Shown: one piece after another, positions 1 to 51,963 of the stretch
How positions within the stretch are numbered: the stretch's first letter is position 1
Layout of the letters: each line of letters opens with the position of its first letter
Source: a virus
Virus record (IMG/VR): IMGVR_UViG_3300047175_000226
Coordinates: 1-51,963 of that record
Reading direction: 5' to 3' (one strand)
Length of the DNA: 51,963 nt
Program-made: the position numbers and the translations under genes
The notes under the pieces: generated by a model
Database searches by the model: none
Seen by the model: only the letters and a program-made list of their open reading frames with translations
What the model was told of the DNA's origin: nothing

Positions 1-276
1 CCCAATAACCTGAAGGTCCAACGCCACCTCCATATCCGCAGGACCCCCAGGACTATTCTTAGTCCCATCTACACTAACATCTGTGATGTTGGGGGCCGGC
101 AGTTGCATCATTTGAAATGCAATAGTTAAATCTGAGGGATTGTATCCCCCGCCAAGTTCAATCAAGCCAATGGTGCCAGCCCCGCTGGCACCAAGGGGAA
201 AATCATACTCCTGACAAAGCTCCGGAATCATCCAGCTTTGCGCCATTCTAGAACCATGTTTTAAGTAACTTTTCAT
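1..276 (-). CDS. S53 sedolisin (serine-carboxyl peptidase), 5' part, cut by window edge
   Basis: Ninety-two codons are open from an ATG at 276 to the left edge. Seen: IGLIELGGGYNPSDL at about residues 36-50, VSVDGTKNSPGG at about 67-78 and MEVALDLQVIG at about 82-92. These match the start of the mature catalytic domain of sedolisins/kumamolisins; the MEVALD stretch carries the E-x3-D pair of the Ser-Glu-Asp triad. The catalytic Ser would lie beyond the window. There is no signal peptide and no Pro-kumamolisin prodomain: the protein begins almost at the mature domain, so it may be made active or depend on another pro-part. Known sedolisins work at acid pH outside the cell. It is divergent from the gene at 328. 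An in-frame ATG at 246 is an alternative start; the ribosome site is weak for both. Confidence 0.85.
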   Translation of the reverse strand, partial: MKSYLKHGSRMAQSWMIPELCQEYDFPLGASGAGTIGLIELGGGYNPSDLTIAFQMMQLPAPNITDVSVDGTKNSPGGPADMEVALDLQVIG

Positions 277-327
277 CTTATACCAACCAGGACCGAAGGC
301 CCAAACAGTGTTGAAAGGAACAAATCG

Positions 328-621
328 TTGAAAACCACCAAAGACAAAAGAATCAAATCAGAGTGGGATAAGGAACTAGGGGCTAAGCTTTGGAAAGATC
401 CAACAATGAGTATTGTTAAAATCGCCCAACTTTGTGGAGGGAAAGAAACAGCGGTTAGATATTATGGGTATGAACATTGGGGGGTGAGGCCAAAATACCA
501 GCAACCAAGGCAGAAGCCAATTGAGGCACAAAAACCCCAACCTCTGGCCCCAGGGGCCTCTACACTCCCGCCCCTTCCCAGCCTGCAACTCCCACTTCCA
601 GACATAAAAATGGAGAACTAA
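328..621 (+). CDS. Small basic protein, unknown function, Pro-rich C-terminus
   Basis: Ninety-seven residues. The start chosen is TTG at 328, because AAAGGA lies 8 bases upstream and no ATG fits. Residues about 1-55 are charged and could form a short helical DNA-binding unit (KIAQLCGGKETAVRYYGYEHW looks like a helix-turn-helix with a trailing helix). Residues 56-90 are Pro/Leu/Gln-rich low complexity. The gene is divergent from the sedolisin and 2 bases before a small membrane protein, so the two probably form a mini-operon. No family is recognised; a regulator is only a guess. Confidence 0.55.
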   Translation: MKTTKDKRIKSEWDKELGAKLWKDPTMSIVKIAQLCGGKETAVRYYGYEHWGVRPKYQQPRQKPIEAQKPQPLAPGASTLPPLPSLQLPLPDIKMEN

Positions 622-623
622 AA

Positions 624-758
624 ATGAGCCTTCCAGTTGTAGTTTTGTTTCTAACAATAGTATTGCCCTTGGCAATCCTTGCTTGGCAAGCGCTAGCTTC
701 TGCTAATCCGATTTTAGTTTTTCTAATCATTGCTGCCCTTGCTGTCCTGGCCGGATAA
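624..758 (+). CDS. 44-residue very hydrophobic membrane protein
   Basis: The ATG at 624 has GGAG 8 bases upstream, and the reading ends at TAA 756-758. Almost the whole product is membrane-like: one segment at about residues 3-20 and another at about 29-43, separated by WQALASANP. This gives two short membrane helices and no charged tail. It starts two bases after the previous stop. Its end overlaps the end of the convergent ejection gene (727-2868) by 32 bases. Size and topology would suit a small holin or other inner-membrane peptide, but no endolysin is adjacent (the lysozyme is near 49.6 kb), so the role is undecided. Confidence 0.5.
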   Translation: MSLPVVVLFLTIVLPLAILAWQALASANPILVFLIIAALAVLAG

Positions 759-2868
759 CTATGGTTGGGACTTGGGAGGCGCCGAGTGCGCCTCCTATCG
801 GATAGCGAATGGTAGAGGGATTTTTAACAATATTCTTAATGGCTCTGCCTGCAAGCGGCGCGGCTGCGCCAACCAGCAATCCGGCTGCGCCGCCTTGCAA
901 ATCCGTCAACCCAGGCACTAAACTGTGGCCAAGTGCCCCGAGGGCACTTCCAATTTCCGGCCCCATAAGCGAATGCACAATATCCTTGGTATTAAGTCCT
1001 TCGGATTTGGCAGGGAGCGCCGCTTTAGCCTCAGCAGTGGCGGCACTTGCCGCCTGGGCCTTTTGATTCAAATCCCTAACCGCCAAAGATTTTTGCAAAA
1101 TCTCATTCCTAGCATCAGCCAAGGCCTTAGCCATGGTTTGGGAATGATCGGCCTTGGCCGATGCAAGGGCAGCGGCATTAGCTGCTTCGGTCTGTGCCCG
1201 GAGGGCAAAGGCGTTGTCTAGGGCTTGGCGATCTGCCACATCAGGGACTAATTGGGCCTTGGCTTCCGGCGCCAGTCCGGTCCAAGCTTTTGGTTGCGAC
1301 AAATGTGCTGCCGCCAATTCATCCACCGCTCCCGGAATAGCCTCGCGGAGCGCCCCCAGCGTAGTCCCATCCCTCGAAGCCCCGGACAACAATTTCGCCG
1401 CCACATCCCCAGGCGCCGGATCATTCGCCAACGATGGATTAGGCCCTGACACAATCTTAGCAATCGGCCCATTTCGCAAGGCAAATAGCTTACTAGATTC
1501 CTCGTTTGCATGGGCAAAAGCTGCCTGCGCCTGCGGCCCCACATTCTCCAACGCCTGCTGCATATCCGCAGTTTGGGCACTATAAAGCGCAGCTAAGTTT
1601 TTCTTCGGAATAGCCTCGGCTATCGCCGGATTTCCCCTCAACGACCCAATATAAGTCCTAAGTCTTTGAGCATCCTGCCAAGACTGCTCCGGTAGATTAT
1701 CCAAACCACCCTCAACTATCTTTTGGATGCCTTTGGGCAAACCAATGCCAAAAGCATCTATCAATTCTTGATTGCTTCCCCCCTTAACATTCAGGGATTG
1801 TAGGGCTTGGGCCAAATTATTCCTAGGAACTGTAGTTTCCTTCGGAATCATCGAATCCACATTCCCCCAAAGCTCAGACATCTTCTCTGGCATAACATTT
1901 GTCAGCCAATCTCTAGCATGGTCTTGCAGGATTGCGCCGGCCTCTTGGAGCGTCTGCGACGCGCCAAGCTTTTGCCTCACCGATTGCAAAACAGGTTCAG
2001 TGGCTGCGCCGGCTGCGCTGTTAGCGGCCTGGGCCGCTTGTTGCTGAGCGGTTAGCGCCGCTTGGGATTTTTGTCTAATGTCGGCCAAATTCCCTGGCTG
2101 CATTAATTTGGTAGTGGCCAAATCATCCTTAGCCGCTGCAAGCGCCTGTTGGGCGGCTTGGTTTTGCTGCTCTGCAACCTGAGCCGCTGTCCGAAGCCCG
2201 GAGTTTTCAACTGCGCGGCCTACGGCTCCCACAATCCCGCCAGTTGCCAATCCAGCGGCTGCCCCCGCGATCGCTGGGGCATAGGGATTGTTGGGCAAAT
2301 ATTCACTAGCTGCCTGGGCACCGGCTCCGCCTGCAGCACCGGTAGCCGCCAGCCCGAGGGCACCACCACCTAAAAGGGCCATAGGCAAGGCACTAGCCGC
2401 GCCACCTACAATGGCCGATCCATATTTCTCCAACTCCGGATGCGCGCCAAGTCCAGGCGTTAATTCCGGCCTATTGGTCAACCCCGCCGCATCGGTTAGG
2501 CCAACCAATTGTTGACTGCTAGGCAAAAGTGCATTTACCGTCGGGGACACAGATTTGGTAAAATTGGGTGCATAGCGCGTGCCGATGGTGTTTTCGGCCA
2601 AACGGGCCAAATCCCCCGGCATTCCAACCCCGGTTGCCAACCCCTGGACCGCAGAGCTTGCCGCCATTTCCGGCAACCGCGTCCAAGACTGATTCTGGGG
2701 CTGCGCCGCAGGCGCGCCAACCGAATTTGCCGTTGGTTGCGACGGAGCCGACAAACCCAAAAACTCGTATGGGTCCTGCTTAGGCTCATCCGCCACAGAT
2801 GTCGCCGCCTGCGGCGCAGCCGCCTGGGCCAGAAATGCCATGGGGTCCATCTTCCCACCATCTGGCAT
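727..2868 (-). CDS. Putative ejection (internal virion) protein, 713 aa
   Basis: Last gene of the late operon. The N-terminal 60 residues are Ala/Gln/Pro-rich (palindrome-derived AAPQAA). Residues about 150-215 are Gly/Ala-rich and hydrophobic (GGAASALPMALLGGGALGLAATGAAGG and following), able to enter a membrane. Residues about 220-300 and 560-640 are Ala/Gln/Lys coiled-coil-like, and a second Gly/Ala hydrophobic patch lies near the C-terminus. This pattern and the position after two other ejection-type genes resemble P22 gp16/gp20-like DNA ejection proteins. No enzymatic motif was seen. The start is ATG at 2868, directly after the upstream TAA, with AGGAG about 10 bases before it. The family call is by context and composition, not clear homology. 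Confidence 0.65.
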   Translation of the reverse strand: MPDGGKMDPMAFLAQAAAPQAATSVADEPKQDPYEFLGLSAPSQPTANSVGAPAAQPQNQSWTRLPEMAASSAVQGLATGVGMPGDLARLAENTIGTRYAPNFTKSVSPTVNALLPSSQQLVGLTDAAGLTNRPELTPGLGAHPELEKYGSAIVGGAASALPMALLGGGALGLAATGAAGGAGAQAASEYLPNNPYAPAIAGAAAGLATGGIVGAVGRAVENSGLRTAAQVAEQQNQAAQQALAAAKDDLATTKLMQPGNLADIRQKSQAALTAQQQAAQAANSAAGAATEPVLQSVRQKLGASQTLQEAGAILQDHARDWLTNVMPEKMSELWGNVDSMIPKETTVPRNNLAQALQSLNVKGGSNQELIDAFGIGLPKGIQKIVEGGLDNLPEQSWQDAQRLRTYIGSLRGNPAIAEAIPKKNLAALYSAQTADMQQALENVGPQAQAAFAHANEESSKLFALRNGPIAKIVSGPNPSLANDPAPGDVAAKLLSGASRDGTTLGALREAIPGAVDELAAAHLSQPKAWTGLAPEAKAQLVPDVADRQALDNAFALRAQTEAANAAALASAKADHSQTMAKALADARNEILQKSLAVRDLNQKAQAASAATAEAKAALPAKSEGLNTKDIVHSLMGPEIGSALGALGHSLVPGLTDLQGGAAGLLVGAAAPLAGRAIKNIVKNPSTIRYPIGGALGASQVPTIVIRPGQQGQQ

Positions 2869-4566
2869 TTACTGCCCACTCCTCTCAAATCTATCCGGGA
2901 ACTGCTTAACCAAAACATCCGCCGCCTGTTGCGGAGTTAACCATTTATTAACCACCGCAGCCTTAACCGCATTCGGATCGGTGAAGCCCTTCGGCCCCAT
3001 TCCATATTTTTGCATAACCTGATTAGTATATTCTTCCGGCGGATGGAGTTTGGCAAACGCCATATCAGCATTGCCCAAATCCCCCCGATTTGCCGGATTA
3101 TTTAGCCATTCAGTTCTAAATTGCCGATAGTCAACCTGTCGCTGTGCGGTTGCTTGCAAACCATCCGCGACCATCTTGGCTCCCAAATAGCTATTTTCTA
3201 GCCCCGGAACCGCATTCATAGCTTTGTTAATAGTCTCGGCCGCTACACGCTGCTGGCCCTCATATTGATTAGTTAGCTGAAAAGCCAGGGTGTTGGTGTT
3301 TTTAATCAACTGTTCGGCGGAGGCTACTTTTTCCGGATCAAAGGGTAGTTTATCGGCCCCCAGGCTCTGAGCTAGGGTATTTAGGCCCTTGGCAAAATTA
3401 TTCCGAAGCTCCCCGGCGGTGCCGGGGGCCTGGAAACCGCCGCCTTGGATTAACTTATCCAAATCTGCATTCACATAATTGAGGCTGCCCAAGACATTTT
3501 GGGAGGCTTGGGTTGCTTTGTAATCCTGGTCATTAAATTCTTTGTTTAGTTCTTTGACACGATCTTGTTCGGTTGGGGCCAGGATTGGGATCCCGCCTAA
3601 CCCCGCAGGGGCTTTGGCCGAGGGAGACTGGCGCAAATACGAGGGCAGGCTTGCCAAGGCCTGCTGCGCCGCAGGCGGCGCTGCCTCAGACCCTGTGCCC
3701 GAAGGGGACAAGGCATTGCCCCCATTCCCCGAAGGGCCTCCGTTCCCCGAAGGGCCTCCGTTCCCCGAAGGGCCTCCGCCGCCTGCGGCGCCGACCTCTG
3801 CGCTCCCAGGTCCGAGGGCCGGGGCTGCAATAACCCCACCTCCCACGTCTTTCCACGCTGGCGCCGCACCCATCCCAATGCTGCCCGGAGCCGTATTCAA
3901 TGCCCCTCCCGCCCATCCCGGCGCCTGCGCATACGGGACCAGCCTGTTCCCCGCCTGCGCAATCCCCGTCGTCCCCGTCAAACTACTCAAGGCCCCTGGG
4001 TCCATCCCAGCCCCAACAAGTGCCCCCACCGCCCTAGCCTTCTGCTTCTCCGGCGAAGCATTTTGATCTGCAATAGCCTTATAAGCACTCTGAAGTGCAT
4101 AAGAACTTTGCTTCAACACACCTTCCGGAATTGTGCCTAATTGAGCATTAACTGCATCTGGTATAGAAGCACGATCTGTCAGCGCTGCTGAACCTACTCC
4201 TTTTGAAAAAGCTTGTAGGGCACTTTGACTTTGCTTTAGCTGCTCCCCTTGCGTAGCAACCTGAGTTTGATAATTCTGCCTAATCTGCCCCAAATCTGCC
4301 CCGGCAAAACCAGTCACAAGTTGATCTTTGGCCGCAGCGTTAAGTCCAGATTCTAAATCTGGACTTTGGGCCATTATTTGCCCAAGGCGCTGCCGCGCGG
4401 CGTATTGGGTGTTGAATTGTTTCATTTGGTTCATTTGTTGTTCCATTCCTAGGATGGAACCAAGAGAACCAATTGACAGTCCGCCGCCGCCGGCGGCAGG
4501 GTTTGGTGGGGACGAAGGTCCCCCGCCGCCAGTTACATCAAGGGCAATACTCGGATCGATGGGCAA
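2869..4566 (-). CDS. Putative ejection (internal virion) protein, 565 aa
   Basis: An upstream open stretch to 4695 exists but is Arg-rich noise overlapping the previous gene. The TTG at 4566 is preferred because AGGGGA (4573-4578) stands 6 bases before it and just after the previous stop. The protein has a Gly/Pro-rich N-terminus, a Gln/Ala helical region (about 45-200), a (GGPSGN) tandem repeat near residue 265-280, and a helical C-terminal half with KLHPPEEYTNQVMQKYGMGPKG and the PQQAADVLVKQFPDRF end. It lies between two other internal-virion-type genes. A role in genome ejection is inferred from composition and place; no family-defining motif was recognised. Confidence 0.6.
   Translation of the reverse strand: MPIDPSIALDVTGGGGPSSPPNPAAGGGGLSIGSLGSILGMEQQMNQMKQFNTQYAARQRLGQIMAQSPDLESGLNAAAKDQLVTGFAGADLGQIRQNYQTQVATQGEQLKQSQSALQAFSKGVGSAALTDRASIPDAVNAQLGTIPEGVLKQSSYALQSAYKAIADQNASPEKQKARAVGALVGAGMDPGALSSLTGTTGIAQAGNRLVPYAQAPGWAGGALNTAPGSIGMGAAPAWKDVGGGVIAAPALGPGSAEVGAAGGGGPSGNGGPSGNGGPSGNGGNALSPSGTGSEAAPPAAQQALASLPSYLRQSPSAKAPAGLGGIPILAPTEQDRVKELNKEFNDQDYKATQASQNVLGSLNYVNADLDKLIQGGGFQAPGTAGELRNNFAKGLNTLAQSLGADKLPFDPEKVASAEQLIKNTNTLAFQLTNQYEGQQRVAAETINKAMNAVPGLENSYLGAKMVADGLQATAQRQVDYRQFRTEWLNNPANRGDLGNADMAFAKLHPPEEYTNQVMQKYGMGPKGFTDPNAVKAAVVNKWLTPQQAADVLVKQFPDRFERSGQ
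3725..3778 (-). repeat. 18-bp tandem repeat x3 coding (GGPSGN)n
   Basis: Three perfect copies (3725-3742, 3743-3760, 3761-3778) of an 18-base unit inside the ejection gene. They are in frame and encode a Gly/Pro/Ser/Asn spacer. Each unit contains the small palindrome CCCCGAAGGGG-like core typical of this genome. Confidence 0.9.
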
Positions 4567-4576
4567 GCTAAGTCCC

Positions 4577-5113
4577 CTATGCTGCCGCAGGTGCTGCCGC
4601 AGGCGCCGAAGCTGCCGCAGGCGCCGAAGCTCCCAAAGCATTCGCTGTTGTCGCCGGCGCAGCCGGCGGCGCAGCCGCTTGCGGAGCCAGTGCATTCGCT
4701 GCCGGCGGCTGCGCAGCCGCCATGGAATGTCTCACCAGTTCATGCACACTAGAAACGGCCAATTGATGTCTAGCTGCCTCATGGACCTGCGCTAGCTGCT
4801 GTTCCTTTTGGGCCGTTTGCTCCTCGTGCATAGCAACCCAGGATGCCAAGGCATCCCCGCCATTGGTAGGCATATCTGCCATCAGGGACGCTAGTCCCAC
4901 CGGGTCCTCTCCCCCGGCCACCAACTTTCCAGCCCCCTGAATGACATCCTCCGGCGTCACAGCGGAGCCCTTCTTAGCCAACTGCGTCAACTCTTTCCTT
5001 ACTTTATCCATTCGGGCCACAGCCTTACTAGTCGCATCAAACTGAGCGTTAGCTTGATCCAGGGCACTGGCCAGTGGGTGGGGGGCCTGCGATCCCCCAG
5101 CACTATCCGACAT
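4577..5113 (-). CDS. Putative ejection/virion-associated helical protein, 178 aa
   Basis: ATG at 5113 with GGGAG about 9 bases upstream. Residues about 10-125 are helical and charged (ALDQANAQFDATSKAVARMDKV; KGSAVTPEDVIQGAGKLVAGG; EEQTAQKEQQLAQVHEAARHQL). From about 130 the protein is Ala/Pro only (AAAPPAAPATTANALGASAPAAA), encoded by stacked GCCGCAGGC palindromes at 4577-4690. A helical domain beginning TPEDVIQGAG is common in hypothetical podovirus proteins beside ejection genes. It lies in tandem between two ejection-type genes, so a small internal virion protein is likely. The function is unproven. Confidence 0.6.
   Translation of the reverse strand: MSDSAGGSQAPHPLASALDQANAQFDATSKAVARMDKVRKELTQLAKKGSAVTPEDVIQGAGKLVAGGEDPVGLASLMADMPTNGGDALASWVAMHEEQTAQKEQQLAQVHEAARHQLAVSSVHELVRHSMAAAQPPAANALAPQAAAPPAAPATTANALGASAPAAASAPAAAPAAA
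4579..4725. repeat. Cluster of GCCGCAGGC / GCGCAGCC palindromes
   Basis: Five or more GCTGCCGCAGGCGC-like and GGCGCAGCCGGC-like palindromes are packed in about 150 bases at the end of the ejection-type gene 4577-5113. They encode an Ala/Pro tail. This is a dense example of the genome-wide element family. Confidence 0.8.
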
Positions 5114-5137
5114 ATCCCAACTCCCTAATTCTCAAGT

Positions 5138-5911
5138 TCAAAAAGTTGAACCAGTATCAACACTAACAGGAGAGCCACTAAACAATCCCTGGTTATTCAG
5201 GGCTAGCAAAAGTCCAGTGTTGCTGGTGGTGCTGCCAATTCCACTCAATGCACTGGTGAGAGCGTTGGTTGAGCCGACAGTGCCGGCGGCGCTAGCCGCC
5301 CCGGCTGACATTAGGCTATTTCCAACATTACTACCGGTGTTCACCCCGACGTTGCCCAAATTGGCGGCGGCATTTTCACCTTGGGAGGCTACGCCTCCCA
5401 ACATATTGTAGATTTGCTGGTTTTGGGTCAGATAATTTTGGAACTGTTGTTGGTAGGTGGTGGAGGCTAAGCCTTCGGCGTAGTTGGCGGCGCCCTTTAT
5501 GGCGGAGCCACTGCTGCCAAGGCCCTGGGCAGCAAAGCCATTCTGTGCTGCTTGCAGCCCCTGTTGAAGTGTGAATTGATAACCTGGGGTTTGTGCCAAT
5601 TGCTGCATAGTCGGTTGGAAGGGGGCAATTAGACTGCCGTATCCCGGCCCTCCTGCGGTGGCTGCACCAGTTCCAATTCCACCTTGTAGCGCCGCTAGCG
5701 CCCCCTGGCCCGCCTGCATATAAGGCTGCAAATTAGCCTGGGTGGTATTAAACATATTCATTTGGACTTGGGCAGCCTCATCTGCCGCCTGAGCCTGCGT
5801 ATCCGCCGCCTGCTTCGAAGCATTGCTGCCCAAAACACCAGACACAAGCCCTGTGCCGGCGCTAATCGCCCCCGCCCCTATAATAGCCGCTGGCACACTA
5901 ATACTAGGCAT
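5138..5911 (-). CDS. DNA ejection/transfer protein (P22 gp7-like type), 257 aa
   Basis: Starts ISVPAAIIGAGAISAGTGLV, a Gly/Ala membrane-like segment (about 6-30). An Ala/Gln helical stretch (NASKQAADTQAQAADEAAQVQ) follows, then TPGYQFTLQQGLQAAQNGFAAQGL and GSAIKGAANYAEGLASTTYQQQFQNYL. The last two are the signature of a family found next to portal and neck genes in many podoviruses and annotated as DNA transfer/injection proteins. The product is probably carried inside the capsid and released into the cell envelope on infection. The ATG at 5911 overlaps the end of the sulfotransferase-GNAT gene by 8 bases. Confidence 0.75.
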   Translation of the reverse strand: MPSISVPAAIIGAGAISAGTGLVSGVLGSNASKQAADTQAQAADEAAQVQMNMFNTTQANLQPYMQAGQGALAALQGGIGTGAATAGGPGYGSLIAPFQPTMQQLAQTPGYQFTLQQGLQAAQNGFAAQGLGSSGSAIKGAANYAEGLASTTYQQQFQNYLTQNQQIYNMLGGVASQGENAAANLGNVGVNTGSNVGNSLMSAGAASAAGTVGSTNALTSALSGIGSTTSNTGLLLALNNQGLFSGSPVSVDTGSTF

Positions 5912-6911
5912 CAGTTTTTCTCCAAAGAGAATAACGAACCTGGGTTTGGCTAGCGCCTAGGCGTTGGAACAGTTTGCCAAGCTTAGCGCCCCTACCAGAC
6001 ATCGGATGATGGAAATGGACCACCTTTGCTCCGCAGGTCCAGAGATATTCTAGAGATTCATTCATCATCCGAATGCCTAGTCCTTGTGGAGCCGAAGGCT
6101 CCACAAACCAAACTCCCTGCGTAGCCATAAGCTGGCCTTTCGCCTCCGTATCAAACCCCAATTGCCAAATCAAATACCCAACCAACTCACAATTTATCCT
6201 AACAGTCCAAATCACCAATGCTCCGCAGGAATTAGCAGCGTCTAGCGCCGCCTTATCTACTTCGTAAGAATACCATTCTGGTATTCCAGCATTGGATTCT
6301 AAAAAATGGGCTTTGCCTAGAGCAATTGCTTCATCAGCCATGGATTCCCAAGGCTCTCTCCCGCACCAAACAAAATCGGCGCCAGCGGCAGCTTCGCTGC
6401 GCAGCAGAGAAATTTCAAAATTTCTCTCCTCCAGCCTCTCTAGTCTTTTCGCCCAATTAATCTCCAGTTTTACATTAACCAGACTCCGCCAGAGTTCAAA
6501 GTCAAAGGGAATTTCTTTAAGATACTCCCAAACTTCCGCCGCGCGAAGTGGATTGCTTAATTCATCAGAGTGGATTGATGGAACCCCTAGCGTAGCTAAC
6601 TCCTGCAAAGCGCTGGCGCGCAGCTCTATTTCTTCCCTAGCCCAAGGGGCGCCAAGGCGTTCTAAACTATCAATCACATCCTCGGGGTCTCGCCAAAGCA
6701 CCAAAAGCCTAGCCTTTGGCAGCACTCTTTGAATGGTTTTGTAAAATTCTGCCGCGCCAGTCTCCACCGAGCCGCCTGCGGCGACAACACTACAAGCAAA
6801 CTGATGCACTGAGCTAACGGTAGTTCCAAGATCGTGGGGAACTGCTAGCCACTGGCTCATCCAGTAGCTTCGACTACGCGGCAGACTTAGAACTAAAAAC
6901 GGATGTTTCAT
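5904..6911 (-). CDS. Sulfotransferase-like / GNAT acetyltransferase fusion, 335 aa
   Basis: Two enzymes in one chain. N-terminal (about 1-200): FLVLSLPRSRSYWMSQWL has the LPRSRSxW loop that binds the 5'-phosphosulfate end of PAPS, and LLVLWRDPEDVIDSLE resembles the 3'-phosphate-binding strand of sulfotransferases. C-terminal (about 215-335): VGYLIWQLGF, GVWFVEPSAPQGLGIRMMNESLEYLWTCG and KLFQRLGASQTQVRYSLWRK follow the GNAT order, with QGLGIRM as the acetyl-CoA loop. The start is ATG 6911, giving ATGA overlap with the upstream stop; a TTG at 6932 is less likely. It sits between neck and ejection genes, where phages often place a GNAT gene. The substrate is unknown; modification of a virion or host surface molecule is conceivable. 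Confidence 0.8.
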   Translation of the reverse strand: MKHPFLVLSLPRSRSYWMSQWLAVPHDLGTTVSSVHQFACSVVAAGGSVETGAAEFYKTIQRVLPKARLLVLWRDPEDVIDSLERLGAPWAREEIELRASALQELATLGVPSIHSDELSNPLRAAEVWEYLKEIPFDFELWRSLVNVKLEINWAKRLERLEERNFEISLLRSEAAAGADFVWCGREPWESMADEAIALGKAHFLESNAGIPEWYSYEVDKAALDAANSCGALVIWTVRINCELVGYLIWQLGFDTEAKGQLMATQGVWFVEPSAPQGLGIRMMNESLEYLWTCGAKVVHFHHPMSGRGAKLGKLFQRLGASQTQVRYSLWRKTDA

Positions 6912-7381
6912 CCCAAAGCCGTTGGAAACCAAACCACCGTCGGAGCCCCAGCCAAAAACCAGCTAATTCGCACAAAATCCCCCGCCAGCAAAGGCAAAAT
7001 CACAGGAGCACAACCCACAATATACCAATTCTTCCCCCCATCCCTAGAAAACTCAACAGTCTCTCCCCCCTTTGTTCCATTGAAAATGGAAAGGGAGGAG
7101 AATTTTCTAGTCACCACCAGATTGCCCAAAGTCTTCGGAGAGTATTCGTAAGGAGTGCCCACCGGCACCAGCACCTGGGCCGGTGCCCCGGTTTGGGTAG
7201 TTATGACATTCTGCGCTGTTACCGGGGTGGTGGAACCTCCAGTTCTCCGCCAAAGTCCAATCAACAATTGATACCATGGAATGGTAATGGTTAGGTCTGG
7301 ATTAACCATTGGGGAATCGAGATTGGGGATGTATTGATATTGCTGTAGGGCAACTGATTGGTTTTGGTTAGCTCCACTCAT
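6908..7381 (-). CDS. Structural-type protein after gp10-like gene, unknown, 157 aa
   Basis: The ATG at 7381 forms an ATGA overlap with the gp10-like gene, so translation is probably coupled. Residues about 25-45 (NPDLTITIPWYQLLIGLWRRTGG) are a motif frequent in small virion proteins of podoviruses. The remainder is beta-rich (APAQVLVPVGTPYEYSPKTLGNLVVTRK; SRDGGKNWYIVGC). No signal peptide or catalytic motif. Position after gp10 would suit a tail-tip or needle-associated component, but this is inferred only from order. Confidence 0.6.
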   Translation of the reverse strand: MSGANQNQSVALQQYQYIPNLDSPMVNPDLTITIPWYQLLIGLWRRTGGSTTPVTAQNVITTQTGAPAQVLVPVGTPYEYSPKTLGNLVVTRKFSSLSIFNGTKGGETVEFSRDGGKNWYIVGCAPVILPLLAGDFVRISWFLAGAPTVVWFPTALG

Positions 7382-8889
7382 GACTGTAGAACTTCCCCTT
7401 GAACCCAGGCGCCATTCAGCGCCGCAGGACCAGCGATAGAATGTTCGATTTCAAAGATTCTATCTCGGGCAATGCCCAACCCTAGCCACTGAGGCTGGCT
7501 GAGATATTGGCCTGGAAGTCCGGTTGTTTGCAAAAGGGCGTTGCCAAACGTCCGGCCCCGATCATCCGACCACCGAAGCTGCACCTTGGCTGGATTACCA
7601 AAAACATCCAGTGGCCCTAGGCCACACTCTATATCCAGCAAAAACTGATCAAACCTCACCCGCTTCCCATCAGCCATAACTGGCCGAGAAAGCCCCGGAG
7701 CCCCCAAATTCATCTCTCCCGCTCCAATATGGGGAAAAGTCCGAATAAAACTAATCGGCCCGGCTGCGCCGCTCACAGTATCTGTGTAGGAATTAGGGTC
7801 CAGTTGGTAAATTGTCCCATTCTCCCAATCTCCAACCACATTAGTCCCATTTATAAAAGCTCCGCAATTTCCCCGGTCCCGGTGGATAATTCCAGAAGAA
7901 TCCGTCCAGCCCCGTTGCGCCCACTGGTCAGTTGCACAATCATAGGCCCAAGTCTGGTCAGCGGTTGGAAAATTCAAAACATAGAAAACATGGCCATCGA
8001 ATTGATGAACATAACCCCGAGCGTCTGCCAGAGCCTGCGGCCCTGCGGCGGCAACTATTTGCCGAAACTGATATTCCAAAGCATGATTTGAAATCCTCTT
8101 ACACTCATACCCCCTAACCCTAACAACAACCCCCTGTCCCTGAAGATTCTGACTAATCCAAAAAGTATCAATATCCTGACTAGCCACCGAATATTTGGCT
8201 ATGCAGCCCTGTTCATAGTAACTCCCTGGAAGTTCCGCGAAGGGAAAATTTGCATTCCCTGCATCATACCAGATTTCACTCTTATAAGTCCCAATGAGCA
8301 AAAGCAAATGCCGGTTTATGTAAATCGTTTGAAGTAAGTCTGGGTATCCGGTCTTTCCGGCTATGTAAAGGGGGTCAAAGACCAGTTCGTTAGAATAGGT
8401 GGAGAAAAATTGATTAGTTCCGGGAATATTCCCGACTATAAAGGTGTCAATATAGTCAACTTTGTCTGCCCCGACGAAAGTTCCAGTTGGATCATTTAGG
8501 ATGCCAAAAGTATTATTGTTCATGGCAATAGTGTAGCCGAAGGCACTTCCATCTACTAGGAGAATATCTATTCCGTTGTCTATGAAAGAAACCGGGTTGC
8601 TTCCGGTAACTTGCAAAGTCCCCAACTGCGCCAGTCCCCAGCCCTTGGAAATGAAATAGACTCCATTTCCAATGACCGCATAACCATTGCCATTGCTCGC
8701 GGAATACAGGCCCCTAACCGGAGCATTTGGTCCGTAGACCAGGGGCACGAACCCAGGACGCTGATAATGTGTCATCGGCACCAGAGAATCCTTCGGATTC
8801 TCCTCGGGATACAGATTAATACACCTCTGACAACTGGCAATTATGCTTCTAGAGGAATAGGCGCCCCCGAGAAGCGGCAATCTTGCCAT
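7378..8889 (-). CDS. P22 gp10-like packaged-DNA stabilisation / tail hub protein, 503 aa
   Basis: The N-terminus ARLPLLGGAYSSRSIIASCQRCINLYPEENPKD is the hallmark of the gp10-like family in alphaproteobacterial podoviruses. It continues with YNLYPE-type repeats, GLYSASNGNGYAVIGNGVYFI, INRHLLLLIGTYKSEIWYDAG and a beta-rich C-terminus (LRWSDDRGRTFGN). In P22, gp10 and gp4 close the portal after packaging and hold the tail needle and spikes. The length is close to P22 gp10 (472). ATG 8889 is preceded by GGAG at 5 bases. The gp4-like gene lies two genes upstream, as expected. Confidence 0.85.
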   Translation of the reverse strand: MARLPLLGGAYSSRSIIASCQRCINLYPEENPKDSLVPMTHYQRPGFVPLVYGPNAPVRGLYSASNGNGYAVIGNGVYFISKGWGLAQLGTLQVTGSNPVSFIDNGIDILLVDGSAFGYTIAMNNNTFGILNDPTGTFVGADKVDYIDTFIVGNIPGTNQFFSTYSNELVFDPLYIAGKTGYPDLLQTIYINRHLLLLIGTYKSEIWYDAGNANFPFAELPGSYYEQGCIAKYSVASQDIDTFWISQNLQGQGVVVRVRGYECKRISNHALEYQFRQIVAAAGPQALADARGYVHQFDGHVFYVLNFPTADQTWAYDCATDQWAQRGWTDSSGIIHRDRGNCGAFINGTNVVGDWENGTIYQLDPNSYTDTVSGAAGPISFIRTFPHIGAGEMNLGAPGLSRPVMADGKRVRFDQFLLDIECGLGPLDVFGNPAKVQLRWSDDRGRTFGNALLQTTGLPGQYLSQPQWLGLGIARDRIFEIEHSIAGPAALNGAWVQGEVLQS

Positions 8890-8903
8890 TGGCCGCTCCG
8901 CGC

Positions 8904-9320
8904 CTAGCTAGAAATTGCGCCCATCAGAAACGAAATCCAAGCCCCTGGTTTTAAGCAGATAAACTGCGCCCCCCTATGTGCGGCGGTTAGGGTGGTGCCG
9001 GTGGCAGCGGCCACGGTGTCAATTGTATCATTAGACACCGGATTGCCATAGATTGCCAAAGTGTTGGCCCCATAGTTGAAAACATAGCAATAGCCGCCTA
9101 AAGTGGCCCTTGGCAGAGCACACCCAGCCCCCGAAGCAACAGTGTCAAATTCGTTAAGATTAGCCGCCAACTGCAAGGCCGTTGCCTGATTAGTGCCCGT
9201 GGCCGTGAGGCCACTAGCCCAAGAGGTCAAATCCTGGGCTATCGCCGTATCCAATGCCGCGCCATCTTGCAGCGCCAACCCAGACTGAAACGGCGTCGGT
9301 GTGCCAGAGTTTACTGCCAT
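8904..9320 (-). CDS. Small virion-type protein between gp4 and gp10, 138 aa
   Basis: ATG at 9320, two bases before the gp4-like stop. The N-terminal 50 residues are helical (ALDTAIAQDLTSWASGLTATGTNQATALQLAANLNEFDTV); the rest is beta-rich (YCYVFNYGANTLAIYGN; GTTLTAAHRGAQFICLKPGAWISFLMG). The phrase ATALQLAANLNEFDTV followed by a beta domain is common in hypothetical virion proteins of related phages. Genes in this slot usually encode neck or fibre-attachment components. No specific function can be assigned. Confidence 0.6.
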   Translation of the reverse strand: MAVNSGTPTPFQSGLALQDGAALDTAIAQDLTSWASGLTATGTNQATALQLAANLNEFDTVASGAGCALPRATLGGYCYVFNYGANTLAIYGNPVSNDTIDTVAAATGTTLTAAHRGAQFICLKPGAWISFLMGAISS

Positions 9321-9321
9321 T

Positions 9322-10161
9322 TTAATACATCCTGTCAGAGAAGATATTGTAGAGGTTTGGTCTCATCAGATCGGAAGGAAGTTGTAGTCTTGCAATCTGG
9401 GCATTATTTCCCCGGATAACCGCAAGGGCACTTTTAGCTTGACCCGGAAGCATATCTCCCGGAAAGGTTGGGATTGAATATCGGGTTCGTAGGCGAAGGG
9501 CCAGATTTTTGATAATGGCCTCAAAATATTCATAAGGCAAAGAAACCACCGTGTTTGCAGTGGCAAACGCAGGGGGAAGTTGTTCCATATAACTGACATA
9601 GAGGGCATAGATGTTAGCCTGGGGAATCGGCCAAGGATACAAAGTCCCCAAGGGCCACCCAGAATCATAGAACAAATATCCCGGAAAACTCTGCAATTGT
9701 TTCAGGGCAATTCTATTATAATCCTCCATAGAGGAGACCAAGGTCAGGGGATAGTCAATCTCATTCCCCCCATCAACCGGATTATTGCTGAATTGTAGTT
9801 GGCGGAGGAAGGCACTTTCGATTCTAGAAGGTCTGGCGGAGATTGGCATCTGGGCGAAGCCTGGGGCGTTGCCAAACTGATCGTTGAATTGATTACTGAC
9901 TTGTCTGGCTCCCCCGGTGTCAATATCCCCCAACGGTCCCAGAGTGTAAGTTGTAGCTCCGGTGCAAAGAATAGACTTAGTGACCAAATGGTAAACCAGC
10001 CAGCGCTGGCGCTCCCACTGCTGAAGCATCCACTGCAACCGTGCCTGGGCGTCGGAAAGATCCTCCGCCAACGGAGTTTGCCCAACTCCAATTGCCCCAG
10101 AATCCTTCAACGCTGCAATACACAAATCCAACGCGGTGGTTTTATCCGGGTTAAGTTGCAA
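9322..10161 (-). CDS. P22 gp4-like tail accessory / head-completion protein, 279 aa
   Basis: Seen: helical N-terminus with LDLCIAALKDSGAIGVGQTPLAEDLSDAQARLQWMLQQWERQRW, then YTLGPLGDIDTG, PWPIPQANIYALYVSYMEQLP and FEAIIKNLALRLRTRYSI. This is the packaged-DNA stabilisation gp4 family pattern. It forms the first ring below the portal. It is longer than P22 gp4 (166), as is normal for the alphaproteobacterial version. No ATG fits; TTG at 10161 is the likely start, with AGAG about 9 bases upstream. It is followed by the small protein and gp10, giving the expected neck order. Confidence 0.8.
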   Translation of the reverse strand: MQLNPDKTTALDLCIAALKDSGAIGVGQTPLAEDLSDAQARLQWMLQQWERQRWLVYHLVTKSILCTGATTYTLGPLGDIDTGGARQVSNQFNDQFGNAPGFAQMPISARPSRIESAFLRQLQFSNNPVDGGNEIDYPLTLVSSMEDYNRIALKQLQSFPGYLFYDSGWPLGTLYPWPIPQANIYALYVSYMEQLPPAFATANTVVSLPYEYFEAIIKNLALRLRTRYSIPTFPGDMLPGQAKSALAVIRGNNAQIARLQLPSDLMRPNLYNIFSDRMY

Positions 10162-10173
10162 TGGATTTATCTC

Positions 10174-13100
10174 TTATTGCAAATCTATGAATATTAGATT
10201 ATTTGCAGTGGTGGTGGAGGCTTGCCACGGGACAAATCCGGAGGGAGTGCTAATGGCGAAGGGGCCGGTTGGATTTAGGGTCACTTGACTACCGGTGTCC
10301 TGAGTGCCCCAAGTGATGAAACAGGGGCAATTTAGACCCGAAAACGAATTTCCCCCCACCCCTGTCGCCGGATTTGCACTGGTGCTGCTATTCCATGTCT
10401 GCCCCAACGCCCGCATAGACGGAGTAGAAACCCAAAGCTCACTGGTTGCAAAGTTCTGACACATAGTCACTGCGTCGCCGTTGGCGTCTGGGTTGGTGCC
10501 TGAAGATAACTTAGTGCCGTTGAAGAAAATTCCCTGTGGATTTCCGCTAGATGGATAGAAGCCAATAGCATTGGTATCGTATCCGGCGGTTCCACTCCCG
10601 GCCAAAGCATAAGTGCTGTTAGCAATTCCTATCCACATATCAGTTGTGACTGTGTTTACCTGCACTTCTTCACACTGGGAACCGGAGGAATAGCTTGTGG
10701 AACTCCGGCTACCACCCACGGCGACGGCGGTTCCGGTCGCAGTCAAATAGCCATTGGAAAGAGTAATACTCCCACTGGTGTCATTGGGATTCCACGTAGT
10801 TGTGCTGGGAGTTGGCGGACCGCTCCCGGTGCAAGAAGTGCAATTAATCTCCCCCCTAGTAATAACCGCCGAACTGCTAAGGGCGCTGGTAAGGGCGTTG
10901 GTGTTTGTCAGCAGTTCCATTCCAAAATTGTCTCCGCCAGACCACCATTGTTGCCAAGCAGAGATATTGGGAGTGTTTTGTTGAATCTGGGTAATTAATG
11001 TGGTTAGCGGAAAGCTTAAATCCGCAGTCTGTCCTGCTCCAAATTCGGCATAGAAAATTGGCTTCCCCCCAAATCCAGAACCAGAGAAATATCCATAATC
11101 TCCGGTGGTGTCACTTCCAGGGGTTTCCGAATAGATATCATAGCCTAAAATATCTACATAAGAATTTCCAGGATATGTAGCACCTTCACACGAAGCTTGT
11201 GCAGCCGTGCTTCCCAAATTTCCACAAGCATTTGCCGCATATATCCAATCCAGATTATTCAAACCTTTGGTATTTGTTAGATAATTCCATGTATATTGCC
11301 AGAGAGCAATAAATTGCGCAGCGGTAATTCCACTTCCGCCAGTGCAACAGGGCAAACTTCCAACAGCCCACCAATTCCAATTTCCGTTCATTTCTACAAA
11401 AGGCCGAAACATAACTGGAATGCCTGCATTTTGATACTGTTGTAAGTCAGTGGCAACAGCATTCATTTGCGAAATCCAATTAGTGTTAGCAGTAGTGCCA
11501 CTAGTGTAGATATCAGACCAGCCACCGGCTGGTTTGGTGAAATCGCCAGCACTATGTTGACAAGAGCCTGTTTCGGTCGCATCGCAATTAGCTGGATTGT
11601 CCGCAAACCAATTATATTCTATCAATCCACCATTGTTCCAATAATTTTGCGCATAGGAGCTAAAAGGACTGGAATCGTAGCCGTAAGTGCCTCCATCCTG
11701 CGCATCTATGCCGATAAAAGCTAGCCATTTGCTAGTAGTGTTGTAAATTGTCTGGATTGGGGCAAAGCCAAACGGATTTGAATTGGTGGGGGGAGATTCT
11801 GTAAACTGACCGGAGAGAATGCTAGTGCCTTGGATTTGCTTCAAGTAGGTTATTATGTCCCCTTTAGTTTTTATTCCCGTTGGCCCCTGCGTTGAGCCTA
11901 CGGCGAAGCTATTGCTAGTTCCCATCGCGCTCGGAGTGTTTACATCCTGGACAGAAATGGTGGATGCGTTGCTCGCCGCAAGGCCGGGAACGGTAAAGCT
12001 AAAACTGGTTGCAGTAATTTGGCCACTCTGCACCAGCGGGGCCAGGGCCGGAGGCCCCGCATCCAACCGAGTCCCCGGCCCATTTATCGGATAAGTCGTA
12101 AAACTCTGTCCCCCCTGATGCTGATTTCTCATAGGCACCAGCAAAGCCACCAATTTAGGAAAATCAGTATTCAGATCATTAATCCAAGAGCTGGGGACAT
12201 TCTGATCTGCATATAGGCAGTAGCAGCTAGACCCCTGGTCCCTAGTTATTGAGCCATAGTGTTGTAGGGTCCAAAAAATTTCCTGCCCTGCATTAGTCAA
12301 CCCAGTGGGCATAGTGGTGCTAGAGGGGATAAAAAGCTGGGTTCCATACACCAAATTCCCGGTATAATAATTCCCTGACTGTGCCGGGTCTTGGTAATCC
12401 TCATAAAGCTGGGGCCAAGAATTGGCGTTCAAAGTGCTGTTGTCTGAGGGGAAGCTGGTTCCACCGGAGGAATTGGCCTTCAGTGAACTAGATCTATGCG
12501 CGTAGCGCAGGACATGCTGGATTTTTGGCAGCGTGGTTCCAGGGATATAATTGGTCCCATTCAAATCACACCCGCGAATCAAGCCTGCTGCTTGGGTAAA
12601 ATTGCCATTTCCAGTTTCCCAATCCTCCGAATAAGTATCGGAGAGCAAATTTTCGGCTCCCCCAAAATTCCCTGGATTGCTTCCAGACGGAATGGAGCCA
12701 AATGGGCCGCTACCAGTGGCGGAGCTAAAAGGGCTGGCCTGTGTCGCCCATCCAAAGGGGGCAAATTGATATTCTATCCCCGCGTTTACCCCTGTGTTGT
12801 CGTGGAAAATATATTGATTGTCTCCACAGGTGCCAGGGACGTTGTTGCAATTCCCTGGTGGGGAAATCCAAGGCCCCGGAGGATAGCTCCCCGGAAGAAC
12901 ATGAGCAAAAACATTAAACTGCGTGCCACCAGGATTAGTAGTGCTTTTATAATTATCCCCAAGTCCAATAAAAGTAGCAGAAATGGAATGGGGATCATAA
13001 TTATCCCACACCGCAGCGCCATAATTACTTAACTGATTTATGTATCCCCCAACTCTGGCAGATTGGGTGTCAGAATCTGTGGCTGCGCCGTAAGTGGCCC

Positions 13101-14367
13101 CATTGCCTATCGGCGTGTTCCAAACATTATTATTTGTCCCTGGTTGACAAGTGTAGACCCGTTCCCCAGTTGGATTTAGCGATTGATAAGCTCCCCCATT
13201 CACCGAATACTGCAACTGCGGAGCGGCGCTAGCGCCGCTGATAGTCCCGGTGACGGTAAATTGTGTTCCCGGTGCCTGGGCGGAAATGGTGTTAACACTA
13301 ATACTCTCGCCACTAGCAGACGAAGCCTGGGCGAAAAGGAAGGAATTTATGGTAGTGTTGGACCAAACGTCTCCCCCGGAGGCATCAGTGTCCTGATGTC
13401 CGCAAGTCGGACACCGCGTATAGCGCATTTGGCTGGTGCCCGCCTGATTACTGCTAGCGCTGGTGATAGCGGTTGGATAGGCCGCATTGTTGGAAAGGGC
13501 GTTCCACATTGGGTCATTCCACTCTGACGGGTAGCTAGTGGTGTCGTTTGCACCAGAAAACCACCAAACCGGAACGGTAGACATTTGATTGCTTTGAGCC
13601 ATGGAAACTGTGCTGCTGCCGCAGCCATTAATTTGAAGCACCCCACCAGTCGAAGCGCCTGCGGCAAAGATTCTTCCCAAATCCCCGGTATAAGCGTTGT
13701 AGTGGAGCATAAAATACTCCGACCCAATACCGCCCAAGCTAAAGCCGTTTACATAAATTCTAGCAGGATCAATGGAATATTGGCCTTCTAGAAAAGTTAT
13801 CATATCCAAGACGGCGAAGGTATTTGGCCCGGTGTCCCCAGAATAAGTGGTTCCACTTCCGGTTACTCCGCTATTGCACCAGCCGCCCCAATTCTCCACG
13901 GCTCCGCCAGAAGTATCCGTAGTTTGGTCAGCATAGGGAAGGGCAATAAACGCCGGATAAGCGGTCAAAAAACCCACAGTATTATAATCCGCAGCCTCAT
14001 CATTTGTCAGATAAGTTGCATTAGTGGTAGAGCCGCTATACCAGTTGTCTCCCTCAGATTGGGGATGGAGCCAAATATACAGTGGATATTTATAATTAGT
14101 TCCATTATACTGTGCTGGGGGCAGAACATTGAAGTGGAATTTTTTTCCAGAAGCTAAAGTTATTCCAGAGAAAGATTCATCAAACGAAAGCCAAGTTTGG
14201 GTAGAGACCGTTCCGGTCAAGGGAGCCGGGACCGGAGACAAAGCGGCGGCGCCGCAGGCGCCTCCACAAATAAAAACAACTAACCAAATTGCCCATGCTG
14301 CCGCAGGCGCTGCCACAGACCCAGCGCAGCCACAGATTAATCTTTTATTAAACAATGTATTTCTCAC
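10174..14367 (-). CDS. Giant secreted tail enzyme: alpha/beta-hydrolase esterase + GH26 + SPRY-like domain, 1397 aa
   Basis: A signal-peptide-like N-terminus (about 15-42) is followed by an esterase domain (about 55-350) with NGFSLGG nucleophile elbow (Ser210), SGANDTT (Asp275) and CGHQDTD (His324), as in PHB-depolymerase/feruloyl-type esterases. A Cys-rich middle region (about 380-760, NSWPQLYEDYQDPAQ, LPKLVALL-type end) is not named here. The GH26 domain (about 870-1165) has RPFVEMNGNWNWW (acid/base Glu992) and FYAEFG (nucleophile Glu1108). A C-terminal SPRY/lectin-like domain (about 1190-1390, WIGIANSTYAL, IGFYPSSGNPQGIFFNG) follows. GH26 members cleave beta-mannan and related glycans; the esterase would deacylate them. 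Inferred role: degrading host exopolysaccharide. GTG at 14367 overlaps the upstream stop (GTGA). Confidence 0.8.
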   Translation of the reverse strand: MRNTLFNKRLICGCAGSVAAPAAAWAIWLVVFICGGACGAAALSPVPAPLTGTVSTQTWLSFDESFSGITLASGKKFHFNVLPPAQYNGTNYKYPLYIWLHPQSEGDNWYSGSTTNATYLTNDEAADYNTVGFLTAYPAFIALPYADQTTDTSGGAVENWGGWCNSGVTGSGTTYSGDTGPNTFAVLDMITFLEGQYSIDPARIYVNGFSLGGIGSEYFMLHYNAYTGDLGRIFAAGASTGGVLQINGCGSSTVSMAQSNQMSTVPVWWFSGANDTTSYPSEWNDPMWNALSNNAAYPTAITSASSNQAGTSQMRYTRCPTCGHQDTDASGGDVWSNTTINSFLFAQASSASGESISVNTISAQAPGTQFTVTGTISGASAAPQLQYSVNGGAYQSLNPTGERVYTCQPGTNNNVWNTPIGNGATYGAATDSDTQSARVGGYINQLSNYGAAVWDNYDPHSISATFIGLGDNYKSTTNPGGTQFNVFAHVLPGSYPPGPWISPPGNCNNVPGTCGDNQYIFHDNTGVNAGIEYQFAPFGWATQASPFSSATGSGPFGSIPSGSNPGNFGGAENLLSDTYSEDWETGNGNFTQAAGLIRGCDLNGTNYIPGTTLPKIQHVLRYAHRSSSLKANSSGGTSFPSDNSTLNANSWPQLYEDYQDPAQSGNYYTGNLVYGTQLFIPSSTTMPTGLTNAGQEIFWTLQHYGSITRDQGSSCYCLYADQNVPSSWINDLNTDFPKLVALLVPMRNQHQGGQSFTTYPINGPGTRLDAGPPALAPLVQSGQITATSFSFTVPGLAASNASTISVQDVNTPSAMGTSNSFAVGSTQGPTGIKTKGDIITYLKQIQGTSILSGQFTESPPTNSNPFGFAPIQTIYNTTSKWLAFIGIDAQDGGTYGYDSSPFSSYAQNYWNNGGLIEYNWFADNPANCDATETGSCQHSAGDFTKPAGGWSDIYTSGTTANTNWISQMNAVATDLQQYQNAGIPVMFRPFVEMNGNWNWWAVGSLPCCTGGSGITAAQFIALWQYTWNYLTNTKGLNNLDWIYAANACGNLGSTAAQASCEGATYPGNSYVDILGYDIYSETPGSDTTGDYGYFSGSGFGGKPIFYAEFGAGQTADLSFPLTTLITQIQQNTPNISAWQQWWSGGDNFGMELLTNTNALTSALSSSAVITRGEINCTSCTGSGPPTPSTTTWNPNDTSGSITLSNGYLTATGTAVAVGGSRSSTSYSSGSQCEEVQVNTVTTDMWIGIANSTYALAGSGTAGYDTNAIGFYPSSGNPQGIFFNGTKLSSGTNPDANGDAVTMCQNFATSELWVSTPSMRALGQTWNSSTSANPATGVGGNSFSGLNCPCFITWGTQDTGSQVTLNPTGPFAISTPSGFVPWQASTTTANNLIFIDLQ

Positions 14368-16637
14368 GGCAAAGAATGGGAATAGTTAAGCTGAAAAGTC
14401 GCGCCAGTTGGACTACCCGAGACACTGGACAGATTTAAGACCACCGGCTGGCCAGAAACAACCGCGTTAGCGGCGGAGCAAGTTGCAGTTGTTGTAGCGG
14501 AGCTAGTGACAGTTAGACCGGTGCAGCCGGTGACTACCGCGCCGTTGATGGAGATTCCGGCGGTGAAGCTAGGAGTCCCCGTTCCCCCCGTGGCATAGCT
14601 GAAGCTAGTAATGGTCCCCGAGGCCCAAGGCCACTTCAAAGACCAAGAGAAGCTCCCAGCAGTAATAGCCCCAGGCATAACCATAACCGGAGCGGCGTCA
14701 ATATTTCCGATAGAAATAACACCGCCAGGACTTATGGCAATTGGACCCGTGGCGCTCAGGGCTCCGCCGTTGGTCGTAGTTGCACAAGTGGGACAAGATA
14801 TAGTTCCGGAAGTCCCCGTTATAGTGCCCCCGGCAATTGGACTATTAGTCGCTAGCGAAGCTAGCGTGCCAAAAGGCCCCTTTAACCCACCAGAGCCAGC
14901 ATTATAATACAGTCCCGCTGTTGTCCCATACAGATCACCAGAAAGAGGCCCGGTAGGAGCGGCGGAGCTAACACCAATATTCAAGCCTGCGGAAGTGGTG
15001 CTACTGCTGAGGGTGGTTAATTTTCCGGTCATATTTATAGGACCAAGATAATTAGTTCCGGCCGATGTTATAGTGGTGAAAGTGGCTGGGGCCGGAGTGG
15101 TGGCACCAATTGTCACACCGTTGGCGGTGCCGCCGGTAATGGCCACCGCAGCGGGATTATAAACATTAGTCACAGACAAAGTGGAGCTTCCGTAGGAAAG
15201 CCCACTTCCCACCGTGACGCCAATTAGGCTAGAGCCATTTCCCCCCACCAAAGTTGAATTTGGAACACTCAGGCCACCAGCGACGGCAACCCCATTTACA
15301 AACAAACCAGTGGCATTGACCGTTCCGCCTCCCTCATTCCCGCCGGAAGGGTTGCCCACAACTAAGCTGGCCGGGGAAAGCTGCCCACTCGAAGACAGCG
15401 TAGTAAACGCCCCCGTTGACGGAGTGGTGGCCCCAACCGAGGTTCCATTAATAGTTCCCCCGGTAATGGCCACCCCGGAGGCCACATACGGCACAGTGAC
15501 TGATAATGAACCACTGGAAAAAGTAAGCCCCGTCCCTACACTAACCGTAGTCAGTGTAGAACCATTCCCGCCTAAAAGATTGGCATTTGGAACAGATAAA
15601 CCACCAGCGACAGCCACACCATTAACATACAAGCCAGTAGCATTAACAGTGCCCGCACCCTCGGAACCTCCTGTAGCTGAACCGACCACAACAGCGGTTA
15701 GCGAAGCTAATTGACTAGAACTTAGGGTTGTAAAACTTCCAGCAGCCGGGGTGGTAGTGCCAATGGGAGGCGGAGACAAAAGATAGTTTGAAAATCCAGT
15801 TCCCCCAACAGAGGAGGTGGAGGTTATTGTGGTGAAATTGCCCGTCGCCGGGCTAGAAGCCCCGACCGTAGTTCCATTGATAGTCCCCCCGGTTATACCA
15901 ACCAAGGTTGGATTATAGACACTAGTTACTGACAGATTTCCCCCGGAGAGGGTTAGACCGCTGCCAGCGGTTATGCTGGTGAAAGAACTGCCATTTCCCC
16001 CCAGCAAGTTCGCGTTTGGAATAGTCAAGCCCCCTGCTACCGCAGTTCCGTTTATGTAAATGCCAGTGGCATTTACGGTCCCGGCTCCTTCGGAGCCGCC
16101 TGTGGCGGTGCCAACTACAATACTATTTGGAGTCAAAGCCCCAGAGACGGAGAGAACTCCCCCGGCTAGTGCCAAACCGCTCCCCAGACTCACACCAGTC
16201 AGGGTTGTTCCGTTCCCCCCAATTAACGACGAATTTGGAATGGCAAGGCTACCACCAACTGGAACACCATTCACAAACAACCCGGTGGCATTTACGGTCC
16301 CGGCTCCCTCAGAACCGCCGGTCGGGCTCCCAGCCACAAAGCTATTTGCCAACATAGCATATGGCAGTTCCGTCCCTGCAAGATAGCTCAACCAAGTATT
16401 TAGGGGCTGATTTATACTACTTCCGGTAGGCTGAACATTAGCAATGCCAATTGAGCAAATAATATTGCGAAAATTGCTCGGCAGAATACTATTTGCCGGA
16501 GCAGTGTCGGAGAATTGCTGTAGTAGCGTCGTTTGGTTTGAGGCTATGGCGCACCCAAGCTGGGCATGCGCCGCAGGCACCCCGAGGGTTGAGGCCAGGA
16601 CCAACCCAGCAATAAATTTCCCTGGGCTGGTGACCAT
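14364..16637 (-). CDS. Repeat-built tail-fibre-like protein with signal peptide, 757 aa
   Basis: Residues 1-26 are a classic signal peptide (KFIAGLVLASTLGVPAAHA, cleavage before QLGC). After an N-terminal domain (about 27-95: SNFRNIICSIGIANVQPTGSSINQPLNTWLSYLAG) come at least five repeats of about 75 residues. Each carries GSEGAGTVNATGLYVNGVAV and IPNxxLxGGNGSxLTxVxVGSGL, alternating with GGTINGTxVGATTPATGxFTT. The C-terminal about 100 residues form a separate beta domain (GAITAGSFSWSLKWPWASGTITSFSYA). Short Gly/Thr/Ser beta repeats typify trimeric phage fibres. ATG 16637 has GGAAA 8-9 bases before it. The next gene (10174-14367) is translationally coupled, suggesting the two act together on the tail. 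Confidence 0.7.
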   Translation of the reverse strand: MVTSPGKFIAGLVLASTLGVPAAHAQLGCAIASNQTTLLQQFSDTAPANSILPSNFRNIICSIGIANVQPTGSSINQPLNTWLSYLAGTELPYAMLANSFVAGSPTGGSEGAGTVNATGLFVNGVPVGGSLAIPNSSLIGGNGTTLTGVSLGSGLALAGGVLSVSGALTPNSIVVGTATGGSEGAGTVNATGIYINGTAVAGGLTIPNANLLGGNGSSFTSITAGSGLTLSGGNLSVTSVYNPTLVGITGGTINGTTVGASSPATGNFTTITSTSSVGGTGFSNYLLSPPPIGTTTPAAGSFTTLSSSQLASLTAVVVGSATGGSEGAGTVNATGLYVNGVAVAGGLSVPNANLLGGNGSTLTTVSVGTGLTFSSGSLSVTVPYVASGVAITGGTINGTSVGATTPSTGAFTTLSSSGQLSPASLVVGNPSGGNEGGGTVNATGLFVNGVAVAGGLSVPNSTLVGGNGSSLIGVTVGSGLSYGSSTLSVTNVYNPAAVAITGGTANGVTIGATTPAPATFTTITSAGTNYLGPINMTGKLTTLSSSTTSAGLNIGVSSAAPTGPLSGDLYGTTAGLYYNAGSGGLKGPFGTLASLATNSPIAGGTITGTSGTISCPTCATTTNGGALSATGPIAISPGGVISIGNIDAAPVMVMPGAITAGSFSWSLKWPWASGTITSFSYATGGTGTPSFTAGISINGAVVTGCTGLTVTSSATTTATCSAANAVVSGQPVVLNLSSVSGSPTGATFQLNYSHSLP

Positions 16638-16639
16638 GG

Positions 16640-17098
16640 TTAATTTCCTTTCCTGGCGCTCAGAATATCTTTCTGGGCTTTTGCCGCATCGCGTTCCATT
16701 ATCAATTGCTTAATTTGATCTTGGAGTTGGTCAATCCGTTCGGCGGAGGAGGTTTCAGGGGGTTCTAGACCTGCGGCCTTCATGGCATGAGCGGGGTGGG
16801 TATGCCAGCCAAGGGCAAGCAAAGATTTTTCCTCCGCAGCCGAATGGACCACCTTATTAATAATCTCCCGCCTTTCCCCATATAACTTCGGCCCAAAGGG
16901 AGTAATAACGGCTTCGCCAGGATTCACAACAACAGTATCGCCCTGGGGATGGTAAAGCATCTTAGGATAAGCCACCGGACCCGCGTAAGCACTGGCCCCT
17001 TCATTGTTCTTAGCATCCCGATTCGCCGGGTTGCTCTCAAACATCCCTTTAGCTTCCATCATGTCATAAATGGTAAATCTTTGTGGCGCGCGAGCCAT
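16640..17098 (-). CDS. YPKMLY-motif virion-associated protein C, 152 aa
   Basis: Third of three tandem genes that share one motif: AYPKMLYHPQGDTVVVNPGEAV, ending in AAEEKSLLALGWHTHPAHA (about 95-115). The N-terminus has IYDMMEAKGMFESNPANRDA, and the C-terminus is a coiled coil (SSAERIDQLQDQIKQLIMERDAAKAQ). The YPKMLYHP...E..AL..GW pattern occurs in small proteins of many proteobacterial phages, often near capsid genes, with no proven function. The coiled coil may allow multimer or capsid contact. ATG 17098 has only a weak ribosome site. Confidence 0.6.
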   Translation of the reverse strand: MARAPQRFTIYDMMEAKGMFESNPANRDAKNNEGASAYAGPVAYPKMLYHPQGDTVVVNPGEAVITPFGPKLYGERREIINKVVHSAAEEKSLLALGWHTHPAHAMKAAGLEPPETSSAERIDQLQDQIKQLIMERDAAKAQKDILSARKGN

Positions 17099-17110
17099 TT
17101 TGCAAAAACC

Positions 17111-17578
17111 TTACTGTTTCGTTGACGGCGGGCCGGGAGCTACTGGAATGGAAGACTGAACCTGTTTGTTTGCATTGGGGGTAGTGGCAGGTTCAGGATT
17201 TCTAGCCGGAGTTGTTGTGGGGTTTTTGTGCTCTGGAATCGGCACTTGGCCGGTGGCCAAGGATTCTTTCTCGTTCTTGTAAGCTGTCTTCGGATCAATG
17301 ACCACCGAGATGCTTTGCCGCCAACCATCCTTCAGCGCCTGCATTTCTTCCGTCGAATTTTCCACAGTATAATTCTCTCCAATATCCCGATAGAGCATTT
17401 TGGGATATTGGAGCGGCGCTGAGCCAGAGGAAAAGACCACTTCAATCTTATAGCCCAAATTATCCAACCCGTCCAAAGCGGCCTTTAGATTGTCTAAATG
17501 ATAGTTGGCAAGGCCAACTAGCTGCGGCTTATCGGCAACTGGGTCGATTATCTTTTCTCTTAGGTCAGAAAAGAGCAT
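17111..17578 (-). CDS. YPKMLY-motif virion-associated protein B, 155 aa
   Basis: Contains QYPKMLYRDIGENYTVENSTEEMQALKDGW (about 59-88), the same module as its two neighbours. It has a helical N-terminus (LANYHLDNLKAALDGLDNLGYKIEVVF) and a disordered Pro/Thr/Asn/Gln-rich tail from about 115. The ATG at 17578 shares a base with the upstream TAA (TAATG), so translation is coupled to protein A. The position directly downstream of the coat gene suggests a head-decoration or head-assembly role, but this is inference. Confidence 0.6.
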   Translation of the reverse strand: MLFSDLREKIIDPVADKPQLVGLANYHLDNLKAALDGLDNLGYKIEVVFSSGSAPLQYPKMLYRDIGENYTVENSTEEMQALKDGWRQSISVVIDPKTAYKNEKESLATGQVPIPEHKNPTTTPARNPEPATTPNANKQVQSSIPVAPGPPSTKQ

Positions 17579-17958
17579 TAGGTTTTTCCTTCTACAATCA
17601 CAACAGGCAAGTTCCGATTACCGACTCCGCCCCGGCCAGCAAACTGAGCCCTAACTCCATCCGCGTGCTGCGCAGCTTCTAGACTTGGATACCAGTCTTC
17701 GCCCAAATCCGCCAATTCCCAACGACTCCGGACCAAACGGCCGTTGGGGGCACTTTTGACATGGAACACAAGCTTGGGATATTCGTCTTGGGGCGGAGCC
17801 GGGCCAAGAGCTAAATGAAACGAATGCCCCAGAGCCGCCAGCGTCGCAATACCCGTATCCACATTCGTAACCGCAGCCTCCACCATAGCAAGCTGCTGCG
17901 GCTTCCCGTGGAACTCTGCCCGCAATCGTTCGAGCAGAGCAAAACTATCCCGGTTCAA
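17578..17958 (-). CDS. YPKML-motif virion-associated protein A, 126 aa
   Basis: First of the motif triplet after the coat gene. Residues about 1-50 are helical (FALLERLRAEFHGKPQQLAMVEAAV); then DEYPKLVFHVKSAPNGRLVRSRWELADLGEDWYPSLEAAQ (about 57-96) gives the YPK-L-(Y/F) and GxxW landmarks in the most diverged form. The start is TTG at 17958: the coat stop is followed at once by a GGGGC-GCA-GCCCC hairpin whose 5' arm (AGGGG) must also act as the ribosome site, 9 bases from TTG. Function unknown. Confidence 0.6.
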   Translation of the reverse strand: MNRDSFALLERLRAEFHGKPQQLAMVEAAVTNVDTGIATLAALGHSFHLALGPAPPQDEYPKLVFHVKSAPNGRLVRSRWELADLGEDWYPSLEAAQHADGVRAQFAGRGGVGNRNLPVVIVEGKT

Positions 17959-17971
17959 GGGGCTGCGCCCC
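17959..17971 (-). promoter_or_regulatory. GNA-loop hairpin overlapping coat stop and next RBS
   Basis: On the minus strand GGGGC-GCA-GCCCC fills the whole gap between the coat stop TAG and the TTG start of the next gene. The only candidate ribosome-binding site (AGGGG) is one arm of the stem, so coupling or attenuation of translation is plausible. Confidence 0.6.
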
Positions 17972-19194
17972 TAAAGCTGATCGGCAATAACACAAGCCCA
18001 CTCCGGCCTAATCCAAAGATATCCATACAAAACATCCAATCGAGTAATCAACTGATCGGTTCCAATGAAATAGTCAGTGACCATGCGCATAGAAATTCCA
18101 TCGAACTGTTCCCTCGCCACTTCATGGACGTGCCTGGGCATTTCCAAATCCGCCGTCGCCAGCGTTACCGCCTCGGGGGCATAAGCAAAATTCTTCCTAT
18201 AACTAACCCCAGCCGCCAAACCATTAGACGGATTAACGGCTGCACCATTGGCCGGACTAACAGTCACTGTCTGATATTGCACTGGTTGGCCATTATTTGA
18301 CGGCACAATGGCGGGGTAGATGGGAATGGTTGTGGCGCCGGCCGCTACAGCGGCCGTGACGGCAAATTGCCTCAACTGCCCGGTTGACTGTTTAGTAATT
18401 CGGTTTACCGCGTAAACACCGGCGAATGTGATTATGTCCCCCTGGGACAGACCATTAGCCAGAGCATTTACCGTCACCGTCAGCCCGGTTTGACCGGCCC
18501 CATTGACCGTGGCGGAGCCCTGCGCCAGCGCCCCGGTGGTGTGGGTGATAGTGGTCTGGTCTTTCATCCAAATGAAACCCAGAGCATCATACATCCGGCC
18601 AGTGACATACTGGCGGCTGATTTCCTGCACCGGATTCAACAAACCCGCAAGACTAGCGACCACCCTAGCCTCAGTCACCGGACTATTGACAATCTTCCGA
18701 TTAGCCAACGGAGCTGAGTTCAAATCCAACTGAGCCCCAGCGTTCAAATATGTGCTGGCTAGGGGGCTGAGAATATTTGAACTGGTGTCCTGGTTCGCAA
18801 CAAAGTTACAAATACCACCTTCCGCGCCGGACATAATATCGACAGCAACCGCCCCGGCCAAGTTATTGACCATCGGAGCCAGCACGCGACGGGAATAATC
18901 ATCCAACGAAAGAGTTCTATCCGCCGTACTATATGCAACGTCAACGTGTTTTTGAGTCGCCAGCACTAACGTAGTCGATTGCTCTGCCGTGTCCTGGACG
19001 GAAAGGGCAGGGCCGGTTGTAACAGTAAAGTCGTTTGGCAACCTAATTCTTAGCGTAGAGCCAATTTTCGCCCCGACGACAGCGAAGCTGTCATCGTATT
19101 GCATATCCACATTCTGAATGAAGGCGTTTGAGTTCTTCCAAAGGCGAACCGCCTCTCTGGTAATCATATTAATCGTTAGAAGTGTATTAGCCAT
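17971..19194 (-). CDS. P22 gp5-like major capsid protein, 407 aa
   Basis: Seen: MANTLLTINMITREAVRLWKN start, IGSTLRIRLPNDF (about 43-55), the long helix VNNLAGAVAVDIM, an Ig-like/I-domain stretch with SQGDIITFAGVYAVNRIT (about 255-272) and the end AREQFDGISMRMVTDYFIGTDQLITRLDVLYGYLWIRPEWAC. This is the gp5-like HK97-fold coat family; the GISMRMV...RxDVLYGY...RPE tail is especially typical. The length is near P22 gp5 (430). The frame is open upstream to 19302, but the true start is ATG 19194, which has AAAGGG at about 7 bases and removes a nonsense leader. The scaffold gene is directly upstream. A nested hairpin abuts the start. Confidence 0.92.
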   Translation of the reverse strand: MANTLLTINMITREAVRLWKNSNAFIQNVDMQYDDSFAVVGAKIGSTLRIRLPNDFTVTTGPALSVQDTAEQSTTLVLATQKHVDVAYSTADRTLSLDDYSRRVLAPMVNNLAGAVAVDIMSGAEGGICNFVANQDTSSNILSPLASTYLNAGAQLDLNSAPLANRKIVNSPVTEARVVASLAGLLNPVQEISRQYVTGRMYDALGFIWMKDQTTITHTTGALAQGSATVNGAGQTGLTVTVNALANGLSQGDIITFAGVYAVNRITKQSTGQLRQFAVTAAVAAGATTIPIYPAIVPSNNGQPVQYQTVTVSPANGAAVNPSNGLAAGVSYRKNFAYAPEAVTLATADLEMPRHVHEVAREQFDGISMRMVTDYFIGTDQLITRLDVLYGYLWIRPEWACVIADQL

Positions 19195-19251
19195 GTCCAG
19201 CCCTTTGCTAGCGCGGCCCTTCCGCGCAATGAGAAAGAAAAAGGGCTGGAC
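19195..19251 (-). promoter_or_regulatory. Nested RNA hairpin sequestering the coat-gene ribosome site
   Basis: A perfect 12-bp inverted repeat (19195-19206 GTCCAGCCCTTT with 19240-19251 AAAGGGCTGGAC) encloses a second perfect 6-bp hairpin (19211-19216 / 19222-19227, GCGCGG/CCGCGC, 5-base loop). On the mRNA the 3' arm of the outer stem ends exactly at the coat ATG and contains AAAGGG, the only ribosome site. The gap from scaffold stop to coat start (155 bases) is the longest inside the late operon. Confidence 0.75.
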
Positions 19252-19349
19252 TACGCCCGACGAATGTCCTGGCAGGGGATAAGGCTCCCCAGAGGCCGGC
19301 AAGACAGTTTAGGTCAGTCTAGATGACCATGCGCCGCAGGCTTCGCCGC

Positions 19350-20129
19350 TTAGTGACTTCTAGCTCTTAGCTGGGCCTCTCGTCTTTCCATCCAAGCCCT
19401 TGTTGAGAGTCTGTCGGCTCTTTCACTATCGGTTGGGTCAATGGCTTCGTGGGCGGGGCCACGGCCCCCGACCGGGGTGATAGGCCTAGGAGTTTTAGAA
19501 ATCTGAGCTTCCGCAGAAGCCGCTTTTCGCCCAAGTTCCACCCCCATTTTCGTCGGAGACAAAGACATTATGCGACTAGCTTCATTCAAATCCCCGCCAA
19601 GCTCATAGATCAACCTAGCGGCTTCGCCAGTTTCAATTGCGGCGGACAGAAATTGGTTATAGGCCCCAATGCTCGCAGGGTCGTTTCGGTCTACCAGTTG
19701 GGTCAAAGCCCCAACACGGGAATCGAAGTCATTATAGCTTTGTTTGCCCTGTTTGGCAACTTCGTTGCATTGGTCGTTGAAGCGCTGCGCGGCGGCAATC
19801 TCATTGGCCCGAGCGTTGGCTAGACTTTCAACATCAACCGATGGCGCCGCAGGCGGCGCACCCTGTTCTTTGGCTTTGGCCTCGGCCTCCCGCAAGCGCG
19901 CGGTTAGCTGGGCAATTCGTCTATCCCGCCAATCCTGCGCCTGCGGCGCAGCTACCGCAGGTGCTATCGCAGGGGGCGAAGCTCTAGTTTCGTCATTGGA
20001 CTCTGCCGCTGTAGCTTCTGCTGTTGTTTCTGGTTCTGGCGCCTCCGGCACTGCCGGTTCCACTGTGTCCCCGCCGCCTGCGGCGCTTCCGTCCTCTGCC
20101 GCATAAACAGGCCCCCAAAAAAATCTCAT
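19350..20129 (-). CDS. Putative scaffolding protein, 259 aa
   Basis: Placed between portal and coat genes as scaffolds are. It is acidic and low-complexity at the N-terminus (Glu/Ala/Pro/Thr, about 10-65), then a coiled coil (QDWRDRRIAQLTARLREAEAKAKEQ, about 68-92). A long helical region follows with NARANEIAAAQRFNDQCNEVAKQGKQSYNDFDSRV and RLIYELGGDLNEASRIMSLSPTKMGVELGR, then a basic C-terminus (WMERREAQLRARSH) of the type that binds coat. The stretch from RFNDQCN to SPTKMGVELG is recurrent in podovirus scaffolds. ATG 20129 overlaps the upstream stop (TGATG), with GGGGGAG 6-9 bases upstream. Confidence 0.75.
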   Translation of the reverse strand: MRFFWGPVYAAEDGSAAGGGDTVEPAVPEAPEPETTAEATAAESNDETRASPPAIAPAVAAPQAQDWRDRRIAQLTARLREAEAKAKEQGAPPAAPSVDVESLANARANEIAAAQRFNDQCNEVAKQGKQSYNDFDSRVGALTQLVDRNDPASIGAYNQFLSAAIETGEAARLIYELGGDLNEASRIMSLSPTKMGVELGRKAASAEAQISKTPRPITPVGGRGPAHEAIDPTDSERADRLSTRAWMERREAQLRARSH

Positions 20130-20476
20130 CAAACTCTCCCCCTAATCAAAGTATTATCCAGCAACAAAGCTTCGTAAATTTCATTTGCCAATTCTTCATC
20201 CGGGCAAGTCCGAAGCATTCCGGCAAGCGTAGCCCTAGCTTGCGGCAAAAGTTTAGGCAAATTCTTCTTAACAAACCGAGCTTCTAGCTCCTTGGGCGAA
20301 GCCCCAGGGTTTAATTGCTTCCAGCATTTCCACCATTCATCATCTAGCATAACCACATCATATAGCTCATGGGCCATTCCGACAGCGGTTTCATACACTA
20401 ATTTATGTGCATGCTTAGATGGTCTAGCGCCTGCGGCGCTAGAATCTATATAATTAGCCACTAGGCTTCGTCCCAT
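20129..20476 (-). CDS. Unknown helical protein between transglycosylase and scaffold, 115 aa
   Basis: ATG at 20476, overlapping the end of the transglycosylase gene by 16 bases. The protein is wholly helical with conserved-looking aromatic and charged patches: VYETAVGMAHELYDVVMLDDEWWKCWK, ELEARFVKKNLPKLLPQARATLAGML, DEELANEIYEALLLDNTLIRGR. The phrase A..LYD.vM.dd..Y..Wk..np......e..fv..n.pkll..AR.tLa.mL occurs in hypothetical proteins beside portal genes of related phages. It could be a small head-assembly factor. No enzymatic site. Confidence 0.6.
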   Translation of the reverse strand: MGRSLVANYIDSSAAGARPSKHAHKLVYETAVGMAHELYDVVMLDDEWWKCWKQLNPGASPKELEARFVKKNLPKLLPQARATLAGMLRTCPDEELANEIYEALLLDNTLIRGRV

Positions 20477-21564
20477 GGATCATGGTCAACTTGGACATAA
20501 ACATGGTCTTTTGGCAGTAAGGTTTGTAAGAGTGCCATGGCCTTTCCACCCCTTTTCTGGGCTGCCGCAGGTGCTGCCGCAGGCAGCGCCGCAGGCGCCG
20601 AAGTTTGGGTTGTTGGTGCCGCAGGCGGCTGCGCCGAAGTTTGGGTTGTTGGTGCCGGGGGCGTAGCTCCCGCTGTCATAGAATCCGGCCCTTCCATTTT
20701 CCTTTGCAAAATTCCCAGTGCCCTCTGCACATAATTCTTAGTCTCTTTATAGGGTATTTTCTGCGCCCATTCCTCATCAGAAATTTCCCCCTTCAACGGA
20801 TCACCGAATTGTTTCCGCCACTGATCCACCCTTCCAGGCCCTGCGTTGTAAGCAGCGGCAGCTAAAACCGGACTGCCCCCATATCTCCCAAGCATAGTAT
20901 TAGCATACTCCCCGCCAACTCGGGCAATATCATTTGGATCATTTGGGTCGGCTGGACGAATGCCAAAACCGGGGTTTAGCATAGTTTTTGGCAAAACTTG
21001 CATAGTGCCGAAGGCGCCTTTCGGGCTGATGGCGTTGGCCCCAGAAGCCTCGGTTTCTCTTATTATATCTTGCCATGGAGGCAGAGCGCCCGGTGCTGCC
21101 GCAGGCGGCGGCGCAGGCGCCGAACTACTAGCTGGGGTTTCCATAGCCGAAGTAGGCGAAGCCGCCCCCACCTGCGGCGCCGCCGGTCGTAGGCCCGGAA
21201 TCATGCTTTGCGAAACATTAAGCCCTGGAATAGTCTTGCTGCGCAGCAAAGCCGAAGTGTATTGGTCAATTCCTGCCATTACCCCTTTGGCCGTGGGCCA
21301 ACCAGTAGTCGGGTCTAGCAATCCAAGAGCCTGTTGCCTTTGCTCTTGCTGATTTATCCAATTCCCCACAACCTTGGAAGTCGAGTCATAGGCATCTGCC
21401 GGGGTTGGGCTTGCGGCAGCACCAAATATTGTGGGGGCGGCTCCGCCCCCAAGCAAATTAGCGACCGGATTTTGGGCCGCCGAGTTTGTTGGGGATGTCA
21501 AACCCCCAAGCAAATTTAAGGCCCAACTAGGGATTCCCAGGGAATTTTGTGAGCTTCCAGACAT
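20461..21564 (-). CDS. Virion lytic transglycosylase (SLT fold), 367 aa
   Basis: An N-terminal 160 residues of linker-like sequence is followed by the soluble-lytic-transglycosylase domain (about 162-285): IIRETEASGANAISPKGAFGTMQVLPKTM with the catalytic Glu at 172 (or 170), then ANTMLGRYGGSPVLAAAAYNAGPGRVDQW, the AYNAG motif of family 1. It cleaves peptidoglycan MurNAc-GlcNAc bonds, probably during genome ejection. The C-terminal tail is a Pro/Ala/Thr repeat (PTTQTSA) built from palindromes, ending in PKDHVYVQVDHDPWDEA. It lies immediately downstream of portal in a typical podovirus order. Confidence 0.85.
   Translation of the reverse strand: MSGSSQNSLGIPSWALNLLGGLTSPTNSAAQNPVANLLGGGAAPTIFGAAASPTPADAYDSTSKVVGNWINQQEQRQQALGLLDPTTGWPTAKGVMAGIDQYTSALLRSKTIPGLNVSQSMIPGLRPAAPQVGAASPTSAMETPASSSAPAPPPAAAPGALPPWQDIIRETEASGANAISPKGAFGTMQVLPKTMLNPGFGIRPADPNDPNDIARVGGEYANTMLGRYGGSPVLAAAAYNAGPGRVDQWRKQFGDPLKGEISDEEWAQKIPYKETKNYVQRALGILQRKMEGPDSMTAGATPPAPTTQTSAQPPAAPTTQTSAPAALPAAAPAAAQKRGGKAMALLQTLLPKDHVYVQVDHDPWDEA
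20595..20656. repeat. 26-bp direct repeat with 36-bp period
   Basis: Two identical 26-base copies (20595-20620 and 20631-20656), each led by a GCGCCGAAG segment and separated by a GCCGCAGGC palindrome. In the transglycosylase frame they encode APTTQTSA-type linker repeats. Confidence 0.85.
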
Positions 21565-21580
21565 CTAGCGCAAAAAAACC

Positions 21581-23926
21581 TTATCCATTGCCAACAATGC
21601 CTCTTTGCAGGTGTTCTTGGGCCAACGGCGCCACCCGAAGATATTTCCCCGATCTAGTTGGGTCGGTTAGATACCAGGCACCATCAGGCGCCCGTTGGGC
21701 GCCTGGAACCGGGGCCATGGCGCTCATGCCAGTGGAAGCTTTCGGCTGCGTTGCAGGGGCTTCGCCCTCTGGTGCTGCATCCTCAGCCTCCTGCTGTCGC
21801 CCGTCGGAAATTTCCTGGGCATTCTCCTGCAACATCGGTGCCAAATGCGTCTGGGCCGCATCTTTCATCAAATTATTAACAACCTGCTGAAGTCCACCTT
21901 GGTCCAACATCAGAGCATCGGCCAAAGCCTTAAATCTATCAGTTTCCGCCTTATAGGCGTCAATATCCCGCATTTGGTCTTTGCCAGATAGCTTGACCTG
22001 CTCTTTGCCCAATTTTCCAAGGGCCTCGCCCAAAGCAGCCTGCGTCTGCCTAAGCTGCATTCCAAGCTGCTGCTCTTGGGCCGAAGGCCCTTGACCCAGC
22101 GCCTGCGGCGGCACCATCCGCTTCAGCCTTTGCGCTGCCTCCTGCGCTTTGTCAAAATCCATGCTAGCCAAAAGAAGATCACCAATAACTCCGGTCAGGG
22201 CAGGGGCTTGCGTCAAAATAAGAGTCAACGCCTGCACGGTTTCCTCGCGACGACTACCAGTCGCATCTCCCGGCGCCGCACGGACATCATACTTTCCCAC
22301 ATTAGGATTAAAAATCCTCTTAACAACCTCTTGATTATGGCCAATCTGCTGCAAATAAGCGCTCCGCGCCCCAGGGTCAATTTCAATCTCTAAATCCGTC
22401 CCATCTTCCGCCTGGATCATCAAAATTCTTTTAGTATCATAGACCTTTGGAATCAAATCAAGCATCTGCTTTCCCAAAAAAACCAACGCCGTGTCAAAAT
22501 TGTCCTGGAAATGATAAGTAGCCGTGTCGCCTTGGTCTTGGCGTTTTTGAATCGCCGCCCCGGTGCGTTCGTTTCCCATCATTCCCATTTGATTTTGCCA
22601 TTGACCGCTGGCCATCATTATTTGGTTGAACGCGGTGGTCATCCCAGCCTCGAAAGCCTGACTAGGCGCCGGAGGCTGCATCCGCTGCGGCAGCGCTTGG
22701 GGCGGAATGGGATTCCCATCATCATCCAGATGCTTAAAGGGCAAAAACGAATGATTGGCTGTATTGGCCGTGTTCCAATAGGTTTCAAAGTCCTCTATCG
22801 CCGCTGCTGCGCCATACCACGGAGTCTTGCTCTGCAAAGCAACAAATTCCACCTGTCCAGAGGCATTGTAGTTATACATCCTCTGCGCATCTTTCATTGA
22901 CCGGGTATGGCCCTTTCGGTCCAACAAACCCTCAATAGTACATTCTTCCCCAATACAACGGATTAGTGGAATATACCTCCCCGGCCAAGTGGTTCGATCG
23001 ATCACTTTGTCTCCAGCAATCAGTAACCACTCTACTTCATCATCCCAAATGGTCCGAATCTTAGTCTCCGGATCATCAATCACTTGCTTAGCGTGATTTT
23101 TGGAAAGGGCGGACTTTTTTATAGTCTGCCTCCGGCCGGAGGCCGGGTCTTTGAAATTTATTAGTTGATTTTTCTTCCGGACTTTTCGAAAGTATTCACA
23201 AACCCGAACATGGTCCTTGGTAATCCAGTCGTCGTCGGCGGTGCCGAGTCCGAAGGGCTGGTCTCCGGCCAAATCAGCAAATTCCGGATAAGCCTCGAAA
23301 AAATCCTCCTTCGGCACAGTGTCGAAGACAAAGCCGAAATTTGCATCTGAGCCATCCCGCTCCCGAATATCCGGATCAAGATAAACAGTAAGCGGATCGG
23401 GCACAGCCCGAATAAAAATCTCCTGTTCCCAAGCATCCGGGGCCGCATAATCCGTCACCAGCCGAATAATACCATAGCCGCCAAAGACCTGAAATTCTCT
23501 ACAAATAGAATAGGCACTCTGGGCAGAGGATTGATATTCTATGTGGTCAAAGATTGCCCGGAAGATTTTGGCGCTTTCTACAGTTGCCCCATTTCCAGTT
23601 GGAATGACCTTGGGGGAACTCTTGTTTCGCTTGGCGTCATTTATTATCTGCAAATTATGCTGGCGAATGATGTTCATGGTTAGGCAGGGGCGAGATTCTA
23701 CATCCCGGCTTCGCCGGACTGCGTTGGGCCACTGGAAACCATTATCACTATCGCCATAGGCGAACTTCAAATCCTCTATGAATCTTTCTCTCCAAGAGGC
23801 TTCCCACTCCGAACAGCGACGAAATCGCCTATGGGCCTCATCAACATCCGGGTCCCCTGAAGTCCCTAGGCCCTCAGCCTGTTGAAACCGAATGGCAAAT
23901 TGGGCTGCGCCCTGAGCTTCGCTCAT
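21581..23926 (-). CDS. P22-like portal protein, 781 aa
   Basis: Seen near the N-terminus: CSEWEASWRERFIEDLKFAYGDSDNGFQWP, RPCLTMNIIRQHNLQIIND and SSPKVIPTG, then AYSICREFQVFGGYGIIRLVTDY, the characteristic start of the gp1-type portal family. Middle region: LIAGDKVIDRTTWPGRYIPLIRCIGEE and GMMGNERTGAAIQKRQDQGDTATYHFQDN. The C-terminal 200 residues are helical (barrel). The length is similar to P22 gp1 (725) plus a Pro/Ala extension. It forms the dodecameric DNA gate. ATG 23926 gives ATGA overlap with TerL; a TTG at 23935 is less likely. Confidence 0.92.
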   Translation of the reverse strand: MSEAQGAAQFAIRFQQAEGLGTSGDPDVDEAHRRFRRCSEWEASWRERFIEDLKFAYGDSDNGFQWPNAVRRSRDVESRPCLTMNIIRQHNLQIINDAKRNKSSPKVIPTGNGATVESAKIFRAIFDHIEYQSSAQSAYSICREFQVFGGYGIIRLVTDYAAPDAWEQEIFIRAVPDPLTVYLDPDIRERDGSDANFGFVFDTVPKEDFFEAYPEFADLAGDQPFGLGTADDDWITKDHVRVCEYFRKVRKKNQLINFKDPASGRRQTIKKSALSKNHAKQVIDDPETKIRTIWDDEVEWLLIAGDKVIDRTTWPGRYIPLIRCIGEECTIEGLLDRKGHTRSMKDAQRMYNYNASGQVEFVALQSKTPWYGAAAAIEDFETYWNTANTANHSFLPFKHLDDDGNPIPPQALPQRMQPPAPSQAFEAGMTTAFNQIMMASGQWQNQMGMMGNERTGAAIQKRQDQGDTATYHFQDNFDTALVFLGKQMLDLIPKVYDTKRILMIQAEDGTDLEIEIDPGARSAYLQQIGHNQEVVKRIFNPNVGKYDVRAAPGDATGSRREETVQALTLILTQAPALTGVIGDLLLASMDFDKAQEAAQRLKRMVPPQALGQGPSAQEQQLGMQLRQTQAALGEALGKLGKEQVKLSGKDQMRDIDAYKAETDRFKALADALMLDQGGLQQVVNNLMKDAAQTHLAPMLQENAQEISDGRQQEAEDAAPEGEAPATQPKASTGMSAMAPVPGAQRAPDGAWYLTDPTRSGKYLRVAPLAQEHLQRGIVGNG

Positions 23927-25260
23927 GACATCCAACCAAGACTTTGGCCTTGACCTTCGGTCAAATCTAACTCAGACTTAGTTCGGCCAGTTAGCTTCGC
24001 GGTGATTCTTTCAGCGAAGCTCGCTTCTCGGCGGCCTCCGGCCTTTATGGAAACTGCGAATGTTCTAAAGGCATCCGCCCCATCAGACGCCTCATCATGC
24101 AGAGGCTCATTAGACAAATGCCCATCAACCACGCGATAGCGATAGTGCCTCAGGCGACTCAGCCCCTCGGAGCACTCAACCTCATCAAACCAACAATTGG
24201 GAAAAACAATCCTGGCCGCGTTTATTCCATCCACAATAGAAAGCTTCCGAGCTACCCGGACTCCAGGGTAGACACTCCGAACTATTTCTTCAATGGTCCT
24301 CTTAGACCCCAGCCGCTTCGCGGTGGCGTCGTGGGGAAGCCAATGCTGGTCATAGACGTAGCTTCTAGACTGCAAATGGCGGAGATAATAATGAATGTCT
24401 TGGCCAGAGTCTTCAAAATAGGCCAGGATGCGAAATTGCATACCAACGGTTTGGGCAAACCAAATCGCCGTCCTGTCCGCTCGGCCAAGGTCCCAAAATG
24501 TGCTAACCGGAGTTTCCCTTGCCCACTTGACCACAGTTATGCGGCCTTCGGCAGTTGCTCTGCGAAGCTCCCGCGCATAAATGGCCCCTTCCAGATTCTG
24601 CCTGCAATGACCTTCCCAAACATTCAAATACGCATCATGGTCCCGCTCCCGCAAATCCTCTAGTTCTGATTCTAGAACTTTGGGAAACCAAGGATTATCT
24701 TTCCAAGTCATTTTTACAATAAACGAATCGGCCGAAGGCTTTAGGACGAATCTCTGATAGGTGTAGTCGGTTTCCAACTCCGGGTTGAAGGTTATCCAGA
24801 TTTCGCTCCTCGGCGCCCGAATGGTTGGAATTAAGACTTCCCAACTAGCTTTGCTAACCTTGTTAGCTTCCTCCACCCAACAGTAATCTATTCCCTCGTA
24901 AGATTTGATTTTGGTGACGTTGTTCTTAATTCCGTCGAAGGAAAAAGTGGTGCCGTTTTTGCCGATAATTTTGTCCCTCTGAATCTCATAGGCATCGGAG
25001 AGGCCGAGAAATCCAATTTGGTCAGAAAGAACCTTATGCACCGATTCGGAAATAGAGTTTTGCAATTCTCTGACACAGAGAACTCGGATTGGTTTGTTGG
25101 CTCCGATTATTAAAAGTGCCCTGGCAACCCCCCAACTTCTGCCCGCACCTCGGCCACCCCAAAGAACCTTATATCTTTTGGGCTGAAAAAGGCACTGAAG
25201 CTTGGCTGGAAATGCTGCCGCAGGCGCCGATGCTGCCGCAGGCGGCGGAGTCAGAGCCAT
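23923..25260 (-). CDS. Terminase large subunit (PBSX/Terminase_3 type), 445 aa
   Basis: ATPase domain: VLWGGRGAGRSWGVARALL (Walker A, 35-42), DYCWVEEANKV (Walker B and catalytic Glu, 126-132), and the coupling-type IWITFNPELETDY. Nuclease domain: STFWDLGRADRTAIWFAQ and the late DGADAFRTFA, giving the RNase-H-like Asp residues. The full length matches the family (420-480). It packages DNA with TerS, whose gene is 6.3 kb upstream, unusually far. The N-terminal 20 residues (PPPAAASAPAAAFPAK) are palindrome-derived and probably disordered. ATG 25260 lies behind a GGGGC-TTT-GCCCC hairpin. Confidence 0.93.
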   Translation of the reverse strand: MALTPPPAAASAPAAAFPAKLQCLFQPKRYKVLWGGRGAGRSWGVARALLIIGANKPIRVLCVRELQNSISESVHKVLSDQIGFLGLSDAYEIQRDKIIGKNGTTFSFDGIKNNVTKIKSYEGIDYCWVEEANKVSKASWEVLIPTIRAPRSEIWITFNPELETDYTYQRFVLKPSADSFIVKMTWKDNPWFPKVLESELEDLRERDHDAYLNVWEGHCRQNLEGAIYARELRRATAEGRITVVKWARETPVSTFWDLGRADRTAIWFAQTVGMQFRILAYFEDSGQDIHYYLRHLQSRSYVYDQHWLPHDATAKRLGSKRTIEEIVRSVYPGVRVARKLSIVDGINAARIVFPNCWFDEVECSEGLSRLRHYRYRVVDGHLSNEPLHDEASDGADAFRTFAVSIKAGGRREASFAERITAKLTGRTKSELDLTEGQGQSLGWMS

Positions 25261-25261
25261 A

Positions 25262-25275
25262 GGGGCAAAGCCCCC
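25262..25275 (-). promoter_or_regulatory. Hairpin over the TerL ribosome-binding site
   Basis: On the minus strand GGGGGGC-TTT-GCCCC stands between the stop of the upstream gene and the TerL ATG (25260). The G-run is the only candidate ribosome site and forms one arm of the stem. Confidence 0.55.
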
Positions 25276-25278
25276 CTT

Positions 25279-25842
25279 TTAAATATGAAAAACTATCGTC
25301 ATCGTTCCATTAAATGCTGTGGTGCCTGTGTTTGTGAACACAAACACCGAACTGCCAGAGGCATTGGTCACTGATGTCAGGGTAATGGCTCCGCCGGTGT
25401 TGGTTTTGGAATACATCGCCACATAGGGCGCAGCCTGTGTGGCGGAGGTTATTAGAGAATTGGTTAGAGTAAACGTATAGGTGCTACCGGGGGCGGTGGA
25501 CAAACTCTCAGTTGTAATCACTCCGGCCTTTGTATTTAAGGTCGCGGCGCCTGCGGTACTAGTCGCCGTATTCCCCGCCGCTTCGCCGTAAAGGGCCGCA
25601 ATTTGAAAAGCCCCTGCCGCCACACTTTGCGGCGCTTGGCCCCCTGCCAATTCCGTATCCACCGGAACCAACATATTCGGCAAAAGCTCACTCACCACAC
25701 CATTTGGAAACACCAGCGTGGTTCCATTAACCGTCCCAGAGCTAACAATGGGCAAATTGCTAGTCAAAAAACCCGCTGCGACAGCTGAGGCCGTCGCACC
25801 AACAATCATCCCAACTAACGCCCAAGGCGCACTGAATTTCAT
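25279..25842 (-). CDS. Secreted/virion beta protein with DTxLxxGQxPQS module, 187 aa
   Basis: The N-terminus KFSAPWALVGMIVGATASAVAAGFL is a signal peptide or single membrane anchor. Residues about 25-75 (GFLTSNLPIVSSG ... LVPVDTELAGGQAPQSVAAGAFQ) match the N-terminal module of the neighbouring 25855-28026 protein, so the two are partial paralogues. The C-terminal about 100 residues are Thr/Ser-rich beta (TLTNSLITSATQAAPYVAMYS; VFVFTNTGTTAFNGTMTIVF). The start is ATG 25842, because AAGGA is 9 bases upstream; the ATG at 25851 touches that AAGGA directly. The PVDT..(G)GQ.PQ motif is common in podovirus fibre or decoration proteins. Confidence 0.6.
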   Translation of the reverse strand: MKFSAPWALVGMIVGATASAVAAGFLTSNLPIVSSGTVNGTTLVFPNGVVSELLPNMLVPVDTELAGGQAPQSVAAGAFQIAALYGEAAGNTATSTAGAATLNTKAGVITTESLSTAPGSTYTFTLTNSLITSATQAAPYVAMYSKTNTGGAITLTSVTNASGSSVFVFTNTGTTAFNGTMTIVFHI

Positions 25843-25854
25843 ATCAACCATTCC

Positions 25855-28026
25855 TTATTGGATATTAACAACAAAAGTGTCGCTTGCAGTAGCGCTGGTT
25901 ACTGCAATATTATCTGTCAAAACTCCTCCGGGCACATTGCAGCTAGCACTAGCGCCTGGGGCGAGTTGAAAACTAGCGGCTTTAGAGGCGGAAGTGTTGG
26001 CTCCGAAGAAGACATAGCCAATTGTGCCCCCGGTGTATTGAATGCTGCAACCTTTTCTGGTTCCGCTGCTTGCCGCAGCGGATTGGAAAGTGTTGGCGGT
26101 GGAGATAGTGATAGCACTTTCAGTCGAAGTTAGGGGCTGGACGGAAGTAATTATTGGAGTCATGCTGCTGACCCCCTGGACACTTAGAACATTGGGGCTC
26201 GCAGAGCCCGCCGTGCCGGGGGCGGAGCCCCCTATAGTGGTCGTATCCTGGGCCACCGTGGTGCGGAGCGCCCCTCCCCCCGTGGCGCCGGCCCCGGTCA
26301 AAACACTAGTTCCACCAACCTTCCCTAAATTGACAAAAAGCATTCTATCAGTTGTTAGTTGGGCTGCGCCCCCTTGCCCGGAGGACAAATTGGACACACT
26401 AGAAGTGTAAATTCCGCCAATTGGGCTATAGCTGGTGGTTCCCTGGGTGAATGTGGCTTCGTCTGCGGCGGACGTTCCGCCACTGCCGCTGCACCCGGAT
26501 TGACAGGTAATTTTGAGATTTCCACTGCTATCAGACTGCAAGCTGACTTGTTGGCCGGTGGAGACTGAAGGAGAGGAGGAGTTGTAGACGGCGCCCACCA
26601 AAGTCGAGTTGGTGGCGGCGGTGCCGGGGCCTACCGGGCCTAGGGCGGCGGTTTGGTTGGCGGCGGTGGCGGCACCAGAGGGTAGGGCTAGCGCGCTGAC
26701 GCTGCCAATGTTCCAGGTTCCGCTCTGTGCGGCTGCGATAGCAGTCCCTGAGGCAATGCCCTGGACGGTTATGACATTGGTGCTGGCGGAGCCCGCCGTG
26801 CCCGGCGCACTCCCTGCAATGGTTGTCGTGTCCTGCGCCACACCCACCCTCTGCGTCCCGGTGCCCGTCACACCCGCCCCCACCGACGTAGCCGTTCCCA
26901 TGACCTTGCCCAAATTGACAAACATCTGCCGATCCGACGTAAGCTGCACCGCCCCAGCCTGCCCCGAGGTCAAACTAGTCACACTAGTCGAATAAATTCC
27001 CCCAATCGCCGTCAGGGCAGTCGTTCCCTGCGTAAAGCTCCCCCCGTCAGTAATAGAACTTCCGCCACTACCCCCGCCGCAGCCCGCTACACAGTTAACG
27101 TCCAAATTATGACTAGAATCAGCAGCAATATAAACCATATTACCAGAATAATAACCACCAATTGCAGTCCCGGTTGAAGGAAAAGTAGCAGCAAAGCTGC
27201 TACTAGTGCCTCCACTTCCGCCCCCAGATTGAATGTTGACCTTTAGATTTCCACTAGCATCGGTTTGGAGGGCCAATTGTTGGCCATTTGTCGCCGCAGG
27301 CGGGGAGGAATTGTAAATTCCCCCTACCAATTTAGAATTGGCTGCGGCTGCACCCGGCCCTACCGGGCCGTTGGTTTCCGCTTGCAAAGTCGCGGTGGCA
27401 GCGCCGCTAGGCAGACTAACCGTGCCGGTTATATTAGTAATATTCCAGGTTCCACTCTGGGTGACGGGAAGTGGCCCGGCGTTCCAGGCCCCGACATCGG
27501 TGTATAGATATTTGCTCCCATCATCCCTAAGCTGATCCCAAGTCGCCCCATTGTATCCATACAACCAACTAACGGCAGAGCCATTGGTGCTGCTGGTGGC
27601 AACTCCACTGGTGGCGTTGCTGGTGCTCCCACCCTGACAGCCGACATTACAATTTACCAAAAGATTATGACTAGAGTCAGCGGCTAAATTAGTCATTAGT
27701 CCGCCGTTGCTTACGCCGATTGCGGTGCCGGTGGTGGGAAAGGTGGCGCCAAAGGTGGCGGCGGCGGAGCCGCCCCCAGAGAAGAAGTTTGCCAATTGCC
27801 CCAAACTTGCACTTTCGCTCTGCGGAACTTGCCCTTCGGGCAGATTGGTGTCTAGGGGAATGGTCTCGTTTCCAGTGAATGGGTAGGTTCCAGGAAACAA
27901 TCCTGCGGATGGCAATCCATTGGTCAAAAACCCCCCTGCGACCGCCGGGACGGCGGTCCCCGCCAACAGAAAAAGGCCCAAAGGGCTTAGCCCTTGGAGC
28001 AATAATTTTTTTCCAAAAATTGCCAT
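25855..28026 (-). CDS. Repeat-built tail protein with signal peptide, 723 aa
   Basis: Residues about 10-31 are a signal peptide (PLGLFLLAGTAVPAVAGG). Then GFLTNGLP ... IPLDTNLPEGQVPQSESASLGQ, the module shared with 25279-25842. Two kinds of repeats follow: AATFPSTGTAIG...NxAADSSHNLxVNCxxGC (two or three copies) and QGTTxxxxIGGIYxxSVxxLxSGQxGAxQLTxDRxxFVNLGKV (two copies), with linkers QSGTWNI and LPSGAATAxxQ. The C-terminal about 95 residues (STANTFQSAAASSGTRKGCSIQYTGG ... SFQLAPGASASCNVPGG) form a compact beta domain common in phage tail proteins. It is likely a fibre or tail-sheath-like decoration. The GTG at 28029 is an alternative start. Confidence 0.7.
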   Translation of the reverse strand: MAIFGKKLLLQGLSPLGLFLLAGTAVPAVAGGFLTNGLPSAGLFPGTYPFTGNETIPLDTNLPEGQVPQSESASLGQLANFFSGGGSAAATFGATFPTTGTAIGVSNGGLMTNLAADSSHNLLVNCNVGCQGGSTSNATSGVATSSTNGSAVSWLYGYNGATWDQLRDDGSKYLYTDVGAWNAGPLPVTQSGTWNITNITGTVSLPSGAATATLQAETNGPVGPGAAAANSKLVGGIYNSSPPAATNGQQLALQTDASGNLKVNIQSGGGSGGTSSSFAATFPSTGTAIGGYYSGNMVYIAADSSHNLDVNCVAGCGGGSGGSSITDGGSFTQGTTALTAIGGIYSTSVTSLTSGQAGAVQLTSDRQMFVNLGKVMGTATSVGAGVTGTGTQRVGVAQDTTTIAGSAPGTAGSASTNVITVQGIASGTAIAAAQSGTWNIGSVSALALPSGAATAANQTAALGPVGPGTAATNSTLVGAVYNSSSPSVSTGQQVSLQSDSSGNLKITCQSGCSGSGGTSAADEATFTQGTTSYSPIGGIYTSSVSNLSSGQGGAAQLTTDRMLFVNLGKVGGTSVLTGAGATGGGALRTTVAQDTTTIGGSAPGTAGSASPNVLSVQGVSSMTPIITSVQPLTSTESAITISTANTFQSAAASSGTRKGCSIQYTGGTIGYVFFGANTSASKAASFQLAPGASASCNVPGGVLTDNIAVTSATASDTFVVNIQ

Positions 28027-28033
28027 CACCCTT

Positions 28034-28426
28034 CTACCACTGAACCAAAATTGTAGTTCCGGTGCTCACATAAACTGTCATGGAAGTGGAGGGTTTGTTA
28101 AAACCATAGAAACTTCCAGACAATATTGGGATTCCATTAGCTGCGCTGCATGTGCCGCCGAATGGGCAGACATAAGCGGCTGCGCCGCTAGAACCATAGT
28201 TGACTATGTAGACTTGGCCTGGGGTTGATGGCCAAGCTCCGGAACTCGGGCCGAGGGTGACTGTTGAAACGGCAGCGCTGGCACCGGCTCCCGCCAGGGT
28301 GCCAAAACCCTGAATGGCCGGCGGCGAAGCCGCCCCTGCGACCCCAGAAATAGTTTGGGCTTGTGCTAAAAGGGGCACAAGTAAGCTGCCGCAGGCGGCT
28401 GCGCCGCAGGCAAGAAATTTTCTCAC
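28034..28426 (-). CDS. Small secreted beta protein, paralogue of next gene, 130 aa
   Basis: The signal peptide runs to about residue 24 (ACGSLLVPLLAQAQ). The mature part, IQGFGTLAGAGASAAVSTVTLGPSSGAWPSTPGQVYIVN followed by AYVCPFGGTCSAANGIPILSG and YGFNKPSTSMTVYVSTGTTILVQW, aligns nearly end to end with the C-terminal half of 28423-28923. This includes two Cys that could pair and the shared last residues QW. The start is GTG 28426 (GTGA overlap with the upstream stop); GTG 28429 is also possible. A secreted pair of small virion-operon proteins is unusual. Function unknown. Confidence 0.6.
   Translation of the reverse strand: MRKFLACGAAACGSLLVPLLAQAQTISGVAGAASPPAIQGFGTLAGAGASAAVSTVTLGPSSGAWPSTPGQVYIVNYGSSGAAAYVCPFGGTCSAANGIPILSGSFYGFNKPSTSMTVYVSTGTTILVQW
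28385..28411. repeat. Paired GCCGCAGGC palindromes inside a signal peptide
   Basis: Two tandem palindromes (GCTGCCGCAGGCGGC and GGCTGCGCCGCAGGC) lie within the signal-peptide codons of the 28034-28426 gene and encode CGAAACGSL-type residues. They show the element tolerated inside a functional leader. Confidence 0.75.
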
Positions 28427-28923
28427 CACTGCGCCTGGATGTTGGAGCCGGTGGCTTGGTAAACTGTCATGGAAGTGGAGGGCTGGTAGAATCCGTAGCT
28501 AGAGCCGGGGACAATTACCAGTCCATTGGCGGTGCCGCAGGTACCGCCCTCAGGGCAAACATAGGCGTTTGCGGCGCTAGCCGCCGGGTTTATTATGTAA
28601 ACCTGCCCCGGTGTCGTCGGCCAAACGGCCGAGTTTGGTCCGGTTGTTATGGTTGAAAGAGCCGTGCTGGCGGAGGCACCAGCCAGGGTCCCAAATCCCT
28701 TCACCGCAGCAGGGGTGCTCTGGACCACAGAACTCCCTCCGCTGCCCCCTGAAGTGGGCAGCGGATTACCAGAACTCACTGGAACACAACTAATTCCGCC
28801 ATTTGCCGTCACAGTCTCTGTGCAAAGCATGACTGATTCTTGAGCTTTGGCGCCCAAGGGCGCCAAACTCCACAATAAAAGCCCCAGCGCGAAGCGCGGG
28901 GCGAAGCGCGGTGCTAGTCGCAC
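28423..28923 (-). CDS. Small secreted beta protein, paralogue of downstream gene, 166 aa
   Basis: GTG at 28923. Signal peptide FALGLLLWSLAPLGAKAQ (to about residue 28), preceded by a repeated RFAPRFA. After a short linker with CTETVTANGGISCVPVSSG comes the module KGFGTLAGASASTALSTITTGPNSAVWPTTPGQVYIIN ... AYVCPEGGTCGTANGLVIVPGSSYGFYQPSTSMTVYQATGSNIQAQW, clearly duplicated in the next gene. Export to the periplasm or attachment to the virion are both possible. Its 5' end overlaps the preceding small gene by 10 bases. Confidence 0.6.
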   Translation of the reverse strand: MRLAPRFAPRFALGLLLWSLAPLGAKAQESVMLCTETVTANGGISCVPVSSGNPLPTSGGSGGSSVVQSTPAAVKGFGTLAGASASTALSTITTGPNSAVWPTTPGQVYIINPAASAANAYVCPEGGTCGTANGLVIVPGSSYGFYQPSTSMTVYQATGSNIQAQW

Positions 28924-29099
28924 AGTTCGTCTTTGACTGAACCGCCTACATCGGGGCTAGAATTTCGACCGAAGCCCGCAGGGTATTCCTGGGGTGGCAA
29001 GGGGTTGCAACGCGTTTTTTGCATATACGTGTCGTCTGTTTGGGGCCGAATGCCCCGGCGAACCAGGGCATCCGTATCGCTGAGTTTGCTGCGCAGCAT
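28914..29099 (-). CDS. Small hydrophilic protein, unknown, 61 aa
   Basis: The start is ATG 29099, sharing its A with the upstream TAA (TAATG). Charged, no membrane segment: LRSKLSDTDALVRRGIRPQTDD, then NPLPPQEYPAGFGRNSSPDVGG and a DELCD end. Two Cys. It lies in a run of four overlapping small genes between the nuclease and the secreted pair, so it is probably expressed. No family recognised. Confidence 0.45.
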   Translation of the reverse strand: MLRSKLSDTDALVRRGIRPQTDDTYMQKTRCNPLPPQEYPAGFGRNSSPDVGGSVKDELCD

Positions 29100-29371
29100 T
29101 ACCAACTCCCACAGGATTTCATTCCATGCAAAGGCATATGGGCAGAGCCAGAGGCGTGGTCGTTCATTAGATGGCCTACAGCCCCGGATAGGCTAGTCGT
29201 TCCGACAACCGAATCGCCCGCGCCCAAACCAGCAGCCCTGGTGGCCGCTTTGGTCTCATTTCCGACCCGGCTTCCGCCGCCTGCGGCGGCAGGTTTTCCG
29301 TGTCCAGACTTTGGCTGGGCCGCTGCTGCCATATTAATCCGGCCCTCCGGGCCTTTTCCTGCTCTTGCCAT
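29099..29371 (-). CDS. Small Gly/Ala-rich protein, unknown, 90 aa
   Basis: ATG 29371 with GGAG 8 bases upstream; longer in-frame extensions to 29629 overlap the nuclease and look like noise (poly-Arg). The sequence is Gly/Ala/Lys-rich and disordered in the first half (QPKSGHGKPAAAGGGSRVGNETKAATRAAGLGAGDSVVG), ending HASGSAHMPLHGMKSCGSW. No known domain. Confidence 0.45.
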   Translation of the reverse strand: MARAGKGPEGRINMAAAAQPKSGHGKPAAAGGGSRVGNETKAATRAAGLGAGDSVVGTTSLSGAVGHLMNDHASGSAHMPLHGMKSCGSW

Positions 29372-29415
29372 GCTGCGCACTCCAAAGCGCCGCCTGCGGC
29401 GCCGCTGTTGACAAA

Positions 29416-29898
29416 CTACTCCGGCGGAGCCTGCCACAACGGACCCACTCCGGTCCAATGCAACAAACCTCGCCCCGTGTGGACTGCATCTATAAATGCG
29501 TCGTTTAAGGAATTTTGCGCCTTTTGAGCCACCCCCGCCACTAATCGACGGCAAATCTGCACCCCATACGCACTTCGCCCCTCTGCCCTCGAAACCACCG
29601 GCAAATACAAATTTTCCAACTGTTCCCAAGCTTCTTCAGAATAAGTATTCTTAGCCTCCAACACCAGGATGGATTTTTTCCCAAAAATTAAAAAATCTGT
29701 CTGACAATACCTGATTCCAGAAAAATCACAATATTCCCACCAAATCCCCCTAACCGCCAAGGGTAGAGCCCTTTGGATCGAATTTTCAAATCTCCTCCCT
29801 AACCGCTGAGTTTTAGTCCCGCCTACGGCGGGCAAGAACCCAGGTTTTTCTTTTAATCTTTTGGCCCAAAGCAATTTTCCAGAAATCTTTCGACTCAC
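29416..29898 (-). CDS. PD-(D/E)XK nuclease-like (NERD/VRR-like) protein, 160 aa
   Basis: RLGRRFENSIQRALPLAVRGIWWEYCD, then QTDFLIFGKKSILVLEAKNTYSEEAWEQLENLYLPVV, gives the order Glu - Asp-(about 10)-Glu-Ala-Lys - Gln typical of PD-(D/E)XK nucleases (catalytic D of TDF, E and K of LEAK, supporting Q of EQLENLY). The C-terminal VSRAEGRSAYGVQICRRLVAGV resembles a nuclease-core strand-helix. Start: GTG 29898 overlapping the tailspike stop (GTGA); TTG 29952 would add a poor 18-residue leader. It sits between a tailspike and secreted proteins rather than with the replication genes. Target unknown. Confidence 0.65.
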   Translation of the reverse strand: MSRKISGKLLWAKRLKEKPGFLPAVGGTKTQRLGRRFENSIQRALPLAVRGIWWEYCDFSGIRYCQTDFLIFGKKSILVLEAKNTYSEEAWEQLENLYLPVVSRAEGRSAYGVQICRRLVAGVAQKAQNSLNDAFIDAVHTGRGLLHWTGVGPLWQAPPE

Positions 29899-31571
29899 GG
29901 AGTGACTAAACCCACAGAATTGCCCTGAATGTTCAGAACTACGTTGGTGCAAGTTAGGTAGTTGTTTGCCTGGACGTTCCAGCCCAAGGGCGCCCCTTGC
30001 AAATTCACCCCGGTTTGCAAGGTGAAGAAGCTATTGCCAATTACAGTGTTATTGTATCCTCCTGCCAAGGTGTAGATTCCGGTAGTGCCTGGCACCGGGG
30101 CCGTAGTCCCCCCGTTGCCCACAAAAGCATTGCCGATGAAGGTGTTTTGGCCACTATAAGCATTTATTAATATCCCAGTTTGATTCTCAGTTACAAATAC
30201 CAAATTATTATGGAACATAATGTTGGCAATACCAGCATCTATGAGAATCCTGTTGCCAATTCCGGCGAATTGAGAATTACTTACCGTCAGTTGCACAGCA
30301 CCGACGGCACTAGCCGGGATGTAAATATCCGTGGTTCCATTGGTGAAGTTGCAATTGCTAATAGCTACGCCTTGGACATAGGTCCCGTATGTCAACCCAA
30401 CCCCAAGGTTGAAAAATCCACAGTTTACCAAATTGTGGATCAGGGAATACTTAAAACTACCAGCGGCACTACCGGCCACTAGTAGTCCATTTGAGCCATT
30501 TGCAGTGGAGTTTCCATAGAACAAACAGCCATCGTAGTTTATGTTGTTCCAACCGACTATACTGATGGCGTTTTGCCAATAGGCGGCTTGTCCGCCGCCA
30601 TCGCTGCCGCGAAAAGTGCAGCGAGTGAAGTCGTTTTGGGCGAAATTTCCCCCCTGCACCGAATTATAAATCTGCACAGCAGTGCTGCCGCCTGCGGCGC
30701 TAGTTGTGAAACTTAAGTCCCGAAAGTGAAAACCATGAAAGGGGCTAGAGCCATTTAGTTCCAAAAAAGTGGCCCCGGAACTGACATAGATTGTCGAAAC
30801 ATCTGCTCCGCAGCCGGTTAAGCTAAGGCTAAATTGGGCCGAAGGATAATTTACAATTGTTGTGGAGGTGAAGGTGAAAAGGCCGGGGGCAAATTTTAGC
30901 TCGGCTCCGCCGGCGGTAGCCAGGGCCACTGCTATGGCATTCGCTAGGCCTGGGGAGCAATCTGGCGCTAGGCCCGTGACGTTGAACCAACTGAGATTTA
31001 TGAAATCCGTAGTTTTGCCCTGACGGTTCCACCTTCGGCCAGAGGCGTCTACAAAAATGGTCCCCCCATTATCTGCCGAGGTAACATCTCCAGCATTTAC
31101 AACAAAAAGCCCCTCGCCCCCATCCTCTAAGTAACTAAACCCCAGCAAATCAACAATAGTTCCAGGATATGTCGCTGCGCTCAAGGCGCGAAGCGCCGCC
31201 ACAGTTGCGACAGTCCCGACAGAACCGGCTCCGCCAGTTATCTCATTAATTAAGCTAACGCAATCTTGCGTTAGCACCGGCCCCCAGACGGTGTTGCCAT
31301 AGGAATCCAGCACCAGCATAGAATATTGGGCGTCTCCGTAGATTTCGCAGATGGCCCCGCCGGTAGATGGCCAACCTCCTGCGTTTAACGGGACGGGATT
31401 TTGCAAAGCCACGCTTTTGTTTGGGTCTCCCCAAACCGTAGCCAAAGTGGTGGTGTTTGGTTCGTAGAATGTGACAGATCCCCCGGCCAAAGGGGCGCCA
31501 TTAGCATCCAGGAACTGAACGATGCCCTGGGGCAGAAGTCCAGCGGCAGGAGCAATAGTCACCGGGGGCAA
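29895..31571 (-). CDS. Beta-helix tailspike / receptor-binding protein, 558 aa
   Basis: The N-terminal adaptor (about 15-115), VQFLDANGAPLAGGSVTFYEPNTTTLATVWGDPN ... LNAGGWPSTGGAICEIYGDAQYSMLVLDSYGNTVWGP, is the head-binding domain common in podovirus tailspikes. A neck (VATVAALRALSAATYPGTIVDLLGFS) and a right-handed beta-helix follow, with many N/G/T/I turns (ISNCNFTNGTTDIYI, LTVSNSQFAGIGNRILIDAGIANIMFHNNLVFV, NTVIGNSFF) to the end. There is no signal peptide, unlike other tail genes here. Probably binds or cleaves a host glycan. The start is uncertain: TTG 31571 or GTG 31562, both beside a GGGGC-TTTG-CCCC hairpin. Confidence 0.8.
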   Translation of the reverse strand: MPPVTIAPAAGLLPQGIVQFLDANGAPLAGGSVTFYEPNTTTLATVWGDPNKSVALQNPVPLNAGGWPSTGGAICEIYGDAQYSMLVLDSYGNTVWGPVLTQDCVSLINEITGGAGSVGTVATVAALRALSAATYPGTIVDLLGFSYLEDGGEGLFVVNAGDVTSADNGGTIFVDASGRRWNRQGKTTDFINLSWFNVTGLAPDCSPGLANAIAVALATAGGAELKFAPGLFTFTSTTIVNYPSAQFSLSLTGCGADVSTIYVSSGATFLELNGSSPFHGFHFRDLSFTTSAAGGSTAVQIYNSVQGGNFAQNDFTRCTFRGSDGGGQAAYWQNAISIVGWNNINYDGCLFYGNSTANGSNGLLVAGSAAGSFKYSLIHNLVNCGFFNLGVGLTYGTYVQGVAISNCNFTNGTTDIYIPASAVGAVQLTVSNSQFAGIGNRILIDAGIANIMFHNNLVFVTENQTGILINAYSGQNTFIGNAFVGNGGTTAPVPGTTGIYTLAGGYNNTVIGNSFFTLQTGVNLQGAPLGWNVQANNYLTCTNVVLNIQGNSVGLVTP

Positions 31572-31601
31572 AGCCCCAGGCGCTGCTCGCCCGAAGTATG
31601 T

Positions 31602-32156
31602 TTATTGCCCGTCATTCGAAACTCCCTCAATGGTTATGGTGGGAGCCGCCTCCGGCGGGGAGACGAAGTTGACCGTTAGATTCATTCCGCCGGCTGCGCC
31701 GGCTGCGCTAGCCGCTCCGGCCCCTCCGGGGGAGACCCGCCCATCGATTAGCGTCAGCTTTGCCAATTCCATAAGCTCTCTAGCACTAAACCTATCCCCC
31801 GATTCCTCCAAACGCCTAGTCAACTCGTCTAAAGTACTGAGTCCCAGAACCTTCATTCTCTCCAAGACATTTACAAAAATTGCATCCCTTTGACTACTGT
31901 AGTAGGCTAGAAGATCGCAAAAGGCCGGATCACTTTTCAGGATTGAAATTCGGGTTTGGGAATAGCCGGTCATTAGGCTGGCTTCTGCGTTTGAGCGACC
32001 TTGGGCCAAAAGCTGGGCCAACTGATGATGGGAGTGTTTGATTGTGGTTATGGAAGGGGTTTTCATCGGCGGCGGAGCTGCTAGCGCAGCTACATCATTT
32101 TCATCCAGGGGCCGGACTATTTCCCAAAGAACGGCTGTGCCGCTTGCGCCACTCAT
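31602..32156 (-). CDS. Terminase small subunit-like protein, 184 aa
   Basis: Residues about 40-95 (HSHHQLAQLLAQGRSNAEASLMTGYSQTRISILKSDPAFCDLLAYY) form a helix-turn-helix (recognition helix at SQTRISIL) as in small terminases of alphaproteobacterial phages. Oligomerising helices follow (MKVLGLSTLDELTRRLEESGDRFSARELMELAKLTL) and then a Gly/Ala-rich tail with VNFVSPPE. It recognises the packaging start and delivers it to TerL. The tail contains AASAAGAAGG from palindromes. The ATG at 32156 overlaps the lipoprotein stop (ATGA). TerL lies 6.3 kb away, an unusual split. Confidence 0.75.
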   Translation of the reverse strand: MSGASGTAVLWEIVRPLDENDVAALAAPPPMKTPSITTIKHSHHQLAQLLAQGRSNAEASLMTGYSQTRISILKSDPAFCDLLAYYSSQRDAIFVNVLERMKVLGLSTLDELTRRLEESGDRFSARELMELAKLTLIDGRVSPGGAGAASAAGAAGGMNLTVNFVSPPEAAPTITIEGVSNDGQ

Positions 32157-32602
32157 GGGATTTTGGCCAGCAGAGCCGCTAGCGCGGCTATTTCCGAAGC
32201 TAGGGTCATTCCTTGATTTTGCAAATGCAGGGCCAGCGGGCCGCAGGCGACCTCAAACTCAGATTGGGTTCCACTGGCGTTGGCCACAGTTATATTATTC
32301 AAAAGAAGATCGCCTTGGACAAAAATACTAGCAAGACCTGGCGCAGCCCCCGAAGGGGGCGACGGCAGATTTTGCACAATCGAAAGCAAAAACTGAAAAC
32401 ACGGAACAATTTCAGCCCCTGCAGGCCCGGCGCTTTGCGCCGTAGCAATGGCCGATTCTAAGTCAGCTTTAGTAAAATTCTGCAATGCCTGTGCTGGCGG
32501 CGGCGCAGCCGCCGAAGTTCCAAAATAACCCGATTGGCAAGAGCAAACTAGAAACCCCGCGCCCAAAATCCCCAAGCGGCGAAGCCGCACTGAAGTTCTC
32601 AT
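32153..32602 (-). CDS. Predicted lipoprotein, 149 aa
   Basis: The N-terminus RTSVRLRRLGILGAGFLVCSCQ is a basic-hydrophobic leader with a lipobox-like VCSC near residue 22, so lipid attachment at Cys21 or so is likely. The mature protein has a short Ala/Pro stretch, then helical LQNFTKADLESAIATAQSAGPAGAEIVPCFQFLLSIVQNL and a C-terminal helix LASEIAALAALLAKIP. Two more Cys. It lies directly before TerS and after a holin-like gene, where lysis (spanin) genes can occur. It is longer and less Pro-rich than known o-spanins, so only the lipoprotein nature is asserted. Confidence 0.6.
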   Translation of the reverse strand: MRTSVRLRRLGILGAGFLVCSCQSGYFGTSAAAPPPAQALQNFTKADLESAIATAQSAGPAGAEIVPCFQFLLSIVQNLPSPPSGAAPGLASIFVQGDLLLNNITVANASGTQSEFEVACGPLALHLQNQGMTLASEIAALAALLAKIP

Positions 32603-32610
32603 TTACCAAT

Positions 32611-32994
32611 CTAACCGTTGGGCGGTGGTTTTATTGGAATAACAGAGCCGACCAAAGAGCTGTCGGCTTCGCCGATTTCGGCCTGAAGGGGCCGGTGGTA
32701 AAAATGTTGCAAAAAGGCCAAGACCCCCAAGACTAAAAGCCCTGAGATTATAGAACAGGTGTTTTGGTCCCAGCCTAGGGCGAATTTTGTGCTCACTTCT
32801 CCGATTGCCATTGCGGCGAAGGCGCCCCAAACAGTGCGAGAGGCCAAAAGACTTCGGCCTAAGATTCTATCGGCCAAGGCCGGATCGAATCTCTGAAAAT
32901 ACTCAATCAGTTCCGGAAAGCTGCCTGCTGCAGCTACCATCTCATCCCGAGACGGGATTAGTTGCGCCTTCGGCGCCTGCGGCGCAGCCTCCAT
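32611..32994 (-). CDS. Small membrane protein, holin-like topology, 127 aa
   Basis: Two hydrophobic segments: about 52-70 (ASRTVWGAFAAMAIGEV) and about 82-102 (CSIISGLLVLGVLAFLQHFY). They are preceded by an amphipathic cytosolic helix (PELIEYFQRFDPALADRIL) and followed by a hydrophilic tail. The arrangement suits a class II-type holin or other small inner-membrane phage protein. The start is ATG 32994, with GGGGTGAT about 5 bases before it; upstream in-frame GTG/ATG at 33024/33021 exist only because of a 22-bp tandem duplication. No lysozyme is adjacent. Confidence 0.55.
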   Translation of the reverse strand: MEAAPQAPKAQLIPSRDEMVAAAGSFPELIEYFQRFDPALADRILGRSLLASRTVWGAFAAMAIGEVSTKFALGWDQNTCSIISGLLVLGVLAFLQHFYHRPLQAEIGEADSSLVGSVIPIKPPPNG

Positions 32995-32997
32995 CTT

Positions 32998-33041
32998 ATC
33001 ACCCCAAACTGTTAGAATCATCACCCCAAACTGTTAGAATC
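32998..33041. repeat. Perfect 22-bp tandem duplication
   Basis: Copies at 32998-33019 and 33020-33041 are identical. The duplication covers the last codons and stop of the glycosyltransferase and the ribosome site of the next gene, so that site (GGGGTGAT) is present twice. Confidence 0.95.
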
Positions 33042-33953
33042 TTCGTCCCGAGACATAAAATATAACTCAATATCGTGCAAAAGGGCCGGTTTTCCAACCA
33101 CTTCAATTATTCTATGCAAATTATACTTGGTGTCGGAGACGGGGTTGTATTTGTGTCTTCGCAGAATCTCCGGGCGGGAGAGATAGCCCCTTTTGGCCTT
33201 TTGCCCGTGCCAAAAGTGCTTTAGCACCATTCCGGGCAAAACTCCCAATCTGCCACCGCAGGCGGCAAGAGCCCTGTCCTGCCAAGACAAAAGGGCATTT
33301 TTTAGCTCGGGAGTAATATCTTTGTAAAAGGTTTCGTTGACTCGGCCAAGAAGGGCCATGGCCATGTTTCTATCCGCAGCCCCCAAAATCGCCAAGTCAA
33401 ACAAACCACCCAAAGCCTCCAAGGTCTCCCTCCTTGCGGCCCAAGCATAGCCCGGATGGGCCGCAGTGTAACCAGGTTTGTGGTTTGTTAGAATCGGTTT
33501 CTTTTTTCTCCAAAGGGCCGCTAGGCTAGTGTGGGTTTGGATAAACTGGCCCTGGGGGCCTAAGTCCCAGCAGTGTTCCCAGGGTTGGATTATTGGAAAC
33601 TGCTGCAGCGCCGCTACAATCTTGCTTGCGAAATCGGGGGTTTGGAACTCCAAATCCCCGTCAATCCAGGCCACATATTCAGCCTCCGGGGGCAAAGTTG
33701 CCAAGGCCAAATTCAGGGCACTTTCCTTGTGCCAACAGATTGTCTGGTGGCGCACCGGGCGCCAATTTGCGCCGGCTGCGCCGCAGGCTCTTTCATGAAC
33801 AAATGGCCTATCCCGCAGAGCACATTCCACCAAAATCACATTAGCGCCGCCTTCGGCGGCATGTTTAATAAACCCATTTGTTAGCTTTGGCCTTACTTCA
33901 GTCCCCATTGGATTACTGGAAACCGTCACTATCCACAGTTTGCTTGGGTCCAT
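33021..33953 (-). CDS. GT2-type glycosyltransferase-like protein, 310 aa
   Basis: N-terminal Rossmann-like part (LWIVTVSSNPMGTEVRPKLTNGFIKHAAEGGANVILVECAL), then KESALNLALATLPPEAEYVAWIDGDLEF with the metal-binding Asp-Gly-Asp (about 97-99). Then HPGYAWAARRETLEALGGLFDLAILGAADRNMAMALLG, the acceptor-side GT-A region with the D-R-N catalytic area. It probably transfers a sugar to an acceptor such as a host surface polymer, phage protein or modified DNA. ATG 33953 follows the upstream TAG by a 13-base GC palindrome (GCGGGCCGCAGGC) with no ordinary ribosome site. It is located among membrane and secreted genes at the head of the late operon. Confidence 0.75.
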   Translation of the reverse strand: MDPSKLWIVTVSSNPMGTEVRPKLTNGFIKHAAEGGANVILVECALRDRPFVHERACGAAGANWRPVRHQTICWHKESALNLALATLPPEAEYVAWIDGDLEFQTPDFASKIVAALQQFPIIQPWEHCWDLGPQGQFIQTHTSLAALWRKKKPILTNHKPGYTAAHPGYAWAARRETLEALGGLFDLAILGAADRNMAMALLGRVNETFYKDITPELKNALLSWQDRALAACGGRLGVLPGMVLKHFWHGQKAKRGYLSRPEILRRHKYNPVSDTKYNLHRIIEVVGKPALLHDIELYFMSRDEDSNSLG

Positions 33954-33966
33954 GCCTGCGGCCCGC

Positions 33967-34227
33967 CTATTTCTTGTTATACCACCAATTGGAACTGATA
34001 GTTAAAATAGCTGTTAGAATGGAGATTAAGAGGGATAGTAAGAATCCCGCCCAATTGGAGGCGTTTTTTTCTGCTGAGATTCGTTTTTTGGTGGTCCAGC
34101 GAGAGTTTTCTTGGAATTTCTCGCTGGCCTCCGGATTTGAGCTGTCCATTCCCCAGCGGAGCAGTTCTTCCCTAACCGCTTCTTTTACAATTTGGCGAAG
34201 GGCTTCCCTTTCCGCAGGGGTTGGCAT
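33967..34227 (-). CDS. Small C-tail-anchored membrane protein, 86 aa
   Basis: Residues 1-60 are charged and helical (PAEREALRQIVKEAVREELLRWGMDSSNPEASEKFQENSRW); a single membrane helix at about 62-82 (WAGFLLSLLISILTAILTISSNWW) leaves a short basic end (YNKK). The N-in, C-tail-anchored layout is found among phage lysis or envelope proteins. The chosen start is ATG 34227 (GTG 34230 directly precedes it). The upstream position is occupied by a GCGCCTGCGGCG palindrome and no clear ribosome site is seen. Confidence 0.55.
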   Translation of the reverse strand: MPTPAEREALRQIVKEAVREELLRWGMDSSNPEASEKFQENSRWTTKKRISAEKNASNWAGFLLSLLISILTAILTISSNWWYNKK

Positions 34228-34245
34228 CACGCCGCAGGCGCAATT

Positions 34246-34545
34246 CTACTTAGGCGGCGCCGCCGGCGCAGGCGCCTTGGCCTTCTCCACCGCCTGTGCT
34301 TCTAATTTCTGAATGGTGCTTTGCAAATTTCCAACTTCCCCCTGCAAAGTCGCCAATTGAGTCCGGACATCTAGCTCTGCTTGGATTCCAGCCATTAGCT
34401 GTTGTTTTAGGGCCTGGATTAGCGGCCCATTGTCGGCGGCTCCGCCACCGGCGGTTTGTGCTTGGGCGCTAGCAGCTAAGACCAAGAATGCTGCTGCGCA
34501 GATGGCGGCGCCTGCGGCGCGTTTGGCGGTTTTTAGTTTGGGCAC
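34246..34545 (-). CDS. Secreted coiled-coil protein, first gene of late operon, 99 aa
   Basis: The signal peptide ends at about residue 30 (AGAAICAAAFLVLAASAQAQ). The mature part is a coiled coil, LIQALKQQLMAGIQAELDVRTQLATLQGEVGNLQSTIQKLEAQAVEKAKA, followed by Ala/Pro. GTG at 34545 has AAGGA 7-8 bases upstream. A periplasmic coiled coil is reminiscent of the outer part of an i-spanin, but here it would be cleaved free. First gene after the control region, so it marks the late promoter side. Confidence 0.6.
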   Translation of the reverse strand: MPKLKTAKRAAGAAICAAAFLVLAASAQAQTAGGGAADNGPLIQALKQQLMAGIQAELDVRTQLATLQGEVGNLQSTIQKLEAQAVEKAKAPAPAAPPK

Positions 34546-35440
34546 TGGTATTTCCTTTTGGTGAAGAAAGACAGGGAGGGCCGGCGGCGAAGCCGCCCTC
34601 CCCTAGTTAGTGGGGCGCTTGCCGCCCCTAGGCCCAACAGGGAGGGGATGGCCCGTGGCCTAGGGGATAGCTTGGGGGCCGAAGGCCTCCGCAGCAAGCA
34701 AATTCTTCGTTAGGGGGCTTCGGCTAGGGGGCCTTCGGCCCATAGACATGGTGTTTTTTCAAAAATTGTGATTTGGGGTTTTGAACCAGTAATAGGGATG
34801 GTCGTAGGGCCAGTCCCCCCGGGCGCGAAGCGCCGGAGGCTCTCCTAGTTTCGCAGAGGGAATGAACAGCTCTAGTTGCGGAGCCAAAACATCTAATTAA
34901 TAACCTAAATCCCGACGGCGGCGAAGCCGCTCCCTTTCGCTGACTCAAATTTATTAGTTAGAGGGTGTAGTTTCATTACTGCCTATATTTTTTTCCTATG
35001 CCCCTTTATGCAAGTTTTCCTAAGATATCGATATCATCAAATTATATTTTTTCTCTCGGTCACTAAATGCACCATTGTTGCGCTTGTGGCGCGCTTGCGC
35101 AGCCACATCTAATTAATAAACCTGCCCCCACCACCTGAGGCGTAGCCGCAATTTCGACTAGCTTGATAGTATATTTGCACAAATTCTGTGTTATTTTACC
35201 TGTTAGTGGCCGGACTGAGGGGAAAATATCCGCCCACTATCGTTCCCACATGTTGGTTTTGACGAAGCCAAAGAGCCAAAATCTAGATGTTGTTTCTAAT
35301 GTTACTAATCTACAATATATATTTTTGAGAATCCATTCCTACACACCCAATCGATGCCTTTACCAACATGTGGGAATGACACTGGCCTGTTATTCCACCC
35401 AATAACCGCCCACTAGCGGCGCAAGGCGCCATAGACTACA
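34546..35440. promoter_or_regulatory. Non-coding control region between divergent late and early blocks
   Basis: 895 bases with no convincing gene. The left part holds strong hairpins upstream of the late operon: GGGAGG/CCTCCC around GCGGC-GAA-GCCGC (34574-34602), GGGGCG/CGCCCC (34612-34628), and CCCCTAGGCC/GGCCTAGGGG (34625-34634 with 34657-34666). The centre (about 34955-35070) is AT-rich with GATATCGATATC (35024-35035). A 15-bp direct repeat ACATCTAATTAATAA occurs at 34889-34903 and 35105-35119. The right part has a 15-bp inverted repeat (35243-35257 with 35362-35376) flanked by direct repeats CCGCCCACTA (35230-35239 and 35406-35415). Divergent promoters and possibly the replication origin are expected here; neither is proven. 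Confidence 0.6.
35243..35376. repeat. 15-bp inverted repeat pair nested in direct repeats
   Basis: TTCCCACATGTTGGT (35243-35257) and its exact complement ACCAACATGTGGGAA (35362-35376) bracket 104 AT-rich bases. Outside them CCGCCCACTA repeats directly at 35230 and 35406. Looks like paired protein-binding sites. Confidence 0.8.
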
Positions 35441-36178
35441 ATGTCACAACACGCCCAGGCCTGCGGGGCGGCAAAGCCGCCCCCTCCTGCGGCGCAGCCG
35501 CCTGCGTCCCCGGCCTGCGGTCCACGCCTGCTGCCCACCATCGGAGATCCCATGCCAATCCCCTACGAACGCCTAGTCGCCCTCCTAACCGCCGCCGAAT
35601 CCCTCCGAGACACCCTCGAATCCACCGGTCAAACCGCCCAATCCCTCTACACTCGGGCGCTTCGCGCCGAAGTTGATCCCCTAACCGCCCTCGCTGACCT
35701 AACCCTAATCTGCCAGCACCCGCCCATCCGCCGACAAAACGAACTCCTCATCGCCGAACGCACCCGCTACAACCTGACCTTCTCAAAGGTCGAAGCTGAA
35801 CGCCTCCGGCGCAAGCGCCGTGCCTGCGGCACACCGCCGAAGGCGCCAAAGTCCAAACCCCCAACACCATCCCAATCCATCGAACCAGACTTCGCGGCTG
35901 CTGCGCCGCCTGCGGCGCAGGCTCCGCAGGCCCTCCAAACCCACCAACAAACCCTCCAAAGAGCACTAGCACTAACAACCGAAAACAGCGCCGATGAGGC
36001 CCTAGAAACAGCCTTCGAGGCGCCTGCGGCGCAGCCGGCTCCGCAGACACTAGAAGACTTCCTCTCCCAACAATTCGGCGATCTCCCTGACCACCTCCCG
36101 GCCCCTGGCTACACCAACATGACCATCGGCGAAGCCAAAAAGATCATGACCCAAGCCTGGGACCCTGAAGGGATTTAG
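35441..36178 (+). CDS. Unknown early protein with coiled/helical core, 245 aa (or 208)
   Basis: First gene of the early block. The ATG at 35441 has no good ribosome site and its first 35 residues (palindrome-encoded AKPPPPAAQPPASPACG) are low complexity. ATG 35552 has GGAG at 5 bases and starts MPIPYERLVALLTAAESL; either could be used. The core (about 38-140) is helical (SLYTRALRAEVDPLTALADLTLICQ; ELLIAERTRYNLTFSKVEAERLRRKR). The C-terminus after Ala/Pro linkers is TLEDFLSQQFGDLPDHLPAPGYTNMTIGEAKKIMTQAWDP. No enzyme motif. Possibly a regulator or DNA-binding scaffold; unassigned. Confidence 0.55.
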   Translation: MSQHAQACGAAKPPPPAAQPPASPACGPRLLPTIGDPMPIPYERLVALLTAAESLRDTLESTGQTAQSLYTRALRAEVDPLTALADLTLICQHPPIRRQNELLIAERTRYNLTFSKVEAERLRRKRRACGTPPKAPKSKPPTPSQSIEPDFAAAAPPAAQAPQALQTHQQTLQRALALTTENSADEALETAFEAPAAQPAPQTLEDFLSQQFGDLPDHLPAPGYTNMTIGEAKKIMTQAWDPEGI

Positions 36179-36213
36179 GCACTTCGGCACTTCGGCGCTT
36201 CGGCGCTTCGCGC
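36179..36213 (+). repeat. Tandem CACTTCGG/CGCTTCGG array
   Basis: Directly after the TAG comes GGCACTTCGG repeated as CACTTCGG, CGCTTCGG, CGCTTCGC, ending in the palindrome GGCGCTTCGCGCC. It could form alternative GC hairpins and may end transcription of the first early gene, though there is no U-tract. Confidence 0.6.
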
Positions 36214-36215
36214 CA

Positions 36216-36244
36216 CCAGATCACGAACCTGTTACTTTAATATC
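36216..36244 (+). promoter_or_regulatory. Shared promoter-like element, copy 1
   Basis: ATCACnAAnCnGTTACTT (36220-36237) followed by TATC. The same spacing and sequence recur upstream of the 40658 operon (40573-40590). It stands about 90 bases before ATG 36328. No canonical -35 box; it may be bound by a phage or host activator. Confidence 0.55.
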
Positions 36245-36270
36245 TCAACTACCGCTACTAAATACTAAAT

Positions 36271-36292
36271 CACCGAGACACCAGTCTCGGTG
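36271..36292 (+). promoter_or_regulatory. Perfect 8-bp hairpin, operator or attenuator
   Basis: CACCGAGA (36271-36278), a 6-base loop, then TCTCGGTG (36285-36292). It sits between the shared element and ATG 36328. With no T-run it is more likely an operator or leader hairpin than a terminator. Confidence 0.6.
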
Positions 36293-36327
36293 CTGCCGCA
36301 GGCAGCTACCATACTAGGGAAACAACT

Positions 36328-37845
36328 ATGACCGAACATCCAGAACGCGAAACGCACTATGCCGTGCCAGAATTTTGGGTCTACACCTACAACTGGGAAA
36401 CCAAAAACGCTAACACTTCGATTTATCTGCCTAACAAGGTTGAGCCGGATGCCGCTACGGCACTGCTGGCCGCGCATCCGCCCGGTCAGTCCCTGCCAAG
36501 CCCTACCCGTCCCAGTCTGTGTCTGCCGTCCTACGTGACCCTGCGCCGCGCAACGTGGCAGGATCGTGAGGCGCTGGAACCCAGCGACGGACCATGCTGG
36601 GCACAACAGAAATGGTGGACGGATAACTGCGCAATCCATGCCGACCATTGCGTTCGTCCGTCCAAAACACATCCCGGCCTGATTTCGTATTTCCAGACCG
36701 CTGAAAAAGCGGCGCGCAATATCCGCACGCCAATCAAGGCCGGCCGCTACCTGACCAAATTCTTTCGCGATATCTTGTCAGAAACCGAAATCGCCAAAAT
36801 GGCGCGTTGGCATGAAACCGGCACACTGGACAACGATTATAACGATCCGGCCAAATACGAATTGCGGTTTGCCAAAACCGAGGAGGACATCGTTTCTGTT
36901 TATGAAAACGGTCCTTCTTCCTGCATGGCTGGCGGAACGGATGAATTTTCCACCGATGGCGCGCATCCAGTGGCGGTTTACGCCGCAGGCGATCTGGCCC
37001 TGGCCTACCTGCACTGCGTCGAAACCGACAAAGTGACAGCCCGCGCTCTTTGCTGGCCAGCCAAAACCGTGTTCGGCCGCGTGTATCCGACACCCGATAA
37101 CTGGGCCATCGACGGTTTCGTCAGTCAGCAGGACTCAGAGGCGATGCAAGACGCGCTCAGGTTCCGCTTGCGTGAAGCCGGTTACACCGAAGGACAACGC
37201 AATGGTGGCATTTTTGATGGTGCCAAACTGCTCAAAATCCAACTTGATGACGATTGTGAATACCTCATGCCCTATCTGGACTGGGGTATGGGCGTTGACG
37301 ATCGTGGCGACTATTTCGTTATCCGCAAGGATGGCGACCACGCATGCGACACAACCAATGGCGTTCTGCTGATCGAAGATAATCGACCGACCTGCGATAA
37401 CTGTGACGAACGATGCGACGCCAACGAGCTGTCCCCCGTCTACACCAGTGTCCGCGCCACAGGCCATCCCAGACACGAACATTATTGGTGCGAACACTGC
37501 GTCGATAGGCACGCCTTCTATTGCCATGGCGCTAACCAATATATCGCCGATAGCGTTGACAGTGTGACCGTGGGCGATCTCCGATACAGCCTTGCCTACG
37601 CCGAAGCCAATTTCACCCTGTCCGATCACAGCTGCGAATGGTTTGACGGCCGTGCCGTTAAGATGGCGGATGGCGAAATCTGGTCACAGGATGAGTTTGA
37701 CGAAAACGGCTTTGAATGCGCCTTCACCGGCGAAAAACTGCCAATCAAAAAACGCCACCCCGACTATCCGGAAATCAGCCGCGATCTGGACGATGAGCAA
37801 ATGACGGAATATCTGGCGACACTGGCAACGAAGGAAACAATCTAA
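36328..37845 (+). CDS. Unknown zinc-ribbon phage protein, 505 aa, foreign codon use
   Basis: The N-terminal two-thirds contain GRYLTKFFRDILSETEIAKMARWHE (about 139-163), FAKTEEDIVSVYENGPSSCMAG (about 185-206), then PVAVYAAGDLALAYLHC and ARALCWPAKTVFGRVYPT, a combination met in hypothetical proteins of diverse phages. Residues about 353-395 are metal-binding: CDNCDERC then WCEHCVDRHAFYCHG (C-x2-C-x3-C ... C-x2-C-x4-H-x3-C), followed by SQDEFDENGFECAFTGEKL. Function unknown. ATG has AGGGA 8 bases upstream. Leu codons are mostly CTG whereas neighbours use CTA heavily, so this gene and the next look recently acquired together. Confidence 0.7.
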   Translation: MTEHPERETHYAVPEFWVYTYNWETKNANTSIYLPNKVEPDAATALLAAHPPGQSLPSPTRPSLCLPSYVTLRRATWQDREALEPSDGPCWAQQKWWTDNCAIHADHCVRPSKTHPGLISYFQTAEKAARNIRTPIKAGRYLTKFFRDILSETEIAKMARWHETGTLDNDYNDPAKYELRFAKTEEDIVSVYENGPSSCMAGGTDEFSTDGAHPVAVYAAGDLALAYLHCVETDKVTARALCWPAKTVFGRVYPTPDNWAIDGFVSQQDSEAMQDALRFRLREAGYTEGQRNGGIFDGAKLLKIQLDDDCEYLMPYLDWGMGVDDRGDYFVIRKDGDHACDTTNGVLLIEDNRPTCDNCDERCDANELSPVYTSVRATGHPRHEHYWCEHCVDRHAFYCHGANQYIADSVDSVTVGDLRYSLAYAEANFTLSDHSCEWFDGRAVKMADGEIWSQDEFDENGFECAFTGEKLPIKKRHPDYPEISRDLDDEQMTEYLATLATKETI

Positions 37846-38843
37846 TGACAAAACACGCCACGACGCTTGTCACCAAGATGAAGGCCGGGATACCGGCCTA
37901 TGCCGGCGGCTATGACAATCGCACCGATGAACTGCTGACTATGCTGCGCACCATGCGGCCGGCCGGATCACAAACCGAACAGGAGTTCGTCCAGCAGTGG
38001 ATCGAACCCTTGGGAACCAAATCCGACGGCTATGGCAACCAATGGCTGACGATCGGTGACAGCCCAATCCTTTGGTCATGCCATACCGATACGGTCCATA
38101 CCAAAGCCGGAACCCAATATGTCGGATTCAAAGACGGATGCGCCTATGTCACAAGGTCAAACTGCCTGGGTGCGGACGATACTACTGGCGTTTGGCTTAT
38201 GCGCCACATGATCAAGGCCAGGGTGCCCGGAACCTATGTGTTCCACCGGGCTGAAGAAATCGGCGGGCTTGGTTCAAACTGGATTGCGCAAAATACCCCG
38301 GAACGATTGGCCGGGGTCGATTTCGCCATCGCGTTTGACCGCATGGGATACGAGGACATCATCACCCGCCAGTGCGGCGAAACCGCATCGGAAGCCTTCG
38401 CCGATACGCTGGCATCCGCACTTGCGCCCCTGACCTATGCCGCCGCCGACGGCGTGTTCACCGACACCGCCGTTTATTCCGACCTGATCCCCGAATGCAG
38501 CAATATCAGCATTGGCTATCACCGCCAGCACACTGCGGACGAATGGCAAGATGTGGATTACGCCATGATGCTGCTGGATAAGCTGATTGCCGCCGATTTC
38601 AGCGGCCTGCAAGCCGTCCGTGACCCCGGCTGCGCCGCAGGCCCTAGATGGTCCGATGACGGCGTGTGGGACCGCCTGGACTGGCGCGGGGACCGCCTGG
38701 ACTGGCGAGGGGACCTGATGACCATGGATGATATCTGCCGCCAGCACCCGGCCGTGGTGTCAGATTTTCTGATCTCATGCGGCTTCACGGTGGACGAAAT
38801 CAAAAACTATGGCGGGATCAAAAACTATGGCGGGCTTGACTAA
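37845..38843 (+). CDS. M20/M28/M42-like zinc metallopeptidase, 332 aa
   Basis: Di-zinc peptidase order is visible: LWSCHTDTVH (His and Asp near 79-81), NCLGADDTTGVWLM (bridging Asp near 112), FHRAEEIGGLG (catalytic/zinc Glu pair near 138), AIAFDRMGYE (Asp near 165) and SIGYHRQHTADEW (last His near 228). Such enzymes remove residues from peptides or hydrolyse amide bonds of small molecules. No signal peptide, so cytoplasmic. ATG 37845 shares a base with the upstream TAA, with AAGGA 9 bases before; clearly co-expressed with the zinc-ribbon protein. C-terminus carries tandem duplications DRLDWRG x2 and IKNYGG x2. Codon use differs from neighbours. Confidence 0.75.
   Translation: MTKHATTLVTKMKAGIPAYAGGYDNRTDELLTMLRTMRPAGSQTEQEFVQQWIEPLGTKSDGYGNQWLTIGDSPILWSCHTDTVHTKAGTQYVGFKDGCAYVTRSNCLGADDTTGVWLMRHMIKARVPGTYVFHRAEEIGGLGSNWIAQNTPERLAGVDFAIAFDRMGYEDIITRQCGETASEAFADTLASALAPLTYAAADGVFTDTAVYSDLIPECSNISIGYHRQHTADEWQDVDYAMMLLDKLIAADFSGLQAVRDPGCAAGPRWSDDGVWDRLDWRGDRLDWRGDLMTMDDICRQHPAVVSDFLISCGFTVDEIKNYGGIKNYGGLD
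38670..38834 (+). repeat. Two in-frame tandem duplications in peptidase C-terminus
   Basis: A 21-base unit at 38670-38690 and 38691-38711 (one or two mismatches) and a perfect 18-base unit at 38799-38816 and 38817-38834. Both keep frame. Confidence 0.9.
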
Positions 38844-38893
38844 GCCCGCTGCCGCAGGCGGCTGCGCCGCAGGCACCAAAGGAACCTAACCAA

Positions 38894-39139
38894 ATGACCC
38901 ACGAAACCTACACCCCCCTCCTAGCCCACCCCATAACCCGAGAACTTCACCTAATCCGCCTCTTTAACCAAAAAGAAAAACAATACTACCGCCAGAAAAA
39001 CCGCCTAAACACCTGGCCCCTGGCCACAGAGCTACTGGCTATCGCCAAAGAGCTAACCGCAATTGACCCTGAGAATTACTATTTTGTCGAAGATGCGGAG
39101 ATGATTTTGGCTTCCGAAGATCCTGAGGCAGGCTCATGA
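38894..39139 (+). CDS. Unknown small protein, 81 aa
   Basis: ATG with AAAGGA about 10 bases upstream, directly behind two tandem palindromes (38849-38875). Helical and charged: ITRELHLIRLFNQKEKQYYRQKNRLNTWPLATELLAIAKELTAIDPENYYFVEDAEMIL. Codon choice returns to the CTA-rich style of the phage, marking the end of the foreign cassette. Overlaps the next small gene by ATGA. Function unknown. Confidence 0.55.
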   Translation: MTHETYTPLLAHPITRELHLIRLFNQKEKQYYRQKNRLNTWPLATELLAIAKELTAIDPENYYFVEDAEMILASEDPEAGS

Positions 39140-39300
39140 GCGAAGCTCAGCGCGGGCGAAGCCCGACTAATCAAAAAGTCCGGGCGCAACGCGCCGCGCA
39201 ACGCGCCCGAGACCAATCACTTCGCGACATAGCCGCCATCGCCAACATAATCTCCCTTGTGGCCATCGCCACCCTAATGCTAATCTATCTAATCCACTAG
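39136..39300 (+). CDS. 54-aa single-pass membrane protein
   Basis: ATG 39136 forms ATGA with the previous stop; ends at TAG 39298-39300. A basic N-terminal half (AQRGRSPTNQKVRAQRAAQRARDQSLR) is followed by one membrane helix, DIAAIANIISLVAIATLMLIYLIH, at the C-terminus. It is a typical small early phage membrane peptide, N-in with basic cytosolic arm. The stop codon lies inside a 30-bp direct repeat. Confidence 0.55.
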   Translation: MSEAQRGRSPTNQKVRAQRAAQRARDQSLRDIAAIANIISLVAIATLMLIYLIH

Positions 39301-39350
39301 CAGCGGCGCGGCTGCGCCACCTAATCCACTAGCAGCGGCGCGGCTGCGCC
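39289..39350 (+). repeat. 30-bp direct repeat spanning a stop codon
   Basis: Copies at 39289-39318 and 39321-39350 are identical; each consists of CTAATCCACTAG plus a GC palindrome (GGCGCGGCTGCGCC). The second copy is non-coding, so the duplication extended the intergenic gap. Confidence 0.95.
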
Positions 39351-39376
39351 CCAGCTAATTACAAGGAACCATCCCA

Positions 39377-39673
39377 ATGACCGAAAAATACAATGGTTTT
39401 ACCAATCAATGGACAATCAGCAATTCTCATTTTGGCCCTATGCTACCGCAGGCGCCGCTGCCTCCACTCTCCCTTCACCACCTGAACTTCTTTTGTGAAG
39501 ATTCTATAACCCTAGAAGAAATGAGCATAGCTTTTGGGTTAATTGCCAAATACTGCTCTGCACGCGCAGAGGCTGTGAGGCTGCGGCGGAGCCGCCTCTA
39601 CATCGAGGCCAACGAAGCTGAAAGCCTCGCACACTACTACTACACCCAACTGCCCCCAGATTGGAGATGGTAG
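39377..39673 (+). CDS. Unknown small protein, 98 aa
   Basis: ATG with AAGGAA about 8 bases upstream. Short aromatic N-terminus (YNGFTNQWTISNSHFGP), then helices SITLEEMSIAFGLIAKYCSARAEAVRLRRSRLYIEANEAESLAHYYYTQ and a DWRW end. No known domain. A palindrome-encoded LPQAPLPP linker is inserted at about 23-30. Confidence 0.55.
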   Translation: MTEKYNGFTNQWTISNSHFGPMLPQAPLPPLSLHHLNFFCEDSITLEEMSIAFGLIAKYCSARAEAVRLRRSRLYIEANEAESLAHYYYTQLPPDWRW

Positions 39674-39852
39674 AGGGCGGGGCGAAGCCCCCAGGGGCGA
39701 AGGGGCGTAGCCCCAAAACACTAGAGGGCTACGCCCCCAGGGGCGAAGCCCCAAAACACTAGACGACGAAGCCGCAATCTACTATATCCACTCCAGCGGC
39801 GAAGCCGCCCCGCCCCAGCGCGGCGGAGCCGCAACAAAAAAGGATTTGCCAA
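39674..39852 (+). repeat. Intergenic palindrome and direct-repeat block
   Basis: 179 bases without a gene. Two near-identical copies of a unit with GGGGCGAAGCCCC (or GGGGCGTAGCCCC) followed by AAAACACTAGA, plus AGCGGCGAAGCCGCC and GCGCGGCGGAGCCGC. All are GNA-loop palindromes (GAA, GTA, GGA). AAAGGA just before 39853 is the ribosome site of the next gene. Confidence 0.8.
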
Positions 39853-40422
39853 ATGAACGCGAATGTTGATCTCTCGGTTGTTACCTATGGCGAAGTCAGC
39901 CATTCCATCGACAGCCTGCCAGCGGCAACGCTGCATGCCTTCGTGCGAAGGGGAATGGCCCACTATTACGGGAACGAAATTTCTGCCAGACTTTCCCAGG
40001 CCAAAGCCAAGCGGGCGGCTGATCCCGAACTTGGGCCGATGAATGATGCGGAAATCGTGGCCCTAGAGGCCAGCCTCATTTCCGAGGCTAAGCACCATGC
40101 CTTGCAGGGCACCATCGGCACCACCCGTGGTGGGCCACGGGGACCGCGCGGCACCGGCATTGAGACCGAATTTAATCGCCTATGCGAAACCAAAGCCCGT
40201 GACCTTATGAAAGCCGCTGGTTTCGTCCTGCCATCCGGGGACAAAACCATCACCCTGGCCAACGGCGACACCCTCAGCCGTAGCGACATCATCGCCCGAG
40301 TCAAAGTCCGCTACGGCGAGGTGCTGCGCACCGAAGCTGAAGCCGCCATTGCCAGACGCAACCGCGAGGCCGCAGCTCTGGCCACCAAAGGCGCCCAAAG
40401 CCTCGAAGATTTGGGCCTCTAG
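39853..40422 (+). CDS. Unknown helical early protein with EDLGL tail, 189 aa
   Basis: ATG with AAAGGA 9 bases upstream. Mostly helical: LPAATLHAFVRRGMAHYYGNEISARLSQAKAKRA (about 22-55), EIVALEASLISEAKHHALQG (about 67-86), a Gly/Arg-rich hinge GTTRGGPRGPRGTG, then ETEFNRLCETKARDLMKAAGF and LSRSDIIARVKVRYGEVLRTEAEAAIARR. It ends in AQSLEDLGL, a tail shared with three other early proteins. The Gly/Arg hinge and basic helices would suit nucleic-acid binding; unproven. CTG-rich codon use resembles the 36.3-38.8 kb cassette. Confidence 0.55.
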   Translation: MNANVDLSVVTYGEVSHSIDSLPAATLHAFVRRGMAHYYGNEISARLSQAKAKRAADPELGPMNDAEIVALEASLISEAKHHALQGTIGTTRGGPRGPRGTGIETEFNRLCETKARDLMKAAGFVLPSGDKTITLANGDTLSRSDIIARVKVRYGEVLRTEAEAAIARRNREAAALATKGAQSLEDLGL

Positions 40423-40519
40423 TCGCCGGGGCGAAGCCCCAGGAGCGAAGCCTCGCCTACGGCGACGGGGCGCGGCGGAGCCGCAAGGGCGAAGCCCCAG
40501 GAACCATAAGATATAAGGT

Positions 40520-40539
40520 ACGGGGGCGCAGGCCCCCGT
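40520..40539 (+). terminator. Candidate GC-hairpin terminator without U-tract
   Basis: ACGGGGGC (40520-40527), loop GCAG, GCCCCCGT (40532-40539): perfect 8-bp stem, in the gap after the 39853 gene. No T-run follows, so termination is possible but not certain. Confidence 0.45.
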
Positions 40540-40567
40540 CTCTGCATAGGGCCTAATCATTCCGCTT

Positions 40568-40596
40568 CCCAAATCACCAATCCGTTACTTGCTATC
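40568..40596 (+). promoter_or_regulatory. Shared promoter-like element, copy 2
   Basis: ATCACnAAnCnGTTACTT at 40573-40590 then GCTATC. Fifteen of 18 positions are identical to 36220-36237, with the same 11-base offset between ATCAC and GTTACTT. It is followed within 7 bases by a perfect palindrome, as copy 1 is followed by a perfect hairpin. Confidence 0.55.
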
Positions 40597-40614
40597 ATGT
40601 CTATCCATAGACAT
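40597..40614 (+). promoter_or_regulatory. Operator-like 18-bp palindrome
   Basis: ATGTCTAT-CC-ATAGACAT is a perfect two-fold site with an AT-rich half-site, unlike the GC palindromes elsewhere. It lies 43 bases before the first start of the operon, so it is a good candidate repressor or activator site. Confidence 0.6.
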
Positions 40615-40657
40615 ACTCCCCTTGCCACCTAAACGGAGCAAAGAAGGAGCTAAGAAA

Positions 40658-40741
40658 ATGACAAAGGTCGAAGAAACACCAGACACTACACAGAGCCCCG
40701 ATGCTGCCGCAGGCGGCTCCGCCGCAGGAGAACCTCAATGA
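40658..40741 (+). CDS. 27-aa leader-type peptide
   Basis: ATG with AAGGAGC 7-8 bases upstream, the strongest ribosome site of the region. It encodes TKVEETPDTTQSPDAAAGGSAAGEPQ and ends in ATGA overlap with the next gene. Half of it is palindrome-encoded. It could be a leader that couples translation of the operon rather than a functional protein. Confidence 0.45.
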   Translation: MTKVEETPDTTQSPDAAAGGSAAGEPQ

Positions 40742-41022
40742 CCAAAAAAGATTACGAGCTAATAGCCTCGCTGCTGCGTAGCTCCAATCTCTCCGAACAA
40801 GCTCTCCGTAAACTCGTCGCCGAATTTGCCCACAAATTCGAGCAGACCAATCCAAAGTTCAATTGGGAAGACTTCGCCCGGCGGGCTTTGCCCGCCCCCA
40901 AAACCCTCCATGAAGTCCCCAAGGGACCTGACGGCATCAGGCGCGCCCCTGGGGCGCGAAGCGCCGGTCAGCGGCCCATTGATTTCCAACACTTCAACTC
41001 TCCAGAGGCCCTTGGACTATGA
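40738..41022 (+). CDS. Unknown small protein with EALGL tail, 94 aa
   Basis: ATGA-coupled start. N-terminal helices KKDYELIASLLRSSNLSEQALRKLVAEFAHKFEQTNPKFNWEDFARRAL form a pattern common in short early proteins of tailed phages (a DYE.IA..L......F....F...). A palindrome-rich linker (GIRRAPGARSAGQRP) precedes the end NSPEALGL, a variant of the shared EDLGL tail. Function unknown. Confidence 0.55.
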   Translation: MTKKDYELIASLLRSSNLSEQALRKLVAEFAHKFEQTNPKFNWEDFARRALPAPKTLHEVPKGPDGIRRAPGARSAGQRPIDFQHFNSPEALGL

Positions 41023-41318
41023 AAAAAACCTTATGCTATCCCATAGGTTCTATCTTAACTTTCACCGACGGAGAGTATTCGGATTTTCACCTAGCTGCAT
41101 ATTTAGTCACAATTAAATATTGTGACATGCCTAAACTAGCGCAAGAGTGCGCAAACGGAAAAATTGCCCATAAAGACTTGTTTGCAAATCCAGAAAACTT
41201 TCCTGCCTGGTTAATAGTAAATGGCTACGCAATGCCTGTAGACCACTCTGAGGTTCATCTAGGTGAATATGGAATTTGGAACAAAGAGTTTGGAGTAGTT
41301 TTAGGAGAAAAATTATGA
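41019..41318 (+). CDS. Unknown AT-richer small protein, 99 aa
   Basis: ATGA overlap with the previous gene. Mixed alpha/beta, no low complexity and no palindromes: TLCYPIGSILTFTDGEYSDFHLAAYLVTIKYCDMPKLAQECANG, then FPAWLIVNGYAMPVDHSEVHLGEYGIWNKEF. The base composition is more AT-rich than its neighbours, hinting at another source. No family recognised. Confidence 0.55.
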   Translation: MKKTLCYPIGSILTFTDGEYSDFHLAAYLVTIKYCDMPKLAQECANGKIAHKDLFANPENFPAWLIVNGYAMPVDHSEVHLGEYGIWNKEFGVVLGEKL

Positions 41319-41764
41319 AAAATCTAACCCTTCCCCTGGTAGGCGCCCACTTCCGGCCTCCGGCCAAGCAAATCCTAGCCCACCTGCCCGGCGGCACCCC
41401 CCTAATCCTATGGCCAGAACCAACCAACCCCTACGACCACAAAGCCATAAAAGTTCTCTGCCAACTCCAATCCACACTCCCAATTCTCCAATACCCCCTT
41501 TTAGAAACAGCCCTTGAGGGAACCGGATTTGATCTAATGGAGCTACTGCGTAGTCCAGATTTAATCCATCTGGGCTATTTGCCAAACTCAAATGGAAAAC
41601 TCGGTGCCGAAGGCGGCAACGCCGAAGCAGCCGCTTTAGCTGCTGACAACAATTTGGAAGTCTGCGATCTCCAAGCTACCCTACACTTTAACCTAGAAGA
41701 CAAGCCAATGGTCTACATCGCGGCGCAGCCGGCGGCGCAGGCAAACGATGGAGCCGGTCAATGA
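41315..41764 (+). CDS. Stand-alone HIRAN-domain protein, 149 aa
   Basis: The start is ATG 41315 (TATGA overlap). LPLVGAHFRPPAKQILAHLPGGTPLILWPEPTNPYDHKAIKVL (about 5-48) and DLIHLGYLPNSNGKL (about 80-95) follow the HIRAN pattern: first strand, G-x-P-L-x-L-x-x-E-P-x-N-P-Y-D-x-A-I-x-V, then GYLP. HIRAN domains bind free 3' DNA ends in HLTF and occur alone in many bacteria and phages. It lies next to a helicase gene, suggesting help at forks or breaks. The C-terminal half is Ala/Asn-rich and palindrome-encoded. Confidence 0.75.
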   Translation: MKNLTLPLVGAHFRPPAKQILAHLPGGTPLILWPEPTNPYDHKAIKVLCQLQSTLPILQYPLLETALEGTGFDLMELLRSPDLIHLGYLPNSNGKLGAEGGNAEAAALAADNNLEVCDLQATLHFNLEDKPMVYIAAQPAAQANDGAGQ

Positions 41765-42240
41765 CAACCAAAGCGCCTGCGGCGCAGCCGCAGTCACTCA
41801 CCCAAATAATCTATTGCTGGCAAAGCCAGCAATTAACCCCAGGCGACTTGCTTATTGTAAAAGACAATGAATTGATCGGAGTAGTGCAACCGGCGCCAGC
41901 CCGGCCGGCGCCAGCCTTTTCAGAAAAAAAGCCAGTAACGCCCGCGAAGCGGGCGAGGGCGGCTGCGCCGCAGGCGCCACTAGAAAAACTAGTGCCACTA
42001 GAAAAACTAAAAGACCTTCTTCTAGAAAAAGGCCCATTATCCACAGGACAAATACTCAACCATCTCAAAATCTGTGGTATGGAAAACAGACAAAAAGCTG
42101 GGATTTTTATCCGAAATATGGTCCATGCGAAAGTATTAGTTGTCTGTCCCTCGGATAGAAAAAGACAAAAATTATATTCCCTACCGGTGCCTCCGGCGGC
42201 AAATGGAGCTACGCAGCATGGAATTTACCCCAACACCTGA
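41761..42240 (+). CDS. Winged-helix-like protein with Ala/Pro linkers, 159 aa
   Basis: ATGA-coupled to the HIRAN gene. An N-terminal strand-rich part (LTQIIYCWQSQQLTPGDLLIVKDNELIGVV), a long Pro/Ala/Lys linker, a short duplication LEKLVPLEKLKDLLLEKGPLS, then STGQILNHLKICGMENRQKAGIFIRNMVHAKVLVVC. The last is a winged-helix pattern as in many plasmid and phage regulators. Its end overlaps the helicase start by 23 bases. Possibly a partner or regulator of the helicase; unproven. Confidence 0.55.
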   Translation: MTTKAPAAQPQSLTQIIYCWQSQQLTPGDLLIVKDNELIGVVQPAPARPAPAFSEKKPVTPAKRARAAAPQAPLEKLVPLEKLKDLLLEKGPLSTGQILNHLKICGMENRQKAGIFIRNMVHAKVLVVCPSDRKRQKLYSLPVPPAANGATQHGIYPNT

Positions 42241-43756
42241 ACAAGAGGCTATCCGCGAAGCCTTCCGAGCGAAGCGAGGATCTCTGCTAGTCGAAGCTGG
42301 TGCCGGGTGCGCCAAAACCTCTACCCTAAAATGGGCTGTGGCCTCCGGCCGAGACATCGGCCTAGCCCTAGCCTTCAATCGCCGAATCGCAGAAGATCTG
42401 CAGGGGGCTTTGCCCCCGGCCTTCACCGTCAAGACCTTCAACAGCCTAGGCCACCAAGCCTGGATTCGCACCCTACCCCCCGGCACAAAAATAACAATCG
42501 ACCCAAACAAAATAGGCAAACTAACCTCGGAGTTGCTCCGCAACTCCAAAATCCAAACCACCAACGACCAATGGCAAAGTCTAAATCAACTGGTTAAAAA
42601 TGCTATGCAAAATGGAATCCTACCCACAAACGACAACAAAGAAGACTGGAAGGCTATCGCCGATTCTCAGTCTATGTTTGACGAAGATTTTGAGCTTCTT
42701 TGGCCCCTGCCCCAGCAAATTCTAGCCAACACAGCCGAATACGCTAGGCAGGGAATTATTAGCTTCGAGGATCAAATCTACTGTCCGACCGTCCTTGGAG
42801 GAAAATGGACTAAATACCCCCTCGTCCTAGTGGACGAGGATCAGGATTTAAGTCCCCTAAATATCAAAATGCTTTCAGCCAGTGCTGCCGCAGGCGCCAG
42901 AATTGTAGCCATGGGAGATAAGAGGCAGGCGATTTATGCATGGCGCGGTGCAAGCGGCGAAGCCGCCCAAGAAATAAAGGCCCTGCGCCCGCAGGGCGCA
43001 TTCATCGAGCTTCCCCTCCTAACCACCTTCCGTTGCCCCCAAGTCATCGTAGAACGCCAACAATCCCATGTCCCTGGCTTCCGGGCTGCGCCGCAGGCGC
43101 CGAAGGGCGCAGTCCACTCCCTGCTGCGCAGCAACTGGTCATGGGACACCATAGCCTCCAAAGCCTTCGGCAACACCCTAGCCATCCTCTGTCGAAATAA
43201 CGCCCCAATAGTCAGCCTAGCCTTTCGCCTGCTTCGCCAAAACATAAGCGTCCAAGTTCTAGGCCGCGACATCGGAAAGGGTCTAACAGCAATCATAAAG
43301 AAAATCTCCCCATCTGCCGACGCCACCATTAGCCGAGTATTAGGCCAGCTATCCGAGTGGGAAAGCCGCGAAGTCGCAAAGCTGCGCGGAGAAGCCGCAC
43401 AAGAAAAACTCTCCGCCATCTACGACAAATGTGAAAGCATCCGAGCTATCGCCTCCGCCACCGAATGCAACAGCCAAAAACAGTTAATTGATTTGATAGA
43501 AAGACTCTTTGCCAGAGATTCTGGCAAAGTGACCCTAAGTTCAATCCACAAGGCCAAGGGGCTGGAATGGGACACTGTGGTTCACCTGGACCCCTGGCGA
43601 ATACCCTCAAAATTTGCCCTTGCCTGCGGGGGCTGCGCCCTGGAACAGGAAAGAAACCTGCTCTATGTGGCGGAGACTCGAACCAAACACACCCTAATCC
43701 TGGCCTCTTTAGCAGACTTCTACGCCTCAGGCGCGCCTCCGGCGCAGGCCTTTTGA
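42218..43756 (+). CDS. UvrD/PcrA-like superfamily 1 helicase, 512 aa
   Basis: The start ATG 42218 has GGAG 9 bases upstream and begins MEFTPTPEQEAI (Q-motif-like). Walker A VEAGAGCAKTSTLKW (27-34), motif Ia LALAFNRRIAEDL, VKTFNSLGHQAW, Walker B YPLVLVDEDQDLSPLNIKML, motif III IVAMGDKRQAIYAWRGAS, motif IV-like TTFRCPQ, motif V SSIHKAKGLEWDTV, motif VI RNLLYVAETRTKHTLILA. The enzyme unwinds DNA 3' to 5' with ATP in repair, recombination or replication. It is shorter than UvrD (720), as phage and RNA-free versions often are. Ala-rich palindrome inserts occur at SASAAAGARI and RAAPQAPKGA. Confidence 0.88.
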   Translation: MEFTPTPEQEAIREAFRAKRGSLLVEAGAGCAKTSTLKWAVASGRDIGLALAFNRRIAEDLQGALPPAFTVKTFNSLGHQAWIRTLPPGTKITIDPNKIGKLTSELLRNSKIQTTNDQWQSLNQLVKNAMQNGILPTNDNKEDWKAIADSQSMFDEDFELLWPLPQQILANTAEYARQGIISFEDQIYCPTVLGGKWTKYPLVLVDEDQDLSPLNIKMLSASAAAGARIVAMGDKRQAIYAWRGASGEAAQEIKALRPQGAFIELPLLTTFRCPQVIVERQQSHVPGFRAAPQAPKGAVHSLLRSNWSWDTIASKAFGNTLAILCRNNAPIVSLAFRLLRQNISVQVLGRDIGKGLTAIIKKISPSADATISRVLGQLSEWESREVAKLRGEAAQEKLSAIYDKCESIRAIASATECNSQKQLIDLIERLFARDSGKVTLSSIHKAKGLEWDTVVHLDPWRIPSKFALACGGCALEQERNLLYVAETRTKHTLILASLADFYASGAPPAQAF

Positions 43757-43790
43757 TATTAATATCCCTTTGTTGGTTAGGAGAGAAAAT

Positions 43791-44057
43791 TTGCAAAACT
43801 GCGGCGCAGACCTAGATGATTATCTAAGCTTCCTTTTGCCCAAATCTACCCAACTAGTTCATTTGGGCCAGGGGCACATCCACCCTAACCGATGGTCAGC
43901 CAGCTTAAGGGCGTCGGCGGCGCCTCAGACGCCTTCGGCGCCATCTCTTGGCCTCGGTTGGGGGGCTTCGCCGCTAGAAGCTATCCAACAAGCGAAGAAA
44001 GATTTAGCGGGAAGGGCGCCGGCCCTTCCCCTATCTTTGGAAGATTTAGGTCTATAG
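43791..44057 (+). CDS. Unknown small protein with LSLEDLGL tail, 88 aa
   Basis: The start is TTG 43791 with GGAGAG about 5 bases upstream; TTG 43770 is in frame but has no site. Sequence: QNCGADLDDYLSFLLPKSTQLVHLGQGHIHPNRWSASLRA, a Gly/Ala/Pro linker, then WGASPLEAIQQAKKDLAGRAPALPLSLEDLGL. The final LSLEDLGL is the clearest instance of the shared early-protein tail. Function unknown. Confidence 0.55.
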   Translation: MQNCGADLDDYLSFLLPKSTQLVHLGQGHIHPNRWSASLRASAAPQTPSAPSLGLGWGASPLEAIQQAKKDLAGRAPALPLSLEDLGL

Positions 44058-44071
44058 GAGCGCCGCAGGCA

Positions 44072-44341
44072 ATGAATGAACTGTCGGGTCGAAGGTCCCA
44101 AATGAATGAACTATCCGAGCTTCTATTAGCTGCCCAATCCCAGCCAATCGGGATTTTAGTCCAAACCTCCAACCCCGAAAGGCTGCGCCAGAGGCTCTAC
44201 GTTCTCCGGGCAAATGGCGGAGACCAATTCGAAAATCTACAATTCAGACTTTCGTCTCTCCCAGACGGAAATCTAGTAATCTTCAAAAAGGCGCCTGCGG
44301 CGCCGCCGCCGGTTTTAGATTTGTCGGATTTCGTCCTATGA
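44072..44341 (+). CDS. Unknown small protein, 89 aa (two possible starts)
   Basis: The frame is open back to 43892, but that part overlaps the previous gene and is low quality. ATG 44072 (GGAG 11 bases before) and ATG 44102 (GAAGG 6 bases before) both begin MNELS, because a 12-base segment is repeated 30 bases apart. The core is SELLLAAQSQPIGILVQTSNPERLRQRLYVLRANGGDQFENLQFRLSSLPDGNLVIFKK, an alpha/beta fold seen in hypothetical phage proteins, ending VLDLSDFVL. Function unknown. Confidence 0.55.
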   Translation: MNELSGRRSQMNELSELLLAAQSQPIGILVQTSNPERLRQRLYVLRANGGDQFENLQFRLSSLPDGNLVIFKKAPAAPPPVLDLSDFVL

Positions 44342-44550
44342 GCCGCAAGGGCAAACTTCCCCAATCCCCTCACCACCTCCTCATCTACGACGAGGATTGG
44401 GATTTTTTAAGTGAGCTTTTTGGCAAAAATTCCTCCCGCCCCATTGGGGTGAGTTATGTGATTAGGGAAATTGTGCATCAAAAGGTCCTCGCCCGGCGCC
44501 AAGCGGCGCAGCCGCCTGCGGCAGCTTCGGAGCTAGAAGAACTTAACTAG
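44338..44550 (+). CDS. Small ribbon-helix-helix-like protein, 70 aa
   Basis: ATGA overlap with the previous gene. HHLLIYDEDWDFLSELFGKNSSRPIGVSYVIREIVHQKVLARRQAA has a strand, helix, then GVSYVIREIVHQKV, resembling the second helix of ribbon-helix-helix DNA-binding proteins. The tail is AAASELEELN. It could be the last regulator of the early operon; assignment tentative. Confidence 0.5.
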   Translation: MSRKGKLPQSPHHLLIYDEDWDFLSELFGKNSSRPIGVSYVIREIVHQKVLARRQAAQPPAAASELEELN

Positions 44551-44580
44551 AAGCGGCTGCGCCGCAGGAGGCTTTGCCCA

Positions 44581-47500
44581 ATGTCCACCCAAACAATCCT
44601 ATCCACCGATCCAATCTACGGTGCCCTGGGCACTGGAAGTTCCTACCCCCTTTCCAGCATTGCAAAATTCTCCGGCATCACAACCCTAGCGGCCCTAGCT
44701 GGAGTAACTACCCTGGGCGGAGCCACCCCCTACACCTGGGTCACAAACTCCGCCTATGGCCTAACCTTCACCAAAACCACTAGCGCCCAAACCACCTCCG
44801 GAACTACCCTAACCTTTTCTAATCTCTCTGGCGATCTGGCCAACCCGGCCCAATACCTAGTAGTCGGGATGCTGGTGATCGGAACTAATATTCCTAGCGG
44901 AGCTACCATAGCCGCCATTTCATTCAATGGAGTGACCCCCAACGCCAGTGACGGGCCGCTGGGCGGCACCATAACCCTAAGCTCCGCTGTCACCGGAACG
45001 GTCTCTAGCGGCCAAACCATAACCTTCACCTACAGCCCAAGCCTAATCCAAGCCCTTCAAATGGATTGGCTAGCAATCCAAGCCGCCGAAGTGGCTGCTG
45101 GCGCAGCCCCTCTGGGCGCGCAGCACAAAACCCCCGCCGGAAACTATCAAATAAACCGAACAATCATCCGGTCCGATACTCCGGTAGGAGATTTTCAAAC
45201 TAACCAAAGCTCCTGGTTTGGGGATGGAATGATAGCTACTAGGCTAACTTGGATCACAGACTCCGGATACGGAACTTGGGCCATAAGTCCCTCAAACCGC
45301 ACAGTTGGAGGCAACATTGCCTATTCCGAACAGCGGGATATGTCAGTGTGGGGTCCGGCCTCTAGCCCGCCCATGGGCAACCCCGGCTGTTACATGCACG
45401 GAATCGCCGTCTCCCGCGACTTCTTCGGTCTCCGCCTAAGCGTGCGCCAATTCTACTCCGGCCTAAACCTAGTAAACGACCACCAAAATCTAATAGAATG
45501 CTTCTTTCAGGGAAATTTCTTCAACGTTTACTTTGCCCCCTACGCCAGCCAAAACACCGGGGATCAGAGCTTCATAGACTGCTACTGCGACGGATCTACC
45601 GGGGCAAGCTTTGCTTGCGCCGGGACAAATCAAATCGTCACCGCCCTATTCGAACGCTGCCACAGTGGCTTCGGTCCCTACGCCTTTTACAAAGAGGCCG
45701 GAAGCCAACTAAACTTCCTAATCAACTCACTATTTGCTAGGGTGAGCATGGAGGCTTGTGGAAACGGAGGAATCTATGACTCCAACTCCACCGGTCTAAT
45801 CTCCGGGTGTGAATTTATCTCAACCGACATAGCCCTAGACACCACCAACACCTATGAAATCTCCACCAACCCAACCCACGCGGCCATTTATGCAGGTTAT
45901 TTGGAAAATTGCTTCTTTCACGGCGAAGCCGACCCCTACACCGCTGGATACAATCGCGCTACGCACCCCTACAACCTAGCTATAATAGCTGGACAGAGTG
46001 GAATCAGTAATTCCAAATTTTGGAATGCGGCTAATTTGCTAGTCGCAGGCACTAACGCAGTGCCTAGTCTATACTCAGGATCGGCTTTGGTCGGCCAAGA
46101 TGTCCTCTGGGACTCAGGCGTCGCCCGAGGAACCTTCCGCACCGTTTCCGGAGCCATAACCGCTGGAAATTTTGTCTCCATGACAAACTATGGCCTAGCC
46201 ATAGCGGTTAATTCAACAAACCCAGGCATAATTGGCTTGGCGATGCAAAGCGCCACCGGTGGCACCGCAGGTGCCTGCATTGCCATCTGCGACGCTGGCG
46301 TAGCCACAGTTAACAAAACAAACCCCACAGATGTCCTAACCGCTGGAAATTACGTTCAAATCCACAGTTCTTCCGACGGAAGCATAGTAGCCTTCAACCC
46401 CTCCTCTCGAACCACAACCGTTGGTCTTATTTGGAATGCTGCCGCAGGCGGCGGCGGGGGCACCGGCCCCTCTGCCTCCGGCACATTTGTAAATGTAGAT
46501 TTTACCAACCTAACCGGCCAAACAGTTCAGCCTTATGTATGGGGTGTCGCAACAGGAACTTTAGGCGATAGCAATTTCAACAATTGCACTGATTCAACAT
46601 TGCAAGGGATTTTATCTACCCTAGCCTTTCCCCTCTACCGATTCAACTCGCAATCTGGCTACACAGAAAACGCCTTCCCCAGCGGCGCCACTACCTCATC
46701 AAACCTATCAACTGTTTTCGGCCCCCTGATAAACAACGCCCCGTTATTCATCCCCTCAAACGCCAGAATTATCATTGGCCTCGGGGCAACGTTGACCAAC
46801 TGGTCAACTGCAAGCAATTTCGGCACTATGTGTGCGGCGGTTGCCACTTATTTCAAAAACACAAATTCCACCGCTACCGGTGCCCCATTGCCAATATATG
46901 GTTTTGAAATTGGAAATGAAGCAGACGGCGGATCTGGAAATGCCCCCTCTTATTACTATAGTTACTTCAACGCCGCCTCAGCGGCAATCAAAGGCGTTAG
47001 TTCAAGCTACAAAGTATTAGGCCCGGTTTTTTCCTACGTCTCAGATGTAAGTGGATTTACGTCCAATTGTTCTGGTAATTATGATGCGCTAGATTACCAC
47101 GCATATCTCTATGCAGGACAATCACAATTCACCTCAAACGGTGGAGTTGGTTCAGTTTTAACTGACAATAATTATGCTTTTGGCACCGAAGTAGCTAATG
47201 GAATATCCGGAACCACTCCAATTTTTATTGGAGAATATAACCAAAACGACACATATGGCACATTATCCGGCGGCGCCTCTCCAGGCGTGTGTAACACATA
47301 CCAGCAAAACGCAGTTGGAGCGGTTTTCAACGCCCAAGCCATTCTATCCGGCCTAAATTCAACCAACAATTTCCAAATGGCGGGTATTTGGGAAGTCTAT
47401 CTTGACTCTGACTACGGCATAGTAGGGGGTACGGACTGCGTTAACAGTGGGGGGAATTATGCCATCGCACCGGGGGGATATCTCCTATCAAAGGCCGCTA

Positions 47501-47859
47501 GCACAATTTACGGGGAAAGGGCCACGGTCACGATTGGCAGCGCCAATCCACCCCTAAACACCATCGCCTGCACCGACGGGACAAGTAGAATTGCCCTAAT
47601 GCTAATCAACTATTCCCAAACCACCGCCTACAGCGGCCAAGTCGCCTTAGCACACTGGCCGCTAAATTCTTCCGGCACTGCCACCATTAATCAATGGGTG
47701 ATAGATGCGGCTAACACCACAGGCCAAGTTTCAACACTTTCTGTTACAAGCGGACTAACCTCCACAGTTACTGTTCCCGCTGCCTCGGTTGTAATTCTTT
47801 ATTCAACCTCCTCTAGCTCAACCACAGCTTTAGTCGAAGTTTCTATAAAAGGCCCTTAG
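44581..47859 (+). CDS. Beta-helix / clan GH-A (GH39-like) glycosidase fusion, 1092 aa
   Basis: N-terminal about 150 residues: tail-adaptor-like and Thr/Ser beta. About 155-500: pectate-lyase-like right-handed beta-helix (NLIECFFQGNFFNVYFA, SFIDCYCDGST, GGIYDSNSTGLISGCEF). About 510-615: DUF-like trimming domain (AGNFVSMTNYGLAIAVNSTNPGIIGLAMQ). About 630-1085: TIM-barrel glycosidase with YRFNSQSGYTENAF, YGFEIGNEADGG (acid/base Glu780), ALDYHAYLY, PIFIGEYNQND (nucleophile Glu885) and a C-terminal beta-sandwich, as in GH39/GH79-type enzymes. Probably a virion depolymerase. No signal peptide. RBS GGAGG lies in the flank of a palindrome. It is on the early strand, next to lysis genes. Confidence 0.75.
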   Translation: MSTQTILSTDPIYGALGTGSSYPLSSIAKFSGITTLAALAGVTTLGGATPYTWVTNSAYGLTFTKTTSAQTTSGTTLTFSNLSGDLANPAQYLVVGMLVIGTNIPSGATIAAISFNGVTPNASDGPLGGTITLSSAVTGTVSSGQTITFTYSPSLIQALQMDWLAIQAAEVAAGAAPLGAQHKTPAGNYQINRTIIRSDTPVGDFQTNQSSWFGDGMIATRLTWITDSGYGTWAISPSNRTVGGNIAYSEQRDMSVWGPASSPPMGNPGCYMHGIAVSRDFFGLRLSVRQFYSGLNLVNDHQNLIECFFQGNFFNVYFAPYASQNTGDQSFIDCYCDGSTGASFACAGTNQIVTALFERCHSGFGPYAFYKEAGSQLNFLINSLFARVSMEACGNGGIYDSNSTGLISGCEFISTDIALDTTNTYEISTNPTHAAIYAGYLENCFFHGEADPYTAGYNRATHPYNLAIIAGQSGISNSKFWNAANLLVAGTNAVPSLYSGSALVGQDVLWDSGVARGTFRTVSGAITAGNFVSMTNYGLAIAVNSTNPGIIGLAMQSATGGTAGACIAICDAGVATVNKTNPTDVLTAGNYVQIHSSSDGSIVAFNPSSRTTTVGLIWNAAAGGGGGTGPSASGTFVNVDFTNLTGQTVQPYVWGVATGTLGDSNFNNCTDSTLQGILSTLAFPLYRFNSQSGYTENAFPSGATTSSNLSTVFGPLINNAPLFIPSNARIIIGLGATLTNWSTASNFGTMCAAVATYFKNTNSTATGAPLPIYGFEIGNEADGGSGNAPSYYYSYFNAASAAIKGVSSSYKVLGPVFSYVSDVSGFTSNCSGNYDALDYHAYLYAGQSQFTSNGGVGSVLTDNNYAFGTEVANGISGTTPIFIGEYNQNDTYGTLSGGASPGVCNTYQQNAVGAVFNAQAILSGLNSTNNFQMAGIWEVYLDSDYGIVGGTDCVNSGGNYAIAPGGYLLSKAASTIYGERATVTIGSANPPLNTIACTDGTSRIALMLINYSQTTAYSGQVALAHWPLNSSGTATINQWVIDAANTTGQVSTLSVTSGLTSTVTVPAASVVILYSTSSSSTTALVEVSIKGP

Positions 47860-47902
47860 GCGCCGCAGGCGCACAAGAAATAAAATCTCGTTAGGAAAAT
47901 CT

Positions 47903-49531
47903 ATGCAAGAAGAAATTACTACTATAACAACTTCCCCCCGGCGAAGCCGGCGCCAAGCCCTAGTTGGAATTGGCCAAGCCTTAATTGGAATTGGCACCAC
48001 AATAGCTTTTCGTCCGCCGCCTGCGGCAGCCCAACCTGGTCCAGTTTCTTCCACCTTTAACAGCTTAATTACCTCTAGAACTTACGTCGCGGATTCTTTT
48101 GGACTATCATCTTCCCTCTCCGATTGCTCAACTGCATTTAACGCTTTAGCGACGTTGGTTAAAAACGCTGGGGGCGGGAAAATAATCTTCCAAGCCGGTG
48201 AAACCTACACATTCACCAATTCCATAACTATTGATGTCAGTTACGTTTCCCTTGACTTAAACACTGCAAAATTCAACTTCTCTGCCATAGCCTCTGGCAA
48301 TTTTTGCACATTAACCACTAGCCAGGGAGCGTTTTCCGGAAACTGGTATACCAACGTAAATAGAATAGAAAACGGTTTCTTCCAAGGTTCTGGGCAAAGT
48401 TCCACGGTGAATACTTTTGTCTGGGCTCCGTATACCTCTAGCGGAACTTATGCCGCCGATAACACATTATTTCGCCAATGCACATTTGCCTATTGTGGCG
48501 TTGTCTGGGGAATTGGCAACGGTGTCAATTTTAACCTTGCGGAAAATTGCCTCGTCACCAACTGCGGGACCGGCGCATCGGTTTTAACAAACATCAACAA
48601 CGGGGAAAGAATAACCTTAACAAATGTAACTTTCACCACCGTTACGACCGCAATAACCGATGCTAATATATCAAGCCCGATCGCCGGTGTTGAATTTGTC
48701 TGCACAAATTGCTCCTTTGATGATTGTGGGCAAATTTTATATTCTACTCTAATCCATCTAATTTGTGACAATTGTCACGCCGAACAGTTCACTGACGCTG
48801 CAATACCGGTTTCTCTCAACGGGGCGCTTTCGGCATTTATTTGGATAGGCGGGGTTTTAATCCTAAATAAAGTAGGAAGTTCAAATATGACAAATTATTT
48901 TGCCTATTGTGCCTCAGCAGTTTATGAAGGGATAACAATAGCAGATGCGACAATTTCTCCGCAAGGATTCTATTTACCACAGATTCTGGTTTCCGGAACC
49001 GGCCCGACCAAGCTTTCCAATAACATCCTTCCTCAATACAGCTATTTTGACTTGTCTTCAGAAAGCACCAATCTAATCCCAGACGGGCACTTTGCCTCCG
49101 GCAATATCCAGTCGTGGACCGGAAGCCCCAGCGGAGATGTGGCATACGATGGAACTAAGGGAAATCTGGCCAATGGTTGCATCAAACTTACCGGAAGTGC
49201 CGCGACGGTAACGGCGACGATAACCAGACCGGCGGTGCCAGGGGTGATTTGTGGGATATCCTCTTACATAGAAACAAGCGGACTGGCGTCACATTCCGGA
49301 ACTTGGGCAATAAACATCTATGCCTATGATTCCGTTGGGAACTCTCTAGGACAAGTTTGCTATTCCTCAATATCCGGATCAGACAGTGCCTCTTGGACCC
49401 TATACAAATCTTACACTCCTTGCACCACCCCAGCAGGAACCGCGACAATCAAGATAAATCTGTCCCTAACCTCTGATGGCAGCGGAAGTGCCATAGCCTG
49501 GTTTGATGATATTTTTGCAGGATTTGCCTAG
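47903..49531 (+). CDS. Beta-helix protein with Tat-like signal and C-terminal carbohydrate-binding-like domain, 542 aa
   Basis: Residues 13-43: RRSRRQALVGIGQALIGIG ... AAAQ, i.e. a twin-arginine SRRQAL box, hydrophobic stretch and AAA-Q cleavage. Then YVADSFGLSSSLSDCSTAFNALATLVKNAGGGKIIFQAGETYTF, the usual start of phage/pectate-lyase-like beta-helices, with turns such as CTNCSFDDCGQILYSTLIHLICDNCHAEQF. From about 395, NLIPDGHFASGNIQSWTGSPSGDVAYDG ... SASWTLYKSYTPCTTPAGTATIKINLSL ... AWFDDIFAGF is a CBM/jelly-roll domain. It may bind or cut polysaccharide. The Tat signal implies export folded, odd for a virion protein. RBS AGGA 7 bases upstream. Confidence 0.7.
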   Translation: MQEEITTITTSPRRSRRQALVGIGQALIGIGTTIAFRPPPAAAQPGPVSSTFNSLITSRTYVADSFGLSSSLSDCSTAFNALATLVKNAGGGKIIFQAGETYTFTNSITIDVSYVSLDLNTAKFNFSAIASGNFCTLTTSQGAFSGNWYTNVNRIENGFFQGSGQSSTVNTFVWAPYTSSGTYAADNTLFRQCTFAYCGVVWGIGNGVNFNLAENCLVTNCGTGASVLTNINNGERITLTNVTFTTVTTAITDANISSPIAGVEFVCTNCSFDDCGQILYSTLIHLICDNCHAEQFTDAAIPVSLNGALSAFIWIGGVLILNKVGSSNMTNYFAYCASAVYEGITIADATISPQGFYLPQILVSGTGPTKLSNNILPQYSYFDLSSESTNLIPDGHFASGNIQSWTGSPSGDVAYDGTKGNLANGCIKLTGSAATVTATITRPAVPGVICGISSYIETSGLASHSGTWAINIYAYDSVGNSLGQVCYSSISGSDSASWTLYKSYTPCTTPAGTATIKINLSLTSDGSGSAIAWFDDIFAGFA

Positions 49532-49557
49532 CGGCTGCGCCGGCTGCGCCGCAGGCT
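49532..49557 (+). repeat. Tandem CGGCTGCGC palindromes between genes
   Basis: Immediately after the TAG: CGGCTGCGC repeated, ending GCCGCAGGC. Intergenic representative of the dispersed family, separate from the ribosome site (AAAGGAG) of the next gene. Confidence 0.75.
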
Positions 49558-49578
49558 CAAAGACAAAGGAGTTAAACA

Positions 49579-50088
49579 ATGACAGATGCTACCGAAGGCG
49601 CAGCCTGCGGCGCTGCTACTGAATTTATAGCCAAATGGGAGGGCTTTAGCCCCACCCCATTCCTAGACTCTGACGGAGTTTGGAGAATCGGTTACGGTTA
49701 TAGCACCCTGGCCAATGGAAACAGGGTGGAGGAGGCTACGCCCCCAATCACCGAAGCTGCTGCGCACCAGCGCCTCTCAGAATTAGTTGCAAATGTCCTA
49801 GACTGTGTGATTTTTCTAGCCGAGGTGGACCTAAACCCCAACCAGCAAGCAGCGCTGGTTAGCTTCGCCTACAACGTCGGAATCTATGGCCTACATCGCA
49901 GCCGTCTTCTAGCCTCCATCAACAAAGAAGACTTTAGCAAAATCTCAGAAGAATTTGGAGAATGGAACTTGGTTAATGGAATAGAAAACCCAGGACTAAC
50001 CGCCCGAAGGGCGGCGGAAGCAAAACTATTTCTAACGCCGCCGGCTGCGCCGGCTGCGCCGCAGGCACCGGATCAAGAAAATGTATAA
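49579..50088 (+). CDS. Endolysin, GH24-like lysozyme, 169 aa
   Basis: ATG with AAAGGAG 9 bases upstream. EFIAKWEGFSPTPFLDSDGVWRIGYGY matches phage T4-type muramidases: catalytic Glu21, Asp30 nine residues later. The usual third position (Thr in TIGYG) is Arg36 here (WRIGYG), a variant also found in some phage lysozymes. Then LNPNQQAALVSFAYNVGIYGLHRSRLLASINKEDFSKISEEFGEWNLVNGIENPGLTARRAAEAKLF, the conserved C-terminal lobe (GL..RR..E..L). Cuts peptidoglycan for release. No signal peptide or SAR segment, so a holin is required. The C-terminus is palindrome-encoded PPAAPAAPQAPDQENV. Confidence 0.88.
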   Translation: MTDATEGAACGAATEFIAKWEGFSPTPFLDSDGVWRIGYGYSTLANGNRVEEATPPITEAAAHQRLSELVANVLDCVIFLAEVDLNPNQQAALVSFAYNVGIYGLHRSRLLASINKEDFSKISEEFGEWNLVNGIENPGLTARRAAEAKLFLTPPAAPAAPQAPDQENV

Positions 50089-50326
50089 CCTTACTTCTCT
50101 TATCTTTGGTTTCGTCTTAGCCGCCGCCCCCGCAGGGGCCTCCCCTGGGGACTATTTTATCGCCGGAAATATGCAATATCTCCAAGCCCTGACCGGATGT
50201 TTGGAATATTCTACCGAAGGTAAATTTATGGCCTTTAATCAGGGGATTAGTTGTTTGGAACTTTATGCAAAATACGCTGGAGGCGGCGATGCGCCGCAGG
50301 CGCCAGCCTCGAAGGGGCACCAATAG
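50081..50326 (+). CDS. Small secreted two-Cys protein, 81 aa
   Basis: Overlaps the endolysin by 8 bases. Signal peptide LTSLIFGFVLAAAPAGAS (to about 21). Mature part DYFIAGNMQYLQALTGCLEYSTEGKFMAFNQGISCLELYAKYAGGG has two Cys spaced about 20 apart, vaguely like small Rap1a-type immunity proteins, but too short to claim. It could have a lysis-related periplasmic role given the position. C-terminus palindrome-encoded (APQAPASKG). Confidence 0.55.
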   Translation: MYNLTSLIFGFVLAAAPAGASPGDYFIAGNMQYLQALTGCLEYSTEGKFMAFNQGISCLELYAKYAGGGDAPQAPASKGHQ

Positions 50327-50586
50327 TGTCCAGCGCCGCAGGCAGCGCCGAAGGCGCCCTTCCGATAAGCTCCGCCCTCAGCGAAGCTTCTCCAGATTCG
50401 CTCCGCGAGCTTTTTGACCGAGATCCAGAAAGCTATTCCACCCAAGACCTAGCCCGAGTGGTCGCCGAGCTTCGCGCGCAGCGCGAACGCTTTGCGCTAG
50501 CCGAAAAAACTGCCTCCGCTCCCAAAGGCAAAAAACTCCAAATCAACCAAAAAATCAACCTATCAGCAGAGGAATTAGGACTATGA
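50326..50586 (+). CDS. Unknown small protein with SAEELGL tail, 86 aa
   Basis: The start is GTG 50326, sharing a base with the previous TAG (TAGTG) and AAGGGG about 9 bases upstream; the in-frame stretch from 50251 overlaps the previous gene. The core SPDSLRELFDRDPESYSTQDLARVVAELRAQRERFALAEKTASAPKGKK resembles a family of short phage proteins (P..L.ELf.RDP...s..Dl..iv..lR.qR). It ends INLSAEELGL, the shared tail. It lies ahead of the recombination nuclease, supporting a DNA-metabolism role. Confidence 0.6.
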   Translation: MSSAAGSAEGALPISSALSEASPDSLRELFDRDPESYSTQDLARVVAELRAQRERFALAEKTASAPKGKKLQINQKINLSAEELGL

Positions 50587-50795
50587 GAAAAAACGAAGAC
50601 CCAATACAAATGATTGTAATAGAAGCGGTGGAGACTATTGAGCAGCAGGCGGATATGTTTTACTGGTCAATATTTGGCACCGGGTCGGGGAAGGAAAGCC
50701 TTTTGGCAAAGGGGGAAGAATCTTCGATAGAAAAAGCACTTCAGAAAATTAAAGAAAAATTAAAATACCTTGCTGCGCCGCAGGCGGCGCAATGA
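50583..50795 (+). CDS. Unknown small acidic protein, 70 aa
   Basis: ATGA overlap on both sides (with 50326-50586 and with the nuclease gene), so it is embedded in a coupled operon. Helical and acidic: MIVIEAVETIEQQADMFYWSIFGTGSGKESLLAKGEESSIEKALQKIKEKLKYL, ending AAPQAAQ (palindrome). No family recognised. Confidence 0.5.
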   Translation: MRKNEDPIQMIVIEAVETIEQQADMFYWSIFGTGSGKESLLAKGEESSIEKALQKIKEKLKYLAAPQAAQ

Positions 50796-51724
50796 ACTCC
50801 TCCTTTTCCACCCAACTCCCCAGCTTGCAGCTAGCCATAGATTCTACCAGTCTAGGGACATTTAAGGAATGCCCACGGAAATACTACTATTCCATAGTCC
50901 TAGGCCGGGTGCCTAAAATCCAGTCCGCGCATTTGTCCTTCGGACTTTGGCTTCATCAAGCCCGCGAGACCTACGACCAAATGCGCAGCCTGGGTGCGGA
51001 GCACCAAGAGGCCCTGCAGACCACGGTGGAAAAGGCGCTGCGCAGCACTTGGAACTCCGCCCTTGGCCGGGGGTGGATTTCCGACATCCCCGAAAAAACC
51101 CGCCTAAGCCTAATTCGAACCATTGTCTGGTATTTGGACGAACTGGGCCAAAATGATCCAATCGAGACAATTCAATTGGCCAATGGAAAACCAGCGGTGG
51201 AATTGAGCTTTCGGTTTTATGCCGAAGGCAACAGTCAAGTCACCGGGGAGCCAATTTTACTCTGCGGTCACATGGACCGAATCGGGCGTCTGGGCGACAA
51301 CCTCTACGGAGTAGACATCAAAACCACAAAACGAGCCTTGGACCCGAGATTCTTCGCCCAATTCTCCCCAGACAACCAAATGAGCCTCTACACCATAGCC
51401 GGAAAGGTTGCCTTCGGCCAGGATTTGGCCGGAATGATAATCGACGGAATCCAAGTTGGAGCAGGCTTTGCCCGCTTCCAACGGGGACTAGTCCCCCGCA
51501 CCAAAGAATCCTCCGACGAATGGTTGGTTCATTTCTGGTTCTGGCAAAGGCAGATGGAAAATTGTGCAGAAAGCGGCATCTGGCCCCTAAATGACAAAAG
51601 TTGCGGGAACTATGGCGGGTGCCCCTACCAGTCTGTTTGCGGGCGTGCGCCGCAGGCGCGAGAGCGCTGGCTAGAAGCCAACTTCTCCCAGCGAAGCTGG
51701 GATCCCCTCCAAATCCGAGGTTAG
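50792..51724 (+). CDS. Cas4/RecB-like PD-(D/E)XK nuclease with Fe-S cluster, 310 aa
   Basis: LGTFKECPRKYYYSIVLG (Cys27 and the helix of PDDEXK_1 nucleases), AHLSFGLWLHQARETYDQM (His), ILLCGHMDRIGRLGDNLYGVDIKTTKRA (Asp then D-x-K of the catalytic core), NQMSLYTIAGKV (Q-x-x-x-Y motif) and SCGNYGGCPYQSVCGRAP (Cys271, 277, 283). The four Cys fit a 4Fe-4S cluster as in Cas4 and AddB. A single-strand exonuclease role in recombination is likely. ATGA-coupled start; followed by the Sak4-like ATPase, a pairing seen in other phages. Confidence 0.85.
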   Translation: MNSSFSTQLPSLQLAIDSTSLGTFKECPRKYYYSIVLGRVPKIQSAHLSFGLWLHQARETYDQMRSLGAEHQEALQTTVEKALRSTWNSALGRGWISDIPEKTRLSLIRTIVWYLDELGQNDPIETIQLANGKPAVELSFRFYAEGNSQVTGEPILLCGHMDRIGRLGDNLYGVDIKTTKRALDPRFFAQFSPDNQMSLYTIAGKVAFGQDLAGMIIDGIQVGAGFARFQRGLVPRTKESSDEWLVHFWFWQRQMENCAESGIWPLNDKSCGNYGGCPYQSVCGRAPQARERWLEANFSQRSWDPLQIRG

Positions 51725-51729
51725 CCAAA

Positions 51730-51963
51730 ATGCCCTCCCTTTCCCAACACCATTCCAGCGAAACCACCAAAGCCCTGGTAATAGGCGATAGCGGGTCCGG
51801 AAAAACCGGAGCGCTAGCTTCGCTAGCCAACGCTGGATATAATTTGCGAATAATAGACTTGGACAATGGATTGGACATTTTGAAAAATCTTCTCTCCGAC
51901 CCAAAGTCAAAATACAGCTCAGACGCGCTAAAACGCGTCGAGTTTGAAACCATAACCGATCCG
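51730..51963 (+). CDS. Sak4-like RecA-fold ATPase, 5' part, cut by window edge
   Basis: ATG 51730, 78 codons open to the right edge. ALVIGDSGSGKTGALASLANAGYNLRIIDLDNGLDIL shows Walker A GDSGSGKT (19-26) and a Walker B-like IIDLDNG (about 41-47), the usual start of phage Sak4/AAA_24-type recombination ATPases. It follows the Fe-S nuclease by 5 bases, so the two probably work as an exonuclease and annealing/strand-pairing set. The ribosome site overlaps the end of the nuclease gene and is weak. Confidence 0.75.
   Translation, partial: MPSLSQHHSSETTKALVIGDSGSGKTGALASLANAGYNLRIIDLDNGLDILKNLLSDPKSKYSSDALKRVEFETITDP

Follow-up and report, generated by a model that had tools for sequence, protein, structure and literature searches.

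A folding rule shared by 170 C(GNA)G hairpins in a P22-like phage genome

Introduction

Why would a phage genome carry a small hairpin roughly every 300 bp, within genes and between them? This question is raised by a virus contig of 51,963 bases, the whole of which we analyzed and refer to as the window. Hairpin loops of the GNA and cGNNAg types have exceptional stability in DNA, and an initial annotation of the window had reported an extra-stable GNA mini-hairpin family spread over both strands, inside genes as well as between them, a description that our counts uphold. Here, we define what these elements have in common and weigh the processes that could have produced them.

Results

Profile matches to the coat, portal, and terminase proteins place the window among the P22-like podoviruses; it encodes a P22-type coat protein (PF11651, 1e-35; 17971-19302, minus strand), a portal protein (PF16510, 2e-143; 21581-23935, minus strand), and a Terminase_3 large subunit (PF04466, 3e-40). 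Other genes encode a transglycosylase, a tail protein with a GH26 domain, an endolysin, a UvrD/Rep-like helicase (42140-43756, plus strand), and a PD-(D/E)XK nuclease (50792-51724, plus strand). Genes of the left arm lie on the minus strand and those of the right arm on the plus strand. A megablast search with positions 20000-44000 matched no named phage, and the nearest named phage by portal sequence, Pseudomonas phage PAE2, is at best 44% identical. Relatives are numerous in IMG/VR, the nearest being L009, with a portal identity of 72%; for the gene at 36328-37845, no viral relatives were found.

Counted on both strands, the window holds 71 copies of CCGCAGGC, 63 of GCCGCAGGC, 41 of GGCGCAGCC, 24 of GGCGAAGCC, 20 of GGCGGAGCC, and 6 of GGCGTAGCC. 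The roughly sixty copies of GCCGCAGGC or its complement given in the initial annotation were thus of the right size, and most of the other forms that it called frequent are so, with the exception of GGGGCGCAGCCCC, which occurs once. GCCGCAGGC itself is found 39 times in forward and 24 times in reverse orientation, and the same letters in reversed order, used as a control, are absent. Triloop hairpins number 514 when the stem has 4 bp or more, versus 218 in dinucleotide shuffles, and 91 versus 15 when it has 6 bp or more, such that a two-fold excess becomes six-fold with the longer stem. This excess is carried by GNA and TNC loops (for instance, GAA 43 versus 4.0 and TGC 47 versus 4.1 in dinucleotide shuffles), as the annotation had stated, although it also depends on the closing pair, with C(GNA)G being required and other closing pairs giving little or nothing. 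C(GNA)G hairpins whose stems reach 4 bp or more number 170 across positions 1-51963 and both strands, about six times the 27.1 obtained with permuted flanks (z = 28).

Many of these elements lie within genes, and Ala/Pro/Gln-rich protein ends are encoded with CCG-CAG-GCG, as might be expected if the hairpins were structures acting at the mRNA level or a consequence of codon or base composition. The initial annotation had named codon-preserving shuffles as a check, and the observed counts far exceed them: synonymous shuffling within genes gave 33 against the 170 observed. When the shuffles preserved proteins, codons, and dinucleotides and a C:G closing pair was required, 128 hairpins within genes compared with 10.3 +/- 3.0 (60 shuffles, maximum 17), whereas the control core G(GNA)C gave 13 versus 6.0 in the same test. 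The GNA loop is in the sense orientation in 74 cases within genes and antisense in 63, a near equality that speaks against mRNA structure, and loops that are stable in RNA are not enriched (cUNCGg 2 versus 2.8, cUUCGg 0 versus 0.7). An origin in mRNA structure or in composition is therefore barely credible.

The hairpins are similarly indifferent to strand over the whole window, with the GNA loop on the plus strand in 88 of the 170 and on the minus strand in 82. Intergenic regions hold 7.6/kb and genes 3.7/kb, a two-fold difference, and the coat gene is almost devoid of them (one or two), while the portal gene contains nine. The longest stem, TTGTGGAGCC-GAA-GGCTCCACAA (10 bp; 6084-6106, plus strand), falls within a minus-strand gene. 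Two 9-bp stems lie on the minus strand, TTGGGAGGC-TAC-GCCTCCCAA (5381-5401, within a gene) and TCTAGCGCC-TGC-GGCGCTAGA (20423-20443).

To define the core, we compared the pairing of flanks observed around each triloop with that of permuted flanks, core by core. Flanks of C(GNA)G pair in excess at the first (422 observed, 235 permuted), second (289, 161), third (170, 99), and fourth (101, 64) positions, and the excess fades at the fifth. No such excess was seen at G(GNA)C, A(GNA)T, C(GNG)G, C(CNC)G, or C(ANG)G, and only a slight one at T(GNA)A. Among 128 ranked cores, the top three are C(GCA)G (76 versus 6.1), C(GAA)G (54 versus 4.2), and C(GGA)G (30 versus 4.1); C(GTA)G (10 versus 1.5) ranks fifth, behind C(GCC)G, whose occurrences overlap with chained copies. 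Counts of the core itself are high too, at 747 C(GNA)G against 405 G(GNA)C. Pairing is contiguous from the loop outward: 101 stems are fully paired versus 9.8 expected and 69 are paired at the first three positions versus 17, whereas stems with a broken first pair and a paired remainder are not enriched (11 versus 14.8). The DNA-stable tetraloop cGNNAg is enriched as well (20 versus 5.9), a result that we take as supporting only, since some control tetraloops are also raised two-fold. Thus, the unit is a single folding rule, consisting of a G-N-A loop, a C:G closure, and about three to five further unbroken pairs. Given the specificity for C(GNA)G, the zipping outward from the loop, and the enrichment of DNA-type but not RNA-type tetraloops, the term that suits the elements best is DNA hairpin, and neither sequence repeat nor RNA structure fits them.

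The initial annotation had also raised the possibility of a proliferating palindromic element, that is, a mobile or copied small repeat of the REP or SDR-like kind inserted at many places. GCCGCAGGC is indeed strongly preferred, and its copies are partly chained: three of them and GGCTGCGCC form arm-sharing hairpins at 20576-20635, GCCGCAGGCGGCTGCGCCGCAGGC forms overlapping hairpins at 28388-28411 and recurs as an identical 24-mer at 38851-38874, and a chain of GGCTGCGCCGGCTGCGCCGCAGGC occupies an intergenic region at 49533-49556. However, information in the flanks of the 63 GCCGCAGGC copies drops to background within about 6 nt, and this lack of a common flank indicates that they are not an inserted repeat. 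There is no constant base outside the core, and stem sequences vary freely, with a marked preference for CGCC/CGGC stems around a GCA loop.

We next consider the closest relatives. L009 and the contig L262 come from the same metagenome, and we infer that they are pieces of one phage. Both show the hairpin excess over permuted flanks (12 versus 3.5 in L009, 34 versus 6.8 in L262), and L262 carries homologs of the helicase and nuclease genes, the latter 61% identical to that of the window. The hairpin favored in L262, in many copies, is GGGGC-GAA-GCCCC, unlike the CGCC/CGGC-GCA form of the window; the rule is therefore common to both phages and the sequences are not. These two preferences suggest that some spreading at the sequence level has occurred as well.

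In the portal tree, the window and L009 form one clade (100/99), and the strong trait is limited to it. GNA stems reach 4.2/kb in the window versus 0 to 2/kb among more than 100 related contigs; relatives of similar GC thus do not share the high density, contrary to the equal density across same-GC phages that the annotation had named as a refutation. The strong trait is missing from relatives that carry a homologous nuclease gene, and outside the clade the excess is weak, patchy, and discordant with the portal tree. The specificity is nonetheless recognizable, as C(GAA)G ranks first among about 128 cores in L262, L009, L044, and L034 and leads again when the relatives are pooled (139 versus 67). 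Three named P22-like phages show no excess (PAE2 9 versus 7.0, phiAX1 4 versus 8.8, MW202674 4 versus 3.4). Viral contigs scanned by pattern for further bearers gave mostly chance matches. Two strong matches proved to be of another kind: an unrelated siphovirus with 31 hairpins and genes for a DNA polymerase and a tape measure (G512), and another unrelated contig (G509), in which about 20 intergenic hairpins on the same strand form an N4-like promoter array.

Weak excess in two relatives (L044, 20 versus 6.0; L047, 15 versus 5.2), discordant with the portal tree, is what dependence on the host would predict. The annotation's host-shared repeat can be put as host DNA that is filled with such hairpins through replication or repair, to which the phage has ameliorated. 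We sampled about 500 bacterial genomes, comprising 289 Alphaproteobacteria, 88 Cyanobacteria, 115 Verrucomicrobiota, and mixed phyla; among these, none was of comparable density. The surveys of the three named groups were made with GCCGCAGGCG or GGCGNAGCC, and the 18-mer GCCGCAGGCGGCTGCGCC, used as a host probe, gave single chance matches in GC-rich bacteria, none of them dense. In 20 bacterial regions, C(GNA)G hairpins numbered 82 versus 76.7 expected, and C(GAA)G was not the top core (23 versus 20.9). A locus in Patescibacteria (L166) is dense across 1.2 kb, yet its genome has 21 copies in 0.6 Mb, and it was rejected. We regard a host origin as improbable.

To follow individual sites, we used a 13.9 kb ungapped codon alignment of the window to L009 and L262. 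Most window elements align to sister sites that are not hairpins, as the comparison of homologous sites proposed in the annotation now makes visible, and a gap adjoins only about six of the roughly 40 elements aligned. Because the homologous sites are mostly ungapped, hairpins arise by substitution in place; together with the freely varying stems and the background-level flanks, this makes insertion of a mobile repeat very improbable. The L009 sites homologous to the nine portal elements are mostly not hairpins. An 8-bp stem in the helicase gene, GGAGTTGC-TCC-GCAACTCC (42529-42547, minus strand), has no stem at the homologous L262 site, and for the 7-bp stem TCCCAGC-GAA-GCTGGGA in the nuclease gene (51686-51702, plus strand), L262 has the right arm and lacks the left. 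Stem pairs are retained at a frequency of 0.43 at C(GNA)G stems and 0.45 at chance triloop stems, indicating that single hairpins are not maintained, while their density is. Divergence of the arms at elements equals the background (0.37).

As the annotation had stated, phage N4 uses hairpins as single-stranded promoters. These serve its virion RNA polymerase and share with the window a C:G-closed G..A triloop, on stems of 5-7 bp; closing pair and loop govern hairpin extrusion and stability (PMC4496689). As a positive control, our scan detects exactly three hairpins in the first 20 kb of N4, before gp1, gp2, and RNAP1; it also detects the same-strand intergenic run of G509. N4, however, has three hairpins, upstream of genes and on the template strand, and a polymerase of about 3,500 residues, whereas the window has about 170 on both strands, mostly genic, and no such polymerase in the contig, its largest ORF being 1397 aa with a GH26 domain. 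Strand neutrality, doubled intergenic density, and the lack of site conservation argue against mobile repeats and mRNA structures and equally against N4-type promoters, which we consider scarcely believable here.

Other known systems are likewise similar only in part. HIP1 (GCGATCGC) and other cyanobacterial iterated palindromes resemble the window elements in their very high copy number in both genes and gaps. HIP1 is a fixed octamer without a loop and is linked to methyltransferases (PMC4390886), whereas the window elements obey a structural rule with free stem sequences, reside in a phage, and differ in stem from those of L262; no DNA methyltransferase was present in the subset of window ORFs whose proteins were scanned. 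The REP/REPIN and cyanobacterial small dispersed repeats are short and hairpin-forming, but they are conserved over 20-plus nt and spread by insertion, in contrast to elements with no conserved sequence beyond the core. Nematomorph mitochondria have many perfect inverted repeats in functional genes, which extend to 284 bp, with no loop rule given in the abstract (PMC6649704). The window system thus has HIP1-like abundance and N4-like anatomy and is a member of neither group, because its sequence is not fixed, there is no giant polymerase, and position and strand are free. In line with the annotation's remark that no such phage repeat system was known to it, we found no paper on a comparable phage hairpin set in the open-licence literature.

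Discussion

We tentatively favor, with confidence a little short of even, the view that the hairpins result incidentally from a continual hairpin-dependent mutational process. Single strands would be exposed during replication or repair, or arms would be extruded by supercoiling, and among the exposed sequences c(GNA)g cores would fold most readily. Synthesis or repair could then copy one arm from the other by template switching ("quasi-palindrome correction"), so that the stem becomes perfect beside the loop. This process may be too rare to see in most genomes; the lineage studied here would have a high rate or greater single-strand exposure, with phage helicase and nuclease or host replication and repair as candidate enzymes. 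A balance of mutation and selection might have been reached in which hairpins are densest between genes, with few left in conserved genes like that for the coat protein, where most such changes would be lost.

Several observations fit a mutational origin: pairing only beside C(GNA)G, zipping outward from the loop, loops of the DNA type and not the RNA type, strand neutrality, neutral turnover of sites, the intergenic doubling, the recurrence of the rule with other stems in L262, and the first rank of C(GAA)G among the relatives but not in bacteria. The closing pair and loop are also those that govern extrusion at N4 promoters (PMC4496689). Template switching generates hairpin arms and makes them perfect (PMC8794818, PMC7202029) and is a documented maker of perfect hairpins (PMC8794818), and the stems of the window are perfect and adjoin a small loop. 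It differs in being a rare class of mutation, and the window shows no arm-copy signature at 37% divergence from the sister. To our knowledge, no description exists of a genome that template switching has saturated with a single type of loop.

Two further observations concern the arms and the core. Arm copying should leave one unchanged and one rewritten arm, yet the arms differ equally from the sister (asymmetry 35 versus 40.5 +/- 5.3, p = 0.90), in a test with little power because divergence of 37% would largely erase such a signature. Arm copying by itself also leaves unexplained why the core is so common (747 versus 405). Both count against a mutational reading, as do the background-level divergence of the arms (0.37) and the marked stem preferences of the window and L262.

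The main rival is a diffuse selected signal, in which a protein of the phage or its host would recognize many redundant hairpins by their structure. The sites for a hairpin-reading protein suggested in the initial annotation are not supported as stated, and we retain this diffuse form, which we judge unlikely, if deserving of serious attention. Such hairpins could serve packaging, recombination, a polymerase, or protection of single strands from nucleases, and their density would matter, as it does for Chi or uptake sequences, so conservation of sites is not required. High density in both sister phages, the presence in both of UvrD-like helicase and PD-(D/E)XK nuclease genes, and a strict structural specificity equal to the needs of N4 promoter extrusion are all consistent with it. 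However, it predicts better retention between the sisters than was seen, and there is no strand bias and no constant base beyond the core; the two phages favor different stems, and in relatives the homologous nuclease gene is not accompanied by the strong trait.

It is also possible, though on the unlikely side, that the set is a new kind of genome-wide nucleic-acid signature: a genome shaped to carry hundreds of extrudable hairpins, which folding physics and not sequence would define, a dedicated process would keep dense, and the phage would read or tolerate as structure.

The window offers a natural catalogue of DNA hairpins that form in vivo, in which a genome independently singles out the c(GNA)g loops known from chemists' and N4 measurements. 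If the hairpins are mutational in origin, they would provide a system for studying hairpin-templated mutation at genome scale; if they are selected, they would point to a hairpin-reading protein. Either way, iterated phage motifs can be structural rules, not repeats.

GNA hairpins in other viral contigs

GNA hairpins are also present in IMGVR_UViG_3300042332_000965 (loci L556, L557, L562 and L563), a 66-kb siphovirus that is not related to the phage of the window. It carries 31 hairpins of 5–7 bp, the majority of them intragenic and 22 with the GNA on one strand, and at the start of the contig one hairpin occurs four times with 37-bp spacing. T(GAA)A cores are likewise in excess in this genome (21 observed versus 1.9 expected).

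In another contig, IMGVR_UViG_3300028025_005184 (L554), approximately 20 GNA hairpins of 5–10 bp lie between 5.3 and 17.3 kb, almost all on the same strand and in the gaps separating small minus-strand genes. The series resembles a very extensive array of early promoters of the phage N4 type; a gene for a giant polymerase was not observed in this 51.7-kb contig.

Hairpins and protein ends in the window

Hairpin excess is among the lowest in the window in two tail genes, one whose product contains a GH26 glycosyl hydrolase domain (10174–14367) and the other at 47903–49531, as if both had been recently acquired.

The gene at 41276–41764, which adjoins the UvrD-like helicase gene, has a weak HIRAN domain match that misses the cut-off (E=0.009), and a homolog is found in the sister-phage contig L262.

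Several unrelated right-arm proteins share a C-terminal tail, roughly S-x-E-(D/E/A)-L-G-L (stops at 40422, 41022, 44057 and 50586 in the window; 996, 2684 and 5343 in L262). The nucleotides encoding it differ between proteins, and two L262 homologs retain it. By analogy with SSB or clamp-binding peptides, it could be a shared partner-binding tail.

Finally, hairpin sequences encode Ala/Pro/Gln-rich termini and linkers (APQAP, AAPQA) in several window proteins, with examples of such protein ends near 50088 and 41761, suggesting that the elements shape protein ends.
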